Shown here in pieces: positions 1-64,000 of a DNA stretch of 64,000 nt. The stretch comes from Sinohyriopsis cumingii. Taxonomy: Eukaryota > Mollusca > Bivalvia > Unionida > Unionidae. A model generated the notes under the pieces. The model saw only the letters and a program-made list of their open reading frames with translations, had not been told where the DNA came from and did not search any database. The stretch spans positions 160,453,398 through 160,517,397 of the forward strand of contig CM068825.1 in NCBI GenBank assembly GCA_028554795.2, given 5' to 3'. Within the stretch, counting starts at the first letter, position 1, and every line of letters starts with the position of its first letter. A program made the position numbers and the translations under genes.

Positions 1-59
1 GATGTCATATTAAATTCAGATTTGTACTTTTCCATTTAGGAACAACATTTCATTAAGAA

Positions 60-330
60 GTGTTCTGGTGATACTCCCATGTCAATATGGCCATTCATCA
101 TGGAGTAGCAACAAGATTTTCAACATGGCCAACAAGATGGCCATATTAGAAGTCAAAACTGGAACCATTTTCATTTTTGGTGAAAACTTTTGTTGATATG
201 TCTTTCCATGCAGAAGAAGTTGCAAAAACATTTTCAAGATGGCTGCTGTGGTGGTTATGTCATCATGAATTTTGATTTTTAGGATCACAGAGCTCAAAGA
301 TTTTTTGTTCGACACTGGCACAGGGCTGGT
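60..330 (+). repeat. Member of a dispersed ~150-bp repeat family
   Basis: The stretch has the recurring phrases also seen at 1590-1960 and 20340-21450: a line such as 'caagatggccatattaga', then 'ggaaccattttcatttttgg', then 'gaaaacttttgttgatatg'. No coding capacity is visible. It appears to be a diverged single unit of a repeat that is tandem elsewhere in the window. Confidence 0.5.
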
Positions 331-655
331 GACTTAAAAAATATCACAAGCCCTGACTCAAACTTCACAACCCCAACTCCATTTCCATATGCCCAAACTT
401 AACACAAAATCATATTAAATTGACTTGTGTGATTATTTGGATCTCGAAAAGTTTGTCTCCAGGTCCCTAGGTCAGCCTCAGTCTAATTGCTCCAACAGTG
501 TCTTTAAAATGTCCTTATCAGTAGATCAACAGTGTTCATGTTCACTGGCATCGGAAGCTTGTCTTGATTTATACAGTTTCAGTTTCTGTTTACACTTTTA
601 ATGTTGTTCATATGTGCTACATAATTTGTTTAACCAGCATTTCATTATACCAGAG

Positions 656-781
656 CAGGGGTCTCAAACTCAAACCACCCAAAGGCCGCACCACCTTTGT
701 TATCTCTCATGACACCTTGTGACACCAATAATTTTTGGGCCACAGGAAATGGCTTGGTGGGCCACGTGTTTGAGACCCCTG
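656..781. mobile_element. Short hAT-type MITE
   Basis: A 126-bp segment is bounded by inverted ends reading CAGGGGTCTCAAAC on both strands, the typical start of hAT-superfamily non-autonomous elements. The flanking 8-mers (taccagag and caatagag) match at five of eight positions, consistent with an eroded 8-bp target duplication. Confidence 0.6.
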
Positions 782-789
782 CAATAGAG

Positions 790-1585
790 TAAACTTGAGC
801 GTGGGCTAGCTGAATTATTAATCATTCAACTTCAAACATCTGGAATAGTGCAACAGCAATTAAACAAGACAAAAAAATACACAAGCATTTTTGTTGATCT
901 CAACTCCGTCAAATCTTGGCCAATTTTTATGATCAAAGATATAAGAGCCAAAATGACCATATTTGATCCCTTTATTACTGATAATACCTCAAATAAAACA
1001 TCCTGCGTTTTGTCTAAACTCTCCAGATTACAACAATAAAGTAACAAATTAACAGCTTATCATGTATACACATTGACCTTAAATTCCATTATGTGGTCAC
1101 ACATCATTGCACCAGTTGCAAAAACTAATGAGACGGTTCCGGTACCCACAAGATTGGTTGTCATTGGTTTCTGGTACATACATATCCAAAACGGTATTTT
1201 AGAATCACATGTACATGCATGTTAACTTAAAGCCACGTGAGCACTAGTTAACAGTAACCCAGGCAATCTTTTCCTCATTCGTAGGTCACATGCTGTGCTA
1301 TCTACACAAAGTTAAGAGTTTTTGATAAAGTATGATAAGTAGACATCTTCATAGGGGTAAGGGGCATACATGGGGATAAATATGAATAATTTGCTAGTCT
1401 TCAAGCATCTTCAAAATAAATTTCCACATTTCATCAACACGATTTAAGTTTTCTCAGGTAAATTAGATTTTGGTTTATTTATGCGACATGCCTGACGGGC
1501 ACCTCACTTAGAATACAGGAGGGGCCTGATCTAAACTTTGAAGGGCCCTGGGTGCCGGGCTATCAGATTTTTTAAAACGCTGGAT
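790..1585. other. Intergenic, nothing recognised
   Basis: AT-rich spacer. Only short open frames occur, with no motif, splice context or codon pattern suggesting a gene. Confidence 0.5.
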
Positions 1586-1589
1586 CAAC

Positions 1590-1960
1590 TAGTCATCATT
1601 AGAAGTCTTTTAGTGAAAACATCGGGTTGATATGAGTAGTGATAATAAAATTTTCAAGGTGGTTGCCATGGCAACTATAATGGCTGTCATTTAGGTCTTT
1701 CACTAGTCATTGTAACAAGTCTTTTAGTAAAAATGTCATGTTGGTATGACCACCCATTATGGAGAAATAAAATTTCAAGATCGTCAATGGAGCAGCCATA
1801 ATGGATAGCCGAGTCAGAGTGGTACCATTTACATTTAGGACCAACTAGATCATGGAATGAATACACATGTAAAGTTAAATGGCAATCCTCCAACTAGTTT
1901 TGGATAAGTATTGACAACAAACTTGAAACAACAGACAGATTATGGACAACAGACCATCCC
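1590..1960 (+). repeat. Two to three units of the ~150-bp dispersed repeat
   Basis: The phrases 'aagtcttttagtgaaaa', 'gttgatatga', 'caaggtggttgccatgg' and 'taggaccaactag' recur here at roughly 130-150-bp spacing. The same phrases occur at 60-330 and 20340-21450. It is non-coding and unclassified. Confidence 0.5.
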
Positions 1961-2059
1961 ACAAGCTCTTCTGGTCTATGATGAAGAGCTCAAAATCAAA
2001 ACCACAACAGCTTTACAAAAGATTCATTAACATGAAGTTAACACAACTGGAACAAGAAA

Positions 2060-2881
2060 TTAAATGGTACCAAGAACAGCCTTGAGTTTCTCCTTGTCTC
2101 CCACTCCCCCAAATCTTAGAAACAAGTACAGTTTTAAATTCCCATCATAAGTCTTCAATGTCACATATGCATCATTTGTATTCTGTGCAGTATCTGATAT
2201 TGGTACAATCTGATTTATTTTTAGAAAGACATCTCTTTTTCTGCCCCAAAATGTTAAGTGAGATACCTTCACAATCTCCAGATTCTTATTTACACTCATA
2301 ATACCGACAAGTCTCCTAAAATATTCACTCATTGCAAAAAGCATCACGCAAGCCAAGGTTGATACACTCAAACAGAATACCAGGCCACTATATGTTAGAG
2401 TTCCAGCACTGTACATCAGAGACATCGGTATAACTGACAGTATAGCAAAACTTGTCTGAAATAGTTTAGCACGGCATATGATTCTGGCTTGTACAATGTA
2501 GGGAAATCTATATATCACTATAAAATCCTCCTTTTTGGGCCCTGATTTATCATTCAAGTCTTGATGAGAGTCTTCCTGAGCACATGGTGTAAAATCCTCC
2601 TTGTTGGGGTTTGACTTCTTGTTGAAAACCTGGTTTGAGTTTTGATGAGCAAATGATCGCTTTGCTAGTTTAACCATAAGATGTCTTTCCAAATGATATT
2701 CATATTTTGACAGCATCGGTATCTGTCCATGATAGGTACAAGTTCCATTTTGACAAAGAAGAGGGTAGAAATGTGATGCTGGGTGTTGATAAATCTTGCT
2801 TGCACATGTCTCTGTGTAAAGGAAAATCCTAATTTTAATTACTCTCCAATCCATCAGTTTTCTGACAGCCATCAATGCCAT
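2060..2881 (-). CDS. TMEM186: TMEM186-like mitochondrial inner-membrane protein
   Basis: The 273-residue frame carries the conserved block of transmembrane protein 186, an inner-membrane protein linked in vertebrates to assembly of respiratory complex I. Residues ~118-273 show an FIVIYRFPYIVQAR entry, two hydrophobic helices (~143-160 and ~167-185), then FRRLVGIMSVN, VSHLTFWGRKRD and LKLYLFLRFG, in the family order. The N-terminal ~115 residues are variable and longer than in the ~213-residue human protein, and contain a near-duplicated NKKSNPNKEDF / NDKSGPKKEDF segment. A splice-acceptor-like ctttattttcag lies about 18 nt upstream of the ATG on the minus strand, so a 5' untranslated exon probably lies to the right. 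The identification is from recognised motifs, not a search. Confidence 0.8.
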   Translation of the reverse strand: MALMAVRKLMDWRVIKIRIFLYTETCASKIYQHPASHFYPLLCQNGTCTYHGQIPMLSKYEYHLERHLMVKLAKRSFAHQNSNQVFNKKSNPNKEDFTPCAQEDSHQDLNDKSGPKKEDFIVIYRFPYIVQARIICRAKLFQTSFAILSVIPMSLMYSAGTLTYSGLVFCLSVSTLACVMLFAMSEYFRRLVGIMSVNKNLEIVKVSHLTFWGRKRDVFLKINQIVPISDTAQNTNDAYVTLKTYDGNLKLYLFLRFGGVGDKEKLKAVLGTI

Positions 2882-3184
2882 ATTTCTCCCTTGGATGTCT
2901 GAAAATAAAGTGAAAGCAATTAATTAAACCATGAAATGTCAATTAAAAAAATTAATATAATGTTCTTAAAGCATTTTAAAAAAATTGCATCACAAATTTT
3001 AACACCATGAAGAAGCATGAGGTTAGTGAAGCAAGCATATCAGAGATGTTCATTCTTAGTGCCATGAACTGCTTCCAGGTCTTCTAAAGAGAATAATGGA
3101 CCCCGACCATCATGAACAATGCTTGTAAAAACATGTTATGTATATTTAATTTGCATTGTGTCGACTTTTGTCTAAGAGTAAATG

Positions 3185-3186
<2 letters not shown>

Positions 3187-3263
<77 letters not shown>
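3187..3263. repeat. (TA)n microsatellite
   Basis: Uninterrupted alternating TA for about 77 bp. The open frame through it (MLYIYIYIY...) is an artefact. Confidence 0.95.
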
Positions 3264-3267
<4 letters not shown>

Positions 3268-3423
3268 GTATTGTTTCCTTGATCTTTATCCAGAACTGTG
3301 GGTAGGAGTTGGGCTTAAATGTCAAATATCATACCAGGTAAAGATGTTTACTAAATCCGAGTTCTGGATACAGCCTTGAGTCTGCCCTTAGACTTTTCTA
3401 GAAATGTGTATGTGTGTGTGTGC

Positions 3424-3729
3424 GATTTGGATTTTTAATGTAGCTTTAACAACTACTCAGTCATACTGCTATGATATCTACAGTGTGGCAGTTTATACTG
3501 ATGTCTAGCCCTCGAGCATCATGCCACAGACATATAGCATGATGTTCCACCCAGTCACATTATCCCGACACAAGGCCAACCATTCCTAACACTAACCTCT
3601 TAACGCTGAGATCAAAGCGAGGCAGCTGTTAGTACCATTTTTATAAGTCTTTGGGTTTACTTGGCCAGGATTCGAACCACGACCTCCCCCATACAAGATG
3701 GATGCTCTAACCACTAGGCCACTGGAGCG
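3424..3729 (-). mobile_element. tRNA-derived SINE, family A, copy 1
   Basis: On the minus strand the element starts with a tRNA-like head (ggcctagtggttagagc box A and a ggttcgaatcc-type box B) and runs into a ~200-bp body ending in 'aaaatccaaatc'. It is followed by a short (CA)n tail. Copies with the same order occur at 59181-59490 and 63570-63873. Confidence 0.75.
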
Positions 3730-6700
3730 TCTTCTAGAAATGAGTTCTGTTTACAGTTTGGTGAAAGTTTCCATAAAGATGACACAGTAGTGGGGATTTA
3801 CAGAAAATATAACTAGAGTGTTCTAGAAATTAACTTTTGACCCCAATTACTTTCTCAAATTGTGTCTTCAGTTTGTATATTAAGGTTGATTATATTCGAA
3901 TTGCTCAATTCTACCGTAACATTCAAAGCGTAATCAATCTTTAGTTGTGTTTAGTTTCGTTTGAGAGGATTAAAATTTAAAAAGAGCTCACTAATACTTT
4001 GCAGACTATATCATTTTTCACGGATTAATGTGAAATCATTCAAGGTCATTTTGGATTACATCACTGATGCATCAAGATTGTAAACACATAAATACTATTC
4101 CAGGCTAATGCCACAACAGCACATACAAAATTGGAATTCATTAGGAACAAAGCTGGAATTCATTCAGAATATTCTATACTTTTGGACTTGTGTTAAAACT
4201 CTCAGCACTATTTGGTATTTAATTCATACTGAAAGTTCTTTTGAAAGCTTGCTTTGTACTCCGGGGAAATAAATTGGTTGTTAAATTTACAAAATTTGTT
4301 GGTTTTCGCTCTTTTCTGTTACTAAGTTTAAGACCATAGAAATGAAACAAATTGTTTTCAACTAGTTTTTTTACTTTCCCAAGATAGACCCAGACATAAC
4401 AAAAATCGTTAGTACTCTCCATTTACTCTTTGTAGTTACACCTCTGGACTTCTTTAGTATATCAACACAATCATTGATTAATATTGCCAAGCAAATTTCA
4501 GATAGCATACATGTAACAAAACACTTGTTATAATCTAATGGCACTGCTTTGAGAAGAGGGGCATTTGTCCAGATTCACAATGACAATTTCACAATACAAA
4601 TATTTATGATATTTTCCTCATATTGTAATCAAAGAAATATAACTACACATGGAAAATAAAAATCAAAGCTAACAATGTCAGCTGAAGTGCTGCTTAAAAG
4701 AAAATCAAAAAAAGCAATCTGAGAACTTAAATATTGTTTTAAAGTGAAGTGATTGCTTTCTACACATTATCATTAAATGTTAACATATCAGCAATACACA
4801 CATAAAGCAATATACATGTAAACAAATTTTTTTATTAAGTATTTGTATCAAGTTCAACAATGTAAAATACAAGAAAAATATTCAGAAACAGGAACATTCC
4901 AACAACTGAGATCAAAATAATTAAGTTTTTTTGGTCAGTAAAATTCTCTTTTATTTGATCCATTTTATTTGATCCATTTCTACATAGAGTATCAAACATA
5001 TGTTCAAATGAATGTAATGGGATTAGTCAAGGTTACTGTTGATATTTTTACTTATAATAACTCAGTCTCTGTACACAATATTTGCTAAATACACAGAAAC
5101 CAAGATTCATATCAGAAAACAATAAAAGCCATGGTTCAACCTGTATACTATATCTATTTGTGCTGCAGCACCATCTTTGTTAATTAAGCGGGTGGTTTCT
5201 CTAGCTGTGTTCTTTCAAACAGGTAATAGCAATGTGGATGTAATGTCATGTATTAACATCCATTGCAGATATTTAAAAAATGTGCATATTTCTTTATATC
5301 AGTGCATCTGTGAATAATGATTGCTAGCATCCAGTAAAAGTACAAGTCATACTGGTCACATGGACATTCATTATCCATTACTTCAGTAATGGGTATAATT
5401 TATTAGAATTTGTTTACCCACACCTTTAAATGGTAATTATTCACTTATTTCGAGCCTTATACATCCATATTCCTTGGAAGACCATTATACACACTGTCCA
5501 AGACATACACATGACAAAGCCAATGTTAAAGCAGAGATCTCGGAAACATGTAATTATGTGTATTTGGATACAATTTTTTTATATCTGGGATGCAGAAGAT
5601 CACCCAAGCACAACTTAGTTCTCCATACTCACGTTTTTGTTGCAAACAGGAAAGTTTTGTTGCACAATAAATGTTCTAATCACTATGAAAAATGGAATAA
5701 TTTTATTTAAGTCTGTTGCCGACTTCTTTGACGAAATGTCGTTGACTTGCTTTGATGAAGGTGCATGTGTTTATTGAAGGTGCCGCTAACAGCTGTCTTT
5801 GAAGGACCAAACAAATATCTGTTTGTTATTGCTGTGGCAACATCAAATAATTGTAGAGCAATGAAACAGTTTTTTTTTTTGCTTGGTATATATCAGTGCT
5901 TAAAAAGTAATCAGTTTTCTTTGAAGTTGCAGGAAAACGTTTTTTGTTACATTTTTTAAAAAATTGCTGTCCTCTGGTCAACTGTAGTCATTTCTCATTC
6001 TCGCGTGCAAAGGTGGTCGATTGTAGCTAGTCAGTTGCATGGCTGTTTTGGTTATATTACAGTATACAGTACCAAGGCCAGACATCAGCATAAGCGGATT
6101 ATGATATAACAATGCACTGTTGTGGTGGTTTGTCAATACGAAACAAGGATTTGTTTATGTAACAATAGATTCCAGTGCATTTTTATATCCAAGTTTGCTG
6201 GGACCTGTCATGGTGGCTTTGAATTTCTTCACTCCAAAGCCAAGACTATATACAATTTTTATCAGCCAAAAATGTTGCCACAAAAACTATCTCCAGATGG
6301 TATATTTTGTCGCTAATTAGGAAGAAAAAAATGCAATTTGCGACACTGGTGAAGCCTAGTGCAATCCAGGTTATTTTGTTCATTTTTGATTGTAGCCATA
6401 TAAATATTGCATGCGACCTCAAAATCAAGGCACGTCAAGACTAGGACAAAATGCCGTGTGCAAATTTGAATAAGTATTCTGGGGTTAAACGGAAAACTGA
6501 AAAAGATTTTAATGAGATTCAGAACTCTGCTAAAGTTGCTAGAACTGATAGTTCGGATGACAGGAGCCAAGTGTAAGAAAGTGCATGATGCCTGACTTAG
6601 TGTTTGGAATAAAAACTTTCCTTGGATTTACAAAATTCATTCTGATTGACAAACAAGAGCTATATGCTAGTGGTGTCAAGAATGTGTAAAATTCAACTCA

Positions 6701-7205
6701 ATGACAACTACCTGGTACTGGTTCTTCTAATCTGCAAAGTTCCACATTTTCTAGGCATGAGACATCTTCAGACCACTTACTTGCTAGATAGTCATAAAGT
6801 CATTAACTGCACAATTACAGAAGCCTGTACAAGTTCAAGAGTAGCGATTTCCAGACTCTGCACTCCCAAGCATCTAATGTTGTTTAAATGTCTGAGGAAT
6901 TGTGAAGAAAACAATGAAATAAATACAATTTTTCACTAAATATATCTAAGAAGGAGATTTAAGTGAGTGATGGGAGGGGTATGAGACACCCTAAACTCAC
7001 GAAAAACCATCTGTGAAGTTTTCATGCCTGACAATAAATCTGACCACACCACCATAGTCATATAATACTATAATGAAATCATGTTAATAAAATTCTCCTT
7101 CTAAACTTGATACATATTACTCAATAAATGCAATAATTTTTGGTAATGATGTTATATTTTTAATGTTTCATAGCAAACACTAATATGTGCCCCTATTACA
7201 AAATT
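3730..7205. other. Intergenic, no gene recognised
   Basis: A 3.5-kb AT-rich stretch with only short unsupported frames. Positions ~4180-4345 match the tail of the dispersed repeat at 57890-58790 ('gaaataaatt', 'ttctgttacttagtttaag'). Nothing else is assignable. Confidence 0.5.
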
Positions 7206-7209
7206 CTAT

Positions 7210-7810
7210 TACAGTATTGTCTATGTTATGTATATTTAATTTGCATTGTTTATTAGGTTTTTTCTATTTCATAATATGCTATAGGTTACGAAAAACTATT
7301 TTGTAGCTGACCTTGTCCTAAAATAAGTTTATTTTTTTACCTGAACAGAATTACTGCTTTTTGGTTTTGTAAACGTTTTTCTCAATCTGAGTCCAGACTA
7401 TTGGAAATTTCATATGCAATTCTGGGTCTACCAGATGTTTACAACCTTCTACATTATAATGTTAGTAATGGATCTTGTCTAATTATAGTTCAGACTGACC
7501 TGGAAAGGAACTTTTGTGCTACAACGTGGCACTTATTTGTGTCTTAGTTTTTTAAATAATCTTCTTCATCTACAAATTATTCATTGATGCTATAAAATAT
7601 TGAGGCAGAATCATTGTTGTGTTCAATGTTTATTTTGAGCCGAAACTGTTTAATTCAAATTATTCTTTGGAAATACAAAGTGCTCTATAATATTCTTGAC
7701 TGAATTATAGTGGATTCAACTATGAAATATATAACGATGATTCAGCTAAAGACTGTTGGCACATCATTACCATTCAGGACATTGGAACATTACTGTATAC
7801 TGGGACCAGA
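7210..7810 (+). repeat. Dispersed unclassified repeat, copy 1
   Basis: It shares a long collinear order of phrases with 57890-58560: 'ttatgtatatttaattt', 'gaccttgtcc', 'tttgtgtcttagtttt', 'attatagtggattca', 'agactgtt..gcacatcat'. It is non-coding and the class is unknown. It could be a non-autonomous element or an LTR remnant. Confidence 0.5.
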
Positions 7811-7819
7811 TAGAATAAT

Positions 7820-8350
7820 AATTTTTTTCCTGTCCCAGAACTTATATGTCCCAAGACTTAAGAAGAAACAAAATCAATCTGTGTTGAATTAGCATGCTCC
7901 ACAGTTGCATGTTGCAATAAAATAGTTAAACAAAACGCTTATTTGATAATAAAATTAAAGAAACTAACCTTGTATTGTTTTCAGTTATTCGTCTTTCTTT
8001 TTCATCATTAGCATTAAGGAATAAATTATGTCCACAAACTCCATAGGCCTATATGTAGCGTAGGCAACCATACCGTAGCACGTATTGCTTGTGTCTGATA
8101 ACACGACACATTGTTCATTGATGTGAACATAGAATGTTTAGTTGTACTCGAACTAATGTTTGAATATGTTATCTAACTGAAAACTGGATCCAACAAAATC
8201 GCAAACAAAAGGGAAATAATTAGTGATTGCTTGAAGGTACCTGCCATTTAAACATGACACAGTGTTATGTGCAAAATAACCAAGACTGAATTAGATCCAA
8301 GTCAACTATATGAAAATATTTCGCAAATACAAATCATTATATGAAAATAT
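7820..8350. other. Intergenic, nothing recognised
   Basis: No gene, repeat or RNA signal could be supported here. Confidence 0.4.
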
Positions 8351-8360
8351 ATTAATTTGA

Positions 8361-8700
8361 GTGCAAATGACAATCTTTTTGCTAACTTTTGATGCATCGA
8401 TGATAAACATTCTAGTCCAACATAACCTATCCGACCTTACCCATGTGTACATACCAGCAAGATACTTAGGCTCCTCTTCTGACAATCGTATACTCATTAT
8501 TCTCACTATGAAAACAAAGTCATATGGACACCGATCTTTTGCATACCAGGGCCCAGCAACATGGAATGAATTGCCCACTGAACTTAGACACAAAGACACA
8601 GTGATCACATTCAAGAGTGCTCTCAAAACTTACTTATTTCGACTGCAAGAACAAACTCAAAGACCTAATAATGTTTCCTACCTTAAATATTCTCAGCATG
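8361..8700 (+). pseudogene. 3' fragment of a non-LTR retrotransposon ORF2
   Basis: The frame ends in GPATWNELPTELRHKDTV followed by TFKSALKTYLF, the pattern seen at the C-terminus of many CR1/L2/RTE-type reverse transcriptase ORFs. Upstream coding sequence, catalytic motifs and a start are absent, so it is a 5'-truncated remnant. The text continues after 8700 without a clear tail. Confidence 0.65.
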
Positions 8701-9071
8701 TTTTTTCTCTCTATGTTTTCTAATTTCATGGTGTTTATGTTTGTTATCATATCAATATATATGCGTTTTATCTTATAGGTGTTGTCTAATGTTGTAAAGC
8801 GCTTAGAGCTTCTAAAGATTAGACGGTATAAAAGGTCCTCATTATTATTAATCAAACCCATAATATTTGCATTATCATTAGCCATTAACTAATTAGTAAA
8901 TACCATGATTGTAATAATATTTAGTTTTCAATGACAATGAGATAACAAGCCATACAAGGTCATCAGTTGTGATCACAAGTAAAAAGCAAACTTACAAACT
9001 TTGAGATGAATCTGACACTGTTTGCTATGTTATTCTATGATAAACACTAGTGTTACAAAAACCAACAAGAT

Positions 9072-9297
9072 CAAAGGTTGTTGTTGTTGTAGGGTTTAAC
9101 GCCATTTTTCAGCACACGATAGGCTATACATGGTGGCCAGTATTAATGGTGGAGGATAAACCCGGAAAATTCCCGGAAAGAACCACCGACCCTCGAGAAG
9201 CTAGTGACAAGCTTTCTCACATAACCACGCAGACAGAGGTGAGATGGCAGTGATCCGTAACAGAGAGCGCTTTAGACCACTCAGCCACTCTGGGCCC
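9072..9297 (-). mobile_element. tRNA-derived SINE, family B, copy 1
   Basis: The minus strand begins at ~9297 with a tRNA-like head (gagtggctgagtggtctaaa) and ends in a (CAA)n tail, seen as ttgttgttgttg at ~9074 on the plus strand. The body shares 'ggtggttctttcc', 'ccaccatta' and 'aaatggcgttaaacc' with 22431-22672. Confidence 0.75.
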
Positions 9298-9723
9298 CAA
9301 GATCAAAGGTAAGGATGACTAAAAAATACCCTCCCACATATAAACTTCAGGCCTAAAACCAATACTGTTTGCCGATACCAACATCGTTCGATAGCATGGG
9401 CTGACCGTGACAGTCATGATTTCTTGGCTAAATCTGTGTAGAACAAATCTGTTCTAAGCAGAGACCTCTAGTCCTATAATGTAAGACATCATCCCCGATA
9501 TTTATGTTTTGGACCATAAAACCGAAATATCAGGGCTGCTGACATACATTGTTGAGTCTGAAAATAAATCCTCATTTGTTTGTACTCCCCTACCAATTTC
9601 GATAATGGTAATCTTCAATGTGATAAACACAACTTAGTCATTCATTCACTGATTTATAAATTCTAACCTGAATGTGACTAGAGTGGCCCTAACACTGGCA
9701 TCATCTGCGCCATTTATGTTTAA

Positions 9724-10369
9724 GGTGGCGCTCTACAGTGTCCTATTTTGCATAGGGTTAGGATTTTAATGAAAAAGAATTTCCCCAGCTTTCCTCACTG
9801 GTTATGTAAAAAAGACATTGTATATCTTATGTATAATTCAAAAAACCTTTAATTCCCTTTATTTTGGTGTATGATTGATGGGTGTACTATGGGTTATAGA
9901 GTATACACCTTGGCCTTACTTCAGATGTGCACCTTTCAAAAAAGTGCTAGCTCTACTTGGTCATTTTCACTTCCTAAACTTCAGAGATAAATTGTATAAA
10001 AAAGAGCCGATAACTTTTTTTTACATTTTATATACCTGGTAATTCATTCATTGCACTTTCAGAAGCTGGTATTGTCTAGTCTGGCAAAATTCATTTTCCC
10101 TATTTTAATAGCTGCTATGTATAGTGTACTTTAGACTAATTCAGGCTGATTTTTTAACACAAGGGAGCAGTCATTTTAGTTAGCAGTGTGTTTAAATCGT
10201 GTACAGTTTCCAAAAGTACAATATCCAAAAGAAATATCATCCACATTACATTTATGTAGCATAGAGGTATGCCAACATTCTCTCCATTGTGCATGTTTTA
10301 AATGCGAACTACTTCACCTTACATACATCACTCTCTCTCAAAAGTACATATTAACTGGTGAGCGCCCCC
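9724..10369. mobile_element. Solo 646-bp MITE, same family as the macrosatellite
   Basis: It starts GGTGGCGCT and ends AGCGCCCCC, imperfect inverted ends, with a clean TAA duplication at 9721-9723 and 10370-10372. The interior matches the 652-bp MITE units of 26890-34386 almost base for base with scattered substitutions. It codes for nothing. The 3-bp TNA target suits PIF/Harbinger-like transposases, but no transposase is present to confirm this. Confidence 0.8.
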
Positions 10370-10429
10370 TAATAGACTTTCCATACTTACACTGTGCCTG
10401 TTACACTATGGGCAAGTGATTTCATCAGA

Positions 10430-13060
10430 CAACATTGTGACATAGTTCATCTTGTTCAATAACTGCCAGATAATTCTGTACACTGCCATTAGATTGAGAG
10501 TTTAGAGTTATAACATTTACACACACGTACATAGAAATTAAACCACTTGTTAAATGCATGTGTAAGACAAATATGAAATTGCCATTCTTTTTCTTTGCTT
10601 GATTTGATATTGTAAATATTGGAAGCAGAGGACATATTCTCCTTCTATAATGTACATACATGTGTAGTCATGCAAACACCCCATTGCTGAAAATGGACTT
10701 GTCCAGGAACTAGAAACGACTGGTGAACAGATCATCTCGTACATTGAAAATTTCCATTTGGAATGAAACACGCAGATGGTAAGGTGTTAGGGTTCCATCT
10801 GGGCCTTGCTGCTTAAATAACGGTGCTCTGTAGCATGTTTTGATGTCAACTAACATTGTAATGAAAGTAAAACTTTCAGGAATATCTCACACAACTGGCA
10901 GCCAATAATGACGCTTTTCTTCAAAGTAAAGTCATAATGTTTTAGGCAGACTTTACTTACTCTGATGTCTTTTCTTCTGCTCGACATGGCTGTGATCGCG
11001 CCTGCTTAATATGCAAAATCAATGCGCCGAACGGACTACTACCTTCTCATTGGTCAACTGAAAATAAGTTATAAATAAATGCAGGATGTCATTTTCTTTT
11101 AACAAATGAGAGGACAGTATTCTATTCAGCGGGATCACACTTGCATATTAAGCAGTAGTGTGGGCAAATGGTATTAAAAGGTAAGATAGTAAGCCAAACT
11201 TTGGATATGCATACAAAATCGAATGCCTGAGCTAAATATCGTTATCAAAACTTATTACAATATGCAAAATGTAGCAGGGATCGTCCTGGGCTTTGCCAAT
11301 GTCGCAAATTATGATTTTTTTAAATTGTGGCATATTTAAGTATCATTTTTCACTAAATATTCTCTGATTTTTTTGGGTCCAATACACGTGAAAATCTCAA
11401 AAAGACACGCCGTTTCTCCCTATGGAGTGCATTATATGCCCCCCCCCCCAATGTTCCCCCATTTCAATCTATACAATAGCTGAAGGTTAGACTTAAGCCT
11501 CTTCATCATACTTCAAAGAAACCGCCTGTTCTACAGTTAGTGAAAGCAGTAGCAGTTGATTGAAAAATAAACCATGCCCTGTTTTTGTTAGAACTAACAA
11601 CGCCTAAAATGGGTGAGAATTTATGTTAATAGTTCAAATGTGGTCTCAAGCTACTATACAGGTGATAACTATTTCCCACATTTTATATCCCACCTTATTT
11701 CGTTATTATTAACTCATATATGCAAATAAGACTCTTTACTAAATAACATACTTATTCCGAATGAGTTTTTTGGGGGCACATATGTTCTGTGATATATTTC
11801 TTTATTCATTCTTTTAATTTAATAATGGTAATTAATGCTAATATATATGGTACTTTAATGCCAGGTGTTGACTCTGCTAAGTTTCATTGGTGGGAATGGA
11901 GATCATAGTTTGCTTGTCGAGAAAAAATCTACAGCATTCAGTGATCATTCTTGGGATTTAGGAAGCAAGCGAAGCATGTAAAGCACGGCAAAAATAAATT
12001 TCTGAACTCCGGGTTGATGGAGATGTACTTTGTGAAGCTAGCCATAAGGGGGGGAGATTTACTTCCTGAATGCGTGAAATAGACGGTCGCATTATACGTC
12101 ACTTATCTTACATTGCAAAGTATGATCATAGGGTTTTAGTATTAAAATGTCATTATCTAAAGTTCCTTACAAAACTATTATTTGGAAAAGAATATACCTA
12201 ATATATATTTGCTAAATAACTAATGTTTCTATAAGAGATAGAGAGAGAGAGGGAGGGAGAGAGAGACTGAAGATGCCAGGAAAGTAGATATTTTACATTT
12301 GATAATGCATTTATTTCAGGTGACAACAGTCATACATATGCACTAATGGTGATGCGCAATGCAAAGACCCTGGAAGTAGTGCAAAACAGTCATGTAATGA
12401 TTTTGTAATATTATGGCTGTATTGCTTGTTGTCAGTAAAGAAATAACTATCCCATCTTTATCAATTTTCATTGCCTATTACATTAATAGTCTTTGAAAAA
12501 TATTCACTACTTATTCTGGCGATAAAATATTGAGACTGGTGATTTTTTTGGTGACAACTTTTTAAAAGCCAGAACTATCCCTGATGTAGCTTGAAATAAC
12601 AGCGTTTATTCTTAAATGGATTGTGCGAGAAAGGAGACAAGTGTCCTCCCTTGTAGTTATATAGTACATGTATAACAGGTCAATTGTAAGTTGCTTACAA
12701 GCTCCTGTGGTAAGACACAGAAAGCCCAAAGCATAAATATCAGCGTTGAGGTCTTACATGTAGGACTACATCTGGACATAATCAGGTTTGAAATTATAAA
12801 TCAGGAAACGAACTGAAAATGTTCTGAGCATCTTTTATCTCTTTTATACTTTTCGTTTTTTAAATCGGTACGGGGGGTGGGTGGGTACATAAAAACGGGG
12901 AGGTATATTCAGACTATAGGACAACAAAAACCTCCAGTCACCAGTCAAAATACACGACAGAATAGTCGAAAGTGATATGCAAAATAATTTTAGATACTGT
13001 AGCATATTTCAGCTCAGATCAAAGGAATTACATTCTTTTTACCAGCATGTGTCTTTGGAT
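10430..13060. other. Intergenic, nothing recognised
   Basis: AT-rich spacer with a poly-C tract near 11440 and a short (GA)n tract near 12236-12266. No coding or RNA feature could be supported. Confidence 0.5.
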
Positions 13061-13079
13061 CGACACCGTGAATGATTAG

Positions 13080-13265
13080 TTACACTCGATTCCCGTCATT
13101 ATATTCGCCTTTTTTATACGCCTCATATGACGCAAGTTGGGCTTTATAATCTTTCGCTACTGCTGCATGTTTAATAAATGCTGGCGAAAACAGTATAGCA
13201 CTTCCAGCAAAAGCAAAACTTAAAACGAACATTCTATATTTGAACAGCGTCCAAGTAATTTTCAT
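13080..13265 (-). CDS. Candidate single-pass membrane microprotein (61 aa)
   Basis: From the first ATG the frame gives 61 residues: a short basic N-terminus (MKITWTLFKYR), one hydrophobic helix (MFVLSFAFAGSAILF, ~12-26), then a charged tail with KDYKAQLASYEAYKKGE. This layout resembles small mitochondrial or ER membrane proteins, but I recognise no specific family. Its low AT content relative to the flanks and intact frame support it. It could be a whole gene or a last exon, and no poly(A) signal was pinned down. The longer frame to 13304 would need a TTG start. Confidence 0.4.
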   Translation of the reverse strand: MKITWTLFKYRMFVLSFAFAGSAILFSPAFIKHAAVAKDYKAQLASYEAYKKGEYNDGNRV

Positions 13266-13329
13266 TTTCGTCACTTTGCTCAAGGTTGATCCGGAACGTT
13301 TCAAGGTTTCTTTCTAATCGGACAGCTTC

Positions 13330-14650
13330 GGCTATTTCTAGGTATGGTTTAAATATGTAATTCGTATCCAAACCCGAACCAAAAACATCCCCATACTCAA
13401 AAAACATTCTCGTGTATAAATCTGGTAATTTGGTAGGATTACTTTTAAATATTTTACGTTTAAGAAAATATATCTTATAATTAAAAAAATCTCATATTTT
13501 ACCTGCATTATTTGGCTTTTTGAGGCACAAAACTCTGCAACCCAGACAATAAATTTATTATAGCATTCACAGACCCTCCCATTTTTGGTAACCCCCCCCC
13601 CCACTGATCTTAAAAAGGAAAAGCATCAAAGATATAACAAAAATGCATACAAATTGATTCATCTCATTAATTAGTTATAATTTCTAAACTGAATGTCACC
13701 AAGGGGGTCTCTAGCAATGTCGATTTGCATTTCAGTGCAAACAGAAGCTCATGATATAAACAAGCAGTCAGAATGCTCTCTGTCCATTTCTGGTTTATAG
13801 AATAGTCAATTTTGTTGCAAACTGTTTTATCTGCATCCAATATTTGCACTGTCTACTTATAATATTTCTCAGACAAACTGAAAGAATAAATGGGAGGCAC
13901 TTTTGTATACATGTGTTCAAACAGTAGTAAATCCGATATTTATAGAATTGAGATTTTCAAAGACAGTGAACTACATCACATCTGTTGCCTGAAATTATGG
14001 ACTGTCCAAGTAAATATGGTGAACATGTTACTAAAGGCACTCCCCACTGATCCAAAATGCCAACAAGCTGATAATGTCTGGGACCCCAAGGTGACAATGA
14101 GGTTAGAAATATTTAAAAAAATGAATGAAATGACCAGGCTTTTGTGCATTTTTCATATCCTTGATGCCTTTTATTTTTAAAATCAGTAGGGGGTTATGAA
14201 CAAACCAGATGGTGTGAGAATACTATACTGATGTTCTGGTGTGGTACAGATTTGTACTCAGCAGTACAAGTACCTGGTGGGGGGGGGGATAGTCTGGCTA
14301 CAATAGTATCTCTACCTACCCTGTGGAATTTCTACCTACCCCCTCCTTTTAAACCAACATGATATTTAGATTACACAATTTTGTATTAATCTAATATTAT
14401 GTAGTCAAGATATTTATAAGTGAAAAAATAACAAACTGCAAAATGTTAAAAACAGATTATAACAGACTATAATATGAACAAATATGTACTATGGTTACAA
14501 ATGTAAAATTTTAATATAACATGACAATATATTTTTGAAATGTGTCTTCAAGATCAATTAATTTTTTATTCAGGAAAATAATTTCAGAATAACAAGCTGT
14601 AACTTCTGTGAATCTATGTTATTTGATATTTAATTAATTAATTACGAGCT
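13330..14650. other. Intergenic, nothing recognised
   Basis: Contains a poly-C run at ~13591 and a poly-G run at ~14279. No supported gene. Confidence 0.45.
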
Positions 14651-14659
14651 GCACATGTA

Positions 14660-15015
14660 ATTTTAGATGCATCTATTGATCATCCCTCAAAAGCATTATT
14701 TAGAGAACTCGAATGGTTCACAATATATGACAGGATAGATTTTCATAAGGCAGTTCTTTATATAAATGTCTACATGGAACTGCACCAGAGTATCTTCAGG
14801 ATTTATTCAGGCCTTTTTCAACACAATACCAGTTGAAATCAATATCACATGGAAACCTTTTAGCACCAAAACCTAGAACAGCACAATTTAAAAAGAGTTT
14901 CCAATACTCTGGAACAGTTCTGTGGAATCAGCTTCCACTACATGTAAAATCTGCTGAAAATATTAGAGTATTTAAGAAGAGATATCATGAGCATGTATGT
15001 GCTTCTAATAGATAA
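14660..15015 (+). pseudogene. C-terminal fragment of a non-LTR retrotransposon ORF2
   Basis: The sequence reads like a reverse-transcriptase tail: a stretch similar to LEWFTIYDRIDFHKAV, then an LYKCLHGTAPEYL-like region in broken frame, then AQFKKSFQYSGTVLWNQLP and FKKRYHEHV. At least one frame change near 14760 and the absence of the catalytic domain mark it as a dead remnant. Confidence 0.7.
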
Positions 15016-15019
15016 TGGA

Positions 15020-16120
15020 ATTTAGTATTTTAATACTAAACATGTTAAACATTAATTATTGCTATCTTCATATAATGTGCATTGTTATCCTCTCCTTAGA
15101 GGGCCTCAAGAGAGAACAGTCCTTGACTTACGAGTCACCCTCTATAAATAATGCATTATTTTTATTACTATCAAAGGAGATTATTTGCATTGAACATGTT
15201 AGAAGTTCCTAATTACCATTTGACAAGTTTCTAATTATGTAATTAACTTTGTGCATTTCTAATCTTAATTATACTGAATGCTACTTCAAAGAACTTGGAA
15301 TGGTTTCCTGAGATGTTCATTGTTATGAAAAGGACCTCCAAAGGTACTGGAATATATATATATATACCTCTGATGACAAATCACATTTCAGTTAAAGAAA
15401 TGTCTCTGCTTGTAACAAGTATATGAAAAAAGTGTATCTGCTGTGTTTAAATATCTGGAATGTATAAATATTTCTTGGAATACCATCATATAAGAGGAGC
15501 AGCACCAACAGATCCAAGCTTTTCTTGGTTCACCCTCAACCCCCAATAAGGTATGTAATTCTTATTCAAAATATATGTTACCTATGGTGTATTATTCAAG
15601 ATTTATGCTGGGGATAATTATTAAGATTTATGCTGGGGTTACTTTAACTATAGTCGTAATATATGTATCTAGGGTATTTTATTGAAGACTTAGGGAGGGA
15701 GGTGCTTTAATTTAATATAGTCATGGAATGTGTATCCAAAATGATATTGTATTATGTACATGCATTCTTTACAGAGTATGGCCTGTCAACACTGACAAGA
15801 GCAATTGGTACAAAAGGTGAAAACCCAACCTGTTGGTGTTGGTACACTTCACTACAGCCTTAAAAGCTATGGCCTTGTAAGAGTTGTCCAAAAATCAGAA
15901 CTGACCAGTGGTTATTCTGCTGTCAACAAGACATGGTTGAAAGTTGCTGAGCGATACTTCTAACCTGGCATGTTTCAAGATATCCAGAGTTTCATAAATG
16001 AGAATTAACAACTCTAATTTACCAAGGCTGTATTGTTCACATTTATCATTAGCTATTCAACTTACTCTCAAACATGTACTTTCCAAGTTTAATCACATAA
16101 GATTTAATTATTTCAGGGTG
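15020..16120. other. Intergenic or retroelement-derived spacer
   Basis: No intact frame. It may include 5' parts of the Gypsy-like remnant that follows, but no motif can be read. Confidence 0.4.
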
Positions 16121-16125
16121 TTGTG

Positions 16126-17560
16126 ATTCATTTCAACACCAGAATCACCTCTGCAAGGCCTCAGCTGAGCTCCACCCAGTACCAGTGTCAGACCATTCCT
16201 TCCAGCAATGGAGAATGGACCGTGCTGGATCTCTGTTAACTTCTGACGCAGGAAATAAGTACATCATTGTCATCTTCGCTAGTCAAGGTTCTGATATGTT
16301 AACACCCATACCGTAGCAGATATATCAGATATTTCAGTGCTTCAGGTCTGTGAATTTCAATTGGATTCAGTGGCAAACCATCACATCCAATACAAATCAA
16401 GCTGTTCAAATCCGAAAACTGTCCCTAAATGATCGAGAGAAGGGAAGCACACAACTGGAAATGGACTCATAAATATGTAATTTTCCACTGCTGGTCTGCG
16501 TTTGTACAAATAGACCCTTTCCCTCAAATATACCTGTAATGGCTTCTCTCTGGTACACAGTCATACTTTCAATGTCGAACTTGCAAAGTATGCTTTTGAA
16601 GTCAACTGCCTCTACCTGCTTGACCGATGTACAAAGCACCCCTCTCACATGCTATTGTTTAATTGGCATTACTGGTACATATTAAGGGAGGCAACTATGA
16701 AATCCAATAGATATCACTATGACAAAGCACTGAAATATCTGACAGATCCATCAACGTATATATATAGGGTTAACATTTTCGAACCTTGCCTAGCGAAGAT
16801 GAAATTATATATACTGAGTGGGTTGAAGCTATGGCCATATCCTCTTATGTTGGGGATTTCATCAAAGATATTATCTCAAGGTCTGGCATCATGCAATGAT
16901 TTTTGATCAGGGCAGGGAATTTTGTAATGAGGTCAATGATTATCTGATGAACCACTTGAAGATATCTCATGATGCTACAATACCATCCTCAAGCCCTACT
17001 GAAAAAATTAGCTAGACACTTTGCAATAATGTAATCAAGTACACAAATGAGGACCAAGCAGATTGGGATAAACACATCTTTTGGATATCACACAGCAGTG
17101 CCAAGACTGTCAGTTGAAATGGATTACTCTGTTGGCTGCCAAGAAAATAAAGAGCAAGACCTTGACGAACAGCTCCAGCAATGCATGGATAATGTGGCAG
17201 ATGTTCATGCCCGTACTACAGCTAGAGAGAACATTAAGAAAGCACAAACAAAACAGGAGTGCTACCATGACGCAGATAACCACCAACCTTTAAAACTGGT
17301 GACCAGATTCTGTTAAAGAAAAGTAAGAATGTAGCAAGGTGTGGTGGCAAGCTGGATGACTGCTGGACAGAGCCTTATATTATCAATGCCGCTGTGGGAA
17401 AGGGCACTTACCGACATGCTGGATATAAAAACAAAGCTAATGGTGTGAGACTAATAAAATACGTCACCTGCCCAAGATGCTGCTGATCCAAAGCCAACTG
17501 TCCCATCGAAAACTCTTATCATCAACCATCACAAAGAGACTGGGTGCAAATCCTATGACC
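16126..17560 (+). pseudogene. Gypsy-type pol remnant (integrase region), interrupted
   Basis: Before 16296 the frame reads CDSFQ...KASAELHPVPVSDHSFQQW then MDRAG and DAGNKYIIVI, the zinc-binding and first catalytic aspartate part of a retroviral-type integrase. After 16776 it resumes with EWVEAMAISSYVGDFI and IFDQGREFCNEVNDYL, holding the second aspartate. Further on are VEMDYSVGCQENKEQDLDEQ and a C-terminal region, with stops and frame changes. No LTRs were identified. The two halves are split by the element at 16297-16775. Confidence 0.7.
16297..16775 (-). mobile_element. 479-bp TIR element carrying a helicase fragment
   Basis: The ends are inverted copies of ~50 bp: TGTTAACACCC... at the left and ...GGGTTAACA at the right, sharing 'agatatttcagtgctt' in opposite orientation. 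Inside, a minus-strand frame (16406-16648) reads YQREAITGIFEGKGLF followed by SSGK, like motifs 0/I of RecQ or DEAD helicases. It looks like an internally deleted derivative of a helicase-encoding DNA transposon. No convincing target duplication is visible. Confidence 0.6.
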
Positions 17561-17599
17561 ATTGTAAACATAACCCACCACCAATTTTTGTCACAATGA

Positions 17600-19560
17600 A
17601 AATTGTCACCATGAAGGGTGGCAAGATGGGGGTAATGTAAATATCCTTTTTCCTTCTTTCTGCCATTAAATATATTTTTTACAACTCATGCCTTTCCTAA
17701 TCATCAAACTGCCAAGGTAGCACGGCTGTAAGGACAGTAGTTCCAAAGTAATCAAGAACAAATCATTGAGAACTGAATATCAGAAAGATCAGTGTTAAAC
17801 CATTTCTGAAGTCAATGTGGCATGTCATACACCAAGGTATAGTTTATTAGTTATTTAAATTCTAAATGTTTCATAAAATTATACACAAAAAGCATTTCTT
17901 AATTAACAAATCTATAAATTTACCACACAAAAAATGGACCAATTTGCCTCCCTGGAAGGACCAGCATTCTTTTCTACCAAGGCTCATATGGCCACTTATG
18001 GTGAATGAAATGCCTATTAGCACAGTCAAGAAGATGGAACAGGTCATCAACAAACACCAGTCCAATGGGTGCCCAAGCAGTGTGGACAAGATGCTAACTG
18101 CTAGAGAGGAAACTCACACAGACAGGCATTGGAAATATTAACCACTGTGAATTCAATTTCTGCTTTGCTCCATGTAGGATCTGTGTTCATCACCAGCAAA
18201 TTTGTATGAATGGAACCTGAGATGATCTCGTGTGCCCATTATGCCAGGAAAAAAGCTGCAGCATATTCTATCGTCATTTCAGCATGTCTTGGCTCAAGGG
18301 TGATACAGATGGAGATACAACAAGGTTTTGAGAGGGATGTCAGACATGTTGTAGAATCAGTGATGAAAATTCCGGTACCCAGAAAAGTCAGGTACCTAGC
18401 TTATCCAATTTGTTAAGAGACGGATGAAGAAAACTGCAACAACAAACAATGCTGGAATATTCCAAGAAGTAAAGTCATGGGAGTACAGAATAGACATGGA
18501 GAAAAAAACTTGTATTCCAAAGTTGTAAAGACATCATTTTATCTAGACCATGTCAATGGTCTCAGACTGCAAAGTGGATTATCTTGGTGAAACTGACTAT
18601 CCCACAGGAAGAAAGAACGGAAGAGGCATATGAAAGGAAGATGGAGAAGTACCAGGAAGTGTTAGAGAACTGTTGAGCAAAAGGATGGAAAATATCTTTT
18701 CAGACTGGCAGTAGGGTGCAGGTAGTTTCTTGCACAGTTTACTGGGATAATTCTTTGTGCACCTGAGGAAGAGCATGGAAAATATAAGTGCAGACACTAA
18801 GCAAGGCAGCAGAACTGGCAGCCAACATAGGCAGTGTCTAATTCACACTGTCATCCTACCTTCTGAATGTATGCTGAGATGGGGGGAAAAATCATAGGGA
18901 AGGACAAGAACTAGGCTGGTAATGTCTTGGTAACTGTCGTCTAACTGTATATTAATGCACTTAATTCAAATTAAAAATTTTATTTGAAAATTGGAGTAAA
19001 TATTTTTTTAAATTTGAACAATGCTATAGCTAACTATAATCTCCAATTGACATAAGTACATCTGGGATTTATGACCAGAGGATATGATAACCCTCACTGT
19101 TTATTTTATCACCGGGCTCTGTAGACCACTTTCAATCTTATTTGCACATCAAACAAGTAATATCTGGGATCTCAGTGGAGTTTCTGATCCCCTTAGCATG
19201 TTAGTCCCTGATTGTATGAAAGAAAGTAACTAGCATTTACTATTGAAAAATTATGAAGGATGAAATTCTAAGAATGAGTGATAGTTTAAACATGTGGAAG
19301 CTCTAAGAAATCTACTTATCTCATTCTGATCTGTATTGCTGACAATCAGTTTGAGTTGGCAGTGTGCATATGAATAATCTGGACAAAGTATCAACAACAA
19401 TGAAAACAAAGAGCTCTAGAATGTACAGAACTCATAGAATCAGTAAATTATACCCTTGTCTTCATTTTCATAAATTTTCAAAACAGTGAAAGTCCCTTCA
19501 CCCTGGCAATAAGGAGTCTGTTTAAAATCCACATACATGTTGTCTACTTCCTATATTTGA
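17600..19560. other. Intergenic, nothing recognised
   Basis: Two or three 60-90-codon frames exist (for example 17866-18141) but none has a recognisable domain. It may be older retroelement debris. Confidence 0.4.
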
Positions 19561-19635
19561 TAGATATATAATAATATTAATAATAATAATAATAATGATA
19601 GTCCTTTGAATCTGAGGAGGACAGGTTCTGTGCAA

Positions 19636-19840
19636 TCATCTATAGGCATGGTGTTGGCTTTGCAGTCCATGTCTTGACTTGCATAATAGATGACAGATAG
19701 GGCATTGGAAGTCTGTTGTAGTTGACTTGCATAATCGATGACATATAGGGCATTGGAAGTCTGTTGTAGTTATTGCAATGGATGCTGACCTGTGGTGATG
19801 CTCCCGGACCTCCTCCATCTACTTCTGGCATTCATTTTCA
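19636..19840 (-). pseudogene. LINE-tail zinc-finger fragment with internal duplication
   Basis: The minus strand encodes DFQCPICHRLCKS twice, followed by RHGLQSQHHAYR, close to the C-terminal CPxC...CKSRxGLxSHxRAH finger at the end of many RTE-type LINE ORFs. A ~48-bp unit is duplicated in tandem, inserting an extra CPIC half. A short (AAT)n tract lies next to it at ~19567-19597. Confidence 0.5.
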
Positions 19841-20339
19841 GTGTCAATTGTCACTTTGCAGGTGAGGGCATGCTAGCAGATTTGGTCCTGTACTGTTTTT
19901 CTTCTTTCTAGTTCTGATGGTTGTTGAGGCATTACATTTTGCACCAAAACAATCCATTAAACCAATTTCCAAATGTTGAACAAGTTCTAATAGTGAGTCA
20001 TTGTGGAGGACGAAACCAAAGAAATCTCAAAATAAAAAGGTAATCCTCGCATTCAATCCATGGCATCACATAGCATTGAAAGAAAAATCTATGAATGCAT
20101 ATGCTGGTGTAATTGGTTTTATTTATGCATTCAAAACGTTATCAGATGCTTTGGGTTTCACAGATGCTCAGCATAATTACCAGATATGATCATGAAATTA
20201 CATGCTTAGAGTGAATGCCTGGTTTTAAAAAAGGAAAAGTGTCTATCAAATGCTTGAGATGAAACTAAAGTATAACCAGTCAGATTTTCTTCAAATTCAG
20301 ATACTGAAATCTACATGAGTGTAGCTGTAGGAAATTTTA

Positions 20340-21450
20340 TTGTTATAACATTAACAGGGCAATACTTTCAAGACAGTGTCCATGGTGACCATACTAGGTG
20401 TCAGATTAGTAACATTTTCATTTTGTACCAACTAGACATCATAAGTCTTCAGGTGAAAATACTGATATCACTTTCCATCTGGGAGAAGTAGTAAAAAGAT
20501 TTTCAAATGGATATCAGATCAGCATTATATTCATTTATGAGCAACTAGGCACCATAACATGTCTTCAGTGAAATCCCCATGTTAATATGACTTCTGTTGA
20601 GGGTTTTGTTTTGTTTTGTGGGGTCCGATGTTATGTTTCAACACATGATACAGGGGGCCCAGTATATTTGGTGGATGAAGAACCCCATGAAGAACCGCCA
20701 AGCCACAGGATACATCATTCAAGCTTTGTCACACACCCATGTTTGATGATGAGCCAAGACTCTAAATCACATGGACAGGTGAGTTGTTTGAGTGATCTGT
20801 AAAGGCAAGTACCTGACATCACTCTGCGACTTGAGGCCCCCTGTTCAAGTGGAGTAATAATAACAACATTTTGAAGAAGGCTGTTGTGGTGGCCATAATA
20901 AATGGTTATCAGATCAGCACCTTTTCCATTTGGACCAACTAAAATAAACAGAAGTCTTTTAGTGAAAACCCCACGTTGATATGACCATCCATTCAGAAGG
21001 AGTAATGATGACAAGATTTTCAAGATGGTTGCTGTGGGGGCCATATTGGATGTCCAAGTGGAACAGTTTTTATTTAGGATCAAATAAACATCATAAGCCC
21101 TCTGGTGAAACCCGTCAATATGATTTTCCATTCAGGTAGAATTGTGATAACAAAATTTGTCAGTATGGCTGTCATGGTAGCCATACTGGATATCAGTTTT
21201 ATTATTATTTTCTCTAAGATCTAACAAGATATCATAAAAAATCTTCTAGCGTAAGCCTCATATTAATATGACCATCCATTCAGAAGGAATAGTGGCAAGT
21301 TTTTAAGATGACTGCATTGGCAACCATACTGGAATATCTGAGCAGCACTATTTTTCTTTAGAACCAACAAGATGTTGTGCGAATGTGTGTACAAAGTTTC
21401 AGGGCTATCCTCCAAGTAGTTCAGGAGAAGTAGTCTATGACCAACAGAGC
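20340..21450 (+). repeat. Tandem array of ~150-bp degenerate repeats
   Basis: Five or more units share the order 'atatgaccatccattcagaa', 'caagattttcaagatgg', 'gccatattgga', 'tttaggaccaacta', 'aagtcttttagtgaaaa'. Units are diverged. The array ends with 'caaagtttcagggctatcct' near 21400. A family B SINE is inserted at 20595-20870. Related units lie at 60-330 and 1590-1960. Confidence 0.65.
20595..20870 (-). mobile_element. Diverged tRNA-derived SINE, family B, copy 2
   Basis: A gttttgttttgttttg tail at ~20603 on the plus strand marks the 3' end of a minus-strand SINE. The body shares the mobile-element text of 9072-9297 ('aacacatgata', 'ggtggatgaa', 'gaaccgcca'). The tRNA-like head near 20860 is degenerate. 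Confidence 0.5.
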
Positions 21451-21454
21451 TTAA

Positions 21455-22425
21455 ATTTTCAGTATTTTGTCACCACTGTTCAGGGTAAAGCATCTTTGCT
21501 TGCCATGGGATGTCAGTCCACATCGCTTCATACTAAACCTTGGCATATATAGCTAGTAGAAACTATTTTGAAAATGTGCCCTCTTGTGGGTAAAAAAGTC
21601 CCTTCCCATAGCAAGCAAAATTAATCAACCAATGAGAGACCTCTTTTCGTGACCTGTTATGTATTCAGTAATGTGATTTCCATGTGCACTGATATGACAT
21701 TAAAAGTTGTTTTAAATGTTTACATTAAAGAAACCTGTATATGACACATGCCATTGTACAATGAGGATAATATGGCTATTTCTATCTCCCAATTTAAATA
21801 GAACAAGGACTCAGACTGGATCAGTTTCTATCAGCTGCATCCAATCAGAAAGAAGAGCAGTAGAAACCAATTCAACTAAAAACATTTACATATACCAAGT
21901 GCTGATGTGGAACAAAGTGGAGTGACAACCTCTGACTAGCAAAGAGATGAGTAAACTTGATTCTATAAACTTTTCACATCATTATGTAGGCATGCCATTT
22001 TCATTAATAGTATGTATTATCAAGTAGAATCCTGAGATTTACATAACCCTTGGCGATATCGGACTCAGTGTAAAAGTAATTCTGGAAAATGACTACAATA
22101 ATTTACTGGGTGAATACTATGTTTTACAGAAAGAATACTTCTCTTAAAAACACCTAAGATTTTGTACCTTTATTTGAAACTGATCAAATATAAACAAAAG
22201 AGGGAAAAAGAACCACATGTCAAAGTTAAAGGGGCCCTTAGTATTTCACTCCATAGTTTTGTTATTTGCAGTGGTCAGTTTCTAATAAAAAATGAATCAC
22301 ATTCTATGTTTATACAAACATTTTATCTGGAAATTCAAGCACTTGACATGGACAAAACTTTAATTTTCAAGCACTAATAATTAAGTGCATCCAAATATAT
22401 GCAGAATGTTGATTATGGTCTGAAG
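21455..22425. other. Intergenic, nothing recognised
   Basis: No domain, RNA or repeat signal was supported in this AT-rich spacer. Confidence 0.45.
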
Positions 22426-22430
22426 AGTTA

Positions 22431-22672
22431 ATGAGTGGCCGAGTGGTCTAAAGTGCTCTCCATTATGGATCACTGCCATCTCACCTCTATTTGTGTGGGT
22501 TCAAGTCTAGGATTTGGCCAATGTGGGTATGTGAGAAAGCTTGCCAGTACCTTCTCACGGGTTGGTGGTTCTTCCTGGGGTTTTCCAGGGCTCTTCCTCC
22601 ACCATTATTACTGGCCGCCATGCATAGCCTATCATGTGCTGAAAAATGGCGTTAAACCAAACAACAACAATT
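22431..22672 (+). mobile_element. tRNA-derived SINE, family B, copy 3
   Basis: The head reads gagtggccgagtggtctaaa (box A) and gtgggttcaagtct (box B). The body contains 'ggtggttcttcctgggg' and 'gaaaaatggcgttaaacc' and ends in an AAC/ACA-rich tail (aaacaacaacaa). It is the best-preserved copy of family B in the window. Confidence 0.8.
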
Positions 22673-22679
22673 TTAGATT

Positions 22680-25585
22680 AATGTATTTTATTCTTAGACA
22701 TGAACACTGAACTATTTTGTATTGAACTAGTCCAGGGTTTAGAAACTAGATGAGAGGCTTTGGGGGATTGGGGTGTACACATCTACTTCAACAGTTTAAC
22801 AGATTAATTTGCCATAGTTTCTGACTCCCTCTTGAGATTTTCATGTTTAAGCAAAACTATTCTAAATTTATTCCTACTGCTCACATTTAATTCTTTTTGT
22901 GCTTGTAGCTCTTGCCATGGCCAATGTCATCTGACTTCAAAGCACTTACACCCACCATTCCAATATCAATTTCCTCTTGATAAACACAAGGCTGATAGCT
23001 CTGTTCATCACTTTTGCCACCATACCTATATATACTACTTACGGCAATCACATTTGAAAATTTCTTTCCAATCTCAGTACATTACAATCATTTTTTTTAT
23101 GGTTTTAACACAGCATCCTTTAATTTAAATTTCATGACATGGTTACAATCCCAAATGAAGTTGCATACTAATGAGCAAAGAACATATTATTTTCCAGTCA
23201 GATGTGTTTGCTTCAAAATTTCAAGGACTAGTGAGCATTTTCTAGCACTTCCAGTATTTGTTGAAGCTGACCTCATAGTCAGCATACAAAAATTCATGCA
23301 CTTTTTAACAACGTCTGCAGTACAGCAGCTACAGTACAAGTCACACGTCACGTATGCGCATTTACTCATTTTCAATTAAATATAAATTGTTCTTTTAAAA
23401 TCTAACACTACTTTTCTTTAACCAAAGTCTATTCAATCCTGCTTTTTTTAATGATCTGTACCTTAAGTGTCATCAAGAAACTTTCCAACAAAAATTATTG
23501 ACCTCCACGGTCTTTTACAACGGTAGTCACGTACTAAACTTGGGTCAAGACAGGGCACTTCGAGTGGAATCGTCACAATATCGGGTAGTACAAATTTGTT
23601 TATCAATATGCATAGTGTTCATTGTGACATCACAGCATGCGACATTCAATCTGGATTGTACTGGATCACACCTTTAGGTTCATTTCATCTAAAAATGTCT
23701 ACGTACTTTAACATTGGTTTTGGTGATTGCACTTCTTGGGGCATTTAAATAATGACTTTCCAAAGGACTGTGGATGTATAAGAATCCAAATGAAGTGAAT
23801 ATTTGCCACTTAAAGGTATGTAGAATCAAATTCTATAAAATGACACCCATTACTGAAATAATCAGTGTTGAATGCCTACATGACCTGTGTGACTTTTACT
23901 ATAGGATCTGATGGGTAGGAAATTCTGTGTCCCCCACCCTCTAGATTTGGGGGACACATCACTCTAAATAAATATATGAAAATTATAGTGCATAGTGCAC
24001 TAAAAGTGACAAAAAGATCAGACAATCTTATTTACTCCACACTTTTACCACCTTAACACTGTCATATTTTCCTTGAACATTCACATCATTGCAATACATG
24101 TTTTATCATGTAATCAAGTAACTGATGAAAACATTAATGTGTCTGAATATACAGTTAACCTAAAATGAGTTGCATCATGGAATTTTCTGCTCCGGATTTT
24201 GCCCCATTTAAATTTAGTGTTCACTCATTATATACCAAATTTATCATAATCTATGTGAATAACCTTTTTTCCCTAGAAATACCTTTCTTTTCAAAGTAAC
24301 ATATTAGTACTAAATTAGCATATTGTGTACTTGAATAATATTTATATTTATTTGTCGTTAACTTAACTTCATAATAAATTAAATCTTCCTTGCCATAGGT
24401 GTGACATTAACCTGGAAAATACATGCTAACAGTGGCATGCTCTGTCTTTGCAAGCATTTTTAATTTGGAAAAAAAAAGGTCAACAACCATGAGTGCAATT
24501 GTAAAGATATGCCAGTTTCACAAGATGGAGCTGCCTAAGGTACACTGCAATATGCATGGTTTGATGCAGATGATCACACAGGTAAAAATAAAAGTCAGTA
24601 CATTTATACTGTATGCAGCATGTACGATACCAACTGTTATAACCAGTCAAATTAAATAAATGGGATGAAACTAAAGTGAAGAGATTCTCTGAATCATAAA
24701 TATGTAAGGTAGGTCAAATAGAGACTTTATTGTTTCTTTTGTAACTTATAAGTCACACATTCCAAATTAATCCAGTCTGAATAAAACAGCTTTATAATAG
24801 TTTTGTAAAATTCATAATTAAGTATTCGTGCTTCGAATAAAATTAAATAATAATTAAAATATACAGATGACAATATTTTCTTTAACTGAATAAAAAAATC
24901 AATGATGAATACAAATAAATATAGATATTATATTGTAAATAATGGTCAATGGCTTTTTTGTAAAGTACATGATTGTGATATGGATTTATATACACAATGC
25001 AAGATGGTTACCACTTTAATGGCTATAATTATAATAAAAGGATAGAAAACTATTGACAAATTTCTCTTTATCATAATTAGGTCACACAATTAGCTCAAAG
25101 ATCTGGCAAGATGCAAGATTATGTTTTGTATTTTTAAAATTATAAAAAAAACTTGATATCCAACATTGAAAATGTATATGTTGTGGCTGAGTAAATGTGC
25201 ATACATAAACCATGTGACTTTTACTATAGTTTCAGCAGTAATTTCTCTTAATTGCAATGGAGTATATGTACCTGCATCTGGTCTTGTCACAATGATAATC
25301 GAACACTGATCTCTATGACAGTGTGTGGCAATGACATGATAATACTCAAGTTGGATAAAAAGCATATTTATTTCATCATACACCAGCAATAAGGTCCGTG
25401 AAAAAACAACTGGCACTGTGATACCAGCATACAACTGTTTAATTTTTGCTGTTGATGATGCAATTATTAATGCTGTAAAACGAATACAACGTTGCAATGC
25501 TCCAGTTATTAATGTCTTGAGAAATGTTACAACGTCCGTCTTTATATGCTGGCGCTTATTTTATTTTTTTATAAAAAAAAAAGAC
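22680..25585. other. Intergenic, nothing recognised
   Basis: Nearly 3 kb of AT-rich sequence with short frames lacking domains. No exon could be supported. Confidence 0.45.
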
Positions 25586-25599
25586 TTTCCCTGGATTTC

Positions 25600-26112
25600 C
25601 TCACTGATTGTCTGGGCTGTTTAAAAATATCATGTATAGGTGTTGTTAAAATAACTTCTAATTCCCAATATCTAGGTTAATGATTGATTGCTGTAATTTG
25701 GTTTACAGAGTATGCAGCGTGGCCTTAATTCAGATGTACTCTTAATGAAATAACTGCTAGTTCCGCTTACTTCTGCACGTTAAAGGTAAACAATTTTTAC
25801 TTTATATATATATATATGTAATGATTCATTCATCTCACTTTCAGAAATTCGTATTGCCCACTCTGACAAAATCTGATTTCCCTATTTCAACAAATAATAT
25901 CGGTCAGGTTGATTATTGCAGCATATGCCTGGGCAGCCATTTGGGTACTTATATGATGTACTGTTTCCAAAAGTACAGTATCCAAAGAAATGTCATCCAC
26001 AGTACATGAAAGTATATCAAGGTATGCCAAAATTTTCTCCATTCTGCATGCACATAACGTCACCTTACACCTGTCAGTCTCTCAAAAGCACGTATTATTG
26101 GTAGAACGCCCC
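25600..26112. mobile_element. Strongly diverged copy of the 650-bp MITE
   Basis: It keeps the collinear order of the MITE family ('gattgattg', 'cagagtatgcagcgtggcctta', 'ttcagaaattcgtattg', 'ccaaaagtacagtatcc', 'ctctcaaaagca', 'gaacgcccccacc') with many substitutions and indels. The left end is eroded. Confidence 0.6.
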
Positions 26113-26173
26113 CACCCCTTACGCTATCCAACCTTCAGGTTCAAGCAACGCCGAACCTGACCCTGACCATACC

Positions 26174-26317
26174 TTATTTTTCGTCTGCTCCAGCTGATAC
26201 CTCCGCTCTCTGATTTTGGTATCTAAACGGCTTAATAAATCTAGGAACAAAGTGCATTCCGACAGCAACAATTATAATAGCATACAGTACAAATTTCTTC
26301 TGTTTAGGAAGTTTCAT
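26174..26317 (-). CDS. Candidate single-pass membrane microprotein (47 aa)
   Basis: An ATG at 26317 opens a 47-residue frame: basic start (MKLPKQKK), one hydrophobic helix (FVLYAIIIVAVGMHFV, ~9-24), then PRFIKPFRYQ and an acidic tail ending in GADEK. The stop is followed by a GT-containing 'ggtatgg', so it could be an exon edge. Architecture resembles short mitochondrial membrane proteins. I recognise no named family, and the frame may be chance. Confidence 0.35.
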   Translation of the reverse strand: MKLPKQKKFVLYAIIIVAVGMHFVPRFIKPFRYQNQRAEVSAGADEK

Positions 26318-26496
26318 TTTCCAAATAATCTGAAATCGATAAGCTGACTAGACTGGCCCTCTTTGAGCCTCAATAGCTAGCGTATATAGGAAAGAGCAGT
26401 AACGGGAAGTAACTCGTATGTAAAATCAAAAGTAAGGGTCAGTTGTTTTTATTTACATGACATTCGCACATGCCCTTCTGGGCTCACGCGACGTAA

Positions 26497-26533
<37 letters not shown>
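26497..26533. repeat. (ATCA)n tail of a CR1-like element
   Basis: About nine tandem ATCA units sit at the 3' end of the minus-strand retroelement, as a (TGAT)n microsatellite tail of the kind that terminates CR1/L2-type elements. Confidence 0.75.
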
Positions 26534-26535
<2 letters not shown>

Positions 26536-26889
26536 GGCATTACCATATGAAGTAAGTTTTAAAAGAAATTGAAAATATCCATCACACACTGGACTGAAAA
26601 AAAATAATGCTGATGCTGACTTTAACTGGAAATTATTCCTAAGCTTTGCTCTTGTTTGACTACACGCTAGGGTCAAGTATTTGACCGCTGGTATGTCCAC
26701 TAAATTGTTCGCTATCGTGTACAACATAGTCAGCTGGGCCTTGGTTCGCTTGGATTCGAGTGATTCCCACTGGAGATGGTTCAACACTGCACTGACACTG
26801 CTAGTATTACGGTTTCTATTTGTGGTGAATCTAGCAGCTCTTCTCTGAACTATCTCTATCTTATTTATATGTGGGTTCCACACAGTTGA
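26527..26889 (-). pseudogene. CR1-like RT ORF, 3' part (split by the macrosatellite)
   Basis: The frame reads TVWNPHINKIEIVQRRAARF and LNHLQWESLESKRTKAQLTM, diagnostic of the post-palm region of CR1/Jockey-type reverse transcriptases. It is the downstream half of the reading frame whose upstream half is at 34387-34874. The two halves abut exactly once the 26890-34386 insertion and one TGA duplication are removed. The last ~40 residues drift, and no full ORF remains. Confidence 0.8.
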
Positions 26890-29800
26890 GGTGGCGCTAT
26901 ACAGTTTCGCATTTTGCATAGGGTTAGGAATTTAAAGAAAAAGAATGTCCCCGGCTTTCCTCACTGGTTATACTGGCTATTTAAAAAAGACCTTGTATAT
27001 CTTAGGTATAATGCAAAGAACCTTTAATTCCCTTTATTTTGGTGTATGATTGATGGGTGTACTATGGGTTATAGAGTATACAGCTTGGCCTTACTTCAAA
27101 TGTGCACCTTTCAAAAAAGTGCTAGCTCTACTTGGTCATTTTCACTTCCTGAACTTCAGAGGTCAATTGTATAAAAAAGAGCCGATAACTTTTTTTACAT
27201 TTTATATATTTGGTAATTCATTCATTGCACTTTCAGAAGCTGGTATTGTCTAGTCTGGCAAAATTCATTTTCCCTATTTTAATAGCTGCTATGTATAGTG
27301 TACTTTAGACTAATTCAGACTGATTTTTTAACACAAGGGAGCAGTCATTTTAGTTAGCAGTGTGCTTAAATCATGTAAAATTTCCAAAAGTACAATATCC
27401 AAAAGAAATATCATCCACATTACATTAATGTAGCATAGAGGTATGCAAACATTCTCTCCACTGTGCATGTTTTAAATGCGAACTACTTCACCTTACATAC
27501 GTCACTCTCTCAAAAGTACATATTATCTGGTGAGCGCCACCATAAAGAAGATGTAGGTATTATTTTTTTATGATTTAATTATGTTTATATGGCTGAAACA
27601 TTTAAGTCGCAAGCATCAAAACAATCCTTATGAATAATTCTCCTGCCTTTTTCCCCACAGAACAGTATTTATGAGTGTCAGAGTCTCTATCAAGTCCAGC
27701 CTACCCCCCCCCCCATGATAAAAGTGAGCTATTTTAAGAATGCACATTACATTTTGTAAACATAGCAACCAATGTTATGCTGAATGATAGGAACATGAAA
27801 CTAGCCAGAATTATTTCTGAGATATCAACAATGAATTTTACAATTAGAAAAGGGAGGTAACTCATCAGCTTCATAAAGGTCAAAGGTCAAAGTGTAAAAT
27901 ATTTGCCTATTGTTTAATATGGAAGAAGCGAATTCACTTTCTCATCATTTATTTTTTATTTCATTGCAAATAAATGAAAAGAAACATTTTCACCATATAT
28001 TTCTGTCACTTATTGCAACAGTTTTAAATTTAAGTTGACTCTATTCCTATATTCTAAGTCTTCTAATTTCCCCATAATTAAGGTCACTACTCACACAAAC
28101 ATACCTCATGGCAAATTATGTAAGCAAGAGAAAAACGATCATAATTAGCTTATTTTCATGCTTAAATGCAATATGAATGTACCATTTTATTCAGAACATC
28201 ATACATAATTATATGAAAATAAAAAAAATAATTGCAAACATTTTTTTATTTTCTTTAAGGTGGCGCTATACAGTTTCGCATTTTGCATAGGGTTAGGAAT
28301 TTAAAGAAAAAGAATGTCCCCGGCTTTCCTCACTGGTTATACTGGCTATTTAAAAAAGACCTTGTATATCTTAGGTATAATGCAAAGAACCTTTAATTCC
28401 CTTTATTTTGGTGTATGATTGATGGGTGTACTATGGGTTATAGAGTATACAGCTTGGCCTTACTTCAAATGTGCACCTTTCAAAAAAGTGCTAGCTCTAC
28501 TTGGTCATTTTCACTTCCTGAACTTCAGAGGTCAATTGTATAAAAAAGAGCCGATAACTTTTTTTACATTTTATATATTTGGTAATTCATTCATTGCACT
28601 TTCAGAAGCTGGTATTGTCTAGTCTGGCAAAATTCATTTTCCCTATTTTAATAGCTGCTATGTATAGTGTACTTTAGACTAATTCAGACTGATTTTTTAA
28701 CACAAGGGAGCAGTCATTTTAGTTAGCAGTGTGCTTAAATCATGTAAAATTTCCAAAAGTACAATATCCAAAAGAAATATCATCCACATTACATTAATGT
28801 AGCATAGAGGTATGCAAACATTCTCTCCACTGTGCATGTTTTAAATGCGAACTACTTCACCTTACATACGTCACTCTCTCAAAAGTACATATTATCTGGT
28901 GAGCGCCACCATAAAGAAGATGTAGGTATTATTTTTTTATGATTTAATTATGTTTATATGGCTGAAACATTTAAGTCGCAAGCATCAAAACAATCCTTAT
29001 GAATAATTCTCCTGCCTTTTTCCCCACAGAACAGTATTTATGAGTGTCAGAGTCTCTATCAAGTCCAGCCTACCCCCCCCCCCATGATAAAAGTGAGCTA
29101 TTTTAAGAATGCACATTACATTTTGTAAACATAGCAACCAATGTTATGCTGAATGATAGGAACATGAAACTAGCCAGAATTATTTCTGAGATATCAACAA
29201 TGAATTTTACAATTAGAAAAGGGAGGTAACTCATCAGCTTCATAAAGGTCAAAGGTCAAAGTGTAAAATATTTGCCTATTGTTTAATATGGAAGAAGCGA
29301 ATTCACTTTCTCATCATTTATTTTTTATTTCATTGCAAATAAATGAAAAGAAACATTTTCACCATATATTTCTGTCACTTATTGCAACAGTTTTAAATTT
29401 AAGTTGACTCTATTCCTATATTCTAAGTCTTCTAATTTCCCCATAATTAAGGTCACTACTCACACAAACATACCTCATGGCAAATTATGTAAGCAAGAGA
29501 AAAACGATCATAATTAGCTTATTTTCATGCTTAAATGCAATATGAATGTACCATTTTATTCAGAACATCATACATAATTATATGAAAATAAAAAAAAATA
29601 ATTGCAAACATTTTTTTATTTTCTTTAAGGTGGCGCTATACAGTTTCGCATTTTGCATAGGGTTAGGAATTTAAAGAAAAAGAATGTCCCCGGCTTTCCT
29701 CACTGGTTATACTGGCTATTTAAAAAAGACCTTGTATATCTTAGGTATAATGCAAAGAACCTTTAATTCCCTTTATTTTGGTGTATGATTGATGGGTGTA

Positions 29801-32800
29801 CTATGGGTTATAGAGTATACAGCTTGGCCTTACTTCAAATGTGCACCTTTCAAAAAAGTGCTAGCTCTACTTGGTCATTTTCACTTCCTGAACTTCAGAG
29901 GTCAATTGTATAAAAAAGAGCCGATAACTTTTTTTACATTTTATATATTTGGTAATTCATTCATTGCACTTTCAGAAGCTGGTATTGTCTAGTCTGGCAA
30001 AATTCATTTTCCCTATTTTAATAGCTGCTATGTATAGTGTACTTTAGACTAATTCAGACTGATTTTTTAACACAAGGGAGCAGTCATTTTAGTTAGCAGT
30101 GTGCTTAAATCATGTAAAATTTCCAAAAGTACAATATCCAAAAGAAATATCATCCACATTACATTAATGTAGCATAGAGGTATGCAAACATTCTCTCCAC
30201 TGTGCATGTTTTAAATGCGAACTACTTCACCTTACATACGTCACTCTCTCAAAAGTACATATTATCTGGTGAGCGCCACCATAAAGAAGATGTAGGTATT
30301 ATTTTTTTATGATTTAATTATGTTTATATGGCTGAAACATTTAAGTCGCAAGCATCAAAACAATCCTTATGAATAATTCTCCTGCCTTTTTCCCCACAGA
30401 ACAGTATTTATGAGTGTCAGAGTCTCTATCAAGTCCAGCCTACCCCCCCCCATGATAAAAGTGAGCTATTTTAAGAATGCACATTACATTTTGTAAACAT
30501 AGCAACCAATGTTATGCTGAATGATAGGAACATGAAACTAGCCAGAATTATTTCTGAGATATCAACAATGAATTTTACAATTAGAAAAGGGAGGTAACTC
30601 ATCAGCTTCATAAAGGTCAAAGGTCAAAGTGTAAAATATTTGCCTATTGTTTAATATGGAAGAAGCGAATTCACTTTCTCATCATTTATTTTTTATTTCA
30701 TTGCAAATAAATGAAAAGAAACATTTTCACCATATATTTCTGTCACTTATTGCAACAGTTTTAAATTTAAGTTGACTCTATTCCTATATTCTAAGTCTTC
30801 TAATTTCCCCATAATTAAGGTCACTACTCACACAAACATACCTCATGGCAAATTATGTAAGCAAGAGAAAAACGATCATAATTAGCTTATTTTCATGCTT
30901 AAATGCAATATGAATGTACCATTTTATTCAGAACATCATACATAATTATATGAAAATAAAAAAAAATAATTGCAAACATTTTTTTATTTTCTTTAAGGTG
31001 GCGCTATACAGTTTCGCATTTTGCATAGGGTTAGGAATTTAAAGAAAAAGAATGTCCCCGGCTTTCCTCACTGGTTATACTGGCTATTTAAAAAAGACCT
31101 TGTATATCTTAGGTATAATGCAAAGAACCTTTAATTCCCTTTATTTTGGTGTATGATTGATGGGTGTACTATGGGTTATAGAGTATACAGCTTGGCCTTA
31201 CTTCAAATGTGCACCTTTCAAAAAAGTGCTAGCTCTACTTGGTCATTTTCACTTCCTGAACTTCAGAGGTCAATTGTATAAAAAAGAGCCGATAACTTTT
31301 TTTACATTTTATATATTTGGTAATTCATTCATTGCACTTTCAGAAGCTGGTATTGTCTAGTCTGGCAAAATTCATTTTCCCTATTTTAATAGCTGCTATG
31401 TATAGTGTACTTTAGACTAATTCAGACTGATTTTTTAACACAAGGGAGCAGTCATTTTAGTTAGCAGTGTGCTTAAATCATGTAAAATTTCCAAAAGTAC
31501 AATATCCAAAAGAAATATCATCCACATTACATTAATGTAGCATAGAGGTATGCAAACATTCTCTCCACTGTGCATGTTTTAAATGCGAACTACTTCACCT
31601 TACATACGTCACTCTCTCAAAAGTACATATTATCTGGTGAGCGCCACCATAAAGAAGATGTAGGTATTATTTTTTTATGATTTAATTATGTTTATATGGC
31701 TGAAACATTTAAGTCGCAAGCATCAAAACAATCCTTATGAATAATTCTCCTGCCTTTTTCCCCACAGAACAGTATTTATGAGTGTCAGAGTCTCTATCAA
31801 GTCCAGCCTACCCCCCCCCCCATGATAAAAGTGAGCTATTTTAAGAATGCACATTACATTTTGTAAACATAGCAACCAATGTTATGCTGAATGATAGGAA
31901 CATGAAACTAGCCAGAATTATTTCTGAGATATCAACAATGAATTTTACAATTAGAAAAGGGAGGTAACTCATCAGCTTCATAAAGGTCAAAGGTCAAAGT
32001 GTAAAATATTTGCCTATTGTTTAATATGGAAGAAGCGAATTCACTTTCTCATCATTTATTTTTTATTTCATTGCAAATAAATGAAAAGAAACATTTTCAC
32101 CATATATTTCTGTCACTTATTGCAACAGTTTTAAATTTAAGTTGACTCTATTCCTATATTCTAAGTCTTCTAATTTCCCCATAATTAAGGTCACTACTCA
32201 CACAAACATACCTCATGGCAAATTATGTAAGCAAGAGAAAAACGATCATAATTAGCTTATTTTCATGCTTAAATGCAATATGAATGTACCATTTTATTCA
32301 GAACATCATACATAATTATATGAAAATAAAAAAAAATAATTGCAAACATTTTTTTATTTTCTTTAAGGTGGCGCTATACAGTTTCGCATTTTGCATAGGG
32401 TTAGGAATTTAAAGAAAAAGAATGTCCCCGGCTTTCCTCACTGGTTATACTGGCTATTTAAAAAAGACCTTGTATATCTTAGGTATAATGCAAAGAACCT
32501 TTAATTCCCTTTATTTTGGTGTATGATTGATGGGTGTACTATGGGTTATAGAGTATACAGCTTGGCCTTACTTCAAATGTGCACCTTTCAAAAAAGTGCT
32601 AGCTCTACTTGGTCATTTTCACTTCCTGAACTTCAGAGGTCAATTGTATAAAAAAGAGCCGATAACTTTTTTTACATTTTATATATTTGGTAATTCATTC
32701 ATTGCACTTTCAGAAGCTGGTATTGTCTAGTCTGGCAAAATTCATTTTCCCTATTTTAATAGCTGCTATGTATAGTGTACTTTAGACTAATTCAGACTGA

Positions 32801-34386
32801 TTTTTTAACACAAGGGAGCAGTCATTTTAGTTAGCAGTGTGCTTAAATCATGTAAAATTTCCAAAAGTACAATATCCAAAAGAAATATCATCCACATTAC
32901 ATTAATGTAGCATAGAGGTATGCAAACATTCTCTCCACTGTGCATGTTTTAAATGCGAACTACTTCACCTTACATACGTCACTCTCTCAAAAGTACATAT
33001 TATCTGGTGAGCGCCACCATAAAGAAGATGTAGGTATTATTTTTTTATGATTTAATTATGTTTATATGGCTGAAACATTTAAGTCGCAAGCATCAAAACA
33101 ATCCTTATGAATAATTCTCCTGCCTTTTTCCCCACAGAACAGTATTTATGAGTGTCAGAGTCTCTATCAAGTCCAGCCTACCCCCCCCCATGATAAAAGT
33201 GAGCTATTTTAAGAATGCACATTACATTTTGTAAACATAGCAACCAATGTTATGCTGAATGATAGGAACATGAAACTAGCCAGAATTATTTCTGAGATAT
33301 CAACAATGAATTTTACAATTAGAAAAGGGAGGTAACTCATCAGCTTCATAAAGGTCAAAGGTCAAAGTGTAAAATATTTGCCTATTGTTTAATATGGAAG
33401 AAGCGAATTCACTTTCTCATCATTTATTTTTTATTTCATTGCAAATAAATGAAAAGAAACATTTTCACCATATATTTCTGTCACTTATTGCAACAGTTTT
33501 AAATTTAAGTTGACTCTATTCCTATATTCTAAGTCTTCTAATTTCCCCATAATTAAGGTCACTACTCACACAAACATACCTCATGGCAAATTATGTAAGC
33601 AAGAGAAAAACGATCATAATTAGCTTATTTTCATGCTTAAATGCAATATGAATGTACCATTTTATTCAGAACATCATACATAATTATATGAAAATAAAAA
33701 AAAATAATTGCAAACATTTTTTTATTTTCTTTAAGGTGGCGCTATACAGTTTCGCATTTTGCATAGGGTTAGGAATTTAAAGAAAAAGAATGTCCCCGGC
33801 TTTCCTCACTGGTTATACTGGCTATTTAAAAAAGACCTTGTATATCTTAGGTATAATGCAAAGAACCTTTAATTCCCTTTATTTTGGTGTATGATTGATG
33901 GGTGTACTATGGGTTATAGAGTATACAGCTTGGCCTTACTTCAAATGTGCACCTTTCAAAAAAGTGCTAGCTCTACTTGGTCATTTTCACTTCCTGAACT
34001 TCAGAGGTCAATTGTATAAAAAAGAGCCGATAACTTTTTTTACATTTTATATATTTGGTAATTCATTCATTGCACTTTCAGAAGCTGGTATTGTCTAGTC
34101 TGGCAAAATTCATTTTCCCTATTTTAATAGCTGCTATGTATAGTGTACTTTAGACTAATTCAGACTGATTTTTTAACACAAGGGAGCAGTCATTTTAGTT
34201 AGCAGTGTGCTTAAATCATGTAAAATTTCCAAAAGTACAATATCCAAAAGAAATATCATCCACATTACATTAATGTAGCATAGAGGTATGCAAACATTCT
34301 CTCCACTGTGCATGTTTTAAATGCGAACTACTTCACCTTACATACGTCACTCTCTCAAAAGTACATATTATCTGGTGAGCGCCACC
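26890..34386. repeat. 7.5-kb macrosatellite: (MITE-spacer)x5-MITE
   Basis: Units of 1368-1370 bp start at 26890, 28259, 29629, 30997, 32367 and 33735. Each has a 652-bp MITE (GGTGGCGCT...AGCGCCACC) followed by a 717-bp spacer, except the last, which ends at the MITE edge. Copies are essentially identical. Length differences come from the poly-C run in the spacer (about 8 to 10 C) and a poly-A run. The whole array is flanked by TGA at 26887-26889 and 34387-34389. The repeated 67-codon frame inside each MITE starts at corresponding positions but has no recognisable domain and is probably not a gene. The spacer was not seen elsewhere in the window. Confidence 0.9.
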
Positions 34387-34874
34387 TGAGCAGTACTCGA
34401 GACCTGGTCAAACCAGCGTGAAATATGCTGCACATTGTTGATTTGGAGGTTTCGGCGCAGGAAACCAAGGTTACTGTTCCATATTTTCGCTATCTTGTTT
34501 ATGTGCCTTTTGCAAGAGAGGTCTCTGGACAATTCCACCCCGAGATATTGTGTGTTGCCTGCTCAGCGGCTAGCTTGTGCCCCTTAAGAGTATATTCGTA
34601 CAAGACTGATGATTTCTTCCTGTAAACTCTCTGGATGCTGCATTTTTCTGGGTGGAACGACATATCATAAGTTTTTTTTCTTTTCTTCCCAGAGGGCCAT
34701 TTGGTTCAGGTTTTCTTGAAGGATCTCACAATCCTTGGGGACATTTATTTCCCGGTAGACTAGACAGTCATCTGCAACAAGTCTTGTGTTGAATTTGACA
34801 TTGGCAGGTAGGTCATTGATGAACACCAGAAAGAGGATGGGACCCCAAACACTCCCTTGAGGTACCCCACACAT
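34387..34874 (-). pseudogene. CR1-like RT ORF, palm-domain part
   Basis: The minus strand reads GVPQGSVWGPILFLVFINDL and then RLVADDCLVYREI. The latter is the catalytic FADD-box region, here with V in place of the usual F. Downstream text toward 34387 continues the family pattern (fragments such as ALWEEK). The 5' end is truncated at ~34874 where the sequence changes into the older virus-like frame. Confidence 0.8.
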
Positions 34875-34879
34875 TAAAC

Positions 34880-35209
34880 AACGCCACGCGGGTTAACCGC
34901 GTATGCAACCCAGTGAGTACATGGACCAGAACGGCCATCGAGATTAATGAGACCAGTTTCAACGTGGTTTGGTTGTTCCGGTAACTGATCACGCATGAAA
35001 ACACCTCTAAAGTTGTTTTTTTTTGTTGCATTTTTTTGTTTTTGTTTTTTGTATTTAATCGCAGAGCAGTATGAAGTGAATTAAAACTGGACATTGAGAG
35101 TTTTAGCCAAACGTCCCCGACAGTCGCATATCTTGACCGTACTTCGTTCCTGGTAATCTTAGACCCCGTCTGCCTCCTCCCCTTTTTTTTTGATGTATTT
35201 AAAACCTGT
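34880..35209 (-). pseudogene. 3' part of an older virus-like ORF, cut by the Polinton
   Basis: Reading leftward from the insertion point at 35209, an open frame continues in the same phase as the frame at 55158-55351 once the Polinton and one CCTGTT copy are removed. It starts with lysine-rich KKKGRRQTGSKITRNEVRSR and runs open for about 100 codons. I cannot say how much of it was coding, and the retroelement junction at ~34874 limits it. Confidence 0.45.
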
Positions 35210-35215
35210 CCTGTT
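35210..35215. repeat. Left Polinton target-site duplication (CCTGTT)
   Basis: CCTGTT directly precedes the left TIR and is repeated exactly at 55152-55157. A 6-bp duplication is the hallmark of Polinton integration. Confidence 0.95.
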
Positions 35216-35580
35216 AGTAGTGAAGGGGGATAATATAGCGACAATGGGAATTAGCATTACAGGACCCCTTGGGAACATATAGCGACAATGGAAATTTAAC
35301 ATGGAGAAAAATCGTGGGAACATATAGCGACAAGGGAAATTTAACATGGAGAAAAATCGTGGGAACATATAGCGACAAGGGAAATGAACATGGAGAAAAA
35401 TCGTGGGACTGTTGAGCGACAAGGGGATTTGAACATGGAGAAAAATCGTGGAAACATATAGCGACAAAGGAAATTAATATGGGATTTTGTTTTTAAAAAA
35501 AAAGAAAAAAAAAAGGGGGTAGGCAATGGAAAGACTATCTCTTTTCGAGAAATATGGCTGGCCCTGAAAAGGGCCTTTGG
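35216..35580. repeat. Left terminal inverted repeat with 45-bp subrepeats
   Basis: This segment is the reverse complement of 54788-55151 with only a few differences, mainly in the A/T homopolymer. Its outer part holds about five tandem ~45-bp subunits, each with gcgacaagggaaat and catggagaaaaatcgt. Its inner end carries a histone-type hairpin (35560-35575). Confidence 0.95.
35560..35575 (-). terminator. Histone-type 3' stem-loop, site 1
   Basis: On the minus strand the site reads GGCCCTTTTCAGGGCC, preceded by CCCAAA. It has a 6-bp stem with a four-nucleotide UUUC loop, as in replication-dependent histone mRNAs. A purine-rich TCTCGAAAAGAGATAG follows, as in histone downstream elements. It lies ~50 nt after the stop at 35625. 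Confidence 0.7.
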
Positions 35581-35624
35581 GTTTTCTTCTTCTTCTTCTT
35601 CTTCTTCTTCTTCTTCTTCTGCTT

Positions 35625-36009
35625 CTAATTTCTTCTTTTCCTCCACCAAGTTCTTATTTTATCTCCTACACTCTTCTTCCCTTTCTTTTTTTTCTTCTCC
35701 TCCTCTTCTTTCTTCTTCTCTTCCTCCTCTTCTTTCTTCCTCTTTTCATTTTCTTCTTCTTTTTCAATTTTTTCGTTCCATTTGCGTATTCTTATTCTTT
35801 CCTCTTCATCCTCCTTCTCCTCCTTGATCTCTTTCATGACACCACTAATCTTGTCCTTTGCTTTTCTTAAGTTATTAATTTCCATCTTTACACGATGGGG
35901 ACTATAGGAATAATGGTTCAACGAGTCTTATTAGCATCTGTTCCATTATTCCTAAGTTGTCTAAAACGTCTTGCAAGGTTTGTATTTTGTCCATTTGGTT
36001 CGACGCCAT
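35625..36009 (-). pseudogene. Coiled-coil Polinton end gene 1, frameshifted
   Basis: The ATG at 36009 (MASNQMDKIQTLQDVLDNLG) follows the shared early-type promoter by ~60 nt but stops at 35902 after 35 codons. The continuing frame, in a different phase, runs from ~35921 to 35625 and is a highly charged Glu/Lys coiled coil (KEEEEEKKKEEEEKKKKK). A single indel between about 35904 and 35930 would explain the split. Function is unknown. Its position, promoter and histone-type 3' end group it with the genes at 36443, 37252 and 53736. The purine tract may also be slippage-prone. Confidence 0.55.
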
Positions 36010-36070
36010 CTTCTTTTTATTCTTTGCAGAATGGTTTGAACAACGAACACTGTGGGTTCTTATAGTGAAA

Positions 36071-36166
36071 GCGCGGACGTGAAAGAAAACATCCCCCTAA
36101 AAACATAAAATGGATCTTACCTAGATCATGACCAAACAACGCGCGGACGTGAAGGAAAACATCCCC
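36071..36166 (-). promoter_or_regulatory. Shared promoter module of Polinton end genes, copy 1
   Basis: Two copies of gcgcggacgtgaaggaaaac (first with one change) start at 36071 and 36141 on the plus strand. Read on the minus strand they give TTCACGTCCGCGC just upstream of CACTATAA, a TATA-like box about 55 nt before the ATG at 36009. Confidence 0.65.
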
Positions 36167-36399
36167 CTACTTTTTCATTTCATATAATATAACCCAAACT
36201 ATACTCTCCACATTTGCTAAGAAACAATAAAGAAACCCATAATCTACTATTCGCACAAACATACCTTTACTCTTACAAACACAAACACACCAACACATAC
36301 CCTCACACTATCTTAAAAAAGAGTTAGTGTTTATTTTCACACTACTCTACCTACACACATTGGCAAATTAATAGTTATTTCTTTTCTAGAGTATTGGAT

Positions 36400-36415
36400 A
36401 GCCCTGAAAAGGGCT
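36400..36415 (-). terminator. Histone-type 3' stem-loop, site 2
   Basis: The minus strand reads AGCCCTTTTCAGGGCT, a 6-bp stem with UUUC loop, 27 nt beyond the stop at 36443. It is followed by CTCTAGAAAAGAAATAAC, which has a purine-rich U7-type element. Confidence 0.7.
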
Positions 36416-36442
36416 GTTTTTTTGAACTCCAGATGCAACTAT

Positions 36443-36754
36443 CTAATGATTACACCTTCCTGGCCTGGCGCCACACACGCATCTTCTTCCCCAGTCTCCT
36501 TTCACCTTTCTTCTGGTGAGCGAAGAGGGAGGATGATTCGCTTCATCACCCCAATCTTCTGTGTCGGGAATATTGAACGACATCCTCTCTTCTCTTTTCT
36601 TTTCCTCCTCTTCCCTCTGTCTTCTCTCCTCCTCTTCCTTCTTTATTCTTTCTTCTTCTATTATAGCCTCCACAGCCAGTTCATTGACCAGGCGCCTTAC
36701 ATATTCCAGATGTATCTGGAGTTCAAGAAGTTTGCTTATTCTGCTACTATTCAT
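36443..36754 (-). CDS. Coiled-coil Polinton end gene 2 (103 aa)
   Basis: The ATG at 36754 gives MNSSRISKLLELQIHLEYVR, then a Glu/Lys/Arg-rich coiled coil (~residues 28-55) and a C-terminal tail with a CVCGARPGRCNH Cys/His cluster. I recognise no family. Weak similarity of the N-terminal heptads to the product at 37252-37614 (SKLLELQIHLEYVR against SKLAKLNEAYVNLHRVR) suggests the end genes are paralogues. A TATA-like CACTATAAATT lies ~57 nt upstream next to the shared promoter motif. The stop precedes a histone-type hairpin. The longer frame to 36769 would need a TTG start. Confidence 0.6.
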   Translation of the reverse strand: MNSSRISKLLELQIHLEYVRRLVNELAVEAIIEEERIKKEEEERRQREEEEKKREERMSFNIPDTEDWGDEANHPPSSLTRRKVKGDWGRRCVCGARPGRCNH

Positions 36755-36817
36755 TCTTGTGTTGATCAATCAACAAGGGTAGCTAGACTGTCCAGCGAGT
36801 TTCAATTTATAGTGAAA

Positions 36818-36910
36818 GCGCGGACGTGAAGGAAAACATCCCCTAAAAACATAAAATGGATCTTACCTAGATCATGACCAAAAACAACAACAACGCGCGG
36901 ACCTAAAAGA
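36818..36910 (-). promoter_or_regulatory. Shared promoter module, copy 2
   Basis: gcgcggacgtgaaggaaaac starts at 36818, and a partial second copy (gcgcggacct) at 36895. Between them lies 'aaaacataaaatggatctta', which is also present in copy 1. On the minus strand the module precedes the TATA-like box of the gene at 36443-36754. Confidence 0.65.
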
Positions 36911-36949
36911 AACACTCACTCACTTTTTATGCTACCCATCACTATTTTA

Positions 36950-37206
36950 AAATTTTTTCATAAATCACTTCAATAGACTTTTTACATACGCAAAGCAATC
37001 CAATTTAACCCCAAATACACACCTCAAACACCAAAAAAGACATCATTTTAATCTACTATCCATACCAACTTACTTGATCACTTACAAACACAAACACACA
37101 AACACATACCCTCACATTTTTTAAAAAGAGTTAGTGTTTATTTTCACACTACTCTACCTACACACATTGGCAAATTGATCGTTATTTCTTTTCTAGAGTA
37201 TTGGGT
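36950..37206. repeat. Duplicated intergenic segment (pairs with 36190-36399)
   Basis: The phrases 'acaaacacaaacacac', 'aaaaagagttagtgtttatt' and 'ctacctacacacattggcaa' occur in the same order in both intervals, ending in the histone-type hairpin. The end genes appear to have multiplied together with promoter and 3' signal. Confidence 0.75.
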
Positions 37207-37222
37207 AGCCCTGAAAAGGGCT
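37207..37222 (-). terminator. Histone-type 3' stem-loop, site 3
   Basis: The minus strand reads AGCCCTTTTCAGGGCT followed directly by ACCCAA, which is the usual sequence after a histone stem-loop, and then by CTCTAGAAAAGAAATAAC. It lies 29 nt past the stop at 37252. Confidence 0.72.
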
Positions 37223-37251
37223 GTTTTTTTGTTTGCTATGGCATTCTTTTT

Positions 37252-37614
37252 TTAGTTTCTAAGAATGCGATGTCCTCTGAGGATTGACTTTCTGGCGATA
37301 GGTCTGCTTCTTCGGAAAGAGAAGAAGAACTCTTTGGTGTCGATACGACAATCGACAAAGCCTCTGTCAGCTTCAGGTTGTTGCTGCTGCTGTTGCTGTT
37401 GTTGCTGCTGTTGCTGCTGTCTCTGAAGTCTGTACTTCTCTGTCCATTCTTCTTTCTCCCTGTTCATTTCTTCTCTGAAGAGCTCTTCTATCAGGTCTTC
37501 AGTGATTTTTAACATTCTCACATTCTCTATTTCTTCTGGCTTCGGTATCAGACTGTGTCTGACCCTATGCAAATTCACGTAGGCTTCGTTGAGCTTAGCT
37601 AGTTTGGAGCACAT
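37252..37614 (-). CDS. PolyQ/coiled-coil Polinton end gene 3 (120 aa)
   Basis: The first ATG after the promoter is at 37614 (MCSKLAKLNEAYVNLHRVRH). Residues ~35-65 form an acidic-basic helix (ITEDLIEELFREEMNREKEE), followed by an uninterrupted run of 14 glutamines and a basic tail (FRRSRPIARKSILRGHR). No known family is recognised, and a nucleic-acid-binding or scaffold role is only a guess from charge. The polyQ tract recalls that of the product at 53736-54320, which shares the same kind of 3' end. The upstream extension to 37725 would run through the promoter and is rejected. Confidence 0.6.
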   Translation of the reverse strand: MCSKLAKLNEAYVNLHRVRHSLIPKPEEIENVRMLKITEDLIEELFREEMNREKEEWTEKYRLQRQQQQQQQQQQQQQQPEADRGFVDCRIDTKEFFFSFRRSRPIARKSILRGHRILRN

Positions 37615-37680
37615 CTTCGTAGGAGGATGAGTCAACAATGGATGGTTAGACTGGAAACAACCCCGGTTCTTAAAGTCAAA

Positions 37681-37705
37681 GCGCGGACGTGAAGGAAAAC
37701 ATCCC
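37681..37705 (-). promoter_or_regulatory. Shared promoter module, copy 3
   Basis: gcgcggacgtgaaggaaaac followed by atccc. On the minus strand it lies just upstream of a weak TATA-like CTTTAAG, ~70 nt before the ATG at 37614. Confidence 0.6.
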
Positions 37706-37822
37706 ACACGGTTTTCGAGCCGCAACGTTCATGAGAGGGATAGTAAGAAATGAAAGAGCATCAATCCAACATTCTTATAGCTAAACAAAAGACAAAGGCA
37801 TTTTTTTCTAAACACAACATTT

Positions 37823-37828
37823 TTTATT
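37823..37828 (-). terminator. Poly(A) signal for the protease-side transcript
   Basis: TTTATT on the plus strand is AATAAA on the minus strand, ~115 nt past the protease stop at 37944. No histone-type hairpin lies here. Confidence 0.55.
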
Positions 37829-37943
37829 CAAAAATCACTTAACACTAAACATCAACATTTCTAACATTTTTTAACAATAATCCAATACTATAACATCAAA
37901 CAATCTTTTTCTAATCACAAACATTTTTTTCTTCAAATACTAA

Positions 37944-38504
37944 CTACTTTGAACAGGGCTGACAACGTTGTGAATGAAATTGTGATTTCCACTGTTGGAA
38001 ATCATTAGGCCATTGATGGACACTACGTTTCCTAGCTTGAGACAAAAGATAAGCATAATGGTCACAAAACCATCGATCTACTTTCACATCGTTTCTAGCA
38101 GAAGAACGAGGATCAAAATGAGTCACTAAATGTTCTAAGGAATAGCCCAGGCTGCGATGATGCAGAAAATACACGCAGTACTGTCCACACACCAAAGAAT
38201 CTGTGCCTTGTAATTTCACGTTATTGAATCGGGTGGTTTGAGCATTTCTTCTCATAAAGTCGATGATATCGTCTTCCAAAGGGGGCAATCCGTACGAATC
38301 GAAATATTCCACACATCCTTCTTGAGGAAAGTAGACGGCTACCCAGTGGGTTCCTGGGAGATGACTGTCGTCTGTGTTGATCACGTAAGCTTGATGGTCT
38401 TTAGGTTTGCGATGAGGGAGTTCATCTTTAGCACAGACGACAGGATTCCAAGAAGCCGTATACGAACTGTGGTTCAAAAGGTAATAAAGTTCCCAGGTAT
38501 CCAT
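37944..38504 (-). CDS. PRO: Adenain-like cysteine protease (Polinton PRO)
   Basis: The 186-residue product has the adenovirus-type protease layout: GTHWVAVYF with His53, EYFDSYG with Asp69, and CGQYCVYFLHH with Gln108 and Cys110 as oxyanion and nucleophile residues. Family members are ~200 aa and process capsid precursors during virion maturation. Start and length fit, and no residue of the triad is missing. It is followed by an AATAAA site and preceded within ~27 nt by the gene at 38532, in the usual late-gene block. A C-terminal Cys-containing tail (FHSQRCQPCSK) is unremarkable. Confidence 0.92.
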   Translation of the reverse strand: MDTWELYYLLNHSSYTASWNPVVCAKDELPHRKPKDHQAYVINTDDSHLPGTHWVAVYFPQEGCVEYFDSYGLPPLEDDIIDFMRRNAQTTRFNNVKLQGTDSLVCGQYCVYFLHHRSLGYSLEHLVTHFDPRSSARNDVKVDRWFCDHYAYLLSQARKRSVHQWPNDFQQWKSQFHSQRCQPCSK

Positions 38505-38531
38505 TGTTTTGTGTTTTTTTCTTCTTCTTCT

Positions 38532-39017
38532 TCACAGGTAATAATAAGTCGTCAATTCGATCCTGACTTTTTGCTTGAAAATGTCTGACGAATAAACGGT
38601 TATTCGTTCTGTTTCCTCACTCTGATTCAGGAGAGCTTCGATACGATGGATCTCTTGACTGGTTAATGGTGGACAAGAATGTTCACGCAAGTCTTTATAC
38701 CACTGGTGCAACACGTCTTTGTTCGAGATGAGACTCCAAGCTTCGTCCAGATACTCGTCCAATTTTTCTTCTTGACTTAACATCAGGCATTTATCGTGTT
38801 GAATTTGACTGGGATGATCGTTTTGACATCCATAACAATTTTTCTTGATCAATTCCGTCATTTTTTCGACCAAGTGTTTGGCAAAACAGGAGACTAAATG
38901 GGCTTCTTGTTCTGGCCATCTCGACTTCATCATGATCACTTCTTCTTTTTCCACGGTCTCCTCACATTCCATCTCCAAAGTTTCTCCACTAGGTAAAGAG
39001 GGACAACAGTCTTCCAT
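38532..39017 (-). CDS. Conserved Polinton protein with Cys/His motif (161 aa)
   Basis: A 161-residue acidic product starts at ATG 39017 (MEDCCPSLPSGETLEMECEE). The centre carries KKNCYGCQNDHPSQIQHDKC, a Cys/His pattern (C-x2-C-x3-H...H-x2-C) that could bind zinc. I recall a similar CYGC...HPSQ...H motif in proteins found next to the capsid gene in other Polintons, with unknown role. It lies 5 nt downstream of the capsid gene stop, so the two are probably co-transcribed. Structural, chaperone or regulatory roles are all possible. Confidence 0.7.
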   Translation of the reverse strand: MEDCCPSLPSGETLEMECEETVEKEEVIMMKSRWPEQEAHLVSCFAKHLVEKMTELIKKNCYGCQNDHPSQIQHDKCLMLSQEEKLDEYLDEAWSLISNKDVLHQWYKDLREHSCPPLTSQEIHRIEALLNQSEETERITVYSSDIFKQKVRIELTTYYYL

Positions 39018-39022
39018 GGTTT

Positions 39023-40321
39023 CTAGTAATCTAGGATGACTTCTCTCAAACTGTTGATTTCTATGGTATTATCGAATTCTGCATACAGGATGACGTTCAC
39101 TGTCTCTTTCAGTGGTTCTGCAAACTGAAGTTCCACACGAATCTGGCCTGATTTTATAGGGTGGAAATGTCCCTCGTCGCTGCCTTGGTCTGGAGTGAAA
39201 TCAAAAGCCCACAAAGCATAGCCTCCTGCGTAATCCTCGTACGTAATACCGTGACTGGTGTTGGTTCCTAACTGTCCGGTGGCTTCGTACAGGGACAAGT
39301 ACGATCTCAAGTAATTCTTCTCTTTAAAGTCAGGTTCGAAAGGTCGGGTACACAAGGTTTTGCCATCGCGACTGACTTCGATTTTCTTCACGTTAAAGTG
39401 TTGAAAGTTGAAAGGATTTTGAGCGAAGGCTCCGTTGAAGGCTGAATTCGAGACCATACCAAGGATCAAACGTTTGGGTAGCTGTCCTTGGAACAGATGA
39501 TCTTCGATCATGGAATGATGTCCAACGGGAATGGTGAACGTTTTCACTTCCACGCGTCGTATGGGATACTTGGCGGTCGTTCTGCTCAACGTTTGACTGA
39601 TGTCGTTACCTACTTTGGGTAACACTTCCACGCGTTGTACGTAGAGTTTGGCCTCTTCGATTTTGCTTTTAGGAGCCTTAGCATCCTCAGCCAACAAATG
39701 GAAAGCGGTACTGCTACGATTCAGTCTCAAGCGGACATTGACTCCGTTTAGCAAATATTTCTCTTGCAACCACATGTCCAAATGCAAACGATCCATCAGT
39801 TCTAAACTCTTCTTATCTAAGATTTTGAGTTCTCTTTGCTCAAAGCCGCTATTGGTTCCATCTACAAGGTCGAACTTGCCCGCTTCGTCAGGTTCCCACA
39901 GCACACAAGCATTGAGATGGGTATCCTTGGCATCTATTCCGTACGTCAAGAGATTTTCCAGGTAGGCACGGTAAGGGTAAGTATCCATGCTGCTGCTGAC
40001 CGGTTTGTTATTCAAGTACAAGTCCACTCCACTAAACAAGGAATGCATGAAATTGTTGACGGGAGCTATATTCTCAGTGTCATCTACTGCACCATCATCC
40101 TTATCTAGAACTTTGACTTTCAAGTACAAGTAACTGCTATTCAGATCGATGTAATCTTCGGGCTGTCCTTTGATTTCGAACTCGATGGGAGCTGAGGCTG
40201 TCAATGAGGAGACGGGATGAAATTCCACCCATTGAGATTCTTGCATCGTCATCATGGTGGGGGGCATGGCAAACAGATCCAGTTCCGTCTTGGAACAAGC
40301 GCAAGACTCTCGGTGCATCAT
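39023..40321 (-). CDS. MCP: Polinton major capsid protein (double jelly-roll)
   Basis: The 432-residue product has the features of the Polinton hexon-type protein: SQWVEFHPVSSLTASAPIEF near the start, LNSSYLYLKVKVLDKD, MHSLFSGVDLYLNNKPVSSS, TYPYRAYLENLLTYG, then TAKYPIRRVEVKTFTIPVG, NPFNFQHFNVKKI and a terminal YAEFDNTIEINSLREVILDY. The double jelly-roll assignment rests on established work on Polinton capsids. The frame is uninterrupted. The first in-frame ATGs are at 40321 and 40318, and the longer frame to 40339 would need TTG. The stop of the pVI-like gene is 14 nt upstream. Confidence 0.88.
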   Translation of the reverse strand: MMHRESCACSKTELDLFAMPPTMMTMQESQWVEFHPVSSLTASAPIEFEIKGQPEDYIDLNSSYLYLKVKVLDKDDGAVDDTENIAPVNNFMHSLFSGVDLYLNNKPVSSSMDTYPYRAYLENLLTYGIDAKDTHLNACVLWEPDEAGKFDLVDGTNSGFEQRELKILDKKSLELMDRLHLDMWLQEKYLLNGVNVRLRLNRSSTAFHLLAEDAKAPKSKIEEAKLYVQRVEVLPKVGNDISQTLSRTTAKYPIRRVEVKTFTIPVGHHSMIEDHLFQGQLPKRLILGMVSNSAFNGAFAQNPFNFQHFNVKKIEVSRDGKTLCTRPFEPDFKEKNYLRSYLSLYEATGQLGTNTSHGITYEDYAGGYALWAFDFTPDQGSDEGHFHPIKSGQIRVELQFAEPLKETVNVILYAEFDNTIEINSLREVILDY

Positions 40322-40335
40322 TTTTTCTCTGTGCC

Positions 40336-40752
40336 TCAATAATCGAAAACGTCTAAGTCTCGAACGGTTCTTCTTTTCTTAGCCTTTCTCGCTTGAAGTC
40401 TGGTGAAAGGGTGTTTTCTTCGTCGTCTCTTTCTGCCTTGTCTTTGCTGAATGCCTGACTCGGTAGTGTGCAGAACATTTATAGGTGTGTCTCGTCGGCC
40501 CAAAATGTCTTTGCCCGTTTGCAGCAAGACATTTTTGCCAGCCCTCATGAAGGCTTCTTTAGGGTTTTGTTTGTCGATGATGACATTTTGGAGAAATTCT
40601 TTGCCTTGCGTCAGTGCCGCATCTTTCAAGGCGTGCAATCCGCGTGTCACCATCGGTTTCAAGACTGGGGCCACCGAACGAAAGGCCGATTTTAACATGT
40701 CTCCTAAGCCGTGTCCTCGCTGTCGTGCAACCCCTCGGTACACTGGATACAT
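40336..40752 (-). CDS. pVI/core-like basic amphipathic protein (138 aa)
   Basis: The product begins MYPVYRGVARQRGHGLGDML, followed by a segment with Gly, Pro and hydrophobic residues (LKSAFRSVAPVLKPMV), and ends in a strongly basic tail (RQGRKRRRRKHPFTRLQARK). Small proteins of this kind, with a GxGLG start, lie beside the capsid gene in Polintons and resemble adenovirus minor capsid or core proteins such as pVI or pX in layout. Capsid-cement, membrane-lytic or DNA-condensing functions are inferred only from composition. Confidence 0.65.
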   Translation of the reverse strand: MYPVYRGVARQRGHGLGDMLKSAFRSVAPVLKPMVTRGLHALKDAALTQGKEFLQNVIIDKQNPKEAFMRAGKNVLLQTGKDILGRRDTPINVLHTTESGIQQRQGRKRRRRKHPFTRLQARKAKKRRTVRDLDVFDY

Positions 40753-40759
40753 GACTTAC

Positions 40760-41684
40760 TTACGAGTCGTGAGAAAACCGTTTTCGAAAATGGAGTTTCA
40801 CCGTGACTTTTCCTTTGGTGAATGGAATATTTTGTCCTAAATCTCCTTTTATAGTAATGTTGACCGTGTCCAAATACGACTTGCTGACAGGTAAATAGTG
40901 AGGATGGACAAATTCGCGGTGGACGTGGTAAGTGTTTCCACCTTCCTCGTCAGCGTTTGCGGCAGAATCCACTTTGAAAGGAATGACACGCAGTAACGGC
41001 ACAGAGGTGTGTCCCACCACGTTATACTCCACCATATCGGAGTACACGAACATCAAATTTAGTCCTTGGTTCAGTTCTACCGGGGTATGAAAATACTTGA
41101 CAAAAGTATCGTTGTCAGAAATGACTAGTAATTCGCCTTTTTGTTGTTCTACTTTCTTCCTCAGCTCCATGTCACCGCCCAACATGTCAAACAATTCAGG
41201 ACAAAATAAGAAAGACATGATTTTGGGCCCCTCAGGAAATTTTATCAGGAAGCGACGAGCTGTTTTGTGGTACTCCAGGGTGACACTTTTTTTGACATGC
41301 TCTAAAGCTTTCAGAAACACACCATTAAACCTGGTGGCTATGGTGTTGACCACTAAAATAATAGCCTGGGGGAATGAACAAGTGATAGGTGGTCCACTTT
41401 AGATTTGGTGTACGGGTTTTCTTGTCATATTTGCTATGGGTATCCAAGTACTGTTGCATTTGTTCGTCATGAACTTCCACATCAAATTTATTTTGATTGG
41501 GAAGGACATTGAGGACTTGGGTCGGGTGAATCATTTCCACTAAAGCCACTTCCCAATGGGCTTCGTGATCTAAGGGGATGGCTTGAGGTAATTTGGCCGT
41601 GTAACAGCACAACGTGTTATTGGGAAACACCTCCATGGAACTGTCACTGGGTAAGGTCAAGTAAAATTGGTTTTCGTGACTCAT
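40760..41684 (-). pseudogene. Putative minor capsid (penton-like) protein, frameshifted
   Basis: An N-terminal frame starts at ATG 41684 (MSHENQFYLTLPSDSSMEVF) and includes HWEVALVEMIHP, reading to 41325. A second frame from ~41353 to 40760 continues the same protein family with FVHPHYLPVSKSYLDT and a terminal VTVKLHFRK. The switch coincides with a four-base A run at 41355-41358 (T run on the coding strand), so one extra base explains it. Total coding length would be ~308 residues. It sits between the pVI-like gene and a membrane protein, as in related elements. Assignment as the penton-type single jelly-roll protein is inference. The break may be a true mutation, an assembly error or a recoding site. 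Confidence 0.6.
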
Positions 41685-42094
41685 AATTCTAGAGTTCTGT
41701 GGCTGTCCGAGGGGATATTACTGGACGTCAGAGGCGTGTCTCCACCCAAAATGGGGTTCTGGTTGTGGTTGTGACTGACACTGGCACTGGACACAAGGTT
41801 CCCGGGGTTCCCGTTCGAGGAGAATTTCAGGGAGGGATTGGGAAGCAGGTAACCGATGCAACTGCTCAATAAAATGGTCCACAATTGTTTGTCTCCTTGT
41901 TGCAAACTCAAATTGGCGATGGCTGCCCCGATGACACAATACACCACGAAGATTTGGCAGAAAAAGACGATTTGCGTTTTAGGCACACGTTCTCCGCACC
42001 ACACCCACAAGGGTTGTTTTTGTAAATCTTGCACAGAAGAACTAGGGGAAGAAGGAGTGGTCGACGTAGCTGCGTCTGATGTGTGAAAGGGCAT
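41681..42094 (-). CDS. Conserved Polinton membrane protein (137 aa)
   Basis: The start is ATG 42094 (MPFHTSDAATSTTPSSPSSS). A Ser/Thr-rich leader leads to the conserved core VPKTQIVFFCQIFVVYCVIG (first membrane helix), ANLSLQQGDKQLWTILLSSC and IGYLLPNPSLK (second helix). Proteins with the same VPK...NLS..GD..LW..LLSSC.GYLLP pattern recur in animal Polintons. Role is unknown: an envelope or inner-membrane component is possible. The stop overlaps the next ATG by four bases (ATGA), indicating tight translational coupling. Confidence 0.72.
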   Translation of the reverse strand: MPFHTSDAATSTTPSSPSSSVQDLQKQPLWVWCGERVPKTQIVFFCQIFVVYCVIGAAIANLSLQQGDKQLWTILLSSCIGYLLPNPSLKFSSNGNPGNLVSSASVSHNHNQNPILGGDTPLTSSNIPSDSHRTLEL

Positions 42095-42099
42095 GATGG

Positions 42100-43212
42100 T
42101 CACTTCTTCTTTTTATAGTCGATGACTTGCGAAGCGTCGATCCAAGAATCGAAACTGGGTGGATATCCTTTCCAACGTACTTTGACTTCTTTGATACGTC
42201 GTTTGCCCACTTTACGGGTTCTGCGTTCGAGAATGCTTTCGATGTCGTACACGTCGTCTTCTTTTTTGGTCACACGTTGTAACTCGGGCAAATAAAACGT
42301 TCCTTTGAGCACTTCTCCGTTCATGTCTTCCAATTTATAGACGGCAGGATGACGGCCATGCACTCGTCCAGTGACGCGAAACAATTCGGTCGTCCAGTTA
42401 GGTAAGTAACCTTTGTCGAAAGTGCGTTTGGTTTTGCCAATGCGCACCCAATCTCCTACGGTCAACTCTCCACTTTTCTTGGGGACAGCCCTCGTCGGGG
42501 ACGTACCAAACAGGCGCTCAAACACGAGCACTTCGTTGTCGGGAGTCACGTCTTGCGGGGCACGTCCGATGCTTCGATGGTAAGATTGGTTGTACGCTTG
42601 CACCAGGTGCGGTAAGATGTCGATGTACTTCAGAGTGTGGTGATGCGTAAAATATTTCCACATGCGTTCTTTCAAAGTGCGTTGAAAACGTTCCACGATG
42701 CTGGCTTTGGTTTCGGGATTCTCGGTGGTAAAAAAATGAATGTCACGTTTCTTTAATTCTTTTTGGAAAGCTTGGTTCAGAAATTCGGTGCCTTTGTCCG
42801 TTTGCCATCGAAGAGGGTGACGACCGCTTTGTTTCAACACTCGTTGCAGGGCTCGCACTAACTCGCTGCTGGATTTGGAAGTCAAGGGCACGACCCAGGC
42901 AAATTTGGAAAAGACGTCGATGACACAAAACAAATATTTGTAGCCGCGATTGTAGCTGGCCAAATGAGAGACATCGGCTAAATCGGCTTGCCATTGATGA
43001 TCGATGCCTTCCACTCGGGTGGGACTTCTGGCAAACTTGCGTCGAATGGGTTTGTGTAAAGTGTAGGTAGCTTGTTCTTGTAACCATCGTTGCACTTGAG
43101 GTAAACGGAGACTTTTCAGTCGAGTTTTGGCAGCACGATACAATTTTTGAACTCCTGCGTAACCTGCAGGATGTGAGGGATCGTAGTAAATGCTGGCTAA
43201 GACTTTTTCCAT
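42100..43212 (-). CDS. INT: Polinton integrase with C-terminal chromodomain
   Basis: The 370-residue protein carries a retroviral-type DDE core: WQADLADVSH with Asp77, RWQTDKGTEF with Asp139, and SIVERFQRTL with Glu174, the Asp-Glu spacing being 34 residues. It lacks an obvious HHCC finger at the N-terminus, where a short HPAGYAGVQKLY segment stands. Residues ~335-365 (VKVRWKGYPPSFDSWIDASQ) form a chromodomain, which in related integrases steers insertion toward methylated histones. It presumably inserted the element, giving the 6-bp duplication. The frame is intact. Confidence 0.95.
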   Translation of the reverse strand: MEKVLASIYYDPSHPAGYAGVQKLYRAAKTRLKSLRLPQVQRWLQEQATYTLHKPIRRKFARSPTRVEGIDHQWQADLADVSHLASYNRGYKYLFCVIDVFSKFAWVVPLTSKSSSELVRALQRVLKQSGRHPLRWQTDKGTEFLNQAFQKELKKRDIHFFTTENPETKASIVERFQRTLKERMWKYFTHHHTLKYIDILPHLVQAYNQSYHRSIGRAPQDVTPDNEVLVFERLFGTSPTRAVPKKSGELTVGDWVRIGKTKRTFDKGYLPNWTTELFRVTGRVHGRHPAVYKLEDMNGEVLKGTFYLPELQRVTKKEDDVYDIESILERRTRKVGKRRIKEVKVRWKGYPPSFDSWIDASQVIDYKKKK

Positions 43213-43214
43213 TT

Positions 43215-43220
43215 TTTATT
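43215..43220 (-). terminator. Poly(A) signal between integrase and upstream gene
   Basis: TTTATT on the plus strand (AATAAA on minus) sits in the 21-bp gap between the stop at 43234 and the integrase ATG at 43212, so a transcript of the genes to the right can end here. Confidence 0.5.
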
Positions 43221-43233
43221 TTGTGTTGGTGTG

Positions 43234-43932
43234 TTAATAAGTCACCCACTCTTCGGTGATGCTACTTTGGGTGGGTCGAAAGGGTGGTTTGGAAACGGAT
43301 TTACGTGTCCGATGGGCTACGGGAGTAGAAGTCGAAGGTAGTGGTGGTGGTGGTGGTGGCAATGGAATGGCTTTGGTCTTCTTTTCTTTTTTCGCTTCTG
43401 GTTTCCCTTCTTTCTTTTTCACTTCTGTCGAAGGAGGCGTGGACATCATCTTTTTAACCCAAGCTTTCATTTCTTCTCGTTGGGGTGTAGGGGACGGGGT
43501 CAACAAGGATGCTGCAATCTTACTCGAAATGGGAGCTGCTGACGGTGTTTGAAACACTTCGCGCATCTCTTCTTCCTCAGGTCTTTGTGGGGTAGCATCT
43601 CTGGTGACCCTTGGGGATGGTAGTGGTGGTAATGATGATGATGGTGCTGGACTTTTCATCAAGGTCTTAAAATCTTTTAGAGTGGGTAAAGCTGTTTCGT
43701 CTAAAGCTTTCTGGTGAAAGAGTTGCAGTCGTTGCAAGAGTTGACCGTACTTTTGCGATTTTTCTGTTTCGGACAAATCTTGGCGATCCATCAAGGACTG
43801 CAATTCGTGTTGTAACTGGGACATCTCGCTCAAATTGGGATTGGGAGGTAAATGCGGGGTGCGTTGTTCTTGCCACCGATGGTATTCCATCCATCGTTTG
43901 TAAGGCACTAAAGCTAGTTTTCGTCCTTCCAT
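43234..43932 (-). CDS. Conserved Polinton protein, proline-rich (232 aa)
   Basis: The start is ATG 43932 (MEGRKLALVPYKRWMEYHRW). Residues ~1-80 contain the recognisable RKLALVPYKRW beginning and a predicted helical MSQLQHELQSLMDRQDLSET segment. The rest is low-complexity: Ser/Pro runs, a KKKEGKPEAKKEKKTKA basic stretch, a polyproline run (PPPPPPP), and the end SITEEWVTY. The same opening occurs in unnamed Polinton proteins next to the capsid block. A scaffold or tegument-like role is only a guess. Confidence 0.65.
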   Translation of the reverse strand: MEGRKLALVPYKRWMEYHRWQEQRTPHLPPNPNLSEMSQLQHELQSLMDRQDLSETEKSQKYGQLLQRLQLFHQKALDETALPTLKDFKTLMKSPAPSSSLPPLPSPRVTRDATPQRPEEEEMREVFQTPSAAPISSKIAASLLTPSPTPQREEMKAWVKKMMSTPPSTEVKKKEGKPEAKKEKKTKAIPLPPPPPPLPSTSTPVAHRTRKSVSKPPFRPTQSSITEEWVTY

Positions 43933-43981
43933 GGGGTTGTCAGGGGTCGATTCTGAGATCTTGGGACTTTCGAAGGCATTT

Positions 43982-44368
43982 TTATCTTGCTCCCATCAGT
44001 CCTCCCAACATGGTTCCCAAGACTCCTTTCAGTATGGGGCCTAACAAGAGAGGCAAAATGCCTCCACGTTGAACCAACATCTTCTTTTTTTGACGAATGG
44101 GAATTTTCTTTTGAACCATTTGGCGAAGAACGTGACGATGTTTGCCTAAGCATTGTTTCTGGTGTTTGGACAAAGGGATCGTGCCTTTCAAAACGTTCAA
44201 ACAACATTCGCACACGGTATCGATGACCTCTTTGGAGGCCGTTTGAATGAGTTTTTTTCGTAGGGGTGGAGAAGCTTTGGACAGGACAGATAACAGGTCC
44301 CCATGTTTGGCTAAACGTGGTGGCAGTCCTTTCCTTTTCTTTCCTTGGGGTTTTCTGGAGGGTGACAT
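43982..44368 (-). CDS. Conserved basic Polinton protein, short paralogue (128 aa)
   Basis: From ATG 44368 the protein begins MSPSRKPQGKKRKGLPPRLA and has a helical domain with KEVIDTVCECCLNVLKGTIP, then KKKMLVQRGG and a Gly/Leu-rich end (LGPILKGVLGTMLGGLMG). Very basic small proteins with this Cys-pair and Gly-rich end are common in Polintons. The domain aligns without gaps over ~68 residues to residues ~27-94 of the next gene (15 identities by eye, many conservative changes). The upstream extension to 44449 would need GTG and overlap that gene. Confidence 0.68.
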   Translation of the reverse strand: MSPSRKPQGKKRKGLPPRLAKHGDLLSVLSKASPPLRKKLIQTASKEVIDTVCECCLNVLKGTIPLSKHQKQCLGKHRHVLRQMVQKKIPIRQKKKMLVQRGGILPLLLGPILKGVLGTMLGGLMGAR

Positions 44369-44427
44369 CTTTGAGTCTTTAGGAGCACCAAAAGAACACT
44401 GATACCCTACTTGGTCACAGGCCTTTT

Positions 44428-45393
44428 TTATACTGGAACGCGTCGCCACTGATTGTCTTTACGGCGTATCAACTTCATGACAGGCATGACACGTCGTGCA
44501 GGGGTACGTAACGGACTAAATCGAGTCAGTTCTTGCTTGGACAAATCCAGTAAACTTTGTAACATGCCCGATCTTTCATGGACTTTGATTTTGGGAGAAG
44601 GTAATTTGTGAGCAGCAGCCACTGCCGCTAAATTGGAAGGTCCTGCCACTGGGGAAGTTCTTTTGGGGGTCATCAACGGAGAAGTTCTTGGTGTGATTAA
44701 CGTCTCCAAGTACTCTTCAGTTCCTGGTGACATCAACGGAGAAGTGGATAAACGTGAGGCTGTCGGAGACACAGTCACCGCTGTGGCAGGTCGTGGTTTG
44801 CGAGTGTAAGGCTGCGTCCTGGCCGCAGTGCCTCTCTTGCGACTAGTTTTCTTCGGTGGACTTTTCTTTTTCTGAGGACTTTTCTTTTTCTGAGGACTTT
44901 TTCTCTGTTTCTTTTTCTGGGGGCTTCTTTTCTTTTTTCGGGGTGGTGTCTGGTAAGAGGAGGGTCCCGCCACTGGAGAAGTTCTTCTCTTTGGGGACCT
45001 GGTCTTTTTCTTCTTGGGGCTTCGTTGAACTTTTGTCTTAGGGATAACTTTGGGGGCATTAGGATCCCATCTTAAGAGTGAGCGAATGATGACCCCTCCT
45101 AGAGTACCGCTCCCTCCAGGTTTCAAAATGATTTGTTTTTTGGTTTGAGTGTCGATGCGGGGATCGGCCAGTTGGACCAAAGCGACTTTGTTTCGATCGA
45201 AAAAGCCTTTGGTTTGATGAGGAATCTGAATGATTCCTTGGAGTAATTGACATGCCGTCACCGTAAACCATCGTAAGACTTCTTTGAGACTAGCTTCTAA
45301 GACACGAGCTCGTGTTTGTGGATCTTTTTCTCGACTGATGCCATACAAGGCACGAATCAATTTGACGGGAAGATGCGACTGAAGGGACGTCAT
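44428..45393 (-). CDS. Large basic Polinton protein, long paralogue (321 aa)
   Basis: The start is ATG 45393 (MTSLQSHLPVKLIRALYGIS). Residues ~27-94 form a helical domain (RVLEASLKEVLRWF ... KKQIILKPGG) that is paralogous to the one in the neighbour at 43982-44368. It is followed by a long low-complexity tail rich in RSPKKKK, SPQKKK and TSP motifs (~120-200) and two repeats of TSPVAGPS. Such tails suggest nucleic-acid binding and phosphorylation, recalling adenovirus core protein V in character but not in provable homology. Its C-terminal end reads RRVMPVMKLIRRKDNQWRR. Confidence 0.65.
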   Translation of the reverse strand: MTSLQSHLPVKLIRALYGISREKDPQTRARVLEASLKEVLRWFTVTACQLLQGIIQIPHQTKGFFDRNKVALVQLADPRIDTQTKKQIILKPGGSGTLGGVIIRSLLRWDPNAPKVIPKTKVQRSPKKKKTRSPKRRTSPVAGPSSYQTPPRKKKRSPQKKKQRKSPQKKKSPQKKKSPPKKTSRKRGTAARTQPYTRKPRPATAVTVSPTASRLSTSPLMSPGTEEYLETLITPRTSPLMTPKRTSPVAGPSNLAAVAAAHKLPSPKIKVHERSGMLQSLLDLSKQELTRFSPLRTPARRVMPVMKLIRRKDNQWRRVPV

Positions 45394-45436
45394 GTTCGCA
45401 CTGAGTGTGAGACAGACGAAAAAGGGTCTGAGGTTT

Positions 45437-46192
45437 TTATAGATTTTTTGATGGGGAGTGAAATGAAGTCGAGGACGGAGACGTGTACAGGACAGGCCCT
45501 CCGTCTTGGCACCAGTGGTGAAACAAGTGGGTACGAAATCGCAAATCCTCGGGAGTGGTAGGTTTCAAATCGACGAGTAAATAGGCGTGTGGCGTTTGAG
45601 TGGCATCGTCGTACGCCTGAGTCAGCCAAGGCGTTCCTAACTGTTTGGCTAAGACTTGCACTTGCGATTTATCTCGAGGGCTTTTAAACAAGACCACGTA
45701 ATGTGCATTGAGACTGATGGTGCGATGGGCTTTACTTTGTTGAAACAAATTTTGGGTGATGTAAACGACACTGGCATTACGGTGATGCCCTTTGCGCGTG
45801 AACCACAATTTAATTTCTTCTTCGTCTTCTCCTAACATGTCGTCGAAAATGACCAAATGGGTTTGACGGGCGTCAGAGACGATGCCGTCGTCTTCTTTAG
45901 GAATGCCTTCCACAAACACGATGGAATCGCCTTGACTTTCTCGCAAAAGGCTGTACGCGGATTGCCACTCTTTGTAACACCACACGATCCGTTGAGGTGG
46001 CCGATCGATCAAATGATGTTTATGTTCGATCAAACGTTTGACGAATTCGGTTTTGCCTGAACCGCTAGGTCCAGCAATGAGCATGTTAAAGGGATGGCGA
46101 AGATACAAAGCCTCCCAACTGGCACGATCTAAGTGTTCGTCGATGACTTTGACAGTAGAGGGAGAGGGAGCAGAGACAGCAGAGGTAGCCAT
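45437..46192 (-). CDS. ATP: Genome-packaging ATPase (FtsK/HerA type)
   Basis: The 251-residue protein has Walker A AGPSGSGKTEF (~40-50) and Walker B HLVIFDDM (~113-120). It then has VYITQNLFQQ (a sensor-like motif) and a closing region with DLKPTTPEDLRFRT. This is the A32/FtsK-type ATPase of Polintons and related viruses, which pumps genome into the capsid. The start at 46192 sits in a strong CACCATGG context, so the 13 extra residues up to 46231 are rejected. The catalytic motifs and frame are intact. Confidence 0.93.
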   Translation of the reverse strand: MATSAVSAPSPSTVKVIDEHLDRASWEALYLRHPFNMLIAGPSGSGKTEFVKRLIEHKHHLIDRPPQRIVWCYKEWQSAYSLLRESQGDSIVFVEGIPKEDDGIVSDARQTHLVIFDDMLGEDEEEIKLWFTRKGHHRNASVVYITQNLFQQSKAHRTISLNAHYVVLFKSPRDKSQVQVLAKQLGTPWLTQAYDDATQTPHAYLLVDLKPTTPEDLRFRTHLFHHWCQDGGPVLYTSPSSTSFHSPSKNL

Positions 46193-46263
46193 GGTGTGAG
46201 AAATGTCACTTGTGACACGAAAAACAAACAAGACAAGAGTTTATATACTTTTTTCAGAACACG

Positions 46264-46269
46264 TTTATT
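46264..46269 (-). terminator. Poly(A) signal after the 46277 gene
   Basis: AATAAA on the minus strand, 8 nt beyond the stop at 46277. It separates the right-hand group of small genes from the ATPase-led group. Confidence 0.6.
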
Positions 46270-46276
46270 GAATGTT

Positions 46277-46606
46277 TCAAATATGAACACGAAAGACAAA
46301 AATACATACAACCCAAATAGTGATGTACAGGAATATAAAACACAGCAAAGCGATCAAAGTGGAATATAAACAAGTGTCTGTACAACATGTTTTGGGTAAC
46401 CAAGATGTCCTAGGGACAGTGTGTAATGTTCTTACAGTCTCTACATGAGGTATTGTCACACAAGTGTCCTCCCGGAATGACCTTTCAGGAATGTCCATGA
46501 CAGTCCTGTCCTGAAGCGAGTGGTTGTTCTCGGTGACGGGTTCTTCTGGCACCGTCACTAACACAGGTTGAAAAGTAACTTTTTTCCTTGAACAACTCTT
46601 GTGCAT
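46277..46606 (-). CDS. Small membrane-anchored Polinton protein (109 aa)
   Basis: From ATG 46606 (MHKSCSRKKVTFQPVLVTVP) the product has a polar N-terminal ~75 residues, then a Cys cluster (KTCCTDTCLYS) and one strongly hydrophobic C-terminal helix (LIALLCFIFLYITIWVVCIF). It is likely tail-anchored. No family is recognised. It overlaps the end of the gene at 46485-46826 in another frame, as is common in compact viral-type genomes. The frame to 46687 may also be used, but no better start context is visible. Confidence 0.5.
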   Translation of the reverse strand: MHKSCSRKKVTFQPVLVTVPEEPVTENNHSLQDRTVMDIPERSFREDTCVTIPHVETVRTLHTVPRTSWLPKTCCTDTCLYSTLIALLCFIFLYITIWVVCIFVFRVHI

Positions 46607-46826
46607 ACTGGGCCACTTCTTGGGTCCAAGCCTCAAAACCCCCCTTTTTCCAGTCACGAACATCTGTCCAATGAGGGTGTAAGTCACAAGCTACACACAC
46701 ATCGTCATACACGTCTTGGGTAGCTAAAAGTTGACGAATCTTTTTTTCCTGTTGAGGTCGAGAAGTATCCAGATGAAACCGCAAGGCTTTGAGCAAAAGG
46801 AGTTTTTCGTGACCATTTAAGGCCAT
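46485..46826 (-). CDS. Hypothetical Polinton protein (113 aa)
   Basis: The start at ATG 46826 (MALNGHEKLLLLKALRFHLD) overlaps by a few bases the stop of the preceding small gene (46817). The protein is helical and acidic-basic, with VYDDVCVACDLHPHWTDVRD, a C-x2-C-x2-H-x-H cluster that might bind metal, and GGFEAWTQEVAQYAQELFKE. No family is recognised. Tight overlaps with both neighbours support its being translated. Confidence 0.5.
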   Translation of the reverse strand: MALNGHEKLLLLKALRFHLDTSRPQQEKKIRQLLATQDVYDDVCVACDLHPHWTDVRDWKKGGFEAWTQEVAQYAQELFKEKSYFSTCVSDGARRTRHREQPLASGQDCHGHS

Positions 46827-47041
46827 GGAGGTGGTAAGTACTGATCGTAAAGAGTCCACAAAGAATCGGCTGGTAAACGAAATCCCAGAAAACAAGTCAC
46901 TAAGACACACACCACTTGTCGTCCCAAATTGAATGGATAAAGTTCTTGTAATAATCGATGGTAATGATCCACGGTTTGAATATGGTCATTGAGTTCCTTC
47001 CACGGAATCTGTTGGATTACATACGACATAAGTCGTGGCAT
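46817..47041 (-). CDS. Hypothetical Polinton protein (74 aa)
   Basis: The start is ATG 47041. It contains IPWKELNDHIQTVDHYHRLL, then a hydrophobic stretch (VVCVLVTCFLGFRLP) and a proline-rich end (YDQYLPPPWP). Overlap with the following gene at 46817-46826 suggests coupled translation. Its function is unknown. Confidence 0.45.
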   Translation of the reverse strand: MPRLMSYVIQQIPWKELNDHIQTVDHYHRLLQELYPFNLGRQVVCVLVTCFLGFRLPADSLWTLYDQYLPPPWP

Positions 47042-47504
47042 AGCTGCCTGTTTTTATAGTCTCTTTGTTTCGAAAAGAATACACGTACTTTCTAGCCAGT
47101 GATCTTCGTTCTCCAGTGGGGAATGTAAATCTTGCATACTGTAACCGAAACGTCAGAGTTCGATTAGAAGTTTCCTCTTCCGCTAAGTAGATTCCACGGA
47201 AAATATGTTGGTAATCCTTTACCTCGTCTTCCTCAATGGGTTGCTCTAGGTGAATCTCGAAGTAACCAAAATGATCAACACGTGAATCATCGGGGGCCTG
47301 GAAGTATTGAACAAGGTCTGACCATTGAAACAATTTCTAACGAATCAGTTCTCTTATACCCTTCAGGTACCAGTGGTTCAAACACCGGTGACGTAACGGA
47401 TGCAATTGTTCTTTACGTTTCACTTGTATTTTGACCAGCTCTCGGTAAATGCGTTCTCTCAACTCCACAGGCAAAGCACGAATGTTCTCTAGCAAAGTAT
47501 CCAT
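46986..47504 (-). pseudogene. F-box-like paralogue 2, broken by an in-frame TAG
   Basis: ATG 47504 opens with MDTLLENIRALPVELRERIY, nearly the same as the gene at 47517-47972, and stops at TAG (47337-47339) after 55 codons. The same frame continues from 47333 to 46986 with KVF/KLF-WSDL-type, DYQHIF and EEETSNR segments that match the second half of the intact paralogue in order. A single nonsense change, or a readthrough codon, separates the halves. The first ~130 coding bases are identical to the intact copy while the second half is only about one-third identical. The 3' end overlaps the 74-aa gene. Confidence 0.6.
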
Positions 47505-47516
47505 GAATAGGTCATA

Positions 47517-47972
47517 CTAAATCCTCTTTGGTCTGACACAAGAAATGTACTGTTTGCACAAACATGGTTTTAATTCATTGTCGAATCTAAATCGTTTCAC
47601 CACTAATCTACACATTACAATTCGTTCAGAAGTTTCCTCTTTCACTAAGTTGACATTGCGTGAAAGATGTTGGTAATTCGTTAACTCTTCCTCTGGAATT
47701 CGATGCAGTACGTTTACAATGTAGTAGATAGAATCGTCAATACCAAACCATTCCTTTTTATAACCAGGAGGTCGTTGATCAATGTCTGTCCAATGGAACA
47801 CTTTCAACTCAATCAGTCCTTGTATAGCCTGAAGGTACCAGTGGTTCAAACACCGGTGACGTAACGGATGCAATTGTTCTTTACGTTTCACTTGTATTTT
47901 GACCAGCTCTCGGTAAATGCGTTCTCTCAACTCCACAGGCAAAGCACGAATGTTCTCTTGTAAAGTATTCAT
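47517..47972 (-). CDS. F-box-like paralogue 1 (151 aa)
   Basis: The N-terminus MNTLQENIRALPVELRERIY resembles an F-box (LPxELxxxIxxxL), followed by VKIQVKRKEQLHPLRHRCLN. The C-terminal half has HWTDIDQRPPGYKKEWFGID, EEELTNYQHLSRNVN and MCRLVVKRFRFDNELKPCLC. If the F-box reading is right it could bind Skp1 and redirect SCF ubiquitin ligases, a common viral strategy. That is inference from a short motif. It lies between the BIR gene and the broken paralogue, in what looks like an accessory region. Confidence 0.55.
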   Translation of the reverse strand: MNTLQENIRALPVELRERIYRELVKIQVKRKEQLHPLRHRCLNHWYLQAIQGLIELKVFHWTDIDQRPPGYKKEWFGIDDSIYYIVNVLHRIPEEELTNYQHLSRNVNLVKEETSERIVMCRLVVKRFRFDNELKPCLCKQYISCVRPKRI

Positions 47973-48000
47973 GAACAGATTATTATGGTAAGAAGTTACT

Positions 48001-48744
48001 TCAATGTCTCGGTCCCACTAAAGGTAAGTAATGACAATTCGGTGACCATCGAGCATGTTCAACGTAGGCCGAATCTTGCGGTTCCCAGTGGTGAAGTGAC
48101 ACACCGCAACTGAAGCACTTGACTTTATCTCCTTCGCCCAAGTAGAAAAATCCGGCTCTGGCTAATTCTTCGGGGGTCGGTCCTCCCAGATACTTAGGCC
48201 ATTTTCCTTTGAACGATTGAAGACGATTTTCAAAGTCGCAGTATTCCGACAAACGCACAGGGAACGAATATTCGTCTTTCACAGGTTCGTTTCGATGAGG
48301 ATTGAGTGACATGGGCAGGAGTTTGCTCAGGGCTGGATGACATCCGTAGGGGGGTAGACGTGAAGGTGAACATTCCCCTTTAAAACGAAACCCAGTAAAA
48401 TGTCCAAGAGGACGAGCGGCATCACTTTCGCATCCCACAGGTTTGACACGCACAGCATCGCTTTCCATGATAGGGGTAGGGACACTAAAGTTCCCATGAT
48501 GCTTTACGGCATCGCTCAGGTCACAACGTACAGCATCGTACACATCGCAAGGCTCACAATCGCACTCGTCTGCAAACTCCGTTACGCAATTACAATGGTA
48601 ACCACATGGACAATCGCAGTTTCCTTCCGGACATTTTCCGTCGCAATGCCTGGGTCTTATCCATCCAGTATTAGTCACACTAGAGGAACATACAACTTTT
48701 TTACAATCCCCAAACTGGAACGATGTCTCTTTCAAAGTATTCAT
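48001..48744 (-). CDS. BIR-domain (IAP-like) protein with Cys-rich N-terminus
   Basis: The 247-residue product ends in one BIR domain (~169-240): YCDFENRLQSF, ELARAGFFYLGEGDKVKCFS and HARWSPNCHYL, with zinc ligands Cys210, Cys213, His230 and Cys237 all present. BIR proteins bind caspases or signalling adaptors and block cell death, so an anti-apoptotic accessory role is likely. No RING is present. The N-terminal ~75 residues have 15 cysteines (CDGKCPEGNCDCPCGYHCNC), possibly a second metal-binding module, and a middle region repeats SDAV/SDAA. The first residues MNTL resemble those of the F-box-like genes, hinting at shared upstream sequence. Confidence 0.85.
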   Translation of the reverse strand: MNTLKETSFQFGDCKKVVCSSSVTNTGWIRPRHCDGKCPEGNCDCPCGYHCNCVTEFADECDCEPCDVYDAVRCDLSDAVKHHGNFSVPTPIMESDAVRVKPVGCESDAARPLGHFTGFRFKGECSPSRLPPYGCHPALSKLLPMSLNPHRNEPVKDEYSFPVRLSEYCDFENRLQSFKGKWPKYLGGPTPEELARAGFFYLGEGDKVKCFSCGVSLHHWEPQDSAYVEHARWSPNCHYLPLVGPRH

Positions 48745-48776
48745 CTTGTTCGCTCGGTCTTGGTAGTCCCAATGAA

Positions 48777-51700
48777 CTATCGATCTTGCCTAGGGTTCCT
48801 TTTTATATACAGACCAATACCGACGTGACCGTACGGTAAGGTAAAGTGATTGGGAAGTCGCACTCGCTTCTGGTATACAATTTGATAGACTTTTTCCAAG
48901 GGTCGACTGACGATGTGGTGAGTGGGTAAACGTACAATCTTGTTAGGTTGGTGAGTGGTCACTTTAAAGTTTCCATCCTCTCCCGATTGCAAGGCTTCTT
49001 TCAATACCCCAAAGTTGACCACTCGACTGGTACGATAATTCAGAGTCAGTCCTTTCACTTTGCATGTCGTGTGCACTTCTCCTTGTTTGTCCCGGTATTC
49101 GTAGCCGTAATTTTTGGGACCACCACTGACGAAACTTAGAATCTTGTCGTCGGGATGCTCGTCTGTCCAGGCTCCTAAACGGTCTCCTTCGATGTTAGGG
49201 TGATGTTGAATCGGGTGATGGATGTAAATGCAACTGTCCGTGTCAAAGTACAGGACGCGTTCTTCTAACAGTTCTAAAGCTTCGTACAATTTTAAGCGAG
49301 CATGGGCTGTCACGTAAGCCGCAATGATGACATTTCCAAAAGGGTCGTCTTGTACAAAGTCCAGATCTTCTTCGTAATTGACCAAGATCAAATTCTCTCG
49401 AACGACGTCCACGTGTTTCATGTATTTGGTTTTGTCGTGAATCATCTGGAAGTAGCCGGAAGGTTCTGTCAAATATTCTGTCTTGGGTAAACACGGTCGT
49501 TGTGCCATTTTACCCCACAAGCAATTTAACATCACTTTGGCAAACGATCGCCTGCCTTCGTTTTTCTCGATGTGGTCTAAAGTGATGCCTTCTTGTTCGT
49601 AGTATTTCTCTTTGAATTTTATTTGGTCTTCGGGAGTGTGACACCAGGACGGATAGCCGCTGGCTTCTTGCTTCAGTTTCAAAAAGGCATCCACGTAGTC
49701 TGCGAAAATGCCTTTCTGAGTAGGGTCACCCTTGTAGTATTGTTGTGTCTTGGGAAAGTGGCAAATTTCGTACACTTCTAACAGTTGGTATCCCATGTCC
49801 AGAGCTTTGAACAATTCTACGCTGACCCAGGTTCCCGTCAAGGCCCGTTCTTCCTGGCTGTGCTGACAAGGTTGGTCTTGGTTGCACGTTTCGGCACAAG
49901 TACGGCACAAGGGAAACATCAGTTTGCCTTGACAATGGTGAGGTAAGACGGGATGGTATAGGTTCGTGGGAGGCAAAACTTTACACTTGATCAAGCCTTC
50001 GTATTGTCGAATGTTTTTCAGGTCGATGTGTTCCGTCAACAATTGCGGGTGCCCTACAGGAAAGCGACAATATTTGCACACGTAGGGATACAGCGAACAC
50101 ACGTCCAAGTATTTGATTTCTTCTCCTTTCTCTTCGTCGGCTTGGTACAGCAAACAGGTGGCATTGGTCCTTCCTCCGTACAAACTATCCCTCGGGTTCA
50201 GCGGGTCCATGAACTGGTAACTTTCCACGAGGCATTTAAACTCGGGATCGGTTTTCATACGGTGATCGTACTCGTGTTCCCACATTTCCACCACTTGGTA
50301 TCCTTCCTGTTCTAACTTTAGGCGCCGCTGACAAGTGTCCTGGTACAAGTCTTCCATGGTTCGTTGCAAAAACTGATTTTTAGTGCCATGGTCAGGGTAA
50401 CAGACGGGACATCCGTGAAATAAGCAACCGTTAAACTCGTACACGATCTTGGGGTTTTCTAAGTCCCAGCCATCGACCGAATACGTTCCGATGGTCTTTT
50501 CGCCCCCTCCGTTGCGGGCATGTTGAATCCACTTGTCTTCCTTGTCGCACAAGTAATGTAACCAACGTAGGGCTTTGACCGAGTATTGACGTTTGACAAA
50601 GTGGGTCGTTTGAGGACTGATGACAGCCACGCTGTTTTCAGGCATGAATCGTTGTCGATACACTAAGGAACACGCTTTGGCAATGGTGCAAGCTTCTTTC
50701 AAAGGATCGACCCCTCCGTGTTCCATGAACAGTTCTCGAAATTTTCCACAGCAACGTCGTAAAATGTCCACGTCGGAACGACAATACTTTAGCATTTCTT
50801 CCTGAAAGTCGAAAGGGTCCGAGGCGTGAGCCTGGTACCAAGCGTAGAAATCTTCTCGTTGTTCGGTACGCATGTTGTCGGGGTCGTAATAGTGAACCTC
50901 AGGCAAATGGGGTAGAACGGCGTGTTGATTGGCTTCCGTATTGAAAAAGTGAGGAAAGTACCCTTTAGCCATTTCTGTCATTCCAAACGTTTTAGGCATT
51001 CGACTCAAAGGCATGGCCAAATAGCTCATCGAATCTTTAAACTGTACTTGTCCCACTTGCATGAAAATGATTTTGGCTCCGTTCAAAGTCACTTTAGGAC
51101 GCTCGGTGCCTTGTTCCGTATAGTATCTGAGAAGAAATTGTCCATCGTATCCGGAGAAATTGTGAGCCATCACCGTGGCATGACGATGACAATCTCCGTA
51201 AAGTTCGATGTCCTCTTGGCTCCACGTCTTCTCGACGGGGTCTAAGACCCATTGGGCAAAATCGGCTAGCGTGTTCGGTCCCCGAAAGATTTTTTCACGC
51301 CCTCTAGGAATCTTGCTACAGTGAGGGCAATGACTGAAGATAGGTTCTTGAATGCACTTCTCGCACGCTCGATGAGCCACGCAGAAATTAGGAATGTGAA
51401 TGCCGGTCTCTTGCATGCATTCGAAATCGAAAAAGATGAAATTGCCTTTCTTCTTGTGACCATCCTCTTTCTCTGGTGGGGGTTGGTATTTTTGCACGTA
51501 GCATTGGTGTTCCAAGTCCACGATGTGGTGACAAATGTGACATTTTTTCTTTCCTGAACATACGTGTGCCTTGGTATTATTGGTACGTATGACTTGTTCA
51601 CACGTAGGGCACAATCTCAGAAGTTGACAAGCACATTTCTTCTGTGAACCTTGCGTTTTCAGATGTTGTTGGTAACAGGTAGGGCTAACAAACGTGCGCA

Positions 51701-52835
51701 GACAAGTTGAACAAGGCACTGGTTCTTCGCTCAGACAGGGTGAAGAGGCCAAACATCCTGAGCATTTCGATCCACAATGCTTGTGTTGCTCTCGATTATT
51801 ATAACCATGGTCACATTTCTCACAGTAATAACCGTATCCCAGGAATCCGGTGATAGTGGTAATGGTATCGAAATGGTCATCGTGATAATAGACATGAATG
51901 TATTTTCCCTCCTTAAAGTCTTGCCCTCGAAACAACAAAGACCCGCGCACTTCTTGAGGGTGCACTTTCAAGGTGTAACGTGGAGCTAGGGCATCTTGCA
52001 ATTTTTGCATCTCAGGAATGCCACAGGGTGTGTCTTTGGACAGGCCAGCTTGTTGCAACAGGAGTTCTGCTTCGTTTCGTTGTTTGGCTCGATCGGATCG
52101 TTGAATAGTTTTCCAGGCTCTTTTCCATTGTACCGTGTCGTTCTTGTTGGCATAGGTTCGTCCCACCACGATGGCACGGGCTAAACACATCTGGTCATGA
52201 GGATTGTGAATTTGGACAAGGCTACGCTTAATGCTGCGAAGGTCGTTCACCAATAACATCTTTTTGCGTCCTGTCCCTTGAGGAGGAGAGACGTGGGTCA
52301 TGTCCAATGTGGCTTTTCCATCGGTGATGTCAAACTGGTCATTAGATTGTTGCACGTGTTGAATCTTGTCCATGACTTTGGAAGCGGTCAATTCTGCAGG
52401 GGTGCTAAACTCGATCCAAACAAGGGATTTCAAACCGTCGTGTTGTATGGAAAGTCTCAAGCGGTCGTCTTCTTTGGGTTGACATTGTCGCTTGAGTGCA
52501 GTGAGCAGAGAATCCCACACTCCGGTGATGAACCCTTCTGCTTTCTCTAACGGTACTTCGGACTTGAAATCTTTAAACTTCACCGTGTATTTGTAAGCCG
52601 TGGTTCTAAATTTTCCAGAGGAGCGCTTTTCCGTCTCTCGAATGGAATAGTATTTTTCAGGGTTGACTAAGGGTGGTGAACTTGGTTTAGAGGTTTCAAA
52701 TTCTGGTTCACTCATGTCCTCTTCAAAATCACTGGCATGAATTTGTGCCAAGATTTCAGCCCTTGTTCGAGGCGATAGATCACGTTTCTGCCTCTTACTT
52801 TCTTCTTTCTTCTCGAATGAATGGGATCGTTTCAT
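48777..52835 (-). CDS. POLB: Protein-primed family B DNA polymerase
   Basis: The uninterrupted 1352-residue frame begins MKRSHSFEKKEESKRQKRDL. An N-terminal domain precedes a Cys/His-rich region (~337-446, CEKCDHGYNN, CSTCLRTFVSPTCYQQHL, CHICHHIVDLEHQC). The 3'-5' exonuclease follows: FIFFDFECMQ (Asp470, Glu472), MAHNFSGYDGQFLL and YCRSDVDILR. Polymerase motifs are LDVCSLYPYV (A), KVMLNCLWGKMAQ (B) and YFDTDSCIY (C, Asp1199-type acidic pair near 1198-1201). This is the protein-primed replicase of Polintons. The start is the first ATG after a minus-strand TATA-like box at ~52880. No catalytic residue is lost. Confidence 0.95.
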   Translation of the reverse strand: MKRSHSFEKKEESKRQKRDLSPRTRAEILAQIHASDFEEDMSEPEFETSKPSSPPLVNPEKYYSIRETEKRSSGKFRTTAYKYTVKFKDFKSEVPLEKAEGFITGVWDSLLTALKRQCQPKEDDRLRLSIQHDGLKSLVWIEFSTPAELTASKVMDKIQHVQQSNDQFDITDGKATLDMTHVSPPQGTGRKKMLLVNDLRSIKRSLVQIHNPHDQMCLARAIVVGRTYANKNDTVQWKRAWKTIQRSDRAKQRNEAELLLQQAGLSKDTPCGIPEMQKLQDALAPRYTLKVHPQEVRGSLLFRGQDFKEGKYIHVYYHDDHFDTITTITGFLGYGYYCEKCDHGYNNREQHKHCGSKCSGCLASSPCLSEEPVPCSTCLRTFVSPTCYQQHLKTQGSQKKCACQLLRLCPTCEQVIRTNNTKAHVCSGKKKCHICHHIVDLEHQCYVQKYQPPPEKEDGHKKKGNFIFFDFECMQETGIHIPNFCVAHRACEKCIQEPIFSHCPHCSKIPRGREKIFRGPNTLADFAQWVLDPVEKTWSQEDIELYGDCHRHATVMAHNFSGYDGQFLLRYYTEQGTERPKVTLNGAKIIFMQVGQVQFKDSMSYLAMPLSRMPKTFGMTEMAKGYFPHFFNTEANQHAVLPHLPEVHYYDPDNMRTEQREDFYAWYQAHASDPFDFQEEMLKYCRSDVDILRRCCGKFRELFMEHGGVDPLKEACTIAKACSLVYRQRFMPENSVAVISPQTTHFVKRQYSVKALRWLHYLCDKEDKWIQHARNGGGEKTIGTYSVDGWDLENPKIVYEFNGCLFHGCPVCYPDHGTKNQFLQRTMEDLYQDTCQRRLKLEQEGYQVVEMWEHEYDHRMKTDPEFKCLVESYQFMDPLNPRDSLYGGRTNATCLLYQADEEKGEEIKYLDVCSLYPYVCKYCRFPVGHPQLLTEHIDLKNIRQYEGLIKCKVLPPTNLYHPVLPHHCQGKLMFPLCRTCAETCNQDQPCQHSQEERALTGTWVSVELFKALDMGYQLLEVYEICHFPKTQQYYKGDPTQKGIFADYVDAFLKLKQEASGYPSWCHTPEDQIKFKEKYYEQEGITLDHIEKNEGRRSFAKVMLNCLWGKMAQRPCLPKTEYLTEPSGYFQMIHDKTKYMKHVDVVRENLILVNYEEDLDFVQDDPFGNVIIAAYVTAHARLKLYEALELLEERVLYFDTDSCIYIHHPIQHHPNIEGDRLGAWTDEHPDDKILSFVSGGPKNYGYEYRDKQGEVHTTCKVKGLTLNYRTSRVVNFGVLKEALQSGEDGNFKVTTHQPNKIVRLPTHHIVSRPLEKVYQIVYQKRVRLPNHFTLPYGHVGIGLYIKRNPRQDR

Positions 52836-52969
52836 CTTGAAAACAAAAAGTCAAATGACTCAAGTTCAAACACCATGAGCTACTTTATAGTAATAGCAGA
52901 CCAGCGTATATAAAAGGGTGTGTGTCTTATCCTTTCACTATTCATTTCACTCTCAAGCCGAGCACAACG
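52836..52969. promoter_or_regulatory. Divergent promoter of POLB and the zinc-knuckle gene
   Basis: The 134-bp gap holds a plus-strand TATA box (tatataaaag, ~52908), a minus-strand TATA-like box (tataaag, ~52880) and a perfect AP-1 site TGACTCA at 52856-52862. It is the only spacer between divergent genes other than 54321-54539. Confidence 0.65.
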
Positions 52970-53444
52970 ATGGAAGAGACTAACCAGATGGAACGTTTCG
53001 TCAGAGCTTTGCGAGGGGTCATTAGAAAATTCTCTTCAGACCAGCCTACGGACTACTCTCCTTCCTTTCGAGATAAAAGTCAAGATACTTGCTATATCTG
53101 TCAGAAGAAAGGGCATTGGTCTTCAGAGTGTCCAGACCGTCAAAAAAAAAACAAAAACAGGGACTAAAAAAGACAAAAGTCAAGATACCTGTTATTATTG
53201 TAAAGAAAAAGGACATTGGTCTCCAGATTGCCCAAAAAAGAAACAAGAGGAGTCAGAAGAAAAGAAGGATTCTTCAGAAGAAGAGAGGGATTCTTCGGAA
53301 GAAGAGAGGGATTCTTCAGAGGAAGAAGAGGAAGAAAAAAGACAATTCTATTTACAAGAGGCAAAGAAACAGGAGAAGAAGAAAAGAAGAAGGGAAGAAA
53401 ATGAGGAAAAGACGGTGAAGAAATTCAAAAAACAGAGAGACTAA
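52970..53444 (+). pseudogene. Two-zinc-knuckle protein with a homopolymer frameshift
   Basis: ATG 52970 (MEETNQMERFVRALRGVIRK) lies ~55 nt after the TATA box and encodes one CCHC knuckle (CYICQKKGHWSSECP) before stopping at 53167. A second frame to 53444 carries a second knuckle (CYYCKEKGHWSPDCP), then three acidic DSSEEER-type repeats and a Lys/Arg-rich tail. The frames switch at a run of ten A starting at 53142, so loss of one A, +1 recoding or transcript slippage would join them. CCHC knuckles bind single-stranded nucleic acid. An AATAAA follows at 53530. The regular acidic repeats suggest recent internal expansion. Confidence 0.6.
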
Positions 53445-53529
53445 ACAAGGAGAAAGAAGAAGTCAATGAACTTTTTATTAAAGTGTTGTGTTGTGAATTG
53501 TGAATTGGATTGTAAAAAATGGAGAAAAG

Positions 53530-53535
53530 AATAAA
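53530..53535 (+). terminator. Poly(A) signal of the zinc-knuckle gene
   Basis: AATAAA lies 86 nt past the stop at 53444. No histone-type hairpin occurs on this strand here. Confidence 0.55.
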
Positions 53536-53693
53536 TGAATGATATAAGGTAAGTGTCTTTGAGTTTTGATTTTAAAATAAGAACGTACACTCAAGCACTC
53601 ATACACAGACACGTACTATAAGGGTAAAATGGGTGGGGTTTTTTTTGAGTTATTGGCAAATTGAAATTGTATTTCTTTTCGAGAAATGTGGGT

Positions 53694-53709
53694 GGCCCTG
53701 AAAAGGGCC
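53694..53709 (-). terminator. Histone-type 3' stem-loop, site 4
   Basis: The minus strand reads GGCCCTTTTCAGGGCC followed by ACCCACATTTCTCGAAAAGA. Both the stem-loop and the trailing ACCCA match the metazoan histone consensus, and the purine-rich element begins 14 nt later. It lies 26 nt past the stop at 53736. Confidence 0.78.
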
Positions 53710-53735
53710 TTTTTCTTCATGGTGAAGGGGTGAGT

Positions 53736-54320
53736 TTAAGCAATCAACTTTAACTGCCTTATGCCTTTGCCACGGCCAAGGCCTACTTCTGGACTGCGTA
53801 ATGTTGATGATGATGATAATGATTGGGTTGAAATCACTAAGGGTGGTACGGTAGGCTTAGTCACAGGGTTGACGTGTTTAGCTCGGGAAGGTCGTATTCT
53901 CTTCGGTCGTGATAAAGAAGTCTGATACATTTGTTTTAGACTTCTTAACTCCGCTAAAATGTCCAACAGTACCGTGACCGTTTGATTTTCACCCTCTTGT
54001 TTCTTTGCTGCTACTTCTTCTTGCTGTTGTTGCTGTTGTTTTTTTCTTACCTCTTCTTCTTGTTGCTGTTGCTGTAGGAGAAAAGTCTGTTCCGCTTCCT
54101 TTTGTCGTTGTATAAATTTCTCCAATTCTTCTTTCTGTCTCTGTCTAAAATTCTCCACTTGCGGTAATGAAGAAGGTAACGAAGGTTCCGGAACAAATTC
54201 TTGCGAGGAGAGAAAATCCACAAAATCCCAATTCACCTCTTCTGAAAGTAAGTCCGAGTTCCCTTGGGCAGTCTCCCCTGCTGGTGCACCCCAATGGATC
54301 GTTTTCTGAGTTTCCGTCAT
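53736..54320 (-). CDS. PolyQ coiled-coil Polinton end gene 4 (194 aa)
   Basis: The start is ATG 54320 (MTETQKTIHWGAPAGETAQG). An acidic N-terminus (SEEVNWDFVDFLSSQEFVPE) may be an interaction or activation segment. Residues ~60-115 form a Gln/Glu/Lys-rich coiled coil with QQQQQ runs. A second helix (TVTVLLDILAELRSLKQMYQ) precedes a basic tail (RPKRIRPSRAKHVNP). No known family is recognised. It shares the polyQ-coil character, position at the element end and histone-type 3' end with the genes at 35.6-37.6 kb. Its TATA box (~54369, minus) and a CRE site lie upstream. Confidence 0.62.
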   Translation of the reverse strand: MTETQKTIHWGAPAGETAQGNSDLLSEEVNWDFVDFLSSQEFVPEPSLPSSLPQVENFRQRQKEELEKFIQRQKEAEQTFLLQQQQQEEEVRKKQQQQQQEEVAAKKQEGENQTVTVLLDILAELRSLKQMYQTSLSRPKRIRPSRAKHVNPVTKPTVPPLVISTQSLSSSSTLRSPEVGLGRGKGIRQLKLIA

Positions 54321-54539
54321 GTTGAATCACTGTCGCATGGATTGACTACACACAAGCACTAGCGAATCTATATAGACTACGTGACGTCACAGACTGCTCT
54401 CTTCGGATTGGATGCGAGCTGACTGAATTCTGTAACGCGTGTTCGGATTGGTGAATGAACTCAATCCGTTTCAATCCTTTCTGTCCCTATAAATAAGCGC
54501 AGTTCACTGCATTGATTCGCCTATTGTCGGAGCCTCAAC
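54321..54539. promoter_or_regulatory. Divergent promoter with CRE and CCAAT-like sites
   Basis: A minus-strand TATA (CTATATAGAT) near 54370 serves the gene at 54320. A plus-strand TATA (ctataaataag) near 54487 serves the small gene at 54540. Between them are a perfect CRE (TGACGTCA, 54382-54389) and two ggattgg (inverted CCAAT) motifs near 54405 and 54443. Confidence 0.6.
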
Positions 54540-54770
54540 ATGTGGACAGACGTTGAATCTTCAACCCTTGTGTCAACAATGATGTTCAGGACGGACATGC
54601 TTATGTATGTCCGATCCAAGTGGACCGTTGTCCACAGGACCAGCAGCAGCCTGTGGATAAGAAGAGTCTATATAGAGAGACAAGGTTGCCTCAAGAGGAC
54701 TCTGATGTATGGCCCTGCTGTAAGACGAAGTTTGAGGACAAGAAGATGTCGCAAATGCCCTTTATGTTAA
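54540..54770 (+). CDS. Small Arg/Cys-rich end gene 5 (76 aa, possibly frameshifted)
   Basis: ATG 54540 follows a TATA box by ~50 nt and encodes a basic product ending RRSLRTRRCRKCPLC, with its stop 22 nt before a histone-type hairpin. An overlapping frame (54557-54781, stop also just before the hairpin) has a more protein-like composition with Cys pairs (VCPIQVDRCPQDQQQ, VWPCCKTKFEDKK) but no early ATG. The true product may therefore start in the first frame and continue in the second after an indel. Its function is unknown. The transcript layout (TATA, short leader, short ORF, hairpin) is exactly histone-gene-like. Confidence 0.4.
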   Translation: MWTDVESSTLVSTMMFRTDMLMYVRSKWTVVHRTSSSLWIRRVYIERQGCLKRTLMYGPAVRRSLRTRRCRKCPLC

Positions 54771-54787
54771 GGGCATATTAACATAAA

Positions 54788-55151
54788 CCAAAGGCCCTTT
54801 TCAGGGCCAGCCATATTTCTCGAAAAGAGATAGTCTTTCCATTGCCTACCCCTTTTTTTTTTTTTTTTTTTTAAAAAAAAAATCCCATGTTAATTTCCTT
54901 TGTCGCTATATGTTCCCACGATTTTTCTCCATGTTCAAATCCCCTTGTCGCTCAACAGTCCCACGATTTTTTTCCATGTTCATTTCCCTTGTCGCTATAT
55001 GTTCCCACAATTTTTCTCCATGTTAAATTTCCCTTGTCGCTATATGTTCCCACGATTTTTCTCCATGTTAAATTTCCATTGTCGCTATATGTTCCCAAGG
55101 GGTCCTGTAATGCTAATTCCCATTGTCGCTATATTATCCCCCTTCACTACT
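54788..55151. repeat. Right terminal inverted repeat with 45-bp subrepeats
   Basis: This is the inverted partner of 35216-35580. It contains about five ~45-bp subunits (tgtcgctatatgttccca, cgatttttctccatgtt) and ends ...cccccttcactact before the target duplication. The poly-T/poly-A tract at ~54850-54880 is where the two TIRs differ most. Confidence 0.95.
54793..54808 (+). terminator. Histone-type 3' stem-loop, site 5
   Basis: The plus strand reads CCAAAGGCCCTTTTCAGGGC then CAGCCA. The CCAAA lead, 6-bp stem and UUUC loop match the histone consensus. TCTCGAAAAGAGATAG follows, with the purine element at 54823-54830. Confidence 0.75.
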
Positions 55152-55157
55152 CCTGTT
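55152..55157. repeat. Right Polinton target-site duplication (CCTGTT)
   Basis: Exact copy of 35210-35215, immediately outside the right TIR. Confidence 0.95.
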
Positions 55158-55351
55158 GCCTTTTTTAGTGCCATGCCGGCAGCTGTTTCAACGGCACCAA
55201 GTGCGGACGCATTTGCAACAGCTGGAGCTGCAGGTGCAATCAGCACTGGTATCGCCGATAGAAGTGGAAATATACAACCGCTCTTTGCTGTATTGCTAAT
55301 CGCATTCGCAGAACAAGTCGCACGCCACTTTTTTTTTTTTCTTGGCGTCAT
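55158..55351 (-). pseudogene. 5' part of an older virus-like ORF, cut by the Polinton
   Basis: ATG 55351 opens a frame with a basic start (MTPRKKKKWRATCSANAISN), a Gly/Ala/Pro hydrophobic segment (LLSAIPVLIAPAAPAVANAS) and ALGAVETAAGMALKKATG, where it meets the Polinton. The phase continues at 34880-35209 across the insertion. Small hydrophobic proteins with such Ala/Gly segments accompany capsid-like genes in virus-derived elements of invertebrates, and the pseudogene at 55516-56352 is such a capsid-like gene. The identity of the family is uncertain. Confidence 0.5.
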
Positions 55352-55515
55352 TGTAGTGTTTACGATAATTTATTTGGGTCTTGAAACGCCGCTGATTTCA
55401 GAGATATTTTTGCTATATAATTCTTTCTTGATGGTGATTGCAACATTTTAATCTGACCGGGCGTCAGAGTAACATGACGTGATGGTATGACATTATAATA
55501 TTATGAATGATTTAA

Positions 55516-56352
55516 TCACATGTTTTCCACTGGTGCATCAATGAGTCTCATACGTCCACCAACGCCTTCAAGGAACATTGTTATGTCTGACACAATAACA
55601 ATGATTGCTCAGTAACTACCAGGACCAACCGGTATATCATTAACAGTAGCTCGCACGTTTCTGTCAACGACAGATTGTCTGAACAAATCTAGATGTTCCA
55701 GTGAGAAATAATAGATCGGATACAACGACGGAAAATCACGCTGAGATATACGCAGACCATTATCAATGTTTTGATCACGCCCCATATATCTCATGAAACT
55801 AAGATACGCCCGTGCTACGTTGTTTTGTTCGAAATTCATTATTGTCTCCGGATGGTTCCTGGTGTCTGTTTATTCTTGGTGAAATCGTAGACACCCTTAA
55901 TTCGTCAAACACCATGGAGTTTCTTTCTTGATTTTCCAATCTTGCATTATCTTGAAATGCAGCGAATAAATGTCGTGGTGCTGAAAAGCCATGTTGAGAT
56001 GCTATCTGCCATGTAAATGAATGTGCCGTGCTTGTAACTGAGTCAGTGGTCACTGTCAACCATGACAGCGTCGACTTACCACCGCTATCCATCAAAGAGA
56101 ATAGCACTGTTCTTCATTGATTGATGGTGTCATCGTTGGCATCCATAATGCAAGTTTTGATAGTTACACTTTACCATCAGCTACAGCATTATCTCGCCAG
56201 ATTGCATCGTTGATAGTGGCCTTTCGAACTAACTCAACCGTATTTTTGGCCCCAAAGATAACTTTTCTAACATGTGCTGAGGCAGCGGGAAGAAGAGCAG
56301 AAGCAGCATCAGCAGTAACAACAAGAACAACTGCAGGAATAGTCCCAGATTC
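55516..56352 (-). pseudogene. Decayed capsid-like gene of an older virus-derived element
   Basis: Fragments in changing frames run in a consistent order: TINDAIWRDNAVADGKV near 56180-56230, LSKLALWMPTMTPSI, then STAHSFTWQIASQHGFSAPR, SMVFDELRVSTISPR, FPSLYPIYYFSLEHLDLFRQ, SVVDRNVRATVND, and finally IVIVSDITMFLEGVGGRM near 55540. They match the order of motifs I know from a capsid-like protein family (thought to be of double jelly-roll type) that is widespread in invertebrate genomes. Stops and frameshifts occur at ~56160, ~56080, ~55850 and ~55620. It is unrelated in sequence to the Polinton capsid gene and clearly older. Confidence 0.5.
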
Positions 56353-56359
56353 CTAAAGA

Positions 56360-56700
56360 GGAGGTTTGGGAGATGGAGGCATGTGGATCTCAGTTTTCAC
56401 CAGTTTTGCCCTTACTGCCAATACCAGCCCGAATGTTAGTTGTCCTAGATAGAGATACACATTAAAGATACAGGTCACCACCCAACATTCCCTTTTCATG
56501 GTTATCCCCTTCTCTGCGAAACAGAAATACTACCAAATCATGACCAATGTATTATGTGTTGTATGTTTTTGTATGTCTGTTCACAACCAATCAAAAATTA
56601 AACCCCTCGTACATTTGGTGGTAATGTGTGTATAAACACTCATACGATTGCATCCTTCCCTTTTTATTGGTAGGTAAGTACTGGTAAGTCATCCAGCAGG
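56360..56700. other. Intergenic, nothing recognised
   Basis: May include the decayed end of the older virus-like element. No readable motif. Confidence 0.35.
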
Positions 56701-56714
56701 ATGTAGGATTTTAT

Positions 56715-56900
56715 GTAAAAAAGTGTATTGAATTATATAGAAAACTAGGTGTTGGATAGTGTATAAATTTAGGTGTTGGATAAGATATTAAAAAAAATTG
56801 GCGTTGGATAGTGTTTAAAAATAGGGCGATATATAGTATATAGCAATAGGTGTTTAGTAATATAAAAAACTCAGTGTTGGATAGTATAAGACTATTTAAT
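56715..56900. repeat. Degenerate tandem repeat (~38-45 bp)
   Basis: The phrase 'ggtgttggatagtgtat' recurs about five times with AT-rich filler at irregular 36-45-bp spacing. Confidence 0.6.
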
Positions 56901-56941
56901 ATTACATTTACCATAAAAACACATACAACTTAATCCTCATA

Positions 56942-57066
56942 TGAACTGTTTATTTTAACATTTCCCATCTGATGGCTATGCAGTTTCATAAAGATTTATC
57001 CGTATGATTGACACATCGGTGTCACTAAAGCCTCCAGATGGGAAATGTGATGTTTAAACAAACTGT
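56942..57066. mobile_element. Short palindromic MITE-like element
   Basis: The left end 'aactgtttattttaacattt' with 'cccatctg', and the right end read on the other strand ('acagtttgtttaaacatcac', 'atttcccatctg'), are inverted copies ~125 bp apart. No clear target duplication was identified. Confidence 0.45.
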
Positions 57067-57179
57067 CGATAGGATCAACATTGTGGATCTCTTTAAACTC
57101 CAAGATATGACATCCTATTTTAAACAATTTTCGATTATAAAGATAAATTTAACGAGAAAATTTGTTGATGTTATTGGAT

Positions 57180-57290
57180 TTTATGGACTCGTACCACAAG
57201 ATATGACTTGAACGGGATAACAGTCTCAGGGTGAACTGCTCATGCCACAAGTTGTTACCTGAACTGGATACCAGTCTCAGAGTGAACTTC
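57180..57290. repeat. ~55-bp tandem duplication
   Basis: Two adjacent units share 'ccacaag', 'acttgaac/acctgaac', 'ggata', 'cagtctcag' and 'gtgaact'. Confidence 0.5.
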
Positions 57291-57889
57291 GGGGAGATTT
57301 TGGTTTGGTTCGGTGTTTTATGACACAGCAACACAATTATGTTATTTAAATACCGAGACAATTTTGAGTATTGTAGCCGAACTGGGTTGATGAGGTACTT
57401 GGATAAGAATCGGTTTGGTCACCACTCCGGCAGACTAATAACTAGGCCACTGCGACTCCTGCCTCCATTCAAGGACACACGGGGTGACACTTCAGAAAAA
57501 TTATACACCCCCGATCCAGCAGGGTTAGGGGATGAGTGCGGGTATGAAATCATACTTTAAATCTTATGGGGTTGGGCCGTATGCCGAGACTGTTATGTGC
57601 TTACCTGGTGCGAGACAACTGATTAAAATAGATTTTACTTTTGTGACACTTATAGCAACAAAAATGTCGTGACGTTTTGAGAAACTCTGCTCTAACTTTA
57701 GTCAAAATGTGCGTGTATTGTGTACAGGAGTGATCACAATAGTTTTTTCGTTTATGTTGTGGTTTTGTTTCGTCAGACACTAAAATTGATGTCGAAGTAA
57801 AATATAGGATTGATCTGAACTCTTACTTAATGTGCCGTTTGAACGTAAATCGAATAAAGCTCATAATAAATTGTCAGAATAAGTTAGGT

Positions 57890-58790
57890 CAAAATATGTT
57901 ATGTACTTTTAATTTGTTTGATTTGTGTGCTTTTTTCTCCATGACTATATAATATGTATAATTGCATTTTGTGCTTGACCTTGTCCAAAATTTAGTTCCT
58001 GTTGTACCTGACCAGTAACTTTGTTTTGTAAGCAAATAATACATAGTTATAATTTCCCTACGAGTGTGTGTTAAATATTAGGATCATCATCAATAAAAGT
58101 AAACATAATTGTTTGGGTCTGGGTCTAGGACATTTTTATTCCCCATGGAATTACCTGTTGTACCTGATGTTTAACACATTCTTTATTAAAATTTTAGTAA
58201 CATGTTTTATTTGTCTATAACGTAAACTTATTTCGAGAAATGAACTTTGGACCTTCATCCTGGCTCTACTTTTGTGTCTTAGTTTTTCATAGTCTTGTCT
58301 CCTTGAAACATTATTCATTCTGACTTTAACATCTTTAGCAGAATTATTCTTATTGTTGTGTTCAGTATTTGATTTGGGTGGAATTATTCAAATTATTGTT
58401 CAATGGAAATACACAGTGCTCTTCAATAGTATTCTTGGACAGAAACATTATTTTGAATTATAGTGGATTCAGACAATGACATCTTGGATTATATTATTGC
58501 GATTAACTGGAAGACTGTTTGCACATCATCACACTTCAGGCCACTGGTACATTAGTATATTCAGTACTACTGGCACATCAACGTCTTCATCGCTGGATCT
58601 TATTTCGAACACCACTGGAATTAAATTAGAACTTTATTCATTTGGACTGGTGATATAACTTTTTTGAATACTTGGAATTTAATTCTCAATACGGTAAATT
58701 CTTTTCAAGTTTTCACTTTGTATTCTAGAGAAATAAATTATTTATTGAATTTTACAAAACTTTTCTGTTACTTAGTTTAAGATAACGAAG
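57890..58790 (+). repeat. Dispersed unclassified repeat, copy 2 (longest)
   Basis: A collinear match to 7210-7810 and, at its end, to ~4180-4345. The conserved end region contains gagaaataaatta and tttctgttacttagtttaag. It lies just upstream of the PLP-enzyme gene, and part may have been co-opted as 5' flanking sequence, which is not shown here. Confidence 0.5.
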
Positions 58791-58903
58791 TAGTAATAGT
58801 ATACATGTATTTCTCAGACGGATGCTAAATAAATGCAGACCGTTTGTTTACTTTAAAGATATGATTATTGTGTGGGAAAGATAACCAGAAACATAAAATA
58901 AAG

Positions 58904-62518
<3,615 letters not shown>

Positions 62519-62579
62519 TTTTCCTAAAATTTATCATCTTGGATGTTTTTGGAACCTTTGCCTAAATAAAATGTCCTGG

Positions 62580-63525
62580 CATGGAAATCAGAAAACTCTG
62601 AACTTGAGTTTAAAAACAGAATTTTCACTATTAGCCTGAAAGAAACAATCCTTCAAAAGTAACGTCATTTATTATTGGTTAAAACAAATAATAATGCTCA
62701 AACTCAAGTTCGGGATTTTTTGTTATTTCCAAGCTTGGTGATAAGTAGATACGTGTTAGATTTAGTTGTATGATTGTTGGTTTGTTTTTATTCAGGGAAT
62801 TTAATGAATGATTTTGTTGACAATTTTGATAAAAATTTTTCACAGTAGTTTGAATGCTCGCGATGAATAAATGAAATGTATCAAGTAAAAACATTTCATT
62901 TCGATAGGCACAAAAAGCCGACTTCAAAAAGTGATCGCATGTCTGGTGTCCATTGTATTTATGTGACGAATTCACTATCTGCCGTCAGATGTCAGTAGAG
63001 TGATGCTTATTCGAAAATCCTGCGAGCCGCTAGCATAGGGTGTGTCTGGCAACGCGGAAAGCATGACGTTCTATTGTTATGCAAAGCTTGTTTAATCAAG
63101 CGGACGTCTACTGCCCTTGTGGTTAGAAACCAGTAGAGTTTGTGCTATATACTATGTGTAAATTCTAAGTGCAGTAATGGCATATCATTAATCTAATTTG
63201 TGTGAAATGTGTACAGTTATCTGCAGTTGTCTATATTAAATGAACACGATGTTCTAGAGAAAGGTCGGTTTTAACAGAATATGCTTTGCTATTGAGTTTG
63301 CGATGTTATCTCAGTTCTGTCGATTTATCAGTTGTCACTTGAGTGGATCAAAACAATTTGATGGCACATCACATAATATTGCCATGCGTTATAGAGGTTA
63401 AAATTACATGTAAAATCGACCGTTCTTTTCTGCTTGCTAAAACAGTCACAAAAATTAATGATTTGAAACAATAATCCTGGCAAAAAGAAATAGTATTCAA
63501 ATGTGCACCAGATAACAAATAAAAT
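62580..63525. other. Intergenic, nothing recognised
   Basis: Downstream spacer of the PLP-enzyme gene with no supported feature. Confidence 0.45.

Positions 63526-63569
<44 letters not shown>
63526..63569. repeat. (TG)n microsatellite
   Basis: Pure TG for ~44 bp, abutting the 3' end of the minus-strand SINE at 63570. Confidence 0.95.
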
Positions 63570-63570
<1 letters not shown>

Positions 63571-63873
63571 TTTGGATTTTAACATAGCTTTAACAGTTTT
63601 TCAGTTAAATCGCAAGATGTCTGCAGTGTGGCAGTTGATTGTGATGTCCAGCACTGGGGCATCATGCCGCAGACACGTAACATCACGTCCCTCCCAGTCA
63701 CATTATCCTGATACTAGTACGATCAGTCATAACACTAACCTCTTAATGCTGAGCTCCCAGCGAGGCAGCTGTTAGTACCATTTTTGTAAGTCTTTGATAT
63801 GACTCAACCGGGGTTCAAACCCGCAATCTACGGCATCCGAGGCGGATACTCTAAACACTAGACCACCGGAGCT
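63570..63873 (-). mobile_element. tRNA-derived SINE, family A, copy 3
   Basis: The minus strand starts at ~63873 with a ccggtggtctagtgtttagag head and a gggtttgaacccc box B, and ends in 'aaaatccaaatc' followed by (CA)n. It has the same order as 3424-3729. Confidence 0.8.
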
Positions 63874-64000
63874 GTCACCAAATAATATTAAATAACTGGA
63901 TTGTAATTCATGACAGATAAAAGGTCATATCATTTGGTTATAGCGGCATGCCAGTCACTACTGATTACCCATGTCTTCCAAAGGTACATGTTTCCAAATG

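Follow-up and report, generated by a model that had tools for sequence, protein, structure and literature searches.

Histone-type 3′ signals behind the end genes of a Polinton in the mollusc Sinohyriopsis cumingii

The 64,000-nt stretch of Sinohyriopsis cumingii DNA analysed here (the window) contains a mobile element whose small terminal genes are followed by hairpins of the kind that ends metazoan histone mRNAs. Does this element make use of the histone 3′-end processing of its host for genes of its own? We approached this question through the identity of the element, the position and score of the hairpins, their likeness to the histone genes of the host and their fate among the copies of the element in the same genome.

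The element and its end genes

The element occupies positions 35216..55151 (19,936 bp), as delimited by its ends, domains, a target-site duplication of 6 bp (CCTGTT) and terminal inverted repeats (TIRs). The left TIR (35216..35588) and the right TIR (54780..55151) have at their inner edges the stem-loops of the genes here called A and E, respectively. Between the repeats lie a family B DNA polymerase (PolB) of the organellar/viral type (48777..52835, minus strand; DNA_pol_B_2, 143 bits), an rve integrase with a chromodomain (42100..43212, minus; rve 53.7 bits, Chromo 32.2 bits), a Pox_A32-type packaging ATPase (45437..46192, minus; 32.5 bits against a cut-off of 22.8) and a major capsid protein (MCP) with a double jelly-roll fold (39023..40321, minus). 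The latter was recognized by a fold search, which matched it to the capsid proteins of iridovirus, PBCV-1, Sputnik and mavirus; its profile gave no sequence match among the PDB sequences. With these genes, its TIRs and its 6-bp duplication, the element is a Polinton/Maverick. It also has a protease-like gene (37944..38504, minus), a candidate for the adenovirus type on a weak Peptidase_C5 match below the cut-off (16.3 against 21.3 bits). Animal Polinton/Maverick elements are adintovirus-like. A viral contig collection, searched with four queries (ATPase, capsid, integrase and gene D) and with two DNA patterns, yielded no relative and no match, and the capsid protein query found nothing useful among plasmid and phage records. 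A BIR-domain (inhibitor-of-apoptosis) gene (48001..48744, minus) was identified by domain search, and a zinc-knuckle gene (52970..53535, plus; ORF 52970-53167 and the sequence after it) lies on the other strand.

What sets this element apart from the known Polinton/Maverick pattern is that its end genes, A to E, have histone-type 3′ ends. Poly(A) signals are found at other genes: the zinc-knuckle gene, which has no stem-loop, has AATAAA at 53530-53535, and the protease-like gene has AATAAA 115 nt past its stop codon, followed by a GU-rich stretch. Gene A (35625..36008, minus) encodes a charged protein; its frame is interrupted in the present copy, and open-frame copies are present elsewhere in the host genome. 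Gene B (36443..36754, minus; 103 aa) matches no Pfam family above cut-off, and gene C (37252..37614, minus) is an ORF for a glutamine-rich protein of 120 aa. The latter shows a weak PHROG match to phrog_332, ‘head-tail adaptor’ (E 8.7e-5, over a stretch that extends into the glutamine run), which we put down to a composition effect. Gene D (53736..54320, minus; 194 aa) is predicted to form a single long helix (residues 52-135; mean pLDDT 67.3) and has 20 relatives in the database; its pN/pS is 0.39 among 18 intact copies, 11 of the 29 copies being left uncounted for want of a qualifying open frame. Gene E (54540..54770, plus) is an ORF for an arginine-rich protein of 76 aa. None of the five is a histone, as no Pfam histone family was matched at E values up to 0.1 (gene A being entered as ORF 35625-35885 only). 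TATA boxes stand 52-57 nt upstream of the ATG of genes A, B, D and E (56 nt in A, 52 nt in E), which speaks for our reading below. Gene C yielded none, however, and PolB and the zinc-knuckle gene have such boxes without having a hairpin; both facts weigh against any argument from the TATA boxes.

Position and score of the five signals

A pattern search returned five hairpins with a 6-bp stem and a UUUC loop, on the strands and at the coordinates given by a sequence-only reading of the window. The signal of gene A (35535..35580, minus) comprises a stem-loop at 35560-35575, AGCCA and GAAAAGAG at +14 (Rfam Histone3 score 35.6 bits), and that of gene E (54788..54833, plus; stem-loop 54793-54808; 35.6 bits) is its TIR copy. 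The signals of gene B (36375..36420, minus; stem-loop 36400-36415, with ATCCA; 29.1 bits) and gene C (37182..37227, minus; stem-loop 37207-37222, with ACCCA; 31.0 bits) have the stem AGCCC/GGGCU, and the signal of gene D (53670..53714, minus; stem-loop 53694-53709) has the cleavage-site motif ACCCA and the highest score, 41.2 bits. Chance hairpins are ruled out by both nulls. With up to 3 mismatches the pattern gave 5 matches, against a mean of 0.78 in 100 shuffles, none of which reached 5; a stricter stem rule found exactly these five in the 64 kb against 0.035 expected (200 first-order Markov sequences, maximum 1).

That the hairpins lie 20-50 nt past stop codons, as had been proposed, is borne out by stop-to-stem distances of 49, 27, 29, 26 and 22 nt (A to E), all on the sense strand; only 2.6% of the strand-positions of the element are situated 20-50 nt past the stop of an ORF of at least 75 aa, or 3.5% for ORFs of at least 60 aa. 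The purine element expected about 14 nt past the stem is present at all five sites as GAAAAG starting at +14. Consensus-like flanking motifs are likewise present, at four sites rather than the three first counted: CCAAA precedes the stems of A and E, and ACCCA follows those of C and D. By descent, however, the five loci amount to three lineages, because A and E are TIR copies of one stretch and B and C a duplicated cassette, with about 100 nt 3′ of the stem in common.

The covariance-model check that had been suggested was run, and the Rfam Histone3 model (RF00032; gathering score 34 bits) accepts the hairpins, three of them (A, D and E) above gathering and two below it (E values 1.3e-4 for B and 2.5e-5 for C). 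The first stem pair is G-C in A, D and E and A-U in B and C, which we count as a compensatory change. Overall, the likeness to metazoan histone mRNA 3′ ends, the substrates of SLBP and the U7 snRNP, extends over the 6-bp stem, the 4-nt loop, the U-A closing pair, the ACCCA-type cleavage site, the purine element and the short 3′ UTR. The difference is that the signals found here follow non-histone end genes of a transposon or virus (compare PMC6303110, 2018).

Since two of the five hairpins form the inner edges of the TIRs, one could imagine that the palindrome acts at the level of the DNA, in replication, in packaging or as a site of the terminal repeat, and resembles the histone stem-loop by chance. 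This we regard as highly improbable: sites B, C and D lie outside the repeats, which rules out a palindrome confined to the TIRs; the hairpin orientation always follows that of the gene; the asymmetric purine element is always on the RNA-sense side; and even with the stem omitted the match to host histone 3′ ends persists (see below).

Match to the histone genes of the host

In the histone unit examined in the mollusc host, all five genes (H1, H2A, H2B, H3 and H4) end with the same kind of hairpin and purine element. The stem is located 28 nt past the stop codon in H3 (GGCCCUUUUUAGGGCC), 27 nt in H4 (GGCCCUUUUUAGGGCC), 34 nt in H2B (GGCCCUUUUCAGGGCC), 35 nt in H2A (GGCCCUUUUAAGGGCC) and 38 nt in H1 (GGUCCUUUUCAGGACC). 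The 16-mer of H2B is identical to a Polinton hairpin, the GGCCC/GGGCC stem occurs in four of the five host genes, and GAAAAG at +14/15 in all of them. The Polinton thus has the purine element of the histone genes of its host, an indirect argument that this element would pair with host U7. A first pair A-U, as in stems B and C, is found in none of the five, which counts against our reading.

The likeness extends beyond the hairpin. Using stems A, C and D, we placed the 60 nt past each stem, the stem itself omitted, along a 10-kb host histone stretch (19,880 placements). For A and D the best placements fall after the host H2B, H3 and H2A (offset by one) stems, with 31-33 of 60 positions matching against a mean of 16; for C the best falls after the H2A stem (33/60). 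With the H2B end of the host, the likeness of the Polinton block runs over 57-68 nt. As for the processing factors, Rfam and pattern searches found no convincing host U7 gene and a Pfam search found no host SLBP, both family searches being insensitive, with silent controls. The U7 pattern had 23 matches in the host genome against 42 for its reversed control, and the best of the 18 that were scored reached 21.0 bits, where the gathering score is 34.

Conservation among copies and proposed processing

Two exact variants of the signal occur 13,559 and 19,306 times in the host genome, and their reversed controls not at all. The expectation that related elements keep the hairpins holds for the copies in the same genome and fails for four distant loci of other hosts, mostly truncated, which have core genes in common with the element and yielded neither a histone-type signal nor a match to genes A-E. 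In four elements picked by way of the MCP gene, the signal is present at each of the eight places inspected, and the gene C copies adjoining two MCP-chosen elements are 91.7 and 97.2% identical. Among 94 Polinton sites from 48 loci (2 sites without gene-type assignment), all six pairs are standard in 81, AAAAGAR is present at +15/16 in 87 and ACCCA in 76; these loci were picked by the Histone3 model, so their conservation is biased upward. Site sampling covered 16 of 20 planned sites. We saw no second capsid family in the host genome: the oyster capsid query led to two fetched pieces of the same family, and the Escarpia-MAG query to 96 rows, 43-46% identical to it, of which the two inspected belong to the same family as well.

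These patterns bear on whether the signal is used. A host histone 3′ end could have been picked up by an end gene and then copied unused, the transcripts being polyadenylated at a downstream AATAAA. The resemblance to the H2B end and the common descent of the signal copies agree with such a passenger, as do the AATAAA motifs 65 nt past the stem in B and C and 215 nt past it in D, which make polyadenylation further on possible. We nevertheless consider it unlikely, as no AATAAA occurs within 300 nt past the A and E stems, the signal stands just past the stop in genes of differing coding sequence, the compensatory first pair is kept in the 19,306 exact copies, and the stem, ACCCA and AAAAGA are retained while the spacer just upstream of the stem diverges. 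In the copies of D, identity is 0.81-1.00 at the stem-loop positions and 1.00 in AAAAGA, against 0.06-0.44 at the six positions 6-11 nt upstream of the stem. Counting against this argument, the gene D coding sequence is equally conserved (three of its five bins reach 0.95-0.96), and in type B the stretch 60-80 nt further on reaches 0.95, against 0.94 for the stem.

The same AATAAA motifs in B, C and D could serve a dual use, in which dividing cells would make histone-type ends and resting cells polyadenylated ones. The precedent is human H2AC18, where a poly(A) signal lies close to the histone-type one and where, according to passages of PMC9756948, the transcript is processed either way. However, H2AC18 is a histone gene, and its poly(A) signal and HDE overlap, whereas the Polinton AATAAA stands clear of the HDE, and A and E lack one in the range given above. 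We regard dual use as possible though rather doubtful; it is compatible with processing by the histone pathway, and the odds of the two overlap.

Our preferred reading, to which we give a probability of about 0.8, is that this Polinton lineage carries the histone 3′-end module of its mollusc host after the stops of its end genes and has it processed by the host SLBP and U7. The module, a block of about 45-60 nt that comprises stem-loop, cleavage site and U7-type purine element and stands directly past the stop codons, would have been duplicated along with the end genes and via the terminal repeats. Host SLBP would bind the hairpin and the host U7 snRNP would base-pair with GAAAAG; the histone cleavage complex, which contains CPSF73, would then cut about 5 nt past the stem. 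Most likely, then, the mRNAs of genes A-E are non-polyadenylated and limited to S phase, being made and translated mainly in that phase and destroyed afterwards, and the signal probably ties the end genes to host DNA replication; both the S-phase limitation and the lack of poly(A) are deduced from the known histone pathway. What the sequences themselves show is the signal with its position, its likeness to the histone genes of the host and its retention across copies in the genome; we infer that the module was captured from a host histone gene and that the benefit would be expression of the end genes while the host DNA is being copied.

As far as could be found, histone-type 3′ ends have no earlier description on Polinton genes. 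A bracovirus-encoded histone H4 (PMC12819152) is comparable as a virus-derived element touching the host histone system, but its contribution is a histone protein, whereas the Polinton has an mRNA 3′-end signal on non-histone genes. If our reading is correct, a capsid-encoding mobile element would be a natural second user of the histone 3′-end pathway, for unrelated genes, and a DNA virus or transposon could time its genes to S phase through a borrowed host RNA signal; the very many variants in one genome represent a natural experiment on the sequence limits of SLBP/U7 recognition. More tentatively, the end genes might form an S-phase regulon through the captured module, with signals that outnumber those of the host histone genes and may compete for SLBP and U7 or draw the active element to histone locus bodies. 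The Polinton would have spread in the host genome to the order of ten thousand copies, and the two exact variants together account for 32,865 signal copies, against 662 first-look candidates for host core-histone genes.

Stem-loops of the Polinton end genes

The Polinton spans 35216-55151 on a 171-Mb contig of the 2.9-Gb assembly, with CCTGTT flanking both ends and terminal inverted repeats of ~370 bp each. Pfam matches in the element comprise a DNA_pol_B_2 polymerase, an rve integrase with chromodomain, a Pox_A32 ATPase and a BIR protein; the Peptidase_C5 match of a protease-like gene lies below cut-off. The 432-aa protein encoded at 39023-40321 matched no Pfam family and is assigned as capsid protein by its predicted fold (mean pLDDT 83.7), which resembles the double jelly-roll capsid proteins of iridovirus, PBCV-1, Sputnik and mavirus (best E 1.4e-16). 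The BIR-domain (inhibitor-of-apoptosis) gene (48001-48744) adjoins PolB.

The sequence-only reading had placed five histone-type stem-loops behind small genes at both ends of the element, here called A (35560-35575), B (36400-36415), C (37207-37222) and D (53694-53709) on the minus strand and E (54793-54808) on the plus strand. All five were recovered at the same places, far above chance, each in sense to its gene with the stop 22-49 nt upstream; positions 20-50 nt past the stop of an ORF of at least 75 aa make up 2.6% of the element's strand-positions. The Rfam Histone3 model (gathering score 34) scores D at 41.2 bits and A and E at 35.6 each, with C (31.0) and B (29.1) below the gathering score. 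Judged by sequence, the five hairpins are three lineages: those of A and E belong to one stretch present in both terminal repeats, of which the hairpin forms the inner edge, and B and C are one duplicated cassette. The first stem pair is A-U in B and C and G-C in A, D and E. The purine element reported downstream is likewise present, as GAAAAG at +14 or +15 at all five sites. A second weak hairpin is predicted around the purine element of D (53670-53690); by eye, A and E are able to form one and B and C apparently not.

The same signal in host histone genes

The host histone genes are held in tandem units of ~8.3 kb. In one such unit (L083) the hairpin follows the stop by 28 (H3), 27 (H4), 34 (H2B), 35 (H2A) and 38 nt (H1), scores 35.0-39.4 bits, has a GGCCC/GGGCC stem in four of the five genes and is followed in all five by GAAAAG at +14 or +15. 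The H2B 16-mer is identical to the hairpin of Polinton A, D and E. Two further loci (L084, L085) carry the same hairpins at H3, H4, H2B and H2A; the H2B frame of L084 has an early stop.

In a BLAST comparison of the element ends with the histone unit, the signal blocks gave the best matches, one of 68 nt (79%, E 1.6e-10) and one of 57 nt (82%, E 4.9e-10), and the target was the H2B end each time; simple repeats were among the remainder. For a test independent of the stem, only the 60 nt downstream of it were taken, from A, C and D, and moved step by step along either strand of a 10-kb histone stretch. The three best placements of A, and the three tied best of D, fall after H2B, H3 and H2A (H2A offset by one), and the best placement of C falls after H2A. 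The likeness extends beyond the purine element, to a shared motif ~31-42 nt past the stem: AATTTGCCA at +31/32 in Polinton B, C and D (~53650-53666) versus AATTTTGCCA at +32 in L083 H2A. Among the 120 relatives listed for the host H1, the named organisms are molluscs, chiefly bivalves, plus one bacterial MAG (Sedimenticola), whose match is probably host contamination; this identifies the host as a mollusc, probably of the bivalves.

Conservation among copies and distant elements

In a whole-genome Histone3 search, 75 of the first-look candidates were scored, all over cut-off (34.5-45.6 bits); one of 14 control genomes gave a match, below cut-off. Forty-eight of these places, none of them with a histone word, yielded 94 hairpins when up to two mismatches were accepted (33 E, 29 D, 17 A, 13 B and 2 without gene type). 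All six standard pairs are kept in 81 and at least one is broken in 13; AAAAGAR stands at +15 or +16 in 87 and is absent in 7; ACCCA follows the stem in 76. Stem-loops of the four types have mean pairwise identities of 0.94-0.99 and flanks of 0.02-0.97, the high flank values coming from the gene D coding sequence, the region 60-80 nt on in type B (0.95) and the 8 nt preceding the stem in type E (0.97). Among D copies, stem-loop positions show 0.81-1.00 identity and AAAAGA 1.00, the six positions lying 6-11 nt upstream of the stem drop to 0.06-0.44, and much of the remaining neighbourhood is well conserved too. Because these loci had been picked by the Histone3 model, four elements were chosen by their capsid gene instead. 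Here too the signal was kept in related elements of the same genome, at 8/8 places: three hairpins each in two elements and, in the other two, the hairpin of gene C, sought where it was predicted to lie.

Exact genome copies, dead ones included, number 13,559 for GGCCC/GGGCC followed by ACCCA and 19,306 for AGCCC/GGGCT followed by ACCC, the reversed patterns giving 0 each; all 16 sites of the former sampled from the first 100 on one contig (C1) are gene D ends. By these counts the family is very abundant, on the order of 10,000 copies. An internal stop occurs in 3 of 96 scored host-genome matches to an Escarpia-MAG capsid query. At ~30.3-31.5 Mb of contig C16, ten capsid-gene matches each carry one in-frame TAG, with 7/9 gaps of ~80 or 160 kb, probably a tandem segmental array carrying a Polinton.

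In four distant Polinton loci from bacterial MAG contigs (capsid 28-43% identical) core genes match, whereas neither genes A-E nor the Histone3 model found a match. Since several of these loci are truncated or degenerate, the comparison only suggests that end genes and signal are a lineage-specific gain. For one gene D relative from the databases (P0133), reading beyond the usual stop gives an end of WPISGPPTSLEKRYY plus a few more residues, which fits, as weak evidence, a hairpin and purine element kept in another sample.

Putative processing and the end genes

The best reading of these sequences is that host SLBP/U7 would process the end-gene mRNAs. According to PMC7026596, an AAAGAG purine core pairs with CUCUUU of U7; A and E have AAAGAG, and B-D AAAGAA. 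Cleavage 5 and 7 nt past the stem, at ACCCA and ACCCACA, is described in PMC6303110, and this sequence is present in D. The host U7 gene, searched by family model and pattern, and the SLBP gene, by family search, were not found; the controls of both family searches were silent, so absence is not implied, and host histone genes with the same ending indicate that the machinery exists. Among the open-access titles and abstract openings listed in literature searches, none describes histone-type 3′ ends on Polinton genes.

Genes A-E match no Pfam family over its cut-off. The frame of gene A (35625-36008) is interrupted in the window copy and open in copies elsewhere in the genome. Gene D has 20 database relatives and a predicted structure of one long helix, the remainder being of low confidence. 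Its pN/pS of 0.39 (18 intact copies, each against the window copy) suggests that copy differences are mostly of the purifying-selection kind; stop-to-stem distance is 19-27 nt in 16 of these and 79 and 143 nt in the other two. A TATA box lies 52-57 nt upstream of the ATG in genes A, B, D and E (none in C by the rule used), and also before PolB (54 nt) and the zinc-knuckle gene (63 nt). A promoter cassette with CACGTCCGCGCTTT immediately before the TATA region is common to genes A, B and C (~36060-36105, 36806-36850 and upstream of 37614, respectively). The protease-like and zinc-knuckle genes are without hairpin and have AATAAA followed by GU-rich sequence, so that both types of 3′ end appear to be in use within the element. 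AATAAA also occurs 65 nt past the stem in B and C and 215 nt past it in D.
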